The notes beneath the pieces are model-generated. The model worked only from the letters and a program-made list of their open reading frames with translations, made no database searches and was not told the origin of the DNA. A DNA stretch of 64,000 bases from Cephalotus follicularis (taxonomy: Eukaryota; Streptophyta; Magnoliopsida; Oxalidales; Cephalotaceae): positions 248,001 to 312,000 of the forward strand of contig BDDD01002387.1 of assembly GCA_001972305.1 (NCBI GenBank), written 5' to 3'. The first letter of the stretch is position 1, and each line of letters starts with the position of its first letter. Made by a program: the position numbers and the translations under genes. Of the stretch, positions 1 through 64,000 are shown piece by piece.

Positions 1-210
1 TATAATGCATCATCTCAATTTTCATATCATTTATTAGTTACATCTTAAAACCCATTTAAAAACTAAAGTCTCTCCTTTAAAAACTAGACATTTTATTAAC
101 AAGAAACAGTAATTACTTAATGGCATAATCCTTCATTTACCAATTCAACAACTAATATATATACACTTATTGCTTCCATTATCATATATTTACTCAAACA
201 CCTAATAAAG
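1..210 (-). repeat. Left arm of minus-strand LTR Z, split by element A
   Basis: This AT-rich stretch has no plausible reading frame. It directly abuts the left end of element A and ends in taaag, the counterpart of tcaag on A's other side. By position it should be the continuation of the minus-strand LTR seen at 14008-15365. It has no internal landmark of its own, so the assignment rests on the target-site pair and the similar base composition. Confidence 0.45.
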
Positions 211-563
211 TGTAATACCCGGAATTTTATAAATATTTAAAGAATGAAAATTTGGGTCGAAATGTAATATTGGATTAATAAAGAAAATGACCTTTTGGAA
301 ATTAAATGGATAAATGATATTTTGGACCTAAGTGATGCCAATATTAGTTGGGCTTGAGATCTTTCTCATTGCTATTGGACTCAATGAAGAAGAAAAAGGA
401 ATATGGGTTTTAAATAATGCTTGGGCCATTAGAGAAAAAGGAAGAGACCTGGGCCAAATTTATTAAGTGGAGGAAGAAAATGGTGGGTTGATAATGAGAA
501 GCCCAAAAGGAAAAGTAGATTGCTGGAACCGTCTCAAATATTCTAGAGCCTTCCTTAGATTGG

Positions 564-573
564 CTATAAAAAG
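564..573 (+). promoter_or_regulatory. TATA box of element A 5' LTR
   Basis: The string ctataaaaag is a strong plant TATA box and is preserved at 11184-11193 in the 3' LTR. A donor-like AG|GTAGG follows about 150 bases downstream at 726, suggesting a short first exon. This is inferred from sequence only. Confidence 0.6.
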
Positions 574-984
574 GAAGGGAGAGGGTGGAGTGGGGGCTGT
601 TGGCAATTGGGAGAGAAAGAGACACCAAGAAGTTACCAGTAAAGGAGCAAGGAAAAGGAATCGGAGGAGAAGAGGAGCAAAGTGTGTTGAGCAAAGGAAT
701 TTGTGCAACAAACTCGTCGGATTGAGGTAGGTGTTACTACCTACTCAGTATCTGTGTTTCCTTGCGAATATATATATTGGTTCTAGCTAGAATGAAATTG
801 ATGGTCCTTTGCAATTGATGGATGTTGGATTAATCAACACTGTGTACAAATGGAATAGGGGAATGTGTGCCGTGGCTATATCATTAATGTGATGTGGCCG
901 AGCTGCAATGACAACATGATATATATATATATCTTAGCTTCCTCCTAAACGAATGGCTATATGCCAAACTGCATAAACCGAGCA

Positions 985-1290
985 ACATCCCCAACATGCA
1001 TTCACACGAGCTCTCCATGTGCGTACATTCCTTGCACGCCGAGCTCACAACCATGGACGTACCTGAGTGTACGATGCCATGTGCGCCTGGGCATGAAATG
1101 CAATGCGCCGAGCTCTCTTCCTATTCCATGCGACCGAGGACTGCTTCTGAGATGGTGCCCAAGCAATGCCACGTACGCGTCCAAGCATACACCCAAGGTG
1201 GCTTGATCTCGAGAAGTGCACCATGAACCCGAGGCCAAGCAATGGCGTCAAGCTCTCCACTGTCCTGCAGGCACCGAGCTCACCTCCCCA
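985..1290. repeat. GC-rich array of short words in LTR A, first part
   Basis: The block is much richer in G+C than its flanks and consists of recurring words (ccgag, gagctc, catgc, gccatg) with variable spacers. N1 interrupts it; it resumes at 4581. The uninterrupted copy is 11613-12800. Long open frames on both strands arise from composition and do not match between the two LTR copies. Confidence 0.75.
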
Positions 1291-1692
1291 TTGTTCAAAC
1301 CCCCCGAATTTTATAAATAATTATTATGAAATTGGTGCGTGTACGATCGTAATAAAATCGATAGAGCCCGGAGTAATAAAAAGGCATTACGCATTGAAGT
1401 CGTAATTGTGTTATTTTTAATGCGTGACAACAAAGCCCAAATGTTCGTATTTTTATTGCGATTATTTTGATGGCTGTTCGGATAATTTATGTCGCGATTC
1501 GCGGAAAAATCGGGACCCGTACCTTAGTATTTTACCAGAAAATACTAAGGGGGAAGCAAAAATGATAAAAGGAGAGGGGGAGAGACACGGGCGCATCACG
1601 CGCCAGTGCAAGAGAAAGGCAGCCGGCGCTCTGTGCGCCCGCGCCAGAGAGAGAGATGGCTAGTGTATCATTATCGATCGCATCGTATCGTT

Positions 1693-1862
1693 AAGGACCG
1701 TTATTGAACAGATAGTGATCGTAAGGACCGTTGTTAAACGAATAGTGATCATGTGACTCGCTATTGATCAGATAGTGATCAAATGGATCGTTATTGATCA
1801 GACAGTGATTGAATGGGTCGTTATTGAACGGTTAGTGATCGGATGGACTGTTATTGAATGGA
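1693..1862 (+). repeat. 30-base tandem repeat in N1, about five units
   Basis: The word agtgatc or a one-base variant recurs at 1714, 1744, 1774, 1804 and 1834, exactly 30 bases apart, with a second conserved word, gttattga, between. Units differ by point changes only. A weaker 30-base periodicity of similar wording occurs in the leader of element A. Confidence 0.8.
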
Positions 1863-3092
1863 TGGGTATTGCATGGATGATCAAAATAGTTTGTGAATGA
1901 ACCGATGTGACAGTTAACTACTTATATATACTGATTTGAGACAGTATCTGTATTTAGTCAACCTCTCGATGTCAACTACATATGGAGTTTACCTCTAGAT
2001 TCCTAGTGAAGTACTAAATGACTGTGAATCATAAACGGACATGGATTGTAATTGGATATGGACCGTAAACGGATATGAAATGTAATGGATATAGCACAAT
2101 CATGGATGGATATGGAACGAAGGCTTTGGGTGATAGTATATGGTGAAGTTACTGATGATAGATTGTGTTATGGCTTATATGGATATGATATGACATGGTT
2201 CACATTTTTTATGCTAGGCATGCATCTCACATGATCGATTTTATATATATCTGCTACACCTCTGCACACATTTATTGCTTATGATAATGGATATGGATTT
2301 GTTTATATGATTTGTAAAGAGTGCTTTTTGTTTATAAACTAAACTGTATAGATTTATGAGACTTGTTATGTATAAGAGGTAACTTAAGAGATGTGTTTAT
2401 TCAGCTATCGACATGCCGACATGTGGCAGTGCTTATGAAATATGTGTGTTGATGTATTGGATATGCATGAGTTCATACTTGAGAGATTGGAATGATGATT
2501 TGGATTTAAATTGTGGTTTACTGAGGGCTGAGCCCATTTATAACTGATTGTTCCTCCTTCGGGAGTGTGGATATAAATTGTGTTTTCTTTACAGGGGGCA
2601 TAAGTCCGATAAACGAATACTACATGCCCAATTTTTGGGAGATTATAAGAGTTAGATTGTACTCAATTGAGTATTCCACTGACATGATTATCTTTTGCAT
2701 GCGTATGATATTATTGGATATGATTAAGCCAATCTTTGAGAGTATTGAAAGGACTGTCCTTCGCATGTAAATGGTATTTTTTATTTAGTTGTGATGTAGT
2801 CTGGTGCGGGCTGAACCCCAGCATATAGATTGTGATGAGATATGAGAATTGATCTCCAAACATATAAACTGTGGTTTATCATGTGGCATGGAGTCCGATA
2901 AACGAATACATCATGCCTGATTTTCGGGAAATCCTAAGAGTATGGTTTGTGATGGTTATCCATACTGTTTTTACATATGGTTTGAGGTTTCCGTTGATAT
3001 GATATGGCACGTTCCGTTGGGATAATCTGTTTGCTTCAGGTTAGTAGTTGTTTAGATTTCGGGATGAAATCTTTTGTTTGAGGGGGTGGAGA

Positions 3093-4580
3093 TGTAATAT
3101 CCCGTTTTTCCGCATAGAATTTTCGGGCTTTTCGATTTGTTTTGTGTGGGCTGTCGATTTTTTTTCGGTTTGTGGACTGTCCGTTTTTCTGTTTGTTTTG
3201 CTTTTGGCTAGGCTAAGCGGGTTTTGGCCTTAGCCTAGTGGGTTTTGATATTAAGTCCATGTATAAATAAAACAATTTTTGGCTTTTATTTACTAGTTAA
3301 AACCATTTTCAGCATTTTTAATAATCAAAAACCCTATTTTACATTAAATTTCTCTTTCTCTCTCTCTCCTTCTCTCTCTCCCGCCGTCTCTCCCATTCGC
3401 TCACCTCTCTCTACCTCAGCCGTCGGTATCGGTACCGATATGGCGCCGACGAAGGCACCGGTCGAACCCCCACGAGCTCCTGAGTCCACCGGACCCAACC
3501 TCCGCGCCGGACAACGGCCCCATCGACGTGCGCGACGTCTTCTCTCCCCTCCACTGTCAAACGCCATAGCTCCGTCTCCGGTGATCGTCACGACAAGACA
3601 ATCACATATTCGGCATCCTGGCATCAAGATGAAGCGAACCTGACCAGCCCCGACCCTTGGCGACGCCAGAAAAGCAGATTGGCGTAAAGTCAACCGCGGT
3701 CAAAAGTGTTCGTTCCGGCCAAATACGGCGGCGTCGTCGCAAACGCGCCCTGGATATGTGATCCCCGGCCTCAAACGCTTCAGATTGGCCCTTTTCAGCG
3801 TCTGACTGGTGACGCGTGAGAGATACGTGCCGGCCAGCGGCGGTGCGTGAGCCCACGCGCGGCAGTCTCCGGTGACACATTTTTTTTTTGACAGTTTCTA
3901 ACTCCGTTCTCAGCATAGGTGTGATCCGCTCCGATTCCGTGGTGTGATTATGACTCTGTTATCTGTTCCATCTACTTTCGGTAAACTCTGAACCCTACTC
4001 CGTTAAATTCTGTTTTCGGTTGAATTATGTATTTCTGTAATCGTTTTACGATATTATGAGCTGAACTAGTATTATGATTCGAAATTGGATGAATTGGACA
4101 ACTTGGACCTACCTTAGTGAATTTGAAATTATGTTTAGATGAGACTTCTGCGAATTGGACGTATTAAACCTATTGTTATCTTATATGGTCATGAGAGTGA
4201 GGACAAAGGCTAACCCCCCTACAGTTTCAGTTTGTTTTCAGGTTGATGCAGCGGATTGTTACCGTTGAGATTTGTGGAGCAAAGTGGAGTTTATGTTGTT
4301 TCTAATTTTGAGAAACGTTAATGGATCATTGTAATAAATGAATCGATGTATTGATGAATATTGTTCACGCTCCGTTTGAGGGCAGTTAACTTGGATGATG
4401 TTTATTGTTGTAGCATGTAGTATGGGATGCATGTTACGTTTTTATTTCGGCTTATCTTTAAAGGCTTCCGCAAGTTGTTAATGGATATGGAAAGTTTTAA
4501 ATTTATGGTAAATTGCATAAGCTGGATTTATATATTGATTGCCGCCACTATATATGTTGTTTGTAAAATGGGGTGTGACA
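3093..4580 (+). repeat. LTR-like right end of N1
   Basis: It starts TGTAATATCCCG directly after a polypurine run (gagggggtggaga) and ends GGGTGTGACA, the form of a gypsy 3' LTR. The last 400 bases resemble the end of LTR E: both have gtgaggacaaaggctaac, a gcttccgcaag word and tgcataagctgga. It does not resemble N1's own left end, so N1 may be a recombinant. Confidence 0.7.
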
Positions 4581-5440
4581 ATTGTAGTGTATCCATAGCC
4601 TGCTATACATCCGAGAAGGGTGCCATAGCCATCCCTTGTTTTGTGCCGAGGATACCATGCGCAGAGGACGCCATTGTCCTCTACCATGCCCCCCGTTCAC
4701 TGCAGGCGTCGAAGGCGCCAACGTGCCGAGAACGCTAATGTTGAGCTTTGTCCTTCGCCTGAGCTCGTCCTTTGCCAAAGTGCACTGCCGAGCATGCCCC
4801 TTCCATGGGCGCTTATGAGCTCGTCCCCTGTTATAACGCCAAGGGTCAGTAGACGCGATTCACCAGAGTGCCCCAGGAGCCCACCTACCGAGAAGCATGG
4901 CACCAAGGTTTCTCTCTCGACGGTGCTGAGCATCCATTTGCTGAGTACCAACTGCCAAGGTGCCAAGTGCAGAGCTCCCACGTCCAAAGATCCATGGTGC
5001 CGAGAATCCATTTGCGAACGCCACTACAGAGGAGCCAAATGTCCTGAGGAACCATGTGCCAAGGAGTCCAAACTCTCCCTTGCATGCCTTTCGAGAATGA
5101 AGACGCTGACCTGGGCATCAGACTCTCCTCTGCATGCGTTCCAAGCATGCGGAGATGACTCCCAAAGGTGAACGAGCATAGCACTGAGCATCCAACACAT
5201 CCTGGTTCTCCTCTGTAAAGGCACCGAGATGGACAAGTACGGAACTCCCCATTGCCCTGCCAGCATCCTCGCCTAATATATGGGCCTTAGCCTATGTCCG
5301 AGCAGGTCAGGTGCCCGAGAATGCACCAGGGTAATACGCCTTAGCTGCCACGCTTGTGTCTAAGGGTACGAATCCGAGGATGCACCCGTGCAGTGCCCAT
5401 GGCTGCCATGTCTCACATACCCGAGCATGCCTCTCTGTGA
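4581..5440. repeat. GC-rich array of short words in LTR A, second part
   Basis: Continuation after N1 of the block at 985-1290, with words such as gtgccgag, gagctc and catgc separated by variable sequence, often near 15- or 30-base steps. The long frames across it are open because few TA-rich stop codons occur; they show no known domain. Confidence 0.7.
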
Positions 5441-5695
5441 TGTACGAATTATGTACCAAACAATGCACTGCAATCTTTGTAAAATGGCTGAGCTCTAAGG
5501 TTGCAACGTATTATACTCAAGGTTGACTATTGTACATGAGATAAGGGTTATATTAGTGGTATAATAATGAATAAAGTGTAGCAAAGAACTGTAAGGTATT
5601 ATAGTATAAAACAATAAAGGCAGACCTCACAAAGAACTATTAATGTAGTATTATTGAAATGTTAGGAATGTTAATGAAATGTATTGTACTGTACC

Positions 5696-5870
5696 GGATC
5701 ACCAACTAAGATGAGCCTACGGGATCACCGACCGAGATGAGCCGGTAAGGCTATCTTTGAGATGAGCCTGGTGGATCACCGAAATAGCCCAATGGATCAC
5801 CGACCGAGATGAGCCGACGGATCACCAACTGAGATGAGCCGACGGATCACCGACTGAGATAAGCCACACT
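5696..5870 (+). repeat. GATCACC repeat in LTR A
   Basis: The word gatcacc followed by gaccgagatgagcc recurs at 5697, 5723, 5774, 5795, 5820 and 5845. Steps are mostly 25-26 bases. The 3' LTR carries the same array near 13112-13285. LTR K has a comparable GTTCACC array. Confidence 0.75.
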
Positions 5871-6255
5871 GACTGTTACTGAACTGTATAATGTTTATGT
5901 TCCTCTCCTCTGCCTATAACGCCTATAGCGCGTATGTTGCTCTTCCTAAGGCTGAGGAACCCGAGGAACCGGTCTGCCTAAAATGTAATTATTATTCCTG
6001 TCCCGGCTCCTCTGCCTTAACGTCTGGAGTGCGTTATTGCTCCTCCTTTAGTAGGGTGCCGAGGAAGGATTTATTATGACGGTTAATTATTGTGAATGAC
6101 TGTTAGTGACTGTTAATGAATGTTTAGGACTAATATGGAATGAATGAAGTGTTACACTGTACTGTTATTATAACATCTCATCACATTACATATTGCCTGC
6201 TACATCTGCATCCCCATGCATGAGTGGGTTGTTGTTCCTACATGACCAGTGGTCC

Positions 6256-6287
6256 CTGACCCATTGCATTTTAATGTAATGGGTCAG
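6256..6287. other. Conserved inverted repeat CTGACCCATT...AATGGGTCAG in LTR A
   Basis: Two exact ten-base arms enclose a 12-base loop, able to fold as a hairpin in RNA. The same arms, with different loops, occur at equivalent places in LTRs D, H and K. The 3' copy of A (13673-13704) has a damaged second arm. Confidence 0.7.
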
Positions 6288-6594
6288 GTACAGGTGGAGC
6301 TTCGCAACTAGCCGAGGATTGAAGCCCCGGGTGAGTCTCCTCCACAACAGATCGATGACCAACTTATTTATAATTTAAAAATTATATTTTTGTTTTACGA
6401 CCTGCCGGCTTGTGGCAGAGCCTTTATGAACAGTATTGTATAACATTTGGTTATCCACACAAATGATATTTAATTGTATCTATTCCGCATGCATCATTAT
6501 ATTGTTAAAAGTTTTTAATTTCCGCTGATTATTAGTAAATGAATTATACGGTCAGTAGCGCGTCAAACCCTTGGGGTTTGGGGCGTTACGGTCT

Positions 6595-6606
6595 TGGTAT
6601 CAGAGC
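6595..6606 (+). other. Primer binding site of element A (initiator Met tRNA)
   Basis: The string TGGTATCAGAGC lies four bases inside the end of the 5' LTR and is the plant initiator-Met primer site used by most gypsy and many copia elements. Confidence 0.9.
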
Positions 6607-7693
6607 CGCGGTTCTCTTATTCTGGATACACCAGTAAGGAGTCCTTGGTTAATAAAGTTATTGCATGCGGACAAGATAAGTGGGTATTAACCCTTCAGAG
6701 TTATACAAAGTGAAATTTGACGATCGTCGAAATAAAACTGCATGAGGAGCGAGAGCCGAGCCGTCGATTTGACGTAGTCGAGCAAATAGAGATACAGAAG
6801 GAGTGAATGTAGCCCAAAAGGCTAAAGTGATAGTAAGGGTTCTAACGTATGAAATGGACAAGTGATTGATAGAATGAACCGCAATGGGCAAGTGACAGAC
6901 TCTATGGACTGGATTGAGTGAGTGATTGATTTGATGGACCTAAAAGCATAAGTGCTTGACTGATTGAATTACTGATTGAATAAATGGTTTAGTGGACACT
7001 AAGCTAGAACCTCAAGGACTGGCTAGTGAGTAAGTGAGCGAATGATTTCAAATGGATTGACCGAATGAATGATTGAACGTGGGACGGAGTGAATGATTAA
7101 ATGATTGTTTGGACGATTAAGTGAATGAACGACTGTTTAAATGGGGATGCGGTAACTACTTATATATATACTGGTATGGGACGGTATATATATATATATA
7201 TATTTAGTCAACCACTAGATGTTAACTATTTATATACATGTTGGTATGGGACGACATGTATATACCTAGTCAGCTTCTAGATTCCTCGTAAAGTGCTAAA
7301 TGGATACGGATCATAAGCTATCGAATCGTATCGTATCGATATTGAATCGTTATGGATCATTATTGGACCAGGATCCTCAAGAGAGTGGGAATGAACGAAT
7401 TGTGATCGAATGGAATGTTAATGAATGGATTGATATTCCATGGATTGCTAATGAGTGGATTGGGATTGGATGGATGGTTATTGAATGAATGAAAGGATTG
7501 AACGATCACAGATTGTAAGGTTCAAATTAAATGAATATTGATCGTATGGTTATAGAATTGTTATCGTATGATTAATGGATTGATTGTTGGCACACTGTGC
7601 CTGTGAGGATTGAGACAGGAAGGTGTAACCTTCAAAGTGTAAGGACAGTCCCCGTTCAAGTTTATTGGAACTCAAGAATGTCAACCAATTCAA
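6607..7693 (+). repeat. Leader of element A with 30-base periodic sequence
   Basis: No intact gag is visible. The word agtgattgat and variants recur at 6861, 6891, 6921 and 6951, 30 bases apart, and a looser 30-base rhythm of atgaatggat returns at 7421 and 7451. The block aactacttatatatactgg occurs twice (7153 and near 7225) and again at 10604, with a relative in N1 at 1918. The small frame at 7300-7488 is an effect of the periodicity (NEWI every ten residues). Confidence 0.6.
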
Positions 7694-8557
7694 ATGATAT
7701 CCACTATAGGGATTGATAGACTATTAAGACAAGGTCGTAATGTCACCTGGCACATGTTGAAGATGGCAGGAGATGGACAACAAAGTTGGTGTATATTACG
7801 GGATGTGTTTCAGGAGGAATTAACACCCTTACCTCCTGAGAGAGATGTGCAATGTTCTAATGATCTTCTGCCAGTGACAACACCTATATCGAAAGGCTTC
7901 CCCTAAATTGAAGGAATTAAATGTGAAATTGCTGGAGTTACTCGATAAATGTTTCATCCGACCGAGTATTTCCCCAATGAGAAGCACCGGTCTCGTTTGT
8001 CAAAAGAAAGACAGATCGTTGCGAATAGGCACCGATTATCAGCAGCTCAATAAAGTGACTGTTAAGAATAAATATTCACTGCCGCATATCGATGAGCCAT
8101 TTGATCAACTGAGGGTGTCGACGGTGTTCTCTAAGCTGAATCTGAGATCAGGATATCTTTAGCTCAGAATCCAAAAGGAAGATATTCCGAAGACGGTTTT
8201 TAGATCACGATATGGACACTATGAAAATTGTAGTAATGCCGTTCGGGGCGATCAATGCCCTGCTACGATGAATCAAGTGTGCAATCCATATCTTGATTGC
8301 TTTATCGTAATCCTTATTAATGATATCCTGGTGTACTTAAAGATAATGAAAAAACATGGAGAACATCTACACTTGGCATTGCAAGCTTCCAGAGATCATC
8401 GGTTATATGCCAAGTTTGATAAATGGAAACTTTGGTTGTCAGGGGCAGCTTTTCTGGAACATATCACATCCAGTGCCGAGTTTTTAAGTGGATCCTTCAA
8501 AGATTGAAGTGGGTAAAAAAAATCTGGAAATGACCAATGAATGTGACAGAGATCCGA
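7694..8557 (+). pseudogene. Element A pol fragment: protease-RT linker and reverse transcriptase
   Basis: Translation in shifting frames gives gypsy RT landmarks in order: a linker with DVFQEELTPLPPERDV, then FIRPSISP, DRSLRIGTDYQQLNKVT, NKYSLPHIDE, STVFSKLNLRSGY and an inexact form of the catalytic block (VILINDILVYL, first Asp lost). The normal family has an FIDD/YVDD motif there. The frame breaks near 7906, 8162 and 8230. The segment stops at 8557, where a foreign block begins in the middle of the conserved EIRSFLG motif. It is a clear pseudogene of a chromovirus-type RT. Confidence 0.88.
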
Positions 8558-9093
8558 GGGCCGATGCGTTCATGGTAATGCACATGGCTCTCCTCTGCAT
8601 GTAACAATGATGAGCTCTTCATCTCGAGCTCCACTGACAAGCACCCGAGGAGCTATCGTCATGCGCCCAAGGTGCCATGTATGATTCTCCTCTGGTAATG
8701 TCTGTGCATGCTACGCCATGACAAGCTCTTTACGGGTAACGATAAACATGGCAACTATGCACCAGTATGCACTGAGCTTTTCTCTGCCATGCATGCCGAG
8801 CCTATGTCCTGAGCTCTAATTCAGGCATCCGAGGACACAATGGTGTAGTACACGGTAGCCCCCTTGCATAAGAACTCTCCTCTGCTACATATGGCATATA
8901 AAGCCGAGGATGAACACCAGTGTCTTAAACATAGCATAGCACCGAGCACTGTCCAGAGCTCTGCTAGGCATGCCGAGCACTTCACATTGTGAGCATACAG
9001 CGCTGAGATTTCCTCTGGCAACTACGAATTCCCCCTATTGTCCATGCTATAGATCCTGAATATTACCTTGCATGAATGCCCAATAATGTGAAT
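8558..9093. other. 536-base foreign block inside pol of element A
   Basis: The conserved pol motif is cut between gatccga (ending 8557) and agcttccttgg (from 9094). The block between has no reading frame of note. It is built of words such as gagctc, ccgag and ctctcctctg, like the GC-rich array inside LTRs of A. No terminal TG/CA pair and no target-site duplication are visible, so an ordinary transposition is not supported. Gene conversion or patch repair from an LTR copy is one possibility. Confidence 0.65.
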
Positions 9094-10830
9094 AAGCTTC
9101 CTTGGAATGGCAGGATGCTACCATCGTTTTGTTGGAGGATTCTTGCGCATAGCTACTCCTTTGACTCGATTAACGCAGAAGAATGTAGCTTTTGAATGGA
9201 ATGGACAATGTAAATGGAGCTTCCAAGAGCTCAAACACCATTTGACTTATGTGCCTATCTTGGCTTTGCCGGATGGCAGTGAAGGTTTTGGGATGTAAAG
9301 TGATGCACCCGACAGTGGCTTGAGTTGTGTCTTGATGCAAAAATGGAAAGGGTAACCATATACGCCTCACGGAGTTACCCAATGACTATAATTATGAACC
9401 TAGTACCATCCAGGCAAAGGTAAGGTTGTGACAAACATACTAAGTCGCCAGTTAGCCTACTCAACGATTTCTCGTATACATGTATGCCAATGTTTTTGGA
9501 AAACTCAATGTACGGATGAGAATACTGCTTAAGGCTACAATAAATGATCAAGGTGAATGGAATGAGTTTCTGGATTCCTGGTGATGAATTAATAAGATCC
9601 TGAGGCAGAGTTTGTATCCTTTATAGAATTAAAGGATGAACTGTTGCCATACGCTCACCGCTCCAGATTTTCGGTGCATCTAACAATTAGCAAGATGTAC
9701 TGGGATCTGAAGCTTATTTTAGTTGAATGATATGAAGGAAGAGCAGGCACCGTTTCCACAGGGCTTGCCTTGCCCCTCCACTTACGAGATCGATGCCTAC
9801 CCGGGAAGGAAAAGTATATACCGTGAATCAAAGTAGTGCAATGGGAAGCGTCTTGGTTACCAAGAACAATGACCAACCCGAATGTTACATGAATAATTGT
9901 TGATCGCCTCTCTAAAAGTGCTCTTCTCCTTGCGGTCAAAACTCTCTACTCTCTTGAACGGATATCAGCCTTGTACTTTGCGGAGAATGTAAGGCTTCAC
10001 GGAGTGCCGATCCACGTAATGTTTAACAGGGACCCTCGTTGTTACGTCCCGAGTCTGAGACAATTACAAGCCACTCTTGATACTTGACAGTGTTCCAACA
10101 CTGTTTTCCATCCCTAGGCTGATAATCAGTCTAAAAGAACCCCTGTTTGGGACCAAGGTTGGCACTGGAAGCTATGCAAAAAGGCTAAATAATTAAGCAA
10201 AAGGCTGTTACCGATGCAAAACAGAGCAGAGAAGTTATGCGGACTATCGCATAGGGACACTGGAAAGTACAATGGGAGACCAGGAAGGCCGAGAAATTCC
10301 CTATTGGCATCCGATTTAATATCGGGGTGTGAAACGGAAGCGTGTTAATAAAAATAGTGGGCGAAATTGATGGAATTTTGGCAATGAATCGGTAATGGAC
10401 CCATATCTTCTGGAATCAGTAAAAAGGGATTTAACGTATTATATTGATGAAGTGATAATGGAAAGTGACGGAATTGTTGTGAACCTTATGGTTATGGGCC
10501 GAATGACCCCGCATATGAGACCAAGGATTGAAGAATGTACTATTACAAGAGCGTATGGTCAAGCGCTGTACTGTTACTGAATTGTATGTCTGGATGGTGT
10601 GCGTGGCTAACTATCTATATATGCTGGTGCGTTACAGTATACGTATTTAGTTAGCCTTTAGACGATCACCAGAAGGATGAATTAATATGATAATAGTATA
10701 TCGTTAATGTTACGGTGATGCCATGGAAGTGTACAAGTGCAACGTAAGCGTAGAAATGGCCTAAGGGTGATGTATCCTCACTTGTTTTACCCTAGAATCT
10801 CGGGACGAGATTCTTCTAAGGGGGGAGGAT
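9094..10830 (+). pseudogene. Element A pol fragment: RNase H and integrase remnants
   Basis: The first part reads SFLGMAGCYHRFVGGF and ATPLTRLTQKNVAFEW, the RT/RNase H connection. Integrase pieces follow in different frames, with RLHGVPI, RDPR and a FHP-type motif around 9970-10130. The pol tail before the purine run at 10818-10830 gives the chromovirus ending. Stops are frequent. The short frame at 10395-10580 has no recognisable domain. Confidence 0.8.
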
Positions 10831-13800
10831 TGTAATACCCGGAATTTTATAAATAATTAAAGAATGAAAATTGGGGCCGAAATGTAATATTGGATTAATA
10901 AAGAAAATGACCTTTTGGACATTAAATGGATAAATGATATTTTGGACCTAAGTGATGTTAATATTAGTTGGGCTTGAGATCTTTATCATTGCTATTGGAC
11001 TCAATGAAGAAGAAAAAGGAAAATGGGTTTTAAATAATGCTTGGGCCATTAGAGAAAAAGGAAGAGACCTGGGCTGAAGTTATTAAGTGGAGGAAGAAAA
11101 TGGTGGGTTGAAAATGAGCAGCCCAAAATGAAGAGTAGATTGCTGGATCCGTCTCAAATATTCTAGAGCCTACCTTAGATTGGCTATAAAAAGGAAGGGA
11201 GAGAGTGGAGTGGGGTCTGTTGGCAATTGGGAGAGAAAGAGACACCAAGAAGTTACCAGTAAAGGAGCAAGGAAAAGGAATCGGGGGAGACCAGGAGCAA
11301 AGTGTGCTGAGCAAAGGAATTTCTGCAACAAACTCGTCGGATTGAGGTAGGTGTTACTACCTACTCAGTATCTGTGTTTCCTTGCAAATATATATATTGG
11401 TTCTAGCTAGAATGAAATTGATGGTCCTTTACAATTGATGGATGTTGGATTAATCAACACTGTGTACAAATGGAATAGGGGAATGTGTGCCGTGGCCATA
11501 TCATTAATGTGATGTGGCCGAGCTGAAGTGAGCACATGATATATATATATATATATATATCTTAGCTTCCTCCTAAACGAATGGCTATATGCCATACTGC
11601 ATAAACCGAGCAACATCCCCAGCATGCATTCACACGAGCTCTCCATGTGCGTGCGTTCCCTGCACGCCGAGCTCACCAACATGGACGTACCTGAGCATAC
11701 GACGCCATGTGCCGGGGTGCCATGTGCGCCTGGGCATGAAATGCAATGCGCCGAGCTCTCTTCCTGTTCTATGCGACCGAGGACTGCTTCTGAGATGGCG
11801 CCCAAGCAATGCCACGTACGCGTCCGAGCATACACCCAAGGTGGCTTGCTCTCGAGCAGTGCACCATGCACCTGAGGCCGAGCAATGGCGTCGAGCTCTC
11901 CACTGTCCTGCAAGCGCCGAGCTCACCTCCCCATTGTAGTGTATCCATAGCCTGCTATACATCCGAGAAGGGTGCCATAGCCATCCCTTGTTTTGTGCCG
12001 AGGATACCATGCGCAGAGGACGCCATTGTCCTCTGCTATGCACTCCGTTCATTGCAGGCGTCGAAGGAGCCAAAGTGTCGAGAACGCTAATGTTGAGCTT
12101 TGTCCTTCGCCTGATCTCGTCCTCTGCCAAAGTGCACTGCCGAGCATGCCCCTGCCATGGGCGCTTATGAGCTCGTCCCCTGTTATAACGCCAAGGGTTA
12201 GGAGACGCCATTCACTAGAGTTCCCTAGGATCCAACCTACCGAGAAGCATGGCGCCAAGGTGTCTCTCTCTACGGTGCTGAGCATCCATTTGCTGAGTAC
12301 CAACTACCGAGGTGCCAAGTGCAGAGCTCCCACATCCGAAGATCCACGGTGCCGAGAATCCATTTGCCGAGCGCCACTAAAGAGGAGCCAGGTGTCCCCA
12401 TGAACCATGTGCCGAGGAGTCCAAACTCTCCACTGCATGCCTTTCGAGAATGAAGACGCTGACCTGGGCGTCGGACTCTCTTCTGCATGCGTTCCAAGCA
12501 TGCGGAGATGATGCCCAAAGGTGAACGGGCATAGCACTGAGCATGCAACACATCCTGGTTCTCCTCTGTAAAGGCACCGAGATGGACAAGTACAGAACTC
12601 CCCATTGCCCTGCCAGCATCCTCGCCTCACATACGGGCCTTAGCCTGTGTCCGAGCAGGTCAGGTGCCCGAGGATGCACCAGGGTAATGCGCCTTAGCCG
12701 CCACGCTTGTGTCTGAGGGTACGCATCCGAGGATGCACCCGTGCAGTGCCCATGGCTGCCATGTCTCACATACCCAAGCATGCCTCTCTCTGATGCACGA
12801 ATTATGTACCAAACAATGCACTGCATGCTTTGTAACGTGGCTGAGCTCTAAGGTTGCAACGTATTATACTCAAGGCTTACTATTGTACATAAGAAAGGAA
12901 TATATATATATATATATATATTAATGATAAGTACCATGGTAATGAGTGATAAGTGAGATAAGGGTTATATTAGTGGTATAATAATGAATAAAGTGTAGCA
13001 AAGAACTGTAAGGTATTATAGTATAAAACAATAAAGGCAGACCTCACAAGGAACTGTTAATGTAGTATTATTGAAATGTTAGGAATGTTAATGTAATGTA
13101 TTGTAGTGTATCGGATCACCAACTGAGATGAGCCTACGGGATCACCGGCTGAGATAAGCCGGTAAGGCTATCTTTGAGATGAGCCTGGTGGATCACCGAG
13201 ATAGCCCAATGGATCACCGACCGAGATTAGCCGACGGATCACCAACTGAGATAAGTCGACGGATCACCGACCGAGATGAGCCACACTGACTGTTATTGAA
13301 CTGTATAATGTTTATGTTCCTCTCCTCTGCCTATAACGCCTAGAGCACGTATGTTGCTCTTCCTATGGCCGAGGAACCCGAGGAACCGGTCTGCCTAAAA
13401 TGTAATGATTATTCCTGTCCCGGCTCCTCTGCCTTAACGTATGGAGTGCGTTATTGCTCCTCCTTTAGTAGGGTGCCTAGGAAGGATTTATTATGACGGT
13501 TAATGATTGTGAATGACTGTTAGTGACTGTTAATGAATGTTTAGGACTGATATGGAATGAATGAAGTGTTACACTGTACTGTTATTATTACATCTCATCA
13601 CATTGCATATTGCCCGCTACATCTGCATCCCCATGCATGAGTGGGTTGTTGTTCCTACACGACCAGTGGTCGCTGACCCATTGCATTTTAATGTAAAGGG
13701 TAAGATACAGGTGGAAATTCGAAGCTAGCCGAGGATTGAAGCCCCGGGTGAGTCTCCTCCACAACAGATCGACGACAAACTTATTTATAATTTAAAAATT

Positions 13801-14007
13801 GTATTTTTGTTTTATGACCTGCCGGCTTGTGGCAGAGCCTTTATGAACAGTATTGTATAACATTGGGTTATCCACACAAATGATATTTAATTGTATTTAT
13901 TCCGCATGCAACATTATATTGTTAAATGTTTTTAATTTCCGCTTATTATTAGTAAATGAATGATACGGTCAGTAGCGCGTCAAACCCTTGGGGTTTGGGG
14001 CGTTACA
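10831..14007 (+). repeat. Element A 3' LTR (intact length 3,177 bases)
   Basis: It starts TGTAATACCC after a purine run and ends GCGTTACA. It contains the same landmarks as the 5' LTR without N1, plus a TA dinucleotide run and about 50 extra bases at 12895-12955. The empty N1 site is at 11933-11937. TATA box at 11184-11193; donor-like AG|GTAGG at 11346; GC-rich array 11613-12800; GATCACC array 13112-13285; CTGCCGGCTTGTGGCAG at 13819-13835. Confidence 0.93.
11613..12800. repeat. GC-rich word array in the 3' LTR of A, uninterrupted
   Basis: Full copy of the array split by N1 in the other LTR. The words ccgag, gagctc and catgc recur with variable spacers. Frames up to 193 residues on both strands are open only through composition; none contains a known motif and the reading frames differ from the 5' LTR copy. 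Confidence 0.75.
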
Positions 14008-15365
14008 TCAAGTGCCTCCACCGTTCTCATAAAACCACAAATGAAACTAATCCTTCATTACCTTTACAAGCCTGGAATTTTTAAGAGATATAGAGGTGAG
14101 TTCAAAACATAAATTAAAACCTCATTCTTAATATAAAAACCTTATAATCTAAAAAGAAAATCAATTCCTCCCATCAAAGTCTCACTTAAATTCAGAAATT
14201 GAAGAAGAAAAATAGCAAATATATCATCTATTCTAATCATGCTAGTTCCATTACTTCTCTACATTAATCACTCTCATTTTTATTACAAGGCATCAACTTC
14301 CATGAAACCCGAATTTTAAAGGGGATAAAAGAAAGATTAAATTAACGCCTTTAAACTTTAATTCAAGCACCACATAACAAAATTCCATGGAGAACACATC
14401 ATCTTCTAAATTAATCCCCAAACCGAATATATATATATATATATTAAAGAGATGATAGTAAGATATAGTCATGTTATTTTTTTTCAATTTAGCATCCAAT
14501 TCGACACTTAAATTCATCTTTAACATCAATTCAAACACTATACCAATTATCTTTTCCAAACCCAAAATTAATGGAAGAAATTAAAATAAGAATATTAAAG
14601 AACTTACCATGATGGCGGAGGAATCATCTCTTGCATAAATCCTTGAAGAATCCCTTGAAGAAAATTGAAGAAGATGAGCTCTAATGGTGATGATAGGTTC
14701 GGCCAAGGGGCTTCTAAAGAGGGAGGTGCCATTTTGTTGATGGAAGATACAATATAACAACTAAATGGAACATTCTAGGATTTTGGAGAAGGCTTAATTA
14801 CTTAACCGAAGGTAACACATCAAAGGCCTTAACAATTCAAGACTTTCGGCTATGCATAATGTTTGAACCAAAAAAAAATAAAAGTTGATTGGGCCTTTAC
14901 ATAAATTTTCAGATTTTTGCATGAATGAGGAAACTTGGGGCATTAAAATGATGATTTGGAGCCTTTAAGATTAAAATTTCTGGCCATGATCATTTAGACA
15001 ATTTGGGCTGAAATTTTTGCATTCTTTGGGCTCAATACACATTACTTGATGCTATACCATGAAGGAATTTGCTTGGGTTGGACATTGCAATATAATACCC
15101 TTACTTTGGGCTTTAATGTAGGAATAAATCTTACAACAAAATTGGACCATGCCTATATCAAGCTTAGGTCTTTTAACTTCATCATATATAACATATAATT
15201 CATAGCCCAATATTAAATTCAAACCAACTTATCCATTTAAGCTCCAATTAGCATAGTCCAAAATAAACTAATGCATGCCTCAATTAAATCGCCAAAGTTC
15301 ATAACTATTATACAAGGCATGCAAACATAAAATGCATACTTCAAAATATAATGCGGGGTGTTACA
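14008..15365 (-). repeat. Minus-strand LTR Z, right arm, with its 5' terminus
   Basis: Read on the minus strand this starts TGTAACACCCCGC at 15365, the usual start of a gypsy LTR. Further in comes a donor-like ATG|GTAAGTTC (plus-strand complement at about 14603-14612). It continues to element A at 14007 and presumably resumes at 1-210. No pol sequence belonging to it is in the window. The frame at 14293-14565 shows nothing recognisable. Confidence 0.7.
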
Positions 15366-16109
15366 TCCCATACCTGATCAATCTGGGAACCGTAGATAGA
15401 TCTCCCACCTTTTTTGAAGGACTACCTTCCGTGGGATTGATCACCGCTAACTGATTGACATTGTATTGACCCGGGGTCGCATGCTCTATAGGATATTGAT
15501 TGATTCATTTGGGTGTTTTGTACACCACCATTGAGTGTCTACCATTGATTGATTGTTATAGATCCTATCCGTATGCTCTGTTATGGGCCATTGTCATACG
15601 AGTAGTCTGATCGCCAACTGTACATATGCATTTTCCATGTCATGCATTGATATTGTACACAGCACATTGTTATTGCATAGATTGTCACCGATATTGCACA
15701 TTGTACATGCATATATGCTGCATGAGGTTTCTGCTTAGCCGGTGTGGCTAACCCCATCCTTCGGGGTCGGGCTGTGTTGTACCTTTGTGTGCGGCATAGG
15801 TAGGGCAGCAGGTAGCAGCGGACCGAAGGATTAAAGATTCCATTGACCGAGGGGTTCATCTGGATTTGACAGAGTTCTTGGAGTACTGTATTGAAGAGTT
15901 GATAAGTGTATTGTAAAAGATATGTATTGTAAAGGATTGTATTGTATTGTACTATAAGGATGGATTGTTGTATTGTATCTTCCGCTTAATGATATGTATT
16001 GCAAAGTTTTTGTTTTTCCATATTTTTTATACTGCTAGTCCCGACCATTGTATTGTTATTGGATTGAGAGTAATGCCACGTGTCCGCCCTGCGGGCGCGG
16101 GGTGTTACA
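15366..16109 (+). repeat. B-type LTR, 3' portion only
   Basis: It matches the second half of solo LTR B (43735-44475), including gtagatagatctcccacc, tgcatgctctataggata and the terminus cgcggggtgttaca. The left half is cut by LTR Z and lies outside the window. It ends at 16109 inside the RT gene of copia element J, whose frame resumes immediately. It is either a solo LTR or the end of a larger element. Confidence 0.85.
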
Positions 16110-17134
16110 AGCTACGGTAGCATACGTTTCATCAAAATCTATCCCTTCTTCTTGAGAAGAGCCCTTAGCAACAGGTCTAGCCTTGTTCCTAACAACTATA
16201 CCTTGATCATCCATTTTATTTCTAAAAACCCATTTTGTACCAATAACCGAATGATCATTAGGTCTAGCTACAAGTTCCCATACATTGTTACGTTTAAACT
16301 GATTTAGCTCTTCTTGCATAGCTATAATCCAAAATTCATCAACTTCGGCCTCATTTATATTTTTAGGCTCGATAGGTAAAAGAAAAGCTAAATAGTTATA
16401 CATATTGTATGATGACCTAGTAGTTACACCTTTAGAAGGGTTACCTATGATTGCATCACTAGGATGGTCTCTAACAAGATTTCTATTCCTAACTTGGGGA
16501 ATATCTAAAGTTTGAGAGGATGTTCCAACCACATCATCTAAAGGTTGACTATCATTCAAAGATATATCATTAACATTTTATTGAAGTAAATCAATATCAT
16601 CATCAACAATATGAGTAGAGATAGAAATATTAGATTCATCAAATATAACATGCATAGATTATTCAACAACTAATCTTTTCTTATTGAAAATTCTATAAGC
16701 TTTACTAGAGTTGGAGTATCCAAGAAATATACCTTCGTCATCTTTTGCGTTGAACTTACCGAGGTTGTCCTTTCCGTTGTTATGCAGAAAACACTTGCAC
16801 CCAAAGGCTCGAAAGTAACTAATGTTAGGCTTTCTCTGCCTCCATAATTCATATGGAGTCTTTTTCAGAATTGACCTTATTGTTATTCGATTCAACACAT
16901 AGCACACAGTGTTTACGGCCTCAGCCCAAAAATATTTAGGTAAACTACTTTCACATAACATAGTTCTAGCCATTTCTTGCAAAGTACGATTTTTCCTTTC
17001 TGAAACTCCATTTTGTTGAGGAGTTCTAGGGGTTGAAAAATTATGATTAAAACCATTTTCATTACCAAAAATCTCAAAATCAACATTTTCAAATTCTCTA
17101 CAATGATCACTTCTAATAGATTTAATAGTAGAGT
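16110..17134 (-). pseudogene. Copia element J: integrase C-terminus and start of RT
   Basis: On the minus strand the integrase tail comes first (17134 to about 16660: ARTMLCESSLPKYFWAEA, VCYVLNRI, PYELWRQRKP, FGCKCF and FLGYSNSSKAYRIFN). A hinge and the start of copia RT follow (WIIAMQEELNQFKRNNVWEL, TKWVFRNKMDDQG, GIDFDETYATVA). The RT is cut at 16110 by a B-type LTR and the integrase core at 17134 by element D. The other half is at 37658-40421. The sequence best fits the SIRE/Maximus lineage of plant copia elements (family recognised by eye). Small frame breaks separate the segments. Confidence 0.9.
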
Positions 17135-18446
17135 TGTAGTGCCTCGAATATATATATAATATATATGCATTTACAAATATATATATTTAAAAAAAAAAAG
17201 AAACCAGACGTTAAAACGCCTGGTGCGTCAAAAGAAAGGGAGAGACATGAGAGAGCGCCAAAACCAGAAAGAGCGGGAGAGAGATAGCGCGCCGAAGAAG
17301 ACGACGCCGGGCGAGGAGCCCGACGACCGGAAGCGTGCTGCACAGGTCCATCACCCACAGTAACCCCTCTCCTCATCTCTTTTCCTTCTTCTCTCCTCTC
17401 TGCCGACGTTTTACCGTCACTGTCATCGCCACCAGTCACCGATTCTGTCGCGGGTAAAGGGTCGGTCTTTGTCTAGAAGATTAGCTCTTCCCCTTTTGGT
17501 GATTGTTGAGGCGCCGTTCGGTCGGAATCGGCCAAATTTGAGCTACCGAGTCGACTCAGCGAACCCAACTCACAGCTGCCTATGACAACTCGTTTGGCAC
17601 CAAGTCACGGCGAGTTACGGCCACCAGTGGCTTGATTGAAGGATTTTGATGTTGGTTATGGCATTTTTGAGTATTGACCAGAACTGTTGAAGTCCGGCGA
17701 GTTGACTCAGTGAGTCGAACTCACTGTCGGCCCTGACTGCCGGTTCCTTGGCGAGTCTCTGGCTGTGACACCTAGAACTGATGATTGTGTGGCGTTTTTG
17801 GGTGGTGACTGAAATTGTGGATGATAGGTGAGTTGACTCAGTGAGTCGAACTCACCGCCGCCTACGACACAGCACTCGACGCCGAGTCTCCAAAGGTTAT
17901 GAATAGATCAACCAGTGTGGAGCCTACTGGTGGCGCAATCGGAGCCATGGGGTGTTGGCCGAAATCTGGTCGGGACTCCGGTGGCGACAGTGTTTGATTC
18001 ATGTGTAGAGTGTAACAGGAATGTATTGCGTATGCAGTGTGAAGAGATTGACCGAGGATAGGAGGTTCCCAACCGATGGTGATTCGATAGCCGGTTCAAG
18101 CTTGGACGAGCTGACAGTTCGTCGATTCTGCTACAGAATCCCTTGAATAGCAAGTGCAACTGTTGTTACTGCTATAACAGGTAGGTTATACTATTTGCAC
18201 TACATTCATGCATTTCAATGAATTGTGTGGATTGTTACTGTACTACTGTCACTGAGTGTTGATTAACTGCTATAGTTACTGTGTGAACTATTACTGTTTG
18301 ATTGCGATTACTGATTATTGCACCGACGGGGAACTGGGAATGGATTTACAAACTGTTTATACTGAACTGAAATGGATTTCATGGATTTTGGACTGAGTTC
18401 CATTGATTTGCGAACAATTTTGCAAACTGCTGTTTCTGATGAAACC

Positions 18447-18605
18447 GTCGACACTTTACTGCTTTCAAAACTGACCCGTCGACGCTTTCATGCCTTTAAA
18501 CTGGATAGTCGACGTTTTATACTTATGTTTTCTAAAACTGTCGACTCTTTTGTGTGTTAAACTGAATAGTCGACATTTTATGTTTTTAAACTAAACTAGT
18601 CGACG
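18447..18605. repeat. Six-unit GTCGAC array in LTR D, about 30-base period
   Basis: GTCGAC occurs at 18447, 18478, 18508, 18540, 18569 and 18599, so steps are 31, 30, 32, 29 and 30. Between the sites a looser word (tttaaactgaatagt and variants) recurs. The 3' LTR copy (28141-28298) keeps the spacing exactly, but three of six sites carry a C-to-T or G-to-A change at the CG. Confidence 0.88.
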
Positions 18606-19160
18606 CTTAGTGCCTTGTTTTGTGAAATGGCACTGTTTCTCACTGTTTTCAAATTCAAACTGTTTCTTCTTTAAATTGATCCCATAGGGAGCCTCCCTAA
18701 GGCCTCGTATCCTATGCGAATCATCTTTTAGCACCGTTGAATCTTAAATCAAGTGATTCTTGAAGAAAATGCAACAAAAGAGTTTCATACAAATGGGTTT
18801 TAAGAATGGTTAAGATAGCTCCTTTTGGACGTCTGGGTCCGGATATCCAATTGGACTTCCTCTCCATTGTTTTACAAACTTCGATAGGGACCAACAACTG
18901 TTACTGAAAACTATTACTGAAACTGTTATTGAAACTGTTCCTAAATACTGTTACTGAAAACTGTTTTATAACTGTTTCAACGGATGTGGATCTTGCATTG
19001 ATCCTTTAGGTCCCTATCATTTCCACTATTTACTGTTACTATTACTGGGTGCGACTACTGTATGATTACTGTCATGATTGATACTGTTGAGACCAAACGA
19101 GATAACCCATTCATACTCTTCATTTCTGTCATGAAGGTTATGAATGTTAGACCACATCAT

Positions 19161-19285
19161 ATAGGCCGGGACCATTGTGGACGGTCGAGATGATATAGGC
19201 TGGGACCATAGTGGATGGCCGGAGCAATATAGGCTGGGACCATAGTGGACGGCCGGAATAATATAGGCTGGGATCATAGAGGACA
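19161..19285 (+). repeat. 34-base tandem repeat in LTR D, four units
   Basis: The unit begins ataggctgggaccatagtgg and ends near gagcaat. Four units are present here and five in the 3' LTR (28855-29020), so the array has changed by one unit since insertion. Confidence 0.85.
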
Positions 19286-19680
19286 AGCCATACTGTAAAC
19301 ACTGTGTGGTGAATGTTATCTCAAGCCTACTCATCTATGACTCAGAGAGTGCGTAGATAGTGGGATGAACCTATGGATTGTTTGTTCCCATGTACTGTTA
19401 CTGAGTGTCTGCAGACCTATGGCCTTGGATGTGATTAGGACTAGCTAGATATACCCCGCTTAGGGACGGTTGGTATATCGAAGCTGTCCGCAACTGTACA
19501 CTGATATACTGCACTACACTGTTACTGCCACTGTTACTGTCCACCGTTACTGCTCACTATGCGTTGTACTGTTACACGGCATACTGCTACACTGTCACAC
19601 TACTGTATTGATGCATACATTGCATATTGCGATACTGTTGCATACATAGCACATAGTATACCCTACACGACATTATGTCA

Positions 19681-19714
19681 CTGACCCATTTCCCCTGTAT
19701 GCGGAATGGGTCAG
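19681..19714. other. Conserved inverted repeat CTGACCCATT...AATGGGTCAG in LTR D
   Basis: Exact ten-base arms with a 14-base loop. The 3' LTR copy at 36854-36887 is also exact. The arms are the same as in LTRs A and H, and K differs by one base. Confidence 0.75.
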
Positions 19715-20126
19715 GCTCACACCCAGGTGATGGTTCACAGTGAAAGGGGTCGAGATGGATGGATACTTAAGCTTGATCTTGGATAGTAGTGGTGTTGGGA
19801 TTGTGTTGTTATTGTATATGGTTTCGTTATGATCATGTTATGGATTTACTTATATGAATTGTATCAAATGAGACAGGCTGAGATGGATAGATTATCTGTA
19901 GCATATTTTGATTTACCATTGTTTAGCATAAAAATGTGCTGTTTTTAATGATTTATTTGTGATATTTTTATGCTTGGAATGGACTACTTTGGTTGCATTG
20001 TGACGATTTTCAGGTACAAGAGCAAAAGGACCAAAGTGCAAGAATACTACCCAAAGTTGTGCAAATTGTAGCTTGAAAGTGTAAAGATTGAAGAATTGAC
20101 AAATTCTGCAGAAACAGAGTAAAACA

Positions 20127-20419
20127 CGTCGATGTATTTCATAGGGATCGATGTATTTTTTGGGTTTGCAGTAAACGCGTTGATGTCTTTTGTTGCGGAT
20201 CGATGTCCTTTCTGGGATTACAACCTATCTTCAAAAGCTATGAAAAAGACATCGACGTCTTTCATCAAACGAATCGACGTCTTTGTGCAAATTCGACCTG
20301 TAAATTTTGGATCAAAACGCATCGACGCCTTTCATCATAGGGATCGATGGCCATTAAGCGTATCTCAGCAAACGGCATTTTTTACAAAACGCGTCGATGT
20401 CCAACCAAAGGCGTCGACG
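20127..20419. repeat. TCGAYG array in solo LTR F
   Basis: Sites of the form (C/G)(G/A)T(C/T)GA(C/T)G start at 20127, 20146, 20178, 20198, 20250, 20272, about 20291, 20320, 20342, 20392 and 20412. Steps are 19, 32, 20, 52, 22, 19, 29, 22, 50 and 20: an alternation of about 20 and 30 with some sites lost. Spacers vary. The 18-mer aaagacatcgacgtcttt (20245-20262) is also present in LTR B. Confidence 0.85.
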
Positions 20420-20508
20420 TCTTCTTCTGCAGCAGAAATAGAAAGTTAGATTTTTTGCCAGATTTTGTAACTAGGATTTATTTATTTCCGTTTCTAATCA
20501 GTTTTGTA

Positions 20509-20518
20509 GTATAAAAAC
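20509..20518 (+). promoter_or_regulatory. TATA box of solo LTR F
   Basis: The string gtataaaaac lies about 100 bases downstream of the last array site, so the array is in the upstream promoter position. Confidence 0.5.
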
Positions 20519-21888
20519 AATACAAGGCCGGCCAAATTGAGTGTATGGAGGCTGGTAGAAACCCTATTTTTTCTTTGACAATTTTAGATTCTTTTACAAT
20601 GTTTAGTAGCTAAACTCGTCAAGGTTTTGCGGAAGAACAAAACCTAGATTGTTATTGTTTCAATTCCATCAATAAAAATCCTTGAATATTTGATTTGTTA
20701 TTCAAATATTTTTGCCTTCGCACACACTTTGTCTGTCTGATTAAAATCCACAAACATCTTGTCGGTGAAGCTAAAAGTTGGTGAATAAATGGTGCTTAAT
20801 TGAATCAACGGAGTCTACTCATACGGTTTGTCACAACGAACACACTTCGTATAGACCTAGCATGTCTACTCATACGTCTTGCCGCCGTTGCCGTACTTCG
20901 TATAGACCTAGCATGTCTACTCATACGTCTTGTCATCACCGTCGCACTCCGTATCGACCTAGCTACCGCTGGTTATCAAGGTATGATCGTTCAATTAAAT
21001 GGAATTGTTCAATATAATCTACGGTGAGTTTCTATACCCTAAAACCGCTTTCTAATTATATTTTTTTTTTCACTTCTATTCATTGTTTTGATTCGTTTTA
21101 AATTTGCATGTTTTATTTCTTGGTGTTTCGAATTCAGTGTTTTTAACTCTCAAAGTCTTAATTCGCTGTTTTGATTATTTATTTTATTTTGCATAATTAG
21201 GAGTAGTTTTCATAATTAAACCTTGATTTGGTATACTTCGCCTAGGTTGAATAACTAGTTTAACGTTTCCCTGCGTTCGACCCGTTACTGCATGATCCGC
21301 ATACTTGCGGCTATAAATTTTAAAACATCATTCTTTTTGTCAGTGAACAACCATATTGTATATGATCTTACTTATGGTAATGGATATGGGTTTGGTTATA
21401 TGAGTTGTAAAAAGGGCCTTGAGTTATAAATGAACTGTATGGGTTTATATACGTTGATATGTATATAGAGATTGTATTATTCAGCTCTCGACTTGCCGAC
21501 ATGTGGCAGTGCTTATGATATATGTGTTGATGTATTGAACAGGGACAAGCCCATCTTTTGAGGCATTAGAATGATGTAATAATGAGTTTGTAATTGCTGA
21601 GGGCTGAGCCCCATATGTACATAAACAGTTGATTCCTCCTCCGTGAATATATAAAAATGTGTTTTTCTTTACAGGGGGTTAAGTCCAATAGACGAATACA
21701 TCATGACCGATTTTTGGGAGATTTTAAGAGTTAGTTTTTATTCCAATTGACTATTTCGCTGATGTATATGACCTTGACTTTTATGTATAGCAATTTGGAA
21801 TATGAATATAATGATGAAATGACTGAACGGATGGTATATATCACGTGTCGGATAATAGGGGTTTACTTTTGCGGTTCGGGGTGTGACA

Positions 21889-23090
21889 GCTTGGTATCAG
21901 AGCTAGTCTATCTTAGATACATCAGGATAGGATCATAGGCTGTTGGGAATTGAAAGTGATTAATAGAATAAAGTGCTATTTGGAGTTAATAGTAGTCGCG
22001 GAATAATGATAAGTGTTATATTGAGTTCTTAGAGATTAAGTGATATGGACAAGTTTGCTCTTAACGGAATTGAGTGATATTGATGAATTGTGATTCTGTA
22101 ATTGTCTTGGATTATGATTATGGAAATCGATAGCTGATGCTTTTGTCTATTACACAACTTGGATATGGAAGGTAAAAGGAGGGGATCCCTAGCCTCGTGG
22201 TTTTATGATATGAATTGATGGTACGGTTACGGAATGGCACGGTTAAGAAACGGTACAGTTACGGAATGGTACAGTTAAATGATGGTATATGTTGGTATGG
22301 ATAGTATGTGTATTTAGGTAACCTTTGGTTAATGAACGGATGGATTTGGGATGGATTGGTTAGCAGCATATTATGCTCACGTGGACTTTTACAGGAAGGT
22401 CATGATCTTCAGTATGCCAGGACGGTCTCCATTTCAGCTATTGAGACCTTAGATCATCAGCCAGTTCCGATGATGGCATCCTTGTATGTAGATAGGCTTA
22501 TGAGATAGGGTTGCGGTGGTTTCCTGGTGCATGTAATGGATAGTGGGAAATGGATACCAAGATTTGAGGATGGCAGCTCTGGGAGGTCACTCTATACTTG
22601 CCAATAGCGGTAGTCAAATTTCCTTTGACCTATGCGCTTATTATCAACGCACAAATTATGCATCTGATGATTGTTGATGGAAAGTTGGCAAGTGTATGGT
22701 TTTTGGAGCTTCGGACCACATGGTTAGAGAGTGCCCTCATGAACGGTATGGCTCTGGAGTCAGCAAGGACAGAGTATGGGTCAATCTCAAGGAGATTCTC
22801 ATCAAGACCAAAGTATCGGCTATCAGCCAAGCTGTGATTTTAGACAGCTGTATCAGGTCCACCCTGGTACTAACTCACCTTCTCGTGCGAGAAGAGATCA
22901 AGACAAACGGTCTGTGGGATCGACGCCTCCAGAAGAGTAGAGTTGTATCCTTTACAATGAAGAGCCGAAGGACGAGCTGTGATCGCAGTCCTATCGCTCC
23001 AGTTTCTCAGTACATCCGGCGATTAGCAAGATGTGCCGAGATCTGAAGCTCAAATTTGTGGAATGACATGAAGAGGGTGTAGGCGTAGTT
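21889..23090 (+). pseudogene. Element D interior: gag and integrase scraps
   Basis: A Met primer site (TGGTATCAGAGC, 21892-21903) follows the LTR. At 22200-22270 there are four 16-base repeats of the acggttacggaatggc type. Around 22440-22600 the sequence resembles the protease-RT linker of element H (plus-strand equivalent of 41950-42050). A CCHC-like knuckle (VFGASDHMVRECPHERYG) is at 22696-22755. An integrase N-terminal piece (VHPAISKMCRDLK, shifted frame) follows near 23010. Order and content show large internal deletions. Confidence 0.7.
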
Positions 23091-23394
23091 TGTCACGCCC
23101 CGAACCGTGGGATAGGCCCCACGACCCGACACGTGGCAATCCGTACAATCATTATTATAAATGAGCATAACAAAAATTTAAACTTAAAGTAAATCATAAC
23201 CATAAACCTTTACATAATGTGTGGATATACAGACCCAGTTCGAATCATATAAAATACACAGCTAAAAACCATAATAAAATAAATACATCATTTATTTCCT
23301 GCAACTTTGTCCATGGAAGCGTACTGTCGAGGAGGAACTTACTCAATAGTCCTTTGTCTTTAGCGCTGCTGCGACGTGCCTCCACTACCTGTAC

Positions 23395-23419
23395 CTGGCC
23401 CATTCAAAGAATGGGTCAG
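23395..23419. other. Conserved inverted repeat in LTR K
   Basis: Arms ctggcccatt and aatgggtcag with a five-base loop; one G-T pair would form in the sense RNA. It matches the arms in LTRs A, D and H. Confidence 0.65.
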
Positions 23420-23649
23420 CAACCCTGAGGGTTATGTAGGTCACCCCATATATGGGTACATACCAGAGGAACAAACAATACAAGCAGAAGAGAAACAAAT
23501 ATAATAATAAATATGCATGCCTACATGAATGCAGATCATAATCCATAGCACAATCATCATCATCCTTTGTTCTCGGACTGCTCTACTCAAACCATACATA
23601 GCAATCATATCACAGAGGAGTCTAGTCCAGTCATCCTATGGTCTGGTCA

Positions 23650-23890
23650 GTATACATGGTTCACCTTTAGGCTCACCAGCCCGCGGAATTCTCCTCCAGG
23701 TTCACCTGCTGAGCGGAATTCGCCCTTTGCTCACCTGCTCTGCGGTTCACCCTTTGGATCACCAGCTTTAGCAGAATTCACCCTTAGGTTCACCGTTGGC
23801 GGTTTCGCCCGAGGATCACCTGCCTCGTGGAGTTCACCCCTTGGGTTCACCTGCTCGGCGGAATTCTCCCCTGTTGGGCTCACCAGCCCG
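23650..23890 (-). repeat. GTTCACC/GATCACC array in LTR K
   Basis: The words gttcacc, gctcacc and gatcacc followed by ctgct or a ggcggaattc segment recur about ten times with irregular steps (13-33 bases). It is comparable in wording and in its place before the inverted repeat to the GATCACC array of LTR A. Confidence 0.65.
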
Positions 23891-24639
23891 GGACCATCTA
23901 TCTAAGTCTCTTCCTTTTACATTCCATTTCCTAATTCTATTTCCGTCCCTGTCTTATTTCCCTTATTTTCTTCCTTTGGCTTCTTAAGCCATTCCTTAAG
24001 CCAGACTAGGGCTCACCATTGTGCAGGGTACTTCTCGTGCACAAGGTTTGCCTCAAAGTGTGCCTGGCACATGCATTCACCATATAGGCATGTCATGGCA
24101 ATAATATTTACTTACTTACTAGCCATGGAACGCATGCATGCTTCTCCTCCCGACGCATGCATGCAAATAGTGTTTTGTCACATGAAACCAGCCATCCAAC
24201 ATGCATGCATAAGCCAGGGACGCTTACGCATGCGTGTGTCGTTTCCTTCACCTGCCAGGGATGCGCCTCTGAGGACACCTACGTACCTATATCCATTTCT
24301 CTTCCTCATGGAGCATGACAGGGAAGAGCTTAGTATCCTCTCAATCTTGGGCGAAGGCAGAGGGGAGACCAGTACCATGTATGGTGTGCTCAGCAGCAAT
24401 TGTCCTCTAGCGTTGCTCCTCGGCATGGTACCCAAGCACAACATCCTTGTCATACAACCCTGGCACCACTGCTGGGTAGGGTAGTACGGTATAGTTGCTC
24501 AGTAGCTCGAGCATGGTGGAGCTCGGCATTGTGCTCAGGCGTTGGGCTCAGGCATGGAAGGAGCACGGCAGCTCAGCCATGGAGCTCGGGCGTACCACCA
24601 TGGCAGCCCATGCATTCCCCCTGACGCTCGTGTGCTTAC

Positions 24640-24860
24640 CCCTGCATGCTCGGCCCCGGCTGTCCATGCCCTCATCCCCAGCTGTCCCTGCGCTCAGCCC
24701 CAACTGTCCATGCGCTCATTCCCGGCTGTCCATGCGCTCAGCCCCAGCTGTCCATGCGCTCAGCCCCGACTGTCCCTGCGCTCAGCCCCGATTGTCCATG
24801 CGCTCAGCCCTGGCTGTCCCTATACTCAGCCCCGACCGTCTGTCCTCAGCCCTGGCACGT
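24640..24860. repeat. 22-base tandem array in LTR K
   Basis: The unit is close to ctgtccatgcgctcagcccc plus two bases, repeated about nine times with point changes. Because 22 is not a multiple of three, all three forward frames stay open, which explains three overlapping apparent frames here. None is a gene. Confidence 0.85.
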
Positions 24861-26086
24861 CTCCCCGTAACTTATGGCATCTCTTCCCTGGCTCGTCATG
24901 CACAGCAAGGAAGCTCAGCATGGCGTCAGCTTAGCCATGGGAGCTCAGCTCCTCAGTCCGGCTCCCCTGGCGTCATCTCCTTAAGCACGGCTCCTCCTCT
25001 GGCAAGAATGCTCCATATACCTCTGTACATAGTTGCTTAATAACAGGACATACCCGGGCATAACAGTGAGCTCGGCGTCTTGAACCGCATGCCTTGGACG
25101 CATGCTACTTGCACGCCGGCATTGATGGGGCTCGGGCATGGATGCTGGGCATGGCGCCATGCACTGGTGCATGACCAGGGAAGCCTGGATTTCATTCTAG
25201 CCTCCCTGGCAATGATTCCATCATGTTCAATGCAATGTGTTGTTTGTGCGCATGACAAGGGTTGGCCACGTGCAGTGCGCTGATGGGTGTAGGGGAGCAA
25301 CACCAGGGGGCAGTATCACACACTTCACTTAACAATTCTAATTCTAACAATTACACACAACAACAAATAGTAAAATACGCACCATTCACAGATAGAAAAC
25401 AACACACAGCAAACATATACATACACACACATAGCAGGCACATAACATGCTGGTAGGCACTCGGACATGGAGCAACCTACCTGGAAGGTGGTTGAAAACG
25501 GAGATGCTTCCTCCTCTCCTCGTAAATTCTGGCTTCTCTTCTAGGCAGAAGTCTGCTACACACTTGGGCTTTGCTAAATTCCTCTTCCTTGCACTAAGCC
25601 TTGTTCTCAGGGAATGGTATTTATATCTTCAGAGTGCAGGGGACAAGGGGGCTCTATGAACAGCACCCACTTTGTCTCCTCCTTCCCACTCTCTCTTTCT
25701 CCCGATTTCTCTAGAAGGATTATGCAAAATAAAATGGCTAAAAGCATGTCCCAAGGCTACCATCACCCTTATATAATTACGAGAGGAAGAGTCTAGAACT
25801 TCCTAGACTATTTTCAGCAAATACATGCTTTGTCAAGCTTGGGCCAACCTTCCCCCCTTAGGCCCCCTTGGGCACAATTTTCACTTTCCACAATAAAGCC
25901 CCAAAATCTAATTATACTAACAAATCTGGCCCAAGGTGAATAACATAATTCCTTTAGCCCATATTTACAAATTATGTTCCAGTAAGGCCCAAATAAATAC
26001 ATCATAAAATTCGGGTCCAGCCCAAAATGTGGGAAAATAAAAACAAAGCCCATTAATAATATTTTATAATATTTAGGGCTCTTACA

Positions 26087-26803
26087 TCCTCCCCTCCTTA
26101 CAGAAATCTCGTCCCGAGATTTTCTAGGATAAAAACAACTGGGGGTATCTAGCTTGCATATCATCTTCTCTTTCCCACGTGGCTTCTTCCACTCCGTGGT
26201 ATTGCCATAATACCTTCACTAACGGAATGGTCTTGTTTCTTAACTATTTAATTTGTCGGTGAATAATCCGGATAGGTATCTCTTCGAAACTCAGATCCGT
26301 TCTCAACTCTAGTGGCTCCCATTGCAAAACGTGAGAAGGGTCGGGATGGTACTTCCGTAGCATCGAAACATGAAACACGTTGTGCACATCCGTCAGGCTG
26401 GGTGGTAAGGCAACAGCGCCCACTCTATCAAGGATCTCAAAAGGTCCTATAAACCGAGAGGTCAACTTCCCTTTCTTGCCGAACCTCATAATTCCTTTAG
26501 TCCGAAAGACTTTAAGGAATACATGATCGCCCACAGCGAACTCCATCTCTCGCCTGCGGTGGTCTGCATAACTTTTCTATCGGCTTTGTGCTATACGGAG
26601 TCTTTCCTGGATAATCTTTGCCTTCTCAATCGTGTCTTGTACAAGCTTAGGTCCCACAAGACTCTATTCACCTACTTCAAACCAAGAGATCGGGGTTCTA
26701 CATTTCCTTCCATAGAGAGCCTCGAATGGTGCCATACCAATGCTGCCTTGAAAACTGTTGTTGTACGAGAACTCTACTAGCGGTAGATGGTCTTCCCAGC
26801 TGA
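26087..26803 (-). pseudogene. Element K pol: end of integrase and C-terminal domain
   Basis: From 26800 leftwards on the minus strand: [28 protein letters not shown] (integrase core end), then VGDHVFLKVFRTKGIMRFGK, KLTSRFIGPFEILDRVG, VHNVFHVSMLRKYHPDPSHV and the chromodomain-like tail (VKVLWQYHG, EEATWERE). A short in-frame loss follows RVGAV. The 5' part of pol is missing; K is truncated at about 26803 where a G-run and D's 3' LTR begin. Confidence 0.88.
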
Positions 26804-26893
26804 ATAAACTACAAGGGGGGGGGTGAATTGTAGTTTCTAAAAATTCTAAGCTTATTTGCAATAAAAAAAAACAATAAGCAAACACAAAAAAAA
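26804..26893. other. Junction between K and the 3' LTR of D
   Basis: The stretch contains a ten-base G run (26814-26823) and then tgaattgtagtttct. If D's 3' LTR starts at 26829 (tgtagt), its first 62 bases differ strongly from the 5' LTR although the distance to the shared gaaaccag word is the same (65 bases). The G run followed by tgaatt also resembles a segment common in SIRE-type copia LTRs. The origin is unresolved. Confidence 0.4.
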
Positions 26894-28140
26894 GAAACCA
26901 GGCATTAAAACGCCTGGTGCGTCAAAAGAAAGGGAGAGACATGAGAGAGCGCCAGAACCAGAGAGAGTGGGAGAGAGATAGCGCGCCGGAGAAAACGACG
27001 CCGGGCGAGGAGCTCAACAGCTGGAAGCGTGCTGCGCAGGTCCATCGCCCACGGTAACCCCTCTCCTTATCTCTTTTCCTTCTTCTCTCTTCTCCCCCGA
27101 CATTTTACCGTCACTGTCATCGCCACCAGTCACTGATTCCGTCGTGGGTAAAGGGCCGGTCTTTGTCTAAAAGACCAGCTCTTCCCCTTTTGGTGATTGT
27201 TGAGGCGTCGTTCGGTCGAAATCGGCCGGATTTGAGCTGCCGAGTCGACTCCGCAAACCCAACTCGCTGCTGCCTATGATCGCTCATTTGGCACTGAGTC
27301 ACGGCGAGTTACGGCCACCAGTGGCTTGATTGAAGGATTTTGATGTCGGTTATGGCGTTTTTGAGTGTTGACCAGAACTGTTGAAGTCCGGCGAGTTGAC
27401 TCAGTGAGTCGAACTCACTGTCGGCCGTGACTGCCGGTTCCTTGGTGAGTCTCTGGCTGTGACGCCTAGAACTGATGATTGTGTGGCATTTTTGGGTGGT
27501 GACTGGAATTGTGGATGATCGACGAGTTGACTAAGTGAGTCGAACTCACTGCCGCCTACGACACGGCGCTCGGCGCCGAGTCTCCAACAGTTCTGAATAG
27601 ATCAACCAGTGTGGAGCCTACTGGTGGAGCGATCGGAGCCATGGGGTGTTTGCCGAAATCTGGTCGGGACTCCGGTGGTGATAGTGTTTGATTCATATGT
27701 ACAGTGTAACAGGAATGTATTACGTATGCAGTGTGAAGAGATTGACCGAGGATAGGAGGTTCCCAAGCGATGGCGATTCGATAGCCGGTTCAAGGTTGGA
27801 GGAGCTGACAGTTCGTCGGTGCTGCTACAGAATCCCTTGAATAGCAAGTGCAACTGTTGTTACTGCTATAACAGGTAGGTTATACTATTTGCACTGCATT
27901 CATGCATTTCAATGAATTGTGTGGATTATTACTGAACTACTGTCACTGAGTGTTGATTGATTGCTGTAGTTACTATGTAAACCGTTACTGTTTGACTGTG
28001 ATTACTGGTCATTGCACCAACGGGGAACTGGGTATGGACTTACAAACTGTTTATACTGAACTGAAACGGATTTCATGGATTTTGGACTTAGTTCCATTGA
28101 TTTGCGAACTTTTTTGCGAACTGCTGATTCTGATGAAACC

Positions 28141-28298
28141 GTCGACACTTTACTGCTTTCAAAACTGACCCATCGACGCTTTCATGCTTTTAAACTGGAT
28201 AGTCGACGTTTTATACTTATGTTTTCTAAAACCATCGACTCTCTTGTGTGTTAAACTGAATAGTCGATATTTTACATTTTTAAACTAAACTAGTCGAC
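28141..28298. repeat. GTCGAC array in the 3' LTR of D, partly mutated
   Basis: Sites at 28141, 28172, 28202, 28234, 28263 and 28293 keep the steps 31, 30, 32, 29 and 30 of the 5' copy. Those at 28172, 28234 and 28263 read atcgac or gtcgat, the expected products of methylated-C deamination. Confidence 0.88.
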
Positions 28299-29210
28299 GC
28301 TTAGTGCCTTGTTTTGCGAAATTGCACTGTTTCTCACTGTTTTCAAATTCAAACTGTTTCTTCTTTAAATTGATCCTATAGGAAGCCTCCCTAAGGCCTC
28401 GTATCCTATGTGAATCATCTTTTAACACTGTTGAATCTTAAATCAAGTGATTCTTGAAGAAAAATGCACCAAAAGAGTTTCATACAAATGGGTTTTAAGA
28501 ATGGTTATGATAGCTCCTTTTGGACATCTGGGCCCGGATATCCAATTGGACTTCCTCTCCATTGTTTTACAAACTTCGATAGGGACCAACAACTATTACT
28601 AGAAACTGTTAATGAAACTGTTATTGAAACTGTTACTAAATACTGTTACTGAAAACTGTTTTATAACTGTTTTGACGCATGTGGATCTTACATTGATCCT
28701 TTTGGTCCTTATCATTTCCACTATTTACTGTTACTATTACTGGGTGCGACTATTGTATAATTACTGTCATGACTGATACTGTTGAGACCAAACGAGATAA
28801 CCCATTCGTACTCTTCGTTTCCGTCATGAAGGTTATGAATGTTAGACCACATCATATAGCCCGGGACCATTGTGGACGGTCGAGATGATATAGGCTGGGA
28901 CCATAATGGACGGCCAGAGCAATATAGGCTGGGACCATAGTGGACAGCCGAAGCAATATAGGCTGGGATCATAGTGGACGGTCGGAATAATATAGGCTGG
29001 GACTATAGAGGATAAGCCGTACTGTAAACACTGTGTGGTCAATGTTATCTCAAGCCTACTCATCTGTAACGCCCGGGGTTTTCGTTAATGTGTAATATTG
29101 CTTTTCCAATGTAATTCTATACCTTGTGTTAATGAAAACCGTGTTTTCCCTCTTTGGTGTGTTGAAATGTTGCAAGAAAGTGTGTTTTTGTGTGTTTTTG
29201 GTGTAGGGGG

Positions 29211-29341
29211 CAGCCGACTGCCACAGGGAGGCAGTCGACTGGATCCCTCTGCCGAGGCGTGGCAGCCAGCTGCTATGGGGAAGCAGCCGGCTGGTGGGAG
29301 TGTCGACAGAAATAGCCGACTGCCAAGCCAAGGCAGTCGAC
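29211..29341. repeat. First CAGYCGAC array in LTR E
   Basis: The eight-base word CAG(C/T)CGAC or close variants starts at 29211, 29232, 29263, 29284, 29300 (weak), 29313 and 29334. Leaving out the weak site, steps are 21, 31, 21, 29 and 21. The last site lies about 110 bases upstream of the TATA-like ccataaaac. The spacers are unlike each other. Confidence 0.85.
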
Positions 29342-29875
29342 AACCATGTGCCAGACAGCCCACGTGCTGTCAGCCTTTAAGTGACAAAAAGGAGAGTGTT
29401 TTGGTTTTTATGGCAGATGGCAGTGTGAGGGGCCGAGGGTTTCTCCATAAAACACAGCTTTCCTCTCCTCTTCCTCCATCATTCTCTGCGTTTTCAAGAG
29501 TGTTAGTGAGTTTGAGAGTGAAAGTGTGTGTGTGTGTGTTGAGGCTTTGAGGAGTTTGTGTTGGAACCGGAAGCTTGGAGGCTTGACAGTGGGAGTTCGG
29601 ACCTGTTGAAGGTTGCTGGACGTGTTGGAGGTGCAAGGGCCTCGGATTTAGACTTAAAGAGGTGGATTGCAGCTCCTAACTTGGAGTTCTAAGGTAGGGG
29701 GAAGTCGTTTTTGCAACGTAATTTCAATTGTAAATGTTTTTTATGGAATAAAATGCATGTTTATGTTATATTGTGAGCTTGGCATGTGTTATTACGTAAA
29801 TGTGTTATTTTGGGTTGTGTTGGGTGTGTGATTGTGGCTGTTTTAGCTGCTGGTTTTTACATCTACTGCAGAATC

Positions 29876-30162
29876 CAGCCGACTGCCTATGGGTCCAGCC
29901 GACTGTTCTTGGGAGGCCAGTCGACTACCCATGTTTGTTTCCAGAAAAATGCCTGCAGAGGTTGTGTATTCGACTGCTGTAGGTCAGCAGCCGACTGTGG
30001 GGGTGTGGACAGCCGACTGTCCTGAGGGCCAGCCAACTGTCAAGAGTGGACAGCCGACTGTCTATGTAGACAGCCGACTGCCTGGTTATGTAGCTGACTG
30101 CCTGGGTAGGGCAGCCGACTACTTTGAGGGAAACAACCGACTGCCAGTGGGAGGCAACCGAC
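29876..30162. repeat. Second CAGCCGAC array in LTR E, 21-base period
   Basis: Sites start at 29876, 29896, 29918, 29967, 29988, 30010, 30030, 30051, 30071, 30091, 30112, 30134 and 30155: steps 20, 22, 49, then 21, 22, 20, 21, 20, 20, 21, 22 and 21. The word GCCGAC is the core of the plant dehydration/cold response element (A/G)CCGAC. Spacers of 10-14 bases are variable and G-rich, so this is not a simple tandem duplication. Confidence 0.88.
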
Positions 30163-31364
30163 TGTTGGGGGCCTGTTTTGCCCGTGAACATATGTATGCA
30201 TCGTGTCTTGTGGTGTTTTGCTTCGTGAAGCTTTATAAACTGTTTTAAGCATTGTGATTATTGAGTTTCAACTGTTATATTACCTTTATGGAAGTGCATT
30301 CTAGCTTAATGAAAATCATTACTTTACACAAAAATATATGTTTTGAGGAATATATACTTTCGAACCGTGAAAATGACTTCCAAAAACACCGTGAACTGAG
30401 TTTTATGATATTGAGAATCGAGAACCATGACATCGTGAAAATGAGTTTGTTTTCAGGTATTTTGTTTTATAAACTACTTGGAAAACTGTTTTGAGCATCG
30501 AGATGATTGCGATTGTGATTGAGCTTGACTGTGATTACTGATTGTGATTTTGATTGTGGCCGTACTAGTTGCGTGGCGGAAATGCCAGCGATGACTAGTG
30601 GTCTGGTCAACTAAGGGGCCAGGAGTTGGCTGGGTGACTTACTGTATTGTGACCTACTTCATGCCGTCCGGAGTCGGGGCCGATGTCGAGATGTACGACG
30701 TCGGGTCCGGGATTGGCGACGCTCTTCGTACCCACCGTGAACCGTGAACCGAGTATTGTGTAGTCCTTTGGACTTGTTTGAGACCGTGCATCGTGATATT
30801 GTGACATTGTGATACTGTGATATCGTGACATCGTGTTCTGGCATATGCATATCTATATTTATATATATGCATCGAGATATAGTATGTACTGCATCATGCT
30901 GCTTTCATACTTGGTTTTATTGATCTTATGTTGTTTTTATGACTTTGGCCGAGTGAGGACAAAGGCTAACCCCCTACTATTGCAGATTGATGCTGCGTTT
31001 TGGATATCGCCGGGCATGACCGTATCGGACAGTGATGTGACAGAGTTTTATGCTTTAAGTGCTTTGTTAAGCAGTGTAGCGAACATGTTGTACTTTGGTT
31101 TATGTACTAATGTTTTGCTATTGTTGTTGTATCAACTTTGGATCATGCTCCGCTTGTGGGCTTTTTACCTGTGTTTTACCGTGGATGTTGCGGGAATCAT
31201 GCGGTATGGGACGCATGGTTCCGTTTATTTTCAGCTTATATACAAATGCTTCCGCAAGATGATGTCTGTTTAAAAGTTTTAAATTTTATCGTTCTCTGCA
31301 TAAGCTGGATATCTGTTAAATTGCCATGTTGTATGTTGTTACTGCAAGCGGGGTGTGACAGCAG

Positions 31365-31376
31365 TGGTATCAGAGC
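31365..31376 (+). other. Primer binding site of element E (initiator Met tRNA)
   Basis: TGGTATCAGAGC lies four bases after the end of the 5' LTR. Confidence 0.92.
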
Positions 31377-31467
31377 ATATATCCATTTATATGCTTATCT
31401 TGGATACTAAATTGGCAATTAACATGTTTCCTCAAGAGGACTAATGACATCTTTCTTATAGGGACCT

Positions 31468-33564
31468 ATGGACGGTCGAAGATGGCGCGGAAGGCGTAGG
31501 CCCATGAATGAGGATGTCCCAGAGGATGTGAATGTTGGAGGAGATCATAATGCTCTGCCGGAGGCAGTGCCGAATGTGAGAGATCCCATGGACCGCATCA
31601 CCGACTATATCCAGCAGCAGATAGCTGCCAATCAGCAACAGATGGCCGCTAATGCCGCCAATATGGAGGAGATGCGGAGGTTATATGTTCAGGCTCAGCC
31701 GATGGCTCCAGCTCAGGGTGCACATGATGATGGTAGCCGGTTTGGCAGAATCCTAGAGAGGTTTATGAGACAGAATCCGCCCAGTTTCAGGGGAGAGTTG
31801 GATGCTACCGCCGCTGAGAGGTGGTTACAGGACCTTGAAAAGATTTCTGAGGTGATGGAGTGTTCTGATAGGCAGAAATTGAGGTTTGCCGTCTACCGTT
31901 TATGGGGAGAGGCCACTCACTGGTGGGAGATGGTCAGTGCTAAGTGGGAGGACACTGGAGTTGTAGGCACCTGGGAGGGGTTCCAGGAGGAGTTTCTGGC
32001 AGCGTATGTGCCATGTATTGAGCGTGAACGGAGAGAGACGAAGTTCTTGGAGCTACGTCAGAGGGAGATGACTGTGGCCGAGTACCAGGCCAGGTTTGTT
32101 GAGCTTGCCAGACATTCAGCCTACTTGGTAGCAGATGAGGAGAAGAAGGTCCGGAGGTTCTTGAGGGGCTTGCGACCGGATCTTCGGTCTCGGATCAGGG
32201 TGATGAAGCTTGGTACCTTTGTGGAGGTTACCCAGAAAGCAAGGCTGTTGGAAAGTGTGTTGAATGAAGACAGGGCTGAGAGGGCCCGGGCACAGCAGAG
32301 CAGGCAGACACAGAGTCAGTCTAGACCAGCATCGTCAAAGTGGCAGGGCAGTGGTTCCCCGACGAAGTCCCCGAGGAACAGGACTCAGCAGACAGCTTCA
32401 CAGGGTGCTCCTAGTCAGGGGAGTGATGCTGGGACCGGGGTTTGTTACCACTGTGTTCGTGCAGGTCATCAGCAGAAGGGTTGTTGGCTGAAGAAAGGAT
32501 TGTGTCTGAGGTGTGGCACAGCGGGGCATTCCGTGAGGGATTGCCCGAGAGGGACAGCGACAGCTCCCACTGGGCCAGCTAGTGGTAGTGCTTCTGCAGC
32601 AGGGCCGTCGCAGCGAAGAGATACCGGTAAAGGCACAGTGAAAGGTAGAGTTTTCATTCTCACTCAGACAGAGGTTCCAGAGTCTACTTCTGTTGTGGGA
32701 GGTACTGTGTATGTTTATGGTTTCTCTGCTAGAGCTTTGATGGATTTGGGAGCGTCACATTCTTTCATTGTTTCCCATTTTGCATCATGTTTGGATGTGT
32801 CTCCTGTTTGTATGCCTTTTGTTCTTGATGTGAGCACACCTTCTGGGGGTTCTATGTGTGCAGACACGGTGTACCGGGGTTGTGATCTTTCTGTTGCAGG
32901 TGTTATGTTATGTTCAGACTTGATCGTGTTACCCCTTTATGACTTTGATGTTATCTTGGGTATGGACTGGTTGTCAGCCTACCGTGCACAGCTGGACTGT
33001 TACAACAAGGTGGTGGATCTTTGCTTGCCTGATGGGACTAGCTTTCAGTTCCAGGGAGACAGAGGCTTCTCGATGCCGATTATATCCTTTATTCGTGCAT
33101 CAAGGTATCTGGAAAAAGGGTGCGAAGGGTTCCTTGCGCACGTGGTTGACAAGAGGAAGGAGAAAGGCAAAAGTCTGGAGGAGGTTCCTGTTGTAAGTGA
33201 GTTTTCGAATGTGTTCCCTCCAGATCTAGTGTCCTTACCACCGAGTAGGAGTATGGAGTTTGTAATCGATCTAGTACCGGGTACGGCTCCTGTTTCTAAG
33301 GCGCCTTACCACATGGCTCCTGCGGAGTTGCGAGAGTTGAAGTTGCAGTTGCAAGACTTGATCGATAAGGGTTTTGTGCGACCCAGTGTTTCTCCGTGGG
33401 GTGCGCCAGTGCTTTTTGTGAAGAAAAAGGATGGGTCGATGAGGCTTTACATCGACTACAGGATGTTGAACAAGGTCACTATCAAGAACAAATATCCTCT
33501 TCCCCATATCGAGGATCTGTTTGACCAGCTGCAAGGGTCGAGTGTGTTTCTAAACTCGATCTGA
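31468..33564 (+). CDS. Element E gag-protease-RT polyprotein, ended by a frameshift
   Basis: A 698-codon frame from the first ATG after the primer site ([12 protein letters not shown]; element H gag begins similarly, MDGHQRG). Residues about 90-260 are the gypsy gag domain ([30 protein letters not shown]). Two CCHC knuckles follow at about 329-363 ([14 protein letters not shown] and [14 protein letters not shown]). The protease at about 425-520 has DLGASHSF where the family has D-S/T-G, so the active-site serine codon is changed although the Asp remains; LGMDWL follows. RT begins at about 610 ([35 protein letters not shown]) and stops after GSSVF because of a one-base frame break near 33548. 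Protein made from this copy would lack most of RT. Confidence 0.92.
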
Positions 33565-34060
33565 AGTCGGGTTATCACCAGCTGAGGGTGAAGGAAGGAG
33601 ATGTAGAGAAGACTGCTTTCCGAATGAGGTATGGTCACTATGAGTTCTTGGTAATGCCTTTTGGTGTCACCAACGCACCAGCAGCGTTCATGTCCCTGAT
33701 GAATGACGTGTTCCGACCGTATCTAGATCAGTTTGTGGTGGTGTTCATAGATGATATACTGGTGTTCTCAAGGAGTGAGGAAGAGCACGTCTATCATCTG
33801 AGGGTAGTTTTGCAGACTCTCCGAGAGCATAAGTTGTTTGCTAAGTTTGGCAAGTGCGAGTTCTGGCTTGACCATGTGATCTTCTTGGGTCACATCGTGT
33901 CTGGAGAGGGTTTGGCGGTGGATCCGTCAAAGACAGAGGTGGTTCGAGATTGGCCGTGTCCGAGAAATGTGACAGAGGTACGTAGTTTCCTTGGTTTGGC
34001 GCGATACTATCGGAGGTTCATCCAAAACTTTTTGAGGATAGCAGTACCTTTGACTCAGAC
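33549..34060 (+). pseudogene. Element E RT, second part in a shifted frame
   Basis: It continues the RT domain after the frame break: [35 protein letters not shown], the catalytic block [20 protein letters not shown] and [18 protein letters not shown]. The match ends with IAVPLTQ at about 34058. RNase H should start next but is absent. The order of motifs and an intact FIDD show that this part was functional until recently. Confidence 0.92.
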
Positions 34061-34591
34061 TTGGTGGAGGAGACTTCTGAGAAAGTCAAGTTCATTAAGG
34101 AGAAGCTGCTTGCTGCTCAGAGCCGGTAAAAGAGCTACGTTGACAGTGTCAAGAGATGACCTTTAACCTTCGACGTCGATGATCATGTGTTTTTGAAGGT
34201 TTCACCGTGGAAAGGCGTTCAGAGGTTTGGGAAAAAGGGGAAGTTAGCTCCTCGCTACATCGGTCCCTTTGAGGTTCTGGAGAGAGTTGGGGAGGTGGCT
34301 TACCAGCTTGCTTTACCTCCTGCACTGTCAGGTGTGCATGATGTCTTTCACGTATCCATGTTGAGAGGATATGTTCGAGATCCTTCGCATGTTCTGGATT
34401 TTGCTTCAGTTCCGGTGCGAGATGACCTATCTTGCGAGGAGTTACCCGTGCGAATCCTGGATTGGAAGACGCAGGTGTTGAGGAACCGAACCATTCCTAT
34501 GGTAAAGGTTCAGTGGCAGTTTCACCGTCCCGAAGAAGCAACTTGGGAACGTGAAGAGGAGATGAGGGAGCGTTACTCTCACTTGTTCTAG
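34061..34591 (+). pseudogene. Element E integrase C-terminal domain after an internal deletion
   Basis: Directly after the RT stub the sequence continues with the end of integrase, containing an in-frame TAA at 34127-34129 and one more frame change near 34160. From 34187 the frame is clean to the stop after 34591: HVFLKVSPWKGVQRFGKKG, KLAPRYIGPFEVLERVGEVA, VHDVFHVSMLRGYVRDPSHV, then a chromodomain-like end (VKVQWQFHRPEEATWERE, RYSHLF). About 1.9 kb normally lying between is missing, judged from family size. Confidence 0.9.
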
Positions 34592-34623
34592 TACAACTTT
34601 AATTTCGAGGACGAAATTCCTTG

Positions 34624-34636
34624 AAGGAGGGGTGGA
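34624..34636 (+). other. Polypurine tract of element E
   Basis: The purine-rich aaggaggggtgga immediately precedes the 3' LTR, as required for plus-strand priming. Confidence 0.85.
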
Positions 34637-36491
34637 TGTAACGCCCGGCGTTTTCGTTAATGTGTAATATTGCTTTTCCAATGTAATTTTATACCTTGTG
34701 TTAATGAAAACCGTGTTTTCCCTCTTTCGTGTGTTGAAATGTTGCAAGAAAGTGTGTTTTTGTGTGTTTTTGGTGCAGGGGGCAGCCGACTGCCACAGGG
34801 AGGCAGTCGACTGGATCCCTCTGCTGAGGCGTGGCAGCCAGCTGCTATGGGGAAGCAGCCGAGTGGTGGGAGTGTTGGCAGAAACAGCCGACTGCCAAGC
34901 CAAGGCAGTCGACTGCCATGCGCCAGACAGCCCACGTGCTGTCAGCCTTTAAGTGACAAAAGGGAGAGTGTTTTGGTTTTTATGGCAGATGGCAGTGTGA
35001 GGGGCCGGGGGTTTCTCCATAAAACACAGCTTTCCTCTCCTCTTCCTCCATCATTCTCTGCGTTTTCAAGAGTGTTGGTGAGTTTGAGAGTGAAAGTGTG
35101 TGTGTGTGTTGAGGCTTTGAGGAGTTTGTGTTGGAACCGGAAGCTTGGAGGCTTGACAGTGGGAGTTCGGACCTGTTGAAGGTTGCTGGACGTGTTGGGG
35201 GTGCAAGGGCCTTGGATTTAGACTTAAAGAGGTGGATTGCAGCTCCTAACTTGGAGTTCTAAGGTAGGGGGAAGTCGTTTTTGCAACGTAATTTCAATTG
35301 TAAATGTTTTTGATAGAATAAAATGCATGTTTATGTTATATTGTGAGCTTGGCATGTGTTATTACATAAATGTGTTATTTTGGGTTGTGTTGGGTGTGTG
35401 ATTGTGGCTGTTTTAGCTGCTGGTTTTTACATCTGCTGCAGAATCTAGCCGACTGCCCGCGTTAGGCAGTCGACTGCCTATGGGTCCAGCTGACTGCTCT
35501 TGGGAGGCCAGTCAACTACCCATGTTCGTTTCCAGAAAAATGTCTGCAGAGGTTGTGTAGTCGACTGATATAGGTCAGCAGCCGACTGTGGGGGTGTGGA
35601 CAGCCGACTGTCCTGAGGGCCAGCCGACTATCAAGAGTGGGCAGCCGACTGTCTATGTAGACAGCCGACTGCCTGGTTGTGTAGCCGACTGCCTGGGTAG
35701 GGCAGCCGACTACTTTGAGGGAAACAGCCGACTGCCAGTGGGAGGCAGCCGACTGTTGGGGGCCTGTTTTGCCCGTGAACATATGTATGCATCGTGTCTT
35801 GTGGTGTTTTGCTTCGTGAAGCTTTATAAACTGTTTTGAGCATTGTGATTATTGAGTTTCAACTGTTATATCACCTTTATGTAAGTGCATTCTAGCTTAA
35901 TGAAAATCATTACTTTACACAAAAATATATGTTTTGAGAAATATATACTTTCGAACCGTGAAAATGACTTCCAAAAACACCGTGAACTGAGTTTTATGAT
36001 ATTGAGAATCGAGAACCATGACATCGTGAAAATGAGGGCAGCCGACTACTTTGAGGGAAACAGCCGACTGCCAGTGGGAGGCAGCCGACTGTTGGGGGCC
36101 TGTTTTGCCCGTGAACATATGTATGCATCGTGTCTTGTGGTGTTTTGCTTCGTGAAGCTTTATAAACTGTTTTGAGCATTGTGATTATTGAGTTTCAACT
36201 GTTATATCACCTTTATGTAAGTGCATTCTAGCTTAATGAAAATCATTACTTTACACAAAAATATATGTTTTGAGAAATATATACTTTCGAACCGTGAAAA
36301 TGACTTCCAAAAACACCGTGAACTGAGTTTTATGATATTGAGAATCGAGAACCATGACATCGTGAAAATGAGTTTGTTTTCAGGTATTTTGTTTTATAAA
36401 CTACATGGAAAATTGTTTATCGTTCTCTGTATAAGCTGGATATCTGTTAAATTGCCATGTTGTATGTTGTTAATGCAAGCGGGGTGTGACA
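34637..36491 (+). repeat. Element E 3' LTR, rearranged
   Basis: It matches the 5' LTR with few differences up to about 35700. It then has a 336-base direct duplication (35700-36035 and 36036-36371) and lacks about 0.8 kb corresponding to roughly 30495-31285 of the 5' LTR. It resumes at atcgttctctgtataagc and ends GGGGTGTGACA. The duplication adds copies of the GCCGACTG word. Confidence 0.93.
35700..36371 (+). repeat. 336-base tandem duplication in the 3' LTR of E
   Basis: Both units start gggcagccgactactttgag and end at catcgtgaaaatgag; they are practically identical. The junction shows two or three bases of shared sequence (ag/gag). The 5' LTR has a single copy, so the event is more recent than E's insertion or occurred during reverse transcription. 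Confidence 0.93.
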
Positions 36492-37657
36492 TCATCTATG
36501 ACTCAGAGAGTGCGCAGATAGTAGGATGGACCTATGGATTGTTGGTTCCCATGTATTGTGACTGACTGATTACTGAGTGTCTGCAGGCCTATGACCTTAG
36601 ATGTGATTAGGACTAGCTAGATATACCCCGCTTAGGGACGGTTGGTATATCGAAGTTGTCTGCAACTGTACACTGATATACTGCACTACACTGTTACTGC
36701 CACTGTTACTATACACCATTACTGTTCACTGTGCGTTGTACAGTTACACGGCATACTGTTACACTGTCACACTACTGTATTGATGCATACATTACATACT
36801 GTGATAACTGTTACATACATAGCACATAGTATACCCTACACGACATTATGTCACTGACCCATTTCCCCTATATGCAGAATGGGTCAGGCTCAGGCCCAGG
36901 TGATGGTTCACCGTGAAAGGTGTCGAGATGGATGGATACTTAAGCTGGATCTTGGATAGTAGTGGAGTTGGGATTGTGTTTTTATTGTATAATGTTTCGT
37001 TATGATCATGTTATGGATTTACTTATATGATTTGTATCAAATGAGACAGGCTGAGATGGATAGATTATCTGTAGCATATTTTGATTTACCATATTGTATA
37101 TGATCATACTTATGGTAATGGATATGGGTTTGTTTATATGAGTTGTAAAAAGGGCCTTGAGTTATAAATGAACTGTATGAGTTTATATACTTTGATATGT
37201 ATAAGAGACACTCAAAAGACATTATAGAGATTGTATTATTCAGCTATCGACCTGCCGACATGTGGCAGTGCTTATGATATATGTGTTGATGTATTGAATA
37301 GGGACATGCCCATCTTTTGAGGCATTAGAATGATGTAATAATGAGTTAAGTTGTGATTGCTGAGGGCTGAGCCCCATATGTACATAAACTGTTGATTCCT
37401 CCTTCGGGAGTGTGAATATATAAAAATGTGTTTTTCTTTACAGGGGGTCAAGTCCGATAAACGAATACATCATGCCCGATTTTCGGGAGATTTTAAGAGT
37501 TAGTTTTTATTCCAATTGACTATTCCACTGATGTATATGACCTTTACTTATATGTATAGCACTTTGGAATATGAATATAATGATGAAATGACTGAACGGA
37601 TGGTATATATCATGCGTCGGATCGTGGGGGTTTACTCTCGCAGTTCGGGGCGTGAGA

Positions 37658-38440
37658 AGAGTTCTTTTCATTTTGAACTTTTTTACAAAATATTTTAAAT
37701 TCATTAAAGGCGTCACTTTTATTTGTCAAAAATAAAGTCCAAGTAAACCTTGAAAAATCATCAACAATTACTAAAGCAAATTGTTTTCCACCAAGGCTCC
37801 TAGTTCTAGATGGTCCAAACAAGTCCATACGTAATAGTTCTAATGGCATAGTTATAGAAATAACGTTTTTACTTTTAAAAGATGTTCTTGTTTGCTTTCC
37901 CATTTGACAAGCATCACAAATTTTATCTTTTTCAAAAGAGATTTTGGGAAGGCCTTTAACAAGATCAAGTTTCAAAATTTTGAAGATAGTATCCATACTA
38001 GCATGTCCTAATCTCCTATGCTATAACCAACTATTATCATTGTTCATAGAAACAAGACATTTAACATTTTGAAAATCAAGGTCTTTTATATTAACAACAT
38101 AAACATTGTCTTGTCTATATCCAATGAACTTGATTGAATTATCTAAAACATTCACTACAATGCAATGCGTCTTCTCAAATGTAACTCTAAAACCTTTATC
38201 ACATAATTGACTTATGCTAAGGAGGTTATGTTTGAGTCCTCTAACAAACAAGACATTATCAATAGAAGTTGAGGAATTTTTACCTATACTGCCAACTCCT
38301 TCAATCTTCCCTTTCGCATTATCTCCAAAAGTTACAAGTCCTCCGTCTTTTAGTTTTAGGGTAATGAATTGATTCTTGTTACCCGTCATATGTTTGGAGC
38401 ATCCACTATCCATATACCATTGATTGGTTTTGGCATTCAA
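37658..38440 (-). pseudogene. Copia element J: protease and integrase N-terminus
   Basis: From 38440 leftwards: WYMDSGCSKHMTG (protease active-site DSG), LKHNLLSISQLCDKGF, then the integrase zinc region (ICDACQMGKQ) and the core start (PLELLRMDLFGPSRTRS, LVIVDDFSRFTW, FLTNKSDAFNEF, FCKKVQNEK). One stop separates the pieces near 38020. The frame is cut by element D at the five-base duplication agagt and continues at 17134. The motif set is that of SIRE/Maximus-type copia elements. Confidence 0.92.
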
Positions 38441-39375
38441 GTTCTCCTATAAGGAATAAAAATCAAGTTGATGTTTTTGGTACCCAAACAACTTTGGGTC
38501 CTTTTAGGTTAGTTGTAAAAGTTCCTTTTGGAACCCAAACCCTTTTAACATTAACATTGTAACTTCTATGCCAACATGTATATGTATGTCCATACTTCCC
38601 ACAAAAATTACAAGAGATAACATACTTTCTATGCCAACATTTACTAGAAACATGTCCAAGTTTACTACAAATATTACAAGAAATATTGTTAATTTTCTTT
38701 TAACAACATTGTCATTTTTCTTTCTATCAATAAAATTATTAAAAAGAATAACTTTATTCATTTCATCAAAACCTAAGCCAACCCTATCAAAAACACACAT
38801 TTGAACACCTAAAAGCCTATCAAGTTTTTTACTACTATTTGAAAATTTTGAAAAGGTGTTCTTAAGAGCATCTACTTCAATTTTTAACTTCTCATTTTCA
38901 CCCTTAACATTAGTAGATAATTCTAAGGACAAGTTAACAATATCAAGCTCATTTTTTAAAAAATCATTTTATTTAGATAAACGATCAACTTCATTTTTCA
39001 AAGAAACTATCTCATCTTTAGAAATGTTATCATTCACCAAGGAAGCATTTTTTTAACTCATTATTCTCAATTGTCAAACATTTAATCTTTGTTTTTAAAG
39101 AAGAGATGATAGAAGTATATCTATCTACAACTTCAACAAAGTCATCGTAACTTACCTCATTCGCTCCTTTGCTTGAATCTTCTTCATCACTATCGCTTTC
39201 AGATGCATCTTTTGCCATGAGACATAAGCTTGTTCCATAACATTCTTCCAGCTTGATCCAAATTTCTCTTGTCGAAGAACACAATGAAATACTTTCAAAA
39301 ACATTAGAACTCAAAGAACAATAGATAATATGTTTAACTTTTGCATTTGCCGCAACTTGAGGTTCCACTAGGATG
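38441..39375 (-). pseudogene. Copia element J: gag remnants
   Basis: Several frames on the minus strand together give a copia-type gag: EIWIKLEECYGTS near 39240, an acidic stretch with DSDEEDSSKG, a coiled-coil-like part (SLKTKIKCLTIENNELKK), and a cysteine-rich part near 38560-38660 in another frame. The N-terminus and the primer site are missing; the LTR joins gag directly near 39375. Confidence 0.75.
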
Positions 39376-39689
39376 TAATCCCACCGATTACAAACAGTAA
39401 CTCTGGATTTTTACAAGATCAATCCAAACTTAGACTTTTGCGAGTTCAATCTCAACTCGACTTTCAAAGCTGAATCCTAACTTTGAGGTTAAGGTACTAA
39501 TGACCTTGGGTTACACAAATGGGAAGTTGTGTTTGAGTTTTTCTTTTACCTCTAAAAGGTTGTATATAAAAATGAAACTCAGAAACTATATCAAAATATA
39601 TAACAATAATAAAGCTCCTTTTAAGAAAGATAGAACACTTGTATATTTGCTTGCTTTGGCTTGAGTTGTTTTCTTCATGGACTGAGCCT

Positions 39690-39699
39690 CTATTTATAG
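39690..39699 (-). promoter_or_regulatory. TATA box of copia J LTR
   Basis: CTATAAATAG on the minus strand, identical to the TATA box in both LTRs of copia element I. The nearest array site is about 128 bases upstream. Confidence 0.65.
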
Positions 39700-39826
39700 T
39701 GTTTAGAAGCTTGTTAGCATTGCTAGAGTCCAGGAAACATCAAATAGCCGTTAGAGCTATTCAGAGAAAGAATCACAATTTCGGCCCTTTCAAAATTTAC
39801 AGATTATGTGTTTTAGCTGTCATTGG

Positions 39827-40254
39827 CGTTGACGTGTACGCATGGCGTTGACGTCTATCCTCTTTTGCGTTGACTCTTATAGCTTTCTGTGTTATCACTC
39901 CAAGCTTTAGTTCTGTTTATGTTGACGTCCATAATTGGCGTTGACGTATAAAGACAAGATGTTAACGCTATACTGTCTTTGAGTTGCCGTCAAAACCTAC
40001 TGTCCGAAATATGCACCATTTGCGTTGATGTCTTGATATGGCGTTGACGTCCATAGGTAAGACGTTAACTCCACTTGCTTTCTATGTTAACTTCCAAGTC
40101 ATTGACGTTGACATCTTTTGATAGGCGTTTACGTAAATCATATTTTCCCAGCACGTTGACGCGGATAGTGGATAATGTTGACGAGAATCATCTTTTCAAG
40201 CCCAGAACGTGTATCCATTCCCAGTACGTTGACGCGTAAAATATGATCGTTGAC
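39827..40254. repeat. GCGTTGACG array in the LTR of copia J
   Basis: The word (C/T)GTT(G/A)AC starts at 39827, 39846, 39868, 39890 (weak), 39920, 39939, 39960, 40023, 40042, 40063, 40085, 40106, 40126 (weak), 40154, 40176, 40227 and 40248. Steps are mostly 19-22, with others near 28-30 or 51. TTGAC is the W-box core and TGACG the bZIP/as-1 core, known plant regulatory words. Spacers differ. Confidence 0.87.
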
Positions 40255-40421
40255 GCCAAAAGAACTGATATGCAAGTTTTAGATTTCTTGCAACATAAGT
40301 TAACTTTAGATAACTTAGATAAACTTTTCCTTCACATCAAACACACATGTCAGATGTTTTGTAATCATCAAAACAAAGGATAAACAAGGATTGTAACATA
40401 TAAATGTCAATAAAACCATCA

Positions 40422-42051
40422 CCATGAATCGAGAATTCGGGGTTCAATCTACCTTGACCATCCAATGTAGCCTTAAACAAACCTCCATCCATCCCCTGAG
40501 CCTCTCTGATCCTGTCCATCAACCATGGTCGTGTCTGAATCTGGGAAACAGTCAAGCAAGCTAATTGGCGACTCAAAGCATCTGCCACCACATTAGCCTT
40601 GCCTGGATGGTACTGTACCTCGTAGTTGTCATCATTAAGCAGTTCCATACACCTCCTCTGTCTCATATTTAGGTCTTTCTAGGAGAAAAGATGCTTCAAA
40701 CTCTTGTGATCTGTGAAAACATCAAATTTTGTGCCATACTAATAATGTCTCCACTTGCGTAATGCAAAGACTACTGCTGCTAACTCCAGATCATGAGTGG
40801 GGTAACTCTCCTCATGAGGCTTCACTTCCTTGAGGCATAGGCAATAACCTTCCCATACTCCATCAAGACACAACCCAAACCATTCCTCAATGCAACACTG
40901 AATACCACAAAACCTTCATTACCCTCTGGCAAGGCCAAGATTGGCGCAAAAATTAAGCGATGCTTTAACTCCTGGAAGCTCTGCTCACAGCTACCATCTC
41001 AAACAAACGCTGTCTTCTTCTTTGTCAACCTAGTCAATGCTGTAGCAATCCATGAGAATCCTTCGACAAAGTGGCTGTAATAGCCCACTAAGCCTAAGAA
41101 ACTACGGACCTCAAAAACGTTTGTTGGCCGTTTCCAGTCCCTCACTGCTTCCATCTTTGTTGGGTCCACTGACAAACCAGTACTGGAAATGACATTAACC
41201 AGAAAAGCCACCTCTAACAACCAGAATTCACATTTGTTGGACTTGGCAGACAACCAATGATCTCTCAGAATCTGCAATGCCAAGTGCAAATGTTCCTTAT
41301 GCTCCTCCATACTCCTGGAATACACCAAGATATCATCAATGAAGACCCTGATGAATTGGTCGAGATACGGCTGAACACCCTGTTCATCAGACTCATGAAT
41401 GTTGTAGGAGCATTGGTCATCCCAAACGACATCACCGTAAACTCATAGTACCCATACCTTGACCTGAAAGTTGTCTTTGGAATGTCTTCATCTCTAACCC
41501 TGAGCTGATGATATCCTGATCTCAAATCCAACTTAGAGAACACCGAAGCACCTTTCAACTAATCAAAAAATTCATCAATGTGCAGAAACGGGTACTTATT
41601 CTTAATAGTAACTCTGTTGACCTACCAATAATCGATACACATCTTGAGGGACCCATCCTTTTTCCTCACAGAGAGGATAGGTGCTCTCCAAGGGGAAACA
41701 CTTGGCCTAATAAAACCTCTATCGAGCAACTCCTACAACTGAACTTTCAACTCTTTCAACTCAGGAGGGTCCATAAGATAAGGAGCTCTCGATATCGGTG
41801 CCATCCCTGAAAGTAGATCAATCGCAAACTCTGTATCCCTCTATGGAGGTAAGGATGTCAACTCATCCGGGAACACATCCGGATATTCACAAACAACTGG
41901 AACATCCTCTAACCTCGGCACCCATTTCCTACTATTTATCACGTGCTCCAGGAACCCACTACAACCCTATCTCATAAGCCTATCAGCATGAAGGGTCGAT
42001 ATCATCTGAACCAGCTGGTGCTCTAAAGTCCCAACAAACTGAAACTGAGAC
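40422..42051 (-). pseudogene. Element H RT and RNase H
   Basis: From 42051 leftwards: the protease-RT linker (VCEYPDVFPDEL, SLPP), [43 protein letters not shown], a catalytic block FIDDILVYS (about 41324-41350), [40 protein letters not shown], and RNase H to [20 protein letters not shown] at about 40600. There are several stops and frame changes, but all key motifs can be read. The end at 40422 is the insertion point of copia J. Confidence 0.9.
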
Positions 42052-42056
42052 TGTCC

Positions 42057-44475
42057 TGTAACGACCCGAATTTCCCTTGTACTATTCATGCATACTTTGC
42101 ACCATATTGTACTGTACGGATTTCTATTGAACCGTATCGCACTGCATTGAATTGAGGTATTCCTATACCTATTGCTATTGTATTGATCACATGCATGCAT
42201 AGTCGGGATGTTTGGGCTGAGTTTCGGAGAGTTGGAAGAATCAGCTATATAAGCCAATTCCTTAGCCATTTCTCTCATTTTTCTCATTCTTCTCCACCTC
42301 TCTCTGTCCCTCTCCTTCTCTTTCTTGCTGAGTGGCCTCCATCTTCCTCCCTAGCAGCCCCGGATTGCATCTCAATCAACAAGGATAGCGATTTCAAGTT
42401 GAAGGTTGCTGTTTGAGTGAGATAGCAGCTGATTCTTGGGTGATTTCAGCCGACTGATTGTTTGGAAGCTCAACTTTTGAAGCTTCGGATATAGGTAGGA
42501 CTTCCCTACTTGAATTGCCTATTGCTTAATTTCAGGATTGATTGAATTGCAAGATTGATTGTATTGTATAGAATTGAAAAACTAGGGTTTTTATTGATGT
42601 CCTCGATCTAACTGATCTAGAAGGATTAAATTGAAATTAGGAGGTTGTAACAAGTTTTACTAACCTTAAATGATTGATTTTAACCCTTAGTTTTCAAAGA
42701 ATGGCTTTAAATTAGATTTTGACTTGAATTGGCCACTTTTTCTGCACAAAAATTGACCCTGCCCAACAAAGACATCAACCCCAGCCCATGGACGTCGATG
42801 TCTTTCGCTTTAGAATGTTGTATCCTTGATTCCACAGCAAAGACATCGACGTCTTTGCCTTGAGATGTCTTCTCCCCAGGAAAGACATCGATGCTGAACA
42901 TCGATGCGTATTCCCAGGCTACTTTTATTGAATCGTGTTGACGTCTTTATTCAAAGACATCGACGTCCTTCGGCCAGATCTCTATATGAATAGAGAAAGA
43001 CATCGATGTCTTTCAAAGACGTCGATGTCCTTCTGATGTCCTTCTACCGTTTTAAAGGAATGCCCTGATACGCATCGATGTCTTTGGCCAAGGACATCGA
43101 CGGCTTTCGGGCTGAATGGAATTTTTAACTGTTTTAAAGCTAGTTTTCAACTCCTTTTCACATTGCCGCTTGACCAGAGCCTCACTTGAGGTATTCAAGA
43201 GTTTGAAACACAATTTTCTACAATTTTCAAAGATTGGATTGATAAATTGATAGGGTGACAGCTTGAGCCATAGGCGACGATCCAGTGACTTTCAATAACC
43301 GGATAGATACTTCTTCTTATCTCATTGATTCGATTGTCAGCGTCTATTGGCTACTAACTGGTTGATTGATTGATTGATTAAGCCATAAGTGTTGTGAGTC
43401 TAAGTTTGGAATGTTGGACGCATATTCCCATTTCTCCCTTAGACATCACCACTTATTGTCATTATACTGATAGATTGATTGTATTGTATGGATCCTATAG
43501 AGCGACCTTATGATTTGTGTCAGCATGTTAGGTTGTTGACTCTGTCCACCTATTCTGTCGATCGTATCATTTATTGAATTGTATTGACCTGCTGACGAGC
43601 AGTATTGTATTGATTGAAGATTGATGCTCCCTTGAGGGTCGTAGATCCCTAAGGGTAACAGTAGCTCCCTCGGTTTTAGCTCATCGATATTGTATTGACC
43701 CAGCCATAGGCTGGAAGATCTACGAGTTCCAGACCTAATCAGTCTGAGAACAGTAGATAGATCTCCCACCTTTTTCGAAGGACTACCTTCCGTGGGATTG
43801 ATCATTACTATTGATTGACATTGTACTAACCCGAGGTTGCATGCTCTATAGGATATGATTGTTTGATTGGGTGTTTGATACACCACCATTGAGTGTCTGC
43901 CATTGATTGATTGTTATAGATCCTATTCATATGATCTGTGATTGGCCAGTGTCATACGGATAGTCTGATCGCCAATTGTACACATGCATTTGCCATATCA
44001 TGCATTTATATTGTACACCGCACATTTATATTGCATAGACTGTCACTGATATTGCACGTTATACGTGCATGCTGCATGGGGTTTCTGCTTAGACTTGTGG
44101 CTAAGCCCATCCTTTGGGGTGGGGCTGTGTTGTACTTTTATGTGCAGCATAGGTAGGACAGCAGGTAGTAGCGGACAGAAGGATTGAAGATTCGGTGCAA
44201 CCGCGTGACCGTTTGATGTGACTGAGCTTGGATTGTAAATGTACCGACGAGTATTGTTTTGAAATGTAATGTGTATTGAAAAGAAATGACTGGCATAGTA
44301 TTGCAACTGAATAGTATTGTATGGAATCGCAGGGATGGAATATCGTACCGCACAATGACATGTTTTATAAAGTTTTTAGTTTTCCGCATTTTTATATTGC
44401 TAGTCCTGACCATTGTATTGTATATTGGATTGAGAGTAATGCCACGTGTCTGTCCTCCGGGCGTGGGGTGTTACA
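42057..44475 (+). mobile_element. Solo LTR B
   Basis: B starts TGTAACGACCCG and ends GTGGGGTGTTACA, with a perfect tgtcc duplication (42052-42056 and 44476-44480), inserted in H between protease and RT. It is 2,419 bases. It has a TATA box ctatataag (42244-42252), a donor-like TAG|GTAGGAC at 42494, a TCGAYG array (42773-43101) and no open frame of interest. A second, cut copy of this family is at 15366-16109. Confidence 0.93.
42773..43101. repeat. ATCGACGTC array in solo LTR B
   Basis: Sites start at 42773, 42793, 42816 (weak), 42844, 42863 (weak), 42886, 42899, 42936, 42958, 43001, 43020, 43073 and 43095. Steps of 19-23 dominate, with 28, 43 and 53 and one 13+37 pair. The common surrounding word is aaagacatcgatgtcttt, nearly palindromic. 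An 18-base form is exactly shared with solo LTR F. Confidence 0.85.
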
Positions 44476-44480
44476 TGTCC

Positions 44481-45297
44481 TGTCATACTGAAGGTCACAA
44501 CCTTCCCGTTACAATCCACATGGGCATAATGTGCCGCTAACCAATCCATCACAAGGATCACATCCAGCTCACCCATCGGCAGCACAATAAGATCTGCTAA
44601 AAAAACACGACCGACGATCTCTAAGACACAAGACTTGCATACCCATTCTCAAATAACAGACTCGCCCACTTGGGTACTAACCTCCATCACAAAAGGCAAA
44701 GTCTCGGGCTCCACATTAACATGGCGTACAAAATGTGATGCAATGTATGAATGCGATGAGCTCGGATCTATAAGAGTCCGAGCCATATGTTGAGAGATAC
44801 AAATAGTACCTCCTATCACTGATGTAGATCCTCCTGTAGCCCCCTGATCCATGGCATGTACCCTACCCTGCACAGTAGGCATCGATCCCATAGGCTGTTT
44901 CCCCCGATCTCTTTTTACTACTGAAGGTGAACTGGTACTAGGATGGCCCTGATGCTGCTGTCCGGAACCACGGCTTTGCTGGACACCAATACTCAGGTGC
45001 TGCTGGGAACCTCCCTGAGATCGATCTGAACTCTACCTTGGCTGACTCCATGAACCATGTCTATCATGAGGGCATTCTCTAGCTATATGATCGGAAGCCC
45101 CACATACCATACATTTACCAGCTCTCCACCAACAATCATCCGATGTGTGGTTAGTGTGTCCATAATGCACGCACGACTCAATAGAAGCCTATCTACCACC
45201 ACTAAAAAGTATAGAGTGACCTTCCCGAGAAGATGTCCTTCTCTGCTCCCTCTGCCAGGATATATGTCCTTTACTCCTCTACTGTGACCCTCTGTAT
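44481..45297 (-). pseudogene. Element H gag end (zinc knuckle) and protease
   Basis: From 45297 leftwards: a serine/arginine/glutamine-rich linker, a CCHC knuckle (CMVCGASDHIARECPHDRH, about 45060-45115), then protease with GGTICISQHMARTLIDPSSS (the family has D-x-G-S near there), HSYIASHFV, and after a stop VIL-MDWLAAHYAHVDC. It is interrupted on the right by copia I and on the left by solo LTR B. At least two in-frame stops. Confidence 0.87.
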
Positions 45298-46036
45298 TAT
45301 TGGGAACAGGCTCAAGCGCAGCGGAAAAATGACATACAATGCGGACATTAGGGACGATTAATTTTAAATTTCATCCAATTGATTAATCCCCAAGCAATGG
45401 GATACCCTAATCTACGTTTGAATTGTCCCAATGAGTGCCAAGGAACCCTAATTGAACAACCAATCAAACTGAAACCCAAAACCAAGCATGGGGTAGAACA
45501 GGTCGAAACGATTGGGTTGCCATAAACCCTATAAATGGACTCCAATAGGAGGCACACAAGGAAACACATAAACCCTAGCCAAGAGTCCAATCAACCCGAA
45601 CCCAAACATCCCTAACCCTAAGGGATGGCAAGCAAACCACAAAGAGGGCAAGGGGTTCAGCTAGGGTTTTCTAACCCAAGCTACAACCCGCTGCCACGGC
45701 CACAAGAACAAGAAGAGAAGTGATTCTTACCAAGGTGAAGACTCCTTCCTTCAAGTCAAGCTCCCTTTACCCTTTGAATCCAAGAACTCCAAGATCCTAC
45801 TTAAGCCACGAATAAGGAAGATTAAGGATGCAAGCCAAGTGTTTATCCTACACTAAATCACTCTAGGTAAAGATAAGATGCAGTGTATAAGTTATCTCCA
45901 CCTATAATGAACTTTGAGTGGTGAAAGGAGGGTTGAAAATGACTGCAAAACGAACCAGACATTTTAGGCGTCAACGCGTAGGCGATGGCGTCGACGCGTA
46001 TGATAGCAGTAGAAAGAAGAGAGACGACAGGGAAGA

Positions 46037-46067
<31 letters not shown>

Positions 46068-46111
46068 AAAGGTAAAGTGTGTTGTGTAAGCTTTGACCTC
46101 TTGTCATTTAG

Positions 46112-46121
46112 CTATTTATAG
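46112..46121 (-). promoter_or_regulatory. TATA box of copia I LTR (left copy)
   Basis: CTATAAATAG on the minus strand; the right LTR has it at 53950-53959. The GTCAACGC array begins about 87 bases upstream. Confidence 0.65.
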
Positions 46122-46207
46122 TCTTTGACTTCTCTCTCCACTTTATCCCAAAAAGTCATACCGACTTCTCTCAAGTCTGGTGAGAAGTCGTGTGTCAACC
46201 AGGATGG

Positions 46208-46531
46208 CATCAACTCCATGCGTCTCATCCTATCTTGGCATCAACGCCAATGATAAGATGAAATAGGTGCGTAGTCTCTTTTTGTCTTAGCGTCAACGCA
46301 TATACATCATAGTGTCAATGCGTAAGTCACTGGTTTTCGAAGCGTCAACGCATTGCTCTCCACAGCGTTAACGTCCAGGGACTCAATCTAGTTTTGGTGT
46401 TGACGTATGCTCTTCATGCGTCGACGTTTAAGCTATTGGTTTTCACTGCGTCAATGCACTCTCTTCATGACATTAAGGCCAAGCGACTCAACTAGACATG
46501 GCGTCAACGCATGCTCTCCATGGCATCGACG
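46208..46531. repeat. GCGTCAACGC array in the left LTR of copia I
   Basis: Sites start at 46208, 46239, 46291, 46313, 46343, 46366, 46398, 46419, 46449, 46471, 46502 and 46524. Steps are 31, 52, 22, 30, 23, 32, 21, 30, 22, 31 and 22: a strict alternation of about 22 and 31, or a 53-base unit with two sites. Two further sites lie downstream of the TATA box at 45969-45995. Confidence 0.9.
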
Positions 46532-47841
46532 CGTAAGACAAATATGAGACAATCTCTTCTATTTTCAAAACCCTCTGCATGGAATATTTCATCGTGGCAT
46601 TACATGGACCTAAATCCATCAAATGAAATAATCACTAACAAAGCAACATCTTCCCTGATGTTGTTCTTTCACTAAATGACACGTCTCCCACAAATTATCA
46701 ACATGTTCAAAGTCAGGCAGGACCTGAAAGCCTGTCGTTCTTCGGTATGATGACAAATTCCCAGAATCTCCCGATTTCTGGTACGACCATTCTAATAGTC
46801 ACCGACTATCAAAACAACCCCGGTGTGAGCACCAGTCACCCCCCAGATTTGTGTATTACCACGTCTATCTATCATGGCCCAAATAGCCAGTCGCTTTATC
46901 CAGTCATCGACATATGTGTCATGTTTCCCTCGTCATACTTGGCTCCGATCACAGCCTAGGGTTTGGATGAATGTCACCCCTAGTATTGCTGCGATAACTA
47001 TGAATCTATGATCGCACTGAGACTATCGGTAGACCTCCCATGGGAACCTCTCATTCCTAGTCCACCAATGTCTGATCAGGACTTTTAAGTTTGCAACGTA
47101 CATAGATAAATAGAGTCGATCACCCTCAGCCCAGGTGTGACGATCCCTTATTGCGCACTCGCCCATACATCTCAATTCAGCTCCCACAAGACCCAAAGGC
47201 AAACCTTTTGCCCGCACGTGGATAGTGCTTGGGAAGGACAAAATCAAAGTCAAGCAGTCACTACACAATACATGCCAGCCACTCAGGTCAAAGGACACAA
47301 CGCAGGCTATAGACCTACTAGTCACCATAGACTATACACTACCGAGACCATAGGAATCCTATTGACATTAGGTATTGACTATCCAAATAGTTTTCCTGTT
47401 GGTGGGTCTTTTCAGTGTCACGCTCTGTAGCATACACCTCACATTTAGCATTAGGGATAAACCCAAATGGCTATGAGATAACCATCCTCCACTGCTAACC
47501 CGAGAGCAAGATTAACGTGACAAGTCTTCGCGGTTCATCAATGGCCCAAAGAAAGTGAACCTATGACTTGGAACATTTATCACGGGGAGTAAGGATCTCA
47601 TTCTCATAACCCTCTTGGCAAAAGATCCAACCCCTTTGATGTGACAGGGCGCTATATGACATACAGTTGATTACGAATAACTATTCTATTCCTTTGGTTG
47701 GTTGGGATGAGCCACATAGCCTTGCCAATAAATAATTATGCACATGAAATATGAATGGAATTCAGAATTGTACAAATCAAGAGTGTATATATACAAACAA
47801 TGAGCCACATCGTGGCATACATGGACACCCCTAACCTAACA

Positions 47842-47857
47842 ATCTCCCACTTTTCCC
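47842..47857 (-). other. Polypurine tract of copia I
   Basis: The complement of atctcccacttttccc is a purine-rich stretch next to the start of the 3' LTR. Confidence 0.8.
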
Positions 47858-49656
47858 TATAGCCGCGACGACCGATAGCTTAAACCCATGGGACTTCGAT
47901 GTCTCTCTAGAATAGTGCTGCTCAAGGCCTTGGTCAGTGGGTCAGTTAAATTTGCCTCCGTGGTAACTCTCTCAAGGGTAATGTCTCCTCTGTCAAAGAT
48001 CTCTCTAATCAGGTGATACCGTCGTTGTATATGCTTGGAGTGATGATGAGATCGGGGTTCTTTGGCTTGTGCAACAGCCCCATTATTGTCACAGTACACC
48101 ACTACTGCACGTGCAATGGTTGGAACCACATCAAGTTCAGCAATGAGCTTTCGCATCCAAACAGCTTCCTTGGCGGCATCTGAGGCTGCAACATATTCCG
48201 CTTCCATAGTAGAGTCAGCAGTAGTTCCCTGCTTGGAACGCCTCCAGCTCACAGCACCTCCGTTTAGGGCAAAAACATATCCTGAAATGGATTTGTGATA
48301 ATCTGGATCACTGCTGAAACTGGAGTCCGTAAAGCCCTCTAATCTCAATTCACTATCTCCTCCATAGATCAAGAAGGTATCTTGAGTCCTTCTTAGGTAT
48401 TTGAGAACCCTCCTTACTACTTCCAAGTGTTTCTCACCAGGGTCAGACTGAAATCGACTAGCCATACCCAAGGCATAGATGACTTTAGGTCTATTACACA
48501 ACATGGCATACATGATGGAGCCAACAGCTGAAGCATATGGCTGCCTACTCATGCGAGCCCTCTCCTCATTTTTCTATGGAGACATCCTCTTGGAGAGGTG
48601 AATTCCCTGGCCAATCGGAAGAAGGCCCCACTTGGAATTCTCAAGGCCATACCGTTTCAGTACCTTGCAGATGTACTGGCTTTGGGAGAGTCCCATCAAC
48701 CTATTAGATCTGTCTCTATAGATCTTTATACCCAATATATAGGAAGCCTCTCCCAAATCCTTCATGGAAAAGTTCTTGGACAACCATACTTTAATGGACT
48801 GCAACATACCCACATCATTCCCTATGATTAGTATGTCATCCATGTATAGTACCAAGAATGTGATGTTTGGGCCATCCCGTTTCTGGTAGACACAAGGCTC
48901 ATCCACGTTTTTGATGAAACTGAAAGTCTTAACAGTCTCGTCAAAAAGGATGTTCCAGCTACAGGATGCTTGCTTAAGGCCGTATATCGACCTTTGGAGC
49001 TTACACACTCTCTGTGGATGCTCCTCAGATGCAAACCCCTCAGGTTGGGGCATATAAATGTCCTCTTCAAGAAAGTCGTTCAAGAAGACTGTCTTGACAT
49101 CCATTTTCCATATCTCATAATCATAATGAGCGACAATAGCAAGCAATATTCGGATGGACTGGAGCATAGAGACTGGTGAGAAAGTTTCGGTGTAGTCGAC
49201 TCCCTGTCTTTGCCTATACCCTTTTGAGACCAATCGCGCTTTATAAGTCTCTATCTTACCATCAGCGCCAATCTTCCTCTTGAAGATCCATTTTCAACCA
49301 ATAGGGTTAATACCCTCAGGTGCATCGACCAAGTTCCATACTTGGTTGGCATCCATGGAGTCCATCTCGGATTTCATGGCCTCTAGCCATGCCTTAGATT
49401 CAGTGCTCTTCATTGCCTCCTCATAGCTAACAGGCTCATCATCATCTATGTCATTGAGTTCCTCAGTTCCCTCAATGAGAAAACCATATCTCCCAGGGGG
49501 TACCGGAACTCTGCCTGATCTCCTCACTAGAGGAGCGCCTAACTGAGATCCACTCTCAGGTTGGGAATCTTCCCCAACTATGTCTGTAGAGAGTTGAACC
49601 TCTAATTCCTCCTCATCCTGTGGGATTTCAAAAGGCGATAACTCTCTCAGTTCCAC
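47858..49656 (-). pseudogene. Copia I reverse transcriptase and RNase H
   Basis: RT starts near 49440 (SYEEAMKSTESKAWLEAMKS, NQVWNLVDAPEG) and continues with KWIFKRKIGADGKIETYKAR, VSKGYRQRQGVDYTETFSPV, KMDVKTVFLNDFLEEDIYM, the catalytic LVLYMDDILIIG at about 48829-48860, and KDLGEASYILGIKI. RNase H follows (GSIMYAMLCNRP, GFTDSSFSSDPD, AEYVAASDAAKEAVWMRKL, VVYCDNNGAVAQAKEP, HIQRRYHLIREI) and ends beside the purine tract. Only stops near 48574 and 49294 interrupt it, so it is close to intact. Confidence 0.93.
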
Positions 49657-50530
49657 CTTGCTCCCACTGCTCCCTGCAAGCAGGTATTCCTTCTCTAGGA
49701 ATTTGGCAGTTCGCTAAACAAAAGTCTTTTGTTCGCTAGGATCGTAAAAGTAATATCCTATGCTCTCCTTAGGATATCCCACAAACCAGCAACAATCCAC
49801 TCGTGCCTCCAGCTTAGAAGGCTTTTGCCTCCTATCATAAGCTGGACAACCCCAAACCCTCAAATGGTTTAGGCTGGGTTTCCTCCTTTTGAAACCCTCG
49901 TAATGAGTGGAGGGGACGGATTTTGAAGAAATCCGGTTTAGGATGTACACCGTCGCATGCAGTGCATAACCCCAGAATGATATAGGAAGATCCGTGAAAG
50001 ACATCATGGACCGGACCATGTTCATCAAAGTCCGATTCCTCTGCTCGGACACACCATTATGCTGTGGTGTTCCTAGAGGTGTCCACTGAGAGAGAATTTC
50101 ATTATCCCTCAAATAACCCTAGAATTCAGCAGATAGGTATTCACCACCTCGATCCAACTAGAGGATCTTAATGGGTTTACCCATTTGCTTTTCTACTTCT
50201 AGTCTAAATTCCTTGAACCTCTCAAAGGCTTCAGACTTGTGTTTCATCAGAAACACATACCCATACCGTGACAAGCCATCAATGAAGGTAATGAAGTAGG
50301 GAAAACCTCCACTAGCATTGAAAGACATAGGTCTGCAGACGTCGGTGTGGACAAGTCCCAGTATGTCCACTGCCCTTTCTCTTACCCCGGAGAAGGGAGA
50401 TTTGGTCATCTTTCCAATTAAACATGGCTCACACAGAGGAAATGACTCCATGTCTAAAAGACCGTCCTTAACCATACGTGTTAGTCTAGCCTCTCTAGGA
50501 TGACCTAATCTACAATGCCATATGTATGAA
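49657..50530 (-). pseudogene. Copia I integrase
   Basis: From right to left: the zinc-binding region (HCRLGHPREARL, CEPCLIGKMTKSPF), the core (LVHTDVCRPMSF, FITFIDGLSRYGYVFLM, LDRGGEYLSAEF, LGTPQHNGVSEQRNRT) and the C-terminal part (YILNRISSKSVP, VWGCPAYDR, FVGYPKESIGYYFYDPSE). The catalytic Asp and Glu positions are visible. Stops occur near 50157 and 50118. Confidence 0.92.
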
Positions 50531-51000
50531 GGGTTTACATCACATAACTCTTTTTGTCTTTTAGTCTTGTTGCAGTTTGAATTGTTAAAGCCATTTGTGC
50601 ATTTGTATTTAAAACATAGATCCCATTGTCAATGTGTCTATCACATAAAAGAACATTGTTATGTATAAGTCTACAGTCATAGGCAGAAAAAGTGAGATCC
50701 ATGCCCATCTTATACAAATATGAAACAAAAACAACGTTTCTTACAAGGTTCTTGACAAAATAACAAGGATGGAGTTTAATTACATGGCCATTTCCCAAAA
50801 ACAATTCAAAAACGCATATTGCCGTGGTGTGAATCCTCGATCCATCACCTAAGCGCAAGTCCAAAACTTCAGCCTCTCTCAGCTGTCTAGCGCTTCTTAG
50901 CCCCTATAAAGAGTTACAAATATTAGTTCCATAACCTAAATCCAAAAACCAAGTTGAACTAACATTAGTAGCTAAAAAAATCTCAATCATGAAAGTACCT
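50531..51000 (-). pseudogene. Copia I protease region
   Basis: The segment around 50930-50985 gives a protease start of copia type whose active-site Asp-Thr/Ser-Gly has become unclear (STWFLDLGYGTNIC). LRLGDGSRIHTTAICVFEL, the CYFVKNLVRNVVFVS repeat typical of the family and the pre-integrase linker (IDNGIYVLN) follow. One stop is near 50905. Likely inactive. Confidence 0.8.
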
Positions 51001-51897
51001 GACCCTAAGGCACCTCCTGACTTGGACTTTTGGAACTCACTGCACTGTGATCTCCAATGTCCGTGCATTCCACAACAAAAGCAGCAGTCATCATCCTGTA
51101 GCTGCCGGATAGTATCAAGGACGGAACCCCAACAGCTGGCCTTGCCAGCGCAACTGCTTTTCTCCCTTTCTTCTTCTTCCCTTTAGGTTTCACGGGGCCT
51201 TGCCCTTGGAAGTGGATCCTTTCGATCCACTCCCTATTGGATATGTCTGGGAAGAAGTAGAAGGAAGAAACATCACATTCGACTTGGACCTCCCATGGTC
51301 CATGTCGACTACGATTGTACGAAGCATTTCCACAAGTTCAGGCAGATTAGTATCCACCTTGTTCATGTGAAAATTTGTGATGAACTAGGAGTATGATCGA
51401 CGGAGAGATGAAAGCACCTAGTCAATGTAGAAATCATTGTCCATGGTGAGATTTAATTGAGCCAGCTGCTGAACAAGATCAATCATCTTCAATCCATGTG
51501 TGTGGACTAAAGATCCCTCGGCCATCTTCATGCAGAAGAGCTGACGGGACAAGTTAAACAGCTCTGTCCTCGACCGAGATCCATACAACTCCTGAAGACG
51601 GAGAAGTATAGCTCCTAGGTTATCAAGCTTCTCGTGATGTCTTTGTAATTTCGAGACCATACCCGAAATCGCTAGGCAACGAGCTTGCTTGTCCTCATTT
51701 AACCATTTGGCCCTCTTGGCCTCAAGCTCATCCGACTGGTTGGCTCCCAGTTTACGGGGGCTCTCAGTCATGACATGAGCAAGCTTCATGCTCGTGAGTG
51801 CTAAGCGTAGATTACGCTGCCAATCCAAGAAGTTAGGACCCGTAAGCTTGTTTGTTTCAAGAACGGGTCAAAGTGCTGTGTCAACTGACATTGTCAT
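51001..51897 (-). pseudogene. Copia I gag
   Basis: Probable start at 51897 (MTMSVDTAL). A stop follows soon, then LDWQRNLRLALTSMKLAHVM, RCLAISGMVSKLQRHHEKL, LQELYGSRSRTELFNLSRQL, MIDLVQQLAQLNLTMDNDF, a stop near 51418 and NLPELVEMLRTIVVDMD. A lysine-rich part with a degenerate knuckle ends it. This is the copia gag domain of the UBN2 type. At least three stops and one frame change. Confidence 0.87.
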
Positions 51898-53215
51898 AGA
51901 ATATGGTGATAACTAGCAACCTATAACAGAGGAAACAAGAGAGAGATTAATTAGAAAATCATTCCATTTATATTATTACCATAATACTTGGTCTTTTGTA
52001 ATTATGGCTCCTCCCACTATTCTAATCGTATCCCACACCCCCATGTGAAATTCAGGAAGCCTCTCGCTTCCTAATGGGGATCGAAATCTATCCAGAATAC
52101 TATAGTCTTGATTGTCACCGTGCAAACCATAATAACTGATTAGGTAGGTATGTATACCAATTTACATTAGGACCTCTCACCCAAAATGTAAGATTCGATA
52201 CAAGATTCGGCCTCCCAGCCCATATGATCCTGGTATAAGTCAAACCCATAATCCTCAAAGAAATTAAATTTTTTTGAATCACCCACACGTATCGATGTCC
52301 TGATACCAAAACAAAGTCATTTACTTTCAGTGTACCTCACACTAAAATTGAACAGAAATGGTCATACATGGGACCTCTGCTGTCACAGTGCCATCGCCAA
52401 TATGTCCACACCATTCAACAATGATTGTGGAAGGCCAACGACAAGGTAGCCATATGCCCCACCGCTTATGGACTTATTATTTACAAGTTGGAGGGATTTG
52501 GTCTCATCAATTTTAACAAATTACTAAAGCCGTTTTAAATTAATTTTAATCTTCCAATCCATTTGGACGGCTTAACATGCTTGGATGTGTTTGGATTGTT
52601 AAAGGAAAACATCCATCTCATGCACCCTAAAAGTGGCCTGACTTGGGACTAAAGCTATTAGTGATCACGTGAGCCAACGTGACCACTAGGTCTCCCAAGT
52701 GTACTAATTTAATTCAACTCTATTACAATTGCTACAACGCATACATGGCCTTCAACTGGTCTTGTAATCTTCTTGATCTTCTATTCAATCTCCATTGGTC
52801 TCCTTTCTTCAAATTACAACCATAGTACATTTAAATGAAAAGAAATACAATTGAGGGAGAAGAGAATTCTACTATAAGAAAAAGAACAGGAAAATAATAC
52901 AGTGCACGCAGACAGCCTTATTACAGACCGATTGAATTCCATAAATGTAATAAAGCAATTAAATTATCCACACAAGGAAAACACAAAGCTAGGCCGAGTC
53001 CCAAGCCTACTAGCACGCATAAGAAATTCAAAAATATAACCGATCTATAATTGAATAAACACGTAACAATTTGGCGTTCAATAGTTGGTTGATTTCATTA
53101 GTGCGACCAATAAGCAACTCCCACTAGACGTAGGGATGCAACAAATCAGCCAAAGCACATCTGCAATCTCCAATCCACCAAACATAAAATTGAGGTCTAA
53201 TTGAAGTCAATTAGG
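51898..53215 (-). other. Leader of copia I between primer site and gag
   Basis: About 1.3 kb without a convincing reading frame on either strand. It lies between the primer site and gag and would be the untranslated leader, where packaging signals are expected. No repeat, no second element and no RNA gene was recognised. Confidence 0.6.
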
Positions 53216-53218
53216 TGT

Positions 53219-53229
53219 CTCTGATACCA
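53219..53229 (-). other. Primer binding site of copia I
   Basis: On the minus strand TGGTATCAGAG follows the LTR end after a short gap, matching the 3' end of initiator Met tRNA. Confidence 0.88.
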
Positions 53230-53231
53230 CT

Positions 53232-55669
53232 TGTTGGGAACAGGCTCAAGCGCAGCGAAAAAATGACATACAATCCGGACATAAGGGTTTAGGGCCGATT
53301 AATTTTAAATTTCATCCAATTGATTAATCCCCAAGCAATGGGATGCCCTAATCTAAGTTTGAAATGATAGGGTTGCCATAAACCCTAGAAATGGACTCTA
53401 AGAGGAGGCTCACAAGGAAACACACAAACCCTAGCCAAGAGTCCAATCAACCCGAACCCAAACATCCCTAACCCTAAGGGATGACAAGCAAACCACCAAG
53501 AGGGAAAGGGGTTCGGCTAGGGTTCTCTAACCCAAACTACAACCCGCTGCCACAGCCACAAGAACAAGAAGAGAAGCGATTCTTACCAAGGTGAAGACTC
53601 CTTCCTTCAAGTCAAGCTCCCTCTACCCTTTGAATCTAAAAAGTCCAAGCTCCTCCTTAAGCCACGGATAAGGAAGATCAAGGATGCAAGCCAAGTGTTT
53701 ATCCCATACTAAATCACTCTAGGTAAAGATAAGATGCAGTGTACAAGTTATCTCCATGTATAATGAACTTTGAGTGGTGAAAGGAGCATTGAAAATAGAT
53801 GCAAAACGAACCAGACATTTTAGGCGTCAATGGGTAGGCGATGGCGTCGACGCGTACGATAGTATCAGAAAGAAGAGAGATGGCAGTGAAGAAGAGAGAG
53901 AGAGAAAAGGTAAAGTGTGTTGCGTAAGCTTTGACCTCTTGACATTTAGCTATTTATAGTTTTTGACTTCTCTCTCCACTCTATCCCAAAAAGTCACACC
54001 AACTTCTCTCAAGTCTGGTGAGATGCCGTGTGTCATCCAGGATGGCGTCAACGCCATGCGTCTCATCCTATCTTAGCGTCAATGCCAACGAGAAGATGAA
54101 ACATGCGCGTAGTCTCTTTTTGTCTTAGCGTCAACTCATATACATCATAGCGCCAACGCTTAAGTCACTGGTTTTCGAAGCGTCAACGCATTGCTCTCCA
54201 TAGCGTTAACGTCCAGGGACTCAATCTTGTTTTGGCATTGACGGATGCTTTTCATGGCGTCGACGTTTAAGCTACTGGTTTTCATTGCGTCAATGCATGC
54301 TCTTCATGACGTTAACGCCCAATGACTCAACTGGACATGGTGTCGATGCATGCTCTCTATGGCGTCGATGCCTAAGACAAAGATGAGACAATCTATTTTA
54401 TTTTCAAAACCCTATGCATGGACTATTTCATCATGGTATTGCATGGACCTAAATCCATCAAATGAAATACTCACTAGCAAAGTAACATCTTCCCTGATGT
54501 TGTCCTTTCACCAAGACATGTGTCCCACCACATATCAACCTGTTCAAAGTTAGGCAAGACCCGAAAGCCTGTCATTCTTCGGTATGATGATAGATTCCCA
54601 GAACATCCCGTTTCTGGTACGACCATTCTAATGGTCACCGACTATCAAAACAGCCCTTGTGTGAGCACCAGTCACCCCCTGGATTCGTGTATTACCTCTA
54701 TCTATCATGGTCCGAATAGCCAATCACTTTATCTAGTCATCGTCATATGTGTCATGTTTTCTTCATCATACTTGGCTTCGATCACAGCCTATGGTTTGGA
54801 TGAATGTCACCCATAATATTATTGCGATAACTATGAATCTATGATTGCACTGAGACAATCGGTAGACCTCCCACAGGAACCTCTCGTTCCTAGTCCACCT
54901 ATGCCTGATCAGGACTTTTAAGTCTACAACGTACATAGATAAATAGAGCCAGTTACCCTCAGCCCGGGTGTGACAATCCCTTATTGCGCACTTGCCCATA
55001 CATCTCAATGCTGCTCCCACAAGGCCCGACCCTTTTGCCAGCAAGTGGCTAGTGCTGGGGAAGGCAGAAATCAAAGTCAAGCAGTCACTACACGATGCAT
55101 GCCAGCCGTTCAGGTCAAAGGAGACAATTCATGCTATAGACCTACTAGTCACCGTAGACTATACACTACCGAGACCGTAGGAATTCTATTGACATTGGGT
55201 ATTGACTATCCAAATAGGTTTCCTATTGGTGGGTCTGTTCAGTTTCACTCTCTCTAGCATACACCTCACATTTATTTTTAGGGATAATCCCAAATGGCTA
55301 CGAGTTAACCATCCTCCACTGGTAACCCGGGAGCAATCTTAACGTGACAAGTCTTCGCGGTTCCTCAATGGCCCAAAGAAAGTGAACCTATGACTTGGAA
55401 CATTTGTCACGGGGAGGAAAGATCTCATTCTCATAGCCCTCTTGGCACGAGATCCAACCCCTTTGATGTGATAGGGCGCTATATGACATACAGTTAATTA
55501 CGAATAACTATTCTGTTCCTTTTGGTTGGTTGGGATGAGGCACATAGCCTTGCCAATAAATAAATATGCAAATCAAATATGAATGTAATTCAGAATTATA
55601 TAAATCAAGAATGTATATATACAAACAACGAGCCATATTGTAGCATACAGGGACACCCCTAACCTAACA
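53232..55669 (-). repeat. Copia I 5' LTR (right copy)
   Basis: It matches the left LTR over its length except a loss of about 95 bases near 53365. TATA box CTATAAATAG at 53950-53959. The GTCAACGC array runs from 54046 to about 54370 with steps 31, 52, 22, 30 and 23 at its start, the same as the left copy. It ends at the gag sequence of element H. Confidence 0.93.
54046..54370. repeat. GCGTCAACGC array in the right LTR of copia I
   Basis: First sites at 54046, 54077, 54129, 54151, 54181 and 54204. The spacing is that of the left LTR, while individual sites differ by single changes (for example tgttaacg, catcgatg). Confidence 0.88.
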
Positions 55670-56750
55670 AGGATTGCCTTATCTGACCAGAAAAACTAGG
55701 TGGACTACCGACACTCTGAGGTGAGCCACCCTGACTAGGACTACTATTTTCAGATCTCTGGGACTTGTTACTGCTCCTATAACTCCTCCCCGACTGCCAT
55801 CCTGAAGAAGCAGGTCTACTAAAACCAGTTTGAATCCGTAAATTACGTAGCTCTTCTGATACAACCTCAATATCTCTGGCTCTGCTAGCCAACTCAAAGA
55901 AGGATCTCAGTCTAAACGGTATCAGCCTCTGTAAGATATCTGGTCTAAGCCCACCAAGAAACTTCTTACCCTTCCTTGCTTCTGTGCCAACCATATGAGA
56001 AGCTATCCTTGAAAATTCAATAAATTTAGCCTCGTACTGGGCTACAAACATGTTACCTTGGGTTAAGCCAAGAAATTCAGCCTCCCTCTTATCAACTTCG
56101 GCCTCAGAATAATACTTCTCATTCAACTCTGTTCTAAACATATCCCATGAATTGGGTATCCCCGATTCATCCCAAGAGGCAGCAACCATTCTCCACCAAT
56201 GTTCTACTTCGCCTTGTAGCATACAAGTGGCGAACATAACTTTCTCAGAGTCTGAACATCTCAAGACTCAGAATATTTTCTCTATTTGCATCAGCCATCT
56301 CTCAACAGTAACATCCTCAGGTTCCCCCATAAAAGCTGGAAGATTTAACTTCAAAAACCTGATTAAAGGATCCTCCATGAGTGTACGTATATCAACTGAT
56401 CTCCTTGTTGTTTCGGCACGGCTAGTGGGCCTTACAATTGGGGTTTGCTCCGGTGCCTCTACTGCACGCCTAACTGGCCTTGCAACTGGGGTTTGCTCAA
56501 CTGTAGCTGCTTGCCGCTGCATAAATTCATTCATTTGGTTCATCATGTCATACATCTTCCTCATAAAATATCTGGGTTCTCCTTGGCTAGGTGCGACAAA
56601 TTCTGCTTCTTGGCTCACATTCTGTTCCTCTTGTTCTTCAACATATCTACTGGTTCGGGTACATCTAGTCGACGGCCCTGCCTTAGCTCTTCCTGCAGCT
56701 CCTCTTTGATGACCATCCATGTCTACCCTGTATATGAGACAAAAGGTCAA
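55670..56750 (-). pseudogene. Element H gag, N-terminal and central part
   Basis: Probable start at 56720 (MDGHQRGAAGRAKAG; element E gag starts MDGRRW). The gag domain reads DPLIRFLKLNLPAFMGEPED, VERWLMQIEKIF, a single in-frame stop near 56265, VMFATCMLQGEVEHWWRMV, FLGLTQGNMFVAQYEAKFIE, FLGGLRPDI and a serine-rich tail. It is cut at 55670 by copia element I and continues at 45297. Family: gypsy chromovirus gag. Confidence 0.92.
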
Positions 56751-56899
56751 CTATCCAGTTTTTATAACCATAATTCCAAAAACAAATACAACAACCAACA
56801 AACTCATCAATATCACTCAATTCCACTAGCAACAATCTTATCCATATCACTTAATTCTAATAGCCAAGGATCCTATCCTGGCACAGCCAACACAGCGTG

Positions 56900-56911
56900 G
56901 CTCTGATACCA
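56900..56911 (-). other. Primer binding site of element H (initiator Met tRNA)
   Basis: The complement of gctctgatacca lies eight bases inside the end of LTR H. Confidence 0.9.
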
Positions 56912-57318
56912 CATAAACTGTCACGCTCTGAACCCAAGGAAGACCCAAGGCCTGACACGTGGTAGGCTCGTACCATCCATCCATCAAACACGTAGCACAA
57001 TACTCCAAATATTGCTACAAATTAAAACTTTAATATACAACATGCATGCGAAAGAAAAATCATTCAATAAATGAACCCAACCATAACCATGACATCAACA
57101 CATATATATTAAACGCTATCACAAGCCGGCAGGTCAATAGCTAAAATATAAAATGTCTCTTGTACATCAAGCCTTTTTGTACAAGGTAGGTCAAACCATA
57201 ATTCTTATGCAGGCCCACTCTCACATAAGGTTGAGTACAACAATCTCAGTCGCTGACCAAGATCTTCCTGAGAAGTTCATCCGTCTTGATCTGCCTCACG
57301 TCGATACATCACCTATAC

Positions 57319-57343
57319 CTGACCCATTATAAGAATGGGTCAG
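57319..57343. other. Conserved inverted repeat CTGACCCATT...AATGGGTCAG in LTR H
   Basis: Exact ten-base arms with a five-base loop; the same arms as in LTRs A and D. Confidence 0.75.
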
Positions 57344-58204
57344 CAACCCATGGCTGTGTAGGCTATACTATATGCTATGAAATGCAGCAGTTATACAGAT
57401 ATATATATGCATGACATGTGACATGCATGAATGGAAATTGTGGACAACGTCAGTATACCAACCATCCCTAACCAGAGGTATACTTGGCTAATCCTAAATC
57501 ACATCAAAGGCCATAGTCCTGCATACACTCCATAAAACAATCCATAACCATCCATGGGGACAATCAATCCATAGGGTCAAGTACTCCTCTACCTCTCTGG
57601 CCCGAGATAGTACCCCTACCGTCTATACACCCTCTATGCCATAGCCGTGTGGAGCATAGGATAACACCAGTCACATAATCCATACCATACCATAATACTA
57701 GTCTCGAAGGTACTAGCCCATAATAGAGATATGTGCGATTTATGCCATAAACGTACCATATCCATGCCATACCATATCCATCCACAATGCGGTGATCCCC
57801 GTAGGTTCACCCCAAAATGGAGGATTACCATATCCATAATATGTGGCCTTGATAAGCATAAACATGTGTGATTTTAATGATTTATTTATTATACTTTTAT
57901 GTTTGGAATAGACTACTGTGGTGGTGTTTATGTGATTTTCAGTTATTATTTCATTATTGCGGAATAAGAGAAAATGGAGCTAAAACGCTAATTTTTGAGT
58001 TAAAGTAGTTTAAAGTCAATGATCGGTTAAAGAATGCACCCACTTAAGCAAGAGAAGTCGAAATTTAAAGCTCAAAAGATATTGAATATTGGACTCTTTT
58101 TATTCATAAAATTATTTGGAGCACTTTTAGTTCTTGGGCCGATTTATTCTGAAGATCCGATGAAGAGATATTGCAAGAAAACAAATGTTGAAGCATTTGA
58201 AGCT

Positions 58205-58500
58205 ATGTGCCACGTGTCACCCCGCAACACGCCCAACATTCTTCACACGCCATCTACCATGCAATGCATCAGCCGGCCTTGCATCTCTCACATGCCGCCC
58301 CACATGCAGAGCCCAATATGCAGCCTGCCAATCAACACATGCAACAACGCATGCGTCAACATGCCCATAAAGCCCAGCATCTCTCGCATCAAAGCTTCAT
58401 ACACGCCAACATGAAAGTCACGCACAAGATGGCCATAAAATCTGCCAATCAACACATGCATTCATCCAGCCCACTTACGCATCAACAGCCCATGCAATCA
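58205..58500. repeat. CATGC-rich array in solo LTR G
   Basis: Words catgc, gcatc and aacacatgc recur, for example at 58291, 58303, 58338, 58350 and 58360, with irregular 10-21 base steps. It ends roughly 90 bases upstream of the TA run, the same relation as the arrays of E, F, I and J to their TATA boxes. Confidence 0.6.
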
Positions 58501-58950
58501 ATCAATTCAATGCCCATATGAGGCCATGCAACCAACATCCACGAATCAGACCACGTTTTTAATTGAATTAGTTTTCTTTAGTCGACTGATATATATATAT
58601 GGCATAAGGCGACAATAGAGTGAAACGCACTCGAGAAAAGAGACGGCAGTAGAGGAGGAGCAACTGGTTTTTAATGACAAATCTTTTGAAGAAAATTGTT
58701 GTTATCATTGTCATCATGTCCGGTTAAGTATTTTAATCCCTAGATGTATATGAACTCATGTTATATATATTTTTCAGTTTTTGTTTCAAGTTTAATTGCA
58801 TGTTTATGAGACACTTTTTCTTGTTAATGTAGTGACAACATTGATGAGAAGAATTTTTAATATATAAAATCTGTTTTGATGATTTATTGTTAGTAGCTTT
58901 ATTTCATCTATATCATGCAATATTTTTTTATGTGATTGAACCAATGACAG

Positions 58951-59138
58951 CCTTTAACCAATCAACCTTTTGAGAGTATCAAGGTGTGACAGGATAGGTT
59001 GTACCTAGGCTAAATCACTAGTTTGCTATGTTAATCAAAGACACCCTTTAACCAATCAACCTTTTGAGAGTATCAAGGTTTGACAGGATAGGTTGTACCT
59101 AGGTTAATTCGGTAAATTTCTGCGCTAAACTGAAACTT
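58951..59138 (+). repeat. 94-base tandem duplication in solo LTR G
   Basis: The stretch beginning cctttaaccaatcaacc at 58951 returns at 59045 and is nearly identical through gataggttgtacctagg. Confidence 0.9.
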
Positions 59139-60017
59139 GTGCCATGAATTTGAATATATATACATGCGGGGATTCTCACATCTACGGGATTGTTGTCTCA
59201 TATTACTTTTCTTATTTATTTATTTTTGTACTTTACGCTAGATATTTAATTTGAATTGTTTAGTTTTTCATTAAATTAGTGTAATTCAAAACCAATCCTC
59301 TTTTCAATTCATTTTATTTGCATTGTTAACTTAGATTAAATTAATTTCGTATTCGTTATTTTTATTTAGTTGCATCCTAAGTTTATTTTTATAGCATATC
59401 CTTTCAGCTCTTCGTGGGAACGATCCCTACTTCCACTTGCTAAATTGTTAGATTAGGGTAATTTTGATTCGGCCTAACGACACCCATCAGGCCTGCACCC
59501 ATAATGCTTCATGACGGAAATGAATATTATTAATGGGTTATCCCGTTAAGTCTCAACCATAACAACCATCAATCATAGTCGTACCATACCTGTAGCCCAT
59601 TACCATATTTCCATTTAAAGGATAGGGACCTAACCATAAAGGATCACATAGGATCCATCCATCAAAACCATTTTCAAAACCATTTTCCAAAACCATTTTC
59701 CATAAAAATTTTCTTGGTCCCTAACGAAGTTGTAAAACAATGGAGAGGAAGTCCAACTAGGATATCTGCGTCCAGATGTCCCAATTAAGCTATAGTAACC
59801 ATTTATTGAAAACCATTTGAATAGAACTCTTTTGTTGAAACTTTTCTTTAAAGAATCACTTGAAAGTTGATTTGAAGATTAAAAGATGTTAAAACAGGAT
59901 TCACATAGGGTACAAGGCCTTAGGGACACTTTCTATGGAATCCATTCGAAGATAAAATCATTTGGGATTGAAAACCATTTTGAAATCACATGTTTGCATT
60001 GTAGATCCTTGTCTGTG

Positions 60018-60259
60018 CGTCGACACTTACGTAGAGCGTTGATGTTATATGTTGCACTGCAATGTTGCGCATAGACGTTATACGATGCATTGCAATGTTA
60101 CGCGTCGATGTGCTATGTGCATGTCGATGTTTCGCGTCAACGTGTTGTGCTGATTAGCACACAAAACGCAAAGGATCTCATAACGCGTCGACGCTCAAAC
60201 TGAACATCGACGTGCTAGGCACTGAAGGACACGTCGACGTGTAAGATGAACACGTCGAC
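60018..60259. repeat. GTCGACG array in LTR H
   Basis: Sites start at 60018, 60037, 60063 (weak), 60103, 60122, 60135, 60186, 60205, 60232 and 60253, so steps of 19, 19, 13, 51, 19, 27 and 21 among the good sites. It differs from its relative LTR D, where all steps are near 30. Confidence 0.82.
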
Positions 60260-60984
60260 GCCCTGGGTTTTCTCAACACTGTAAAAATCGATCAAAACTC
60301 ATTTAAACCATTTAACATTTGATTCAAAGGAAGCTATAAGCTCCAAACATCAATTAAAACTCAAAAACAGTTTTTAAACCATTGAAATCCATTCTCATAA
60401 CCCATAGATCGAGAGAAAGCAGAAATTGGGTAAAAAGTCCCAACTCACTAATCTCTCTCAAATCTCTATTTTAATCCGTTATTACCCATACTCATAACCC
60501 TAATTCATCCATCTAACATATAATCATCAATCCATAGCCATACAATCATGCAAATCCATCACAATATGAAAATTAAAGCATATGTATAACCTACCTCAAA
60601 TTGATTAAGAATGGAGAATAAGCTGCTTGAATCCTCGTTTTGTTTCTCCCTTCAGGTTCTACACTCTGGCACGATCCCAACGACTCCTTCCTTGTTCGAT
60701 TTCGCCCACTTTCTCTCTATAACTGACACACACTCTCTAGAATTGGAATGAGAAATGATTTGAAAATGAAAGAGCTGAACCGCCTAAATATAGACATAGG
60801 CTCCTTTAGGCGAAAATATCAAAAACTACAATCAGGTTCGATTGAACCCCTACTACCCGCAAACAGTCATAAAAGTGGAAAATAGAATATATCATATACA
60901 ATCCATATCATCCATCAATACAATATTGTACAATACCATATATAAATACATACAATTCCGTACATCTAGAATCCGAGACTTACA

Positions 60985-63543
60985 GTCCAAGTTTGTGGTT
61001 CATTTTCCTAAGACCTATCCATGAACATCATTAATAGACCAAGCAAACACATCTTGGTTCTGACCCATAAATTCGATCAGTTATTTCTGAGTTTCTTCTT
61101 TAGGCGCGTGCTTATCTTCGTCGTTTTCTCTTCCCCAATGGTGACATCTTCTAGATCCTACATTGGTCTTCCTCTTTCTTTTTTCTCAGTGTCTACTTCT
61201 AATAGCTCAACCAACATCATTTTCTTCAGTTTTAATGAGGTGGCATAACACTCCTTTGCCACTATCTGATCTTCTCTGACATCCCCCACTCCTTCAGGGG
61301 TAGGGAACTTCATCTTCAAGTGTGGTATTGACACTACTGCCTTAAGAGCTGCTTGTGCCCGTCTACCTAGAATGGCATTGTACGTCTCCAGAAAATTCAC
61401 TACCAAAAAATCTATCATGACCATTGTACGGTTTAAGGCCTCCCTCACTGTCACTGGAAAAGTAATAACTCCTTTGGGGTAAAATACATCCCCAGTAAAA
61501 TCGACCAATGGAGAGTAGATTGGTTTCAACCCATCCTCAGCAAGTTCATTTTCCTAAAAGCCTAGGAAGACAACACATCGGCAGAGCTGCCATTATCCAC
61601 AAGGATTCTCCATACTTCATGATTAGCGAGGTTGGCACTTACCACCAAGGGCTCATCGTGAGAAGTCCTGATCCTTATCAAATCATCACCCAAGAAAGAA
61701 ATTATCATCTCAAATTTAGACTTCTTTGAAGGTTTCTCTAACACCTGGACCTCCCTTGCGTATTTCTTTCTTGCGGAGCTACTCTTTGCCCCAAATGAGA
61801 AACCTCCCAAGATCACGTTAATTGTAGTAACCACTTCTCAATTAGTGTTTTCTACCTCCCGTTTAACCTCTATATTTGGAAATCTTCTCTCTTTATCACC
61901 AAGCTTCTGGTTCAAATGTGATCGGGCATCTTGTTAATCTATACGATGCCCCATACGCCCCTTTCTGATCAATTTCTCAATTTCATCTTTCAGACCCTAG
62001 CATTCATTGGTATGGTGTCTGTGATACTAATGGATAACACCACAGGTCACGGTTATGCTTGTTTTGTTTGTTTTCATCCTCTCTGTCATCTTAATCGATA
62101 GGTCATTATTTATCTCCATCATAATCTCCTCTCTATAAGTGCGCAAAGGAGTATAGTTATTGTAGACTATCCTCCTGGGTCTCTTACTTCCTCCCCGATC
62201 TCCTACGCGATTTTCCCCTCCTCTTGAGGGCCTATGTGGGTGGTCTTCATAGCTCCTCCTATCCCTTTTTGTTATTATTGTCCTTAATCGGTCCTGTTCT
62301 CTCTGGGTTAGTAATGCCTATTCCAGGTTTATGTATTTTTCTACTATAAATAGGAAGTCAGACAAGTTATTTATTTCTTTCTTAATCATCGATGAGTGGA
62401 ACATTCCCTGCCTCAATCATTGGTGATGGCCGCCATGGTGAACCCTTGATCAAGATCTCTCACTTAAGATGCCTTAGCTCTGAATCTCTTGACATAGTCC
62501 CTTACAGTTTTATCACTCCTCTATCTTATGGTCTTCAAATTGATGGTTGTATTTCTTCATCTTCAACTACTGATGAAATAAGCCACGAACTCCCAGATAA
62601 ACTCTTAAAAGTAGAAATTGAATGAGGAAGGAGTGTAAAGATCCTTTGAGCTAGACAAGGAAATACGACACTTCACTACGTCATCGAAATTGTTCATCAT
62701 CATTAGGTCACCAAAACTGGCCAGATGCTCCCATGGGTCAGTACTTCTGTCATATCTATCAAACTGAAGCAACTTAAACCCTTTCAACATCGGTTCATCC
62801 ATCACTTCATCGGTGAAAGGGTGGTCACTACAACGTAAGAGTTCTTCAATGTGTTGGTTATCCTTATCTATCATCCCAGCCAACCTTTGTTGCAGGTGGA
62901 TGATCTTGTTCCTTGCTCCAATATTCCTAGCATATGATGCCTTTATTTTCTGAGTTGGAGCCTTCGACTAAACTCCCTTTATATGTATGGGTCCCCTACT
63001 CGGGGAAGAACTTCTCTCCTCAAACTTCCGATCCCTAAACAGAGCTTTAATTGCTACCAGTTTCCTGCTTTGACTATGATAAGCTCTTAAGCCAACTCAA
63101 TTTTCTGTACTGTCCCTCAACGAATGAAGGCTTCCAAATCATATTGTGGTTTCTTTCCCTGAGGATCTGGAGGCGGAGATTCCCCCAGGGTCTTAGGTTC
63201 AGTCCTAACACATTTGTAACCAATTATAGTTGCTGAAATTTTTTTACCATGTCTACCTTTGTAGAAAACTGTTCAGCAATATGAACTTCACAATTAGGTT
63301 CATTCTCTCATTGATTACCCTCTTGATTTTGTTAAGGCAAGTCACCTCCCCATTCTTGCCTCAATTGACCATTACGCTCCCCTTCCCGACATTCAATCAT
63401 CGAGGCTTCACTCCTAGCATGAACTTGTTTGATGTTTCTTGTTGTTGAGGGTACCCTCCTTGATGATCGAAGGTTTGCAGCCATGGAATAGGTTGCAAGA
63501 ACTAGACAAGAAAGAAAGGCTTTTCCCCATAGACGGCGCCAAT
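60985..63543 (-). pseudogene. Element T: Tat-lineage gypsy gag and protease
   Basis: Gag begins near 63484 (MAANLRSSRR). The Tat-type core follows at 62883-62640 (MLKGFKLLQFDRYDRSTDP, WEHLASFGDLMM), then a knuckle-like YHRHHTNEC with LKDEIEKLIRKG near 61960-62035. Protease is at 61834-61200 (ILVDNGSSADVL, YNAILGRRAQAALKAVVS, MKFPTPEGVGDV, DQIVAKECY) and the RT approach at about 61040 (NQDVFAWSIND). Frames change several times. It is cut at 60985 by LTR H. The set and order are those of the plant Tat lineage; a primer site follows LTR T. Confidence 0.88.
63524..63543 (-). other. Primer binding site of element T
   Basis: On the minus strand TTGGCGCCGTCTATGGGGA follows the LTR. This TGGCGCCG type is used by Tat and Athila elements and differs from the Met site of the other elements here. 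Confidence 0.85.
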
Positions 63544-64000
63544 TGTTGATGCGTAAATCTCGATCAACAATGAATTTATATTTCCTCTTCCTAAGCTGGT
63601 TGCCTCCAAACCTCAAGTCGGGTGTGTATGATCTGCAATACAAACAACGATTAGAAAGTAGCCCTAGGTGGTCCTCGGGGCTACTCTCCGATGGTCAAGT
63701 CAGCACAAGTCATCAGAGTTATTAGCCTAAGTAATTATCCAAGGTCTAGAACTCCGAAAATGGTTTTTTTAGGGAATGAGAGATATGTACCGTGTAGGTG
63801 AAAAGTGTCAGATTCTTGAACAAGATAAAAAATGAGCTATTTATAGGTCAGAGCTCATGTCTTGATTACCTATGTACCCCTTCGAGGATTATGGTGTTTT
63901 CCTTATGTGTGCTTCTGAGGGGTTATTCATGATTATTGTTCCGATTGTTACTCATCCTCTCCCATGAAGAGTAGCCATGAATATAGGAAACGGTTGCCTA
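63544..64000 (-). repeat. Element T 5' LTR, 3' portion
   Basis: On the minus strand it ends CGCATCAACA at 63544, directly before the primer site. The rest extends past the right edge of the window. No array or TATA box could be assigned in the visible part. Confidence 0.8.

Follow-up and report, generated by a model that had tools for sequence, protein, structure and literature searches.

The window, a 64-kb stretch of the Cephalotus follicularis genome, holds arrays of a short palindromic word in the LTRs of retrotransposons. Array D (18446..18605, + strand) has six GTCGAC-core sites at steps of 31, 30, 32, 29, and 30 bp and lies in a long LTR (inferred extent, ~17192-21886; PBS at 21892), which also holds a second array (20127..20419, +; 6 sites; steps, 51, 72, 70, 72, and 20 bp) with TATAAAA 90 bp past its end. 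The D LTR sequence is present in a second copy, 94% identical, with array D at 28140..28299 (+). Array F (39827..40255, −; 12 sites, mostly of the CGTTGACG/CGTCAACG type) lies upstream of a copia gag-like ORF and a Pol_BBD domain, and array B (42793..43102, no strand assigned) comprises 10 sites of the CATCGATG/CATCGACG type. LTR H (45505..47842, −; array at 46239-46531) and LTR I (53361..55670, −; array at 54046-54370) are the 3′ and 5′ LTRs of one copia element (RVT_2 at 48577-49293, PBS at 53229) and therefore count as one case. A gypsy element with its PBS at 56911 and gag PF03732 at 55662-56267 has array J (60018..60260, −; 9 sites) ~3.1 kb upstream of that PBS; a block adjoining the array (59711..59975, −) is common to D (18645-18897) at 77 to 78% identity. 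Recounted by word search and Markov simulations, the arrays in D, F, B, H, I, and J were all present where a preliminary description had placed them. Its six independent LTRs, however, are fewer, with H and I the two ends of one element and D related to J, while its assignment of the word to different superfamilies stood, since the phased word occurs in copia (F, H/I) and in gypsy (J, with D as a relative).

Among its 64 palindromic anagrams, CGTCGACG ranked first in the window (54 matches at ≤1 mismatch, 9 of them exact; runner-up, 39). Under a rule tolerating CpG transitions, 69 sites were found in the 64 kb, 57 of them within 3.3 kb of arrays, with 12 in F, 10 in B, 8 in H, 8 in I, and 9 in J. 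For these five arrays and the second array of the D LTR, the observed site count was reached in 0 of 1,000 Markov simulations. By the same rule, array D has 2 sites only, equalled in 6 of 1,000 simulations, its six sites needing the looser GTCGAC core. Gaps of 15 to 60 bp in the window (n = 31, excluding H and the second copy of D) gave a best period of 10.6 bp (R, 0.53; p, ~1e-4 prior to correction for the 90 periods tried). The strict alternation of steps described for I was seen, but it includes a ~52-bp degenerate repeat with two sites.

Genome-wide, pairs at 12 to 42 bp numbered 24,004 for CGTCGACG, against 8 for CGACGTCG, an anagram with the same dinucleotides, and 66 for the reversed pattern; CGTTGACG pairs numbered 6,374/6,412, against 17/32 for the reversed pattern (whole-genome counts take in many copies of the same families). 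The CGTCGACG pairs were concentrated at 19 to 22 bp (17,526; 4,382 per bp of distance) and 29 to 32 bp (3,445; 861 per bp), with a trough at 23 to 28 bp (966; 161 per bp), bearing out the spacing peaks near 21 and 31 first noticed in the window. A period of 10.4 bp was obtained for 184 nearest gaps in fetched loci, a sample biased by locus choice, some of the loci overlapping and being selected by motif pairs (L001 to L008 for a 20-bp step, L009 to L023 and L032 to L051 for pairs at 12 to 42 bp). Three of the spacing lists comprise the first matches listed, in two of them with repeats dropped by eye. Six blind 10-kb pieces gave a slight excess (degenerate site, 24; anagram, 15).

The 47 arrays in the fetched DNA, many from overlapping loci, fell into 18 groups when only the arrays were clustered; clustering by whole 3-kb loci was rejected, having merged too many families via shared element bodies. 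Unmasked, many of 17 representative arrays gave weak local alignments; with the 8-bp cores masked (5 to 19% of letters), only D-J and D2-L046 still aligned, in a test of limited power that also lost L011-L049, previously grouped by array clustering. The claim that the elements do not otherwise align fails for D and J, with their ~265 bp in common. Because the alignments mostly vanish once cores are masked, one captured sequence is not a general explanation.

The spacing rule had been ascribed to a single word, but CAGYCGRCTG obeys it too, so there are at least two. This second word surfaced, as a ladder of 21-bp steps in a chromovirus-like LTR, in a word-blind 6-mer scan of 13 sources not chosen by motif (the window, six blind 10-kb pieces, two rbcL loci, and four GRAS loci), to which the window contributes a large share and in which only 11 words cleared the floor of 8 pairs. 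Gypsy element X (29065-36491; chromodomain match below the Pfam cut-off) carries arrays of it in its LTR at 29211..29323 (+; steps, 21, 31, and 21 bp), at 29876..30122 (+; steps, 20, 92, 22, 20, 21, and 20 bp), and in the 3′ LTR copy at 35467..36092 (+; steps, e.g., 22, 20, 21, 20, 20, 21, 22, and 21 bp), the last partly within an exact 336-bp tandem duplication.

Each site is a bounded 16-bp palindrome, approximately WARRCGTYRACGYYTW, and more than 4 bp to either side of the core the information was ≤0.15 bit (150 CG-centred and 170 TG-centred sites). Asymmetric sites mostly have the same orientation inside one array (TG-TG, 25; CA-CA, 23; opposed, 5). Column identity in family F was 86% for sites, 69% for spacers, and 78% for flanks, with CpG columns at 78% within sites versus 56% elsewhere; family B gave 91%, 79%, and 79%, with CpG at 87% versus 58%. 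Array indels were 1, 10, 11, 20, and 21 bp in family F, so that all above 1 bp were 10, 11, 20, or 21 bp, and 1, 1, 11, 12, and 19 bp in family B. No excess site conservation was found in L011/L010/L051 (sites, 83%; spacers, 84%; flanks, 92%) or between D and its copy (94%, 100%, and 94%), and sites were not above flanks in H/I/L047 (81%, 73%, and 83%) or L005/L008 (74%, 67%, and 75%). Indels in these arrays were mixed for H/I/L047 (1, 1, 1, 1, 2, 8, 10, 10, 18, 31, 48, and 82 bp) and were 2, 4, and 69 bp in the L011 group and 1, 1, and 2 bp in L005/L008.

A TATAAAT box in F (39692..39698, −) lies 136 bp, or 12.95 turns, past the last F site, and CTATAAATAG at this box recurs in copies L035, L037, and L042; 5 of 13 F sites are out of phase with it by over a quarter turn. 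In LTR I, TATAAAT follows the array (53952..53958, −), and the nearest five of ten sites lie 9.05, 12.0, 21.9, 24.1, and 27.1 turns upstream, with the remaining five at 29.2, 32.1, 34.2, 37.1, and 39.2 turns (10.5 bp per turn assumed). Neither TATAAAT nor TATAAAA occurs within 350 bp of array J, and within that distance of 20 representative arrays the two words showed no excess (8, against ~7.7 expected from background), giving no support for the TATA box as a neighbour of arrays in general. Genome-wide, the distance from exact CGTCGACG to TATA had a modest peak at 21 bp (9 of 69 strings among the matches listed, several from one family and with repeats dropped by eye).

Arrays had been described in LTRs only; they also lie outside them, upstream of ORFs encoding PF20167. 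Sites stand just upstream in 14 of 14 such ORFs sampled by protein rather than by motif (96 matches versus 22 for the anagram); 12 of the 14 have TATA preceded at exactly 21 bp by a site, and all 14 have a site at 39 to 42 bp (word allowed a cost of ≤1, CpG transitions counting half). The 14 stretches, drawn from the 150 top-scoring among 13,073 candidates, form a single lineage (62 to 95% identity). L018, which is not alignable with them, has steps of 21, 21, 21, and 21 bp ending on TATAAAG (one site degenerate), and lineages L018 and L003 also carry sites ahead of the env-like 3′ ORF. From its place after pol, the PF20167 ORF is probably env-like; its predicted structure had a mean pLDDT of 37 (20-sequence alignment, all Cephalotus). 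PF20167 was absent from the 30 window ORFs scanned (68 listed), including the ORF between RT and the 3′ LTR of copia H/I.

Judged from sequence, the arrays are best read, with a probability of roughly 0.7, as helically phased upstream promoter elements of LTR retrotransposons read by a dimeric, probably host, factor. Each palindrome would probably be occupied by a dimer, and sites two, three, or five helical turns apart would set the bound molecules on one DNA face, in the best cases the face that also bears the TATA box. The protein would bind the sites and activate transcription; the arrays, often adjoining promoters, look like docking sites for an element-activating protein. We infer a host factor because the word is common to elements with and without an extra ORF. 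Unrelated families may have acquired sites separately and then multiplied them through local duplication. A narrower version, which we advance tentatively and at somewhat less than even odds, would make one host dimeric factor or small factor family a shared transcription switch: copia and gypsy would have gained the palindrome separately and phased it up to TATA, the module would be used twice (for genomic RNA and as an internal env-like promoter), and other families would use the second word. The original interpretation of phased sites for one host factor in independent LTRs is partly supported. If one host factor does read the sites, a whole retrotransposon burst would be tied to one regulator. 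The half-site GACGCTT resembles the nitrate-response half-site. An RWP-RK (NLP/RKD) factor was considered as the binder on this likeness and set aside, the published work consulted giving no matching motif; the RKD-like motif RWCBTTTCRTYTTCY, from an excerpt of PMC10114336, does not match the half-site.

The arrays might instead be silencing targets, either phased sites of a host repressor or palindromes forming hairpins that feed small RNAs, their spread being host-driven or a by-product. The sites are CpG-rich and neighbouring palindromes could pair in RNA, and maize Sirevirus work has reportedly dealt with palindromes and small RNAs. We consider this unlikely: a hairpin does not require helical phase, the element sense of family F is CGTCAACG, which by sequence inspection self-pairs only with two C-A mismatches, and elements would not be expected to retain silencing sites next to their own promoters. 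Moreover, CpGs survive better inside sites than outside them in families F and B, the L011 group being an exception. An element-encoded factor, such as the PF20167 protein or another extra ORF, that binds the arrays and counters silencing in the manner of VANC proteins for VANDAL transposons is less likely again, for all the abundance of PF20167 (13,073 first-look candidates, 150 scored) and the position of its ORF directly behind an array, as no match was found among the 30 window ORFs scanned and the structure model is unusable. In the excerpt of PMC5735166 consulted, VANC targets are short motifs set in arrays within non-coding DNA; AT9TSD1, although unrelated, carries the VANC6 motif too, but the VANC21 motif is described as rare in other TEs, whereas the word here is common to copia and gypsy.

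Tandem duplication alone, with slippage units of ~21, 31, and 52 bp and helical spacing an accident of unit length, would suit the 52-bp repeat in H/I, the orientation kept by asymmetric sites (25 and 23 versus 5 opposed), and the tandem repeats in the element X LTR. It is nonetheless improbable, lower still in our ranking, given that the same steps recur in families whose core-masked spacers fail to align, that indels of 10 and 11 bp occur in family F arrays, equal to one helical turn rather than to a full unit, and that conservation in F and B is higher in site columns than in spacers or flanks. Rotational nucleosome positioning through 10-bp-periodic CpG steps would agree with the 10.4-bp period but is hardly credible when a dinucleotide-identical anagram forms 8 pairs against 24,004 and the site does not extend beyond 16 bp.

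The use of host transcription factor sites by an LTR is familiar from the heat-shock elements of ONSEN and the U3 boxes of Tnt1, with few sites in single families; Cephalotus, by contrast, has phased sites by the thousand, spread over many families within a single genome. Arabidopsis VANC/VANDAL, in the same excerpt of PMC5735166, offers arrays of a short motif that lie in non-coding parts of transposons and gain and lose repeats; the motifs (YAGTATTAY or AGTTGTMC) are found mainly in those DNA-transposon families that themselves encode the binding protein, while the Cephalotus word is palindromic, common to LTR superfamilies, and not private to one transposon family.

The closest known system comprises the repeated-motif (RM) boxes described in Sirevirus copia elements (Bousios et al. 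2010, PMC2829016, here from excerpts). These are palindromic, CpG-bearing, and multicopy in the LTR (at least 8 copies per element), lie slightly upstream of the TATA box, recur ahead of the env-like gene, are termed Sirevirus-specific, and define CpG islands; the excerpts identify no single binding factor, describe no helical spacing, and support an internal env promoter without conclusively identifying it. F, B, H, I, and J reach 8 copies, and array D (6) does so only if the second D-LTR array (6) is added. The arrays of copia F and I precede TATA, with no TATA excess over the 20 arrays overall. As with RM boxes, extra sites lie upstream of the PF20167 ORF, env-like by position, in all of those sampled. 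The RM-box core is CGG-CCG, with Vitis CGGTCGACCG nearest to the present word and Tnd-1 ACAATCGATTGT the exception (PMC2829016, as excerpted), whereas the Cephalotus core is CGTCGACG or CAGYCGRCTG. The Cephalotus word also occurs in gypsy J and its relative D rather than being confined to Sirevirus copia (RVT_2 places the elements no further than copia), its spacing is in helical turns, and TATA lies 21 bp from the last site. New relative to RM boxes, then, are the core word, the gypsy members, the helical rule, and the phased internal TATA. They suggest a sequence-level rule for how a plant LTR promoter is built (palindrome, helical step, and sometimes a phased TATA), common to superfamilies within one genome, and they place a candidate internal promoter ahead of the copia env-like ORF, a point left open by the 2010 Sirevirus work.

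CGTCGACG is the most frequent of its 64 palindromic anagrams in the window, and its common variants in the arrays (CATCGATG, CGTTGACG, and CGTCAACG) carry TpG or CpA in place of CpG. Over the 1.58-Gb assembly, exact CGTCGACG forms 24,004 pairs 12 to 42 bp apart, against 8 for the anagram CGACGTCG (same dinucleotides) and 66 for the reversed pattern; at 42 to 72 bp the count is 21,035 versus 42 reversed. Same-orientation pairs of CGTTGACG number 6,374 and 6,412 versus 17 and 32 reversed. Blind sampling of six 10-kb pieces gave 24 degenerate sites against 15 of the anagram, only a modest surplus, so the excess sits in the arrays. Base frequencies at 150 CG-centred and 170 TG-centred sites, with the core fixed by the search rule and the flanks free of it, place information across four bases on each side of the core and ≤0.15 bit outside them; the consensus is about W A R R CGTYRACG Y Y T W, with looser flanks at TG-centred sites. 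A GRAS ORF from the assembly matches a Cephalotus follicularis record at 100% identity, and the host is the Australian pitcher plant (Oxalidales). Genomic matches to rbcL amounted to just two short fragments, so that for this gene hardly any plastid DNA is contained in the assembly.

The spacing of about 21 and 31 bp claimed for the window persists genome-wide: CGTCGACG pairs number 17,526 at 19 to 22 bp (4,382 per bp), 966 at 23 to 28 bp (161 per bp), and 3,445 at 29 to 32 bp (861 per bp), counts that contain family copy number, with spacers that differ among the pairs listed. Among the matches listed, 34 of 47 distinct CGTCGACG pairs lie at 19 to 22 bp and 8 at 29 to 32 bp; for CGTTGACG, 56 of 93 lie at 19 to 22 bp and 23 at 28 to 31 bp. 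The best period of nearest gaps was 10.4 bp in fetched DNA (184 gaps, R 0.56) and 10.6 bp in the window only (31 gaps, R 0.53).

The preliminary description had proposed one short word, which was not borne out. When 6-mers from 13 sources, none motif-chosen, were ranked by pairs at 19 to 22 and 29 to 32 bp, the seven top rows of 11 above the floor were fragments of two palindromes, CGTCGACG/CATCGATG and CAGYCGRCTG. The latter fills both LTRs of a chromovirus-like gypsy element, X (29065 to 36491), and keeps the same spacing rule there, with steps of 21, 31, 21 and 22, 20, 21, 20, 20, 21, 22, 21 and pair distances (both LTRs counted) clustered at 20 to 22, 40 to 43, 61 to 64, 81 to 84, and 102 to 104 bp. 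It is also present in three fetched loci (L023, L026, and L029) and gave 50 matches in 17 sources versus 0 for each of two rearranged control decamers. Tandem repeats make up parts of these arrays, to which duplication therefore contributes; an exact 336-bp tandem duplication (35699 to 36372) in the 3′ LTR of X spans second-word sites. Two other repeats were seen: a 25-bp CpG word, CGGATCACCGACTGAGATGAGCCGA (5695 to 5865 and 13195 to 13282, in the LTR pair 5537 to 6589/12954 to 14006), whose step does not correspond to full helical turns, and a 22-bp/66-bp tandem repeat, GCTCAGCCCCGGCTGTCCATGC (24648 to 24840), in the internal region of the D element.

The arrays had been assigned to different superfamilies, which stands for copia (F and H/I) and gypsy (J); H and I are the two LTRs of one copia element (RVT_2 at 48577 to 49293), and D is kin of J. 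Array F lies upstream of copia gag and Pol_BBD domains (the gag match under its Pfam cut-off). Array J, whose LTR ends are unmapped, is followed some 3.1 kb downstream by a primer site and gypsy gag. D is putatively gypsy, solely through its kinship with J; the sole Pfam match in its interior is SH3_Tf2-1 (26247 to 26576, opposite strand). Array B received no superfamily assignment. RVT_2 matches place L003, L018, and L027, which lie outside the window, in copia. Asymmetric variant sites keep a single orientation per array, mostly opposite in F versus H/I relative to transcription.

The 47 arrays in fetched DNA, many of them at overlapping loci, fall into 18 groups. Among 17 representatives there were many weak local alignments between pairs, the strongest being L048-J (132 bp, 72%) and L011-L049 (280 bp, 63%). 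With 8-bp cores masked, alignments remained only for D-J and for L046 with the second array of the D LTR (D2, 20127 to 20419), and the 6-kb neighbourhood of J gave no alignment to L048 (E 1e-5), so array likeness is mostly sites and their spacing, although the test is of limited power, since the previously grouped L011-L049 was also lost. This outcome favours independence about as much as flank identities weaken the argument from conservation. In family F (five sequences with 69 to 76% identity to the copy in the window; L035 and L037, 3.5 kb apart, may be one element), identity was 86% in site columns, 69% in spacers, and 78% in flanks; CpG columns were 78% identical inside sites and 56% elsewhere, and indels were of 1, 10, 11, 20, and 21 bp in the array and of many sizes outside it. 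Family B gave 91% (sites), 79% (spacers), and 79% (flanks), with array indels of 1, 1, 11, 12, and 19 bp. Beyond these two families the site-conservation signal is weak or absent: respective identities were 81, 73, and 83% for H/I with L047 (mixed indels), 74, 67, and 75% for L005/L008, and 83, 84, and 92% for the L011 group, and D and its copy are too similar for the signal to be read.

In LTR I, the last site lies 95 bp before TATAAAT, and for 10 of 10 sites the distance to this box deviates from full helical turns by at most a quarter turn (10.5 bp/turn assumed). Array F has a TATA box 136 bp past its last site, with 8 of 13 sites within a quarter turn of its phase and 5 outside; D2 has TATAAAA 90 bp downstream. 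TATA words were not enriched within 350 bp of 20 arrays (8 matches versus ~7.7 expected), and J has none in that range. Copia elements with an extra ORF after pol (PF20167, env-like by position) carry an array directly upstream of that ORF. PF20167 (Transposase_32) has 13,073 first-look candidates in the genome, the best 150 of which were scored, all above cut-off. In 14 of these 150 (about every tenth row; 1,300 bp upstream examined), sites were upstream of the ORF in all 14 (96 versus 22 for the anagram); a TATA box was preceded by a site (cost ≤1) at 39 to 42 bp in 14/14 and at exactly 21 bp in 12/14, with a weaker word there in the other two. These 14 loci are one lineage, in which L065 and L027 represent a single element and pol was checked in L027 only. 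L018 gave no alignment to this lineage (E 1e-5); its sites stand at 1480, 1501, and 1522, followed by a degenerate one at 1543 and TATAAAG at 1564; L003 has sites upstream of its PF20167 ORF without a clear TATA.

Specific, bounded, phased sites beside two kinds of promoter are, judged from sequence, best explained as putative upstream activating elements, whose sites would be read by a candidate dimeric factor. The word is common to elements that have the extra ORF and elements that lack it, which makes a candidate host factor more probable than one encoded by an element.

A literature search, with subscription journals mostly outside it, found no paper on CGTCGACG in retrotransposons, and the titles and abstract openings of papers on Cephalotus follicularis and retrotransposons reported no such arrays. 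In passages of Bousios et al. (2010, PMC2829016), Sirevirus LTRs are described as having palindromic repeated boxes upstream of the TATA and of the env-like gene, an architecture of the same kind as that of the Cephalotus arrays. As far as that text describes the boxes, the Cephalotus arrays differ from them in core word, gypsy membership, and helical rule, and further in their second word and the phased TATA before the extra ORF.
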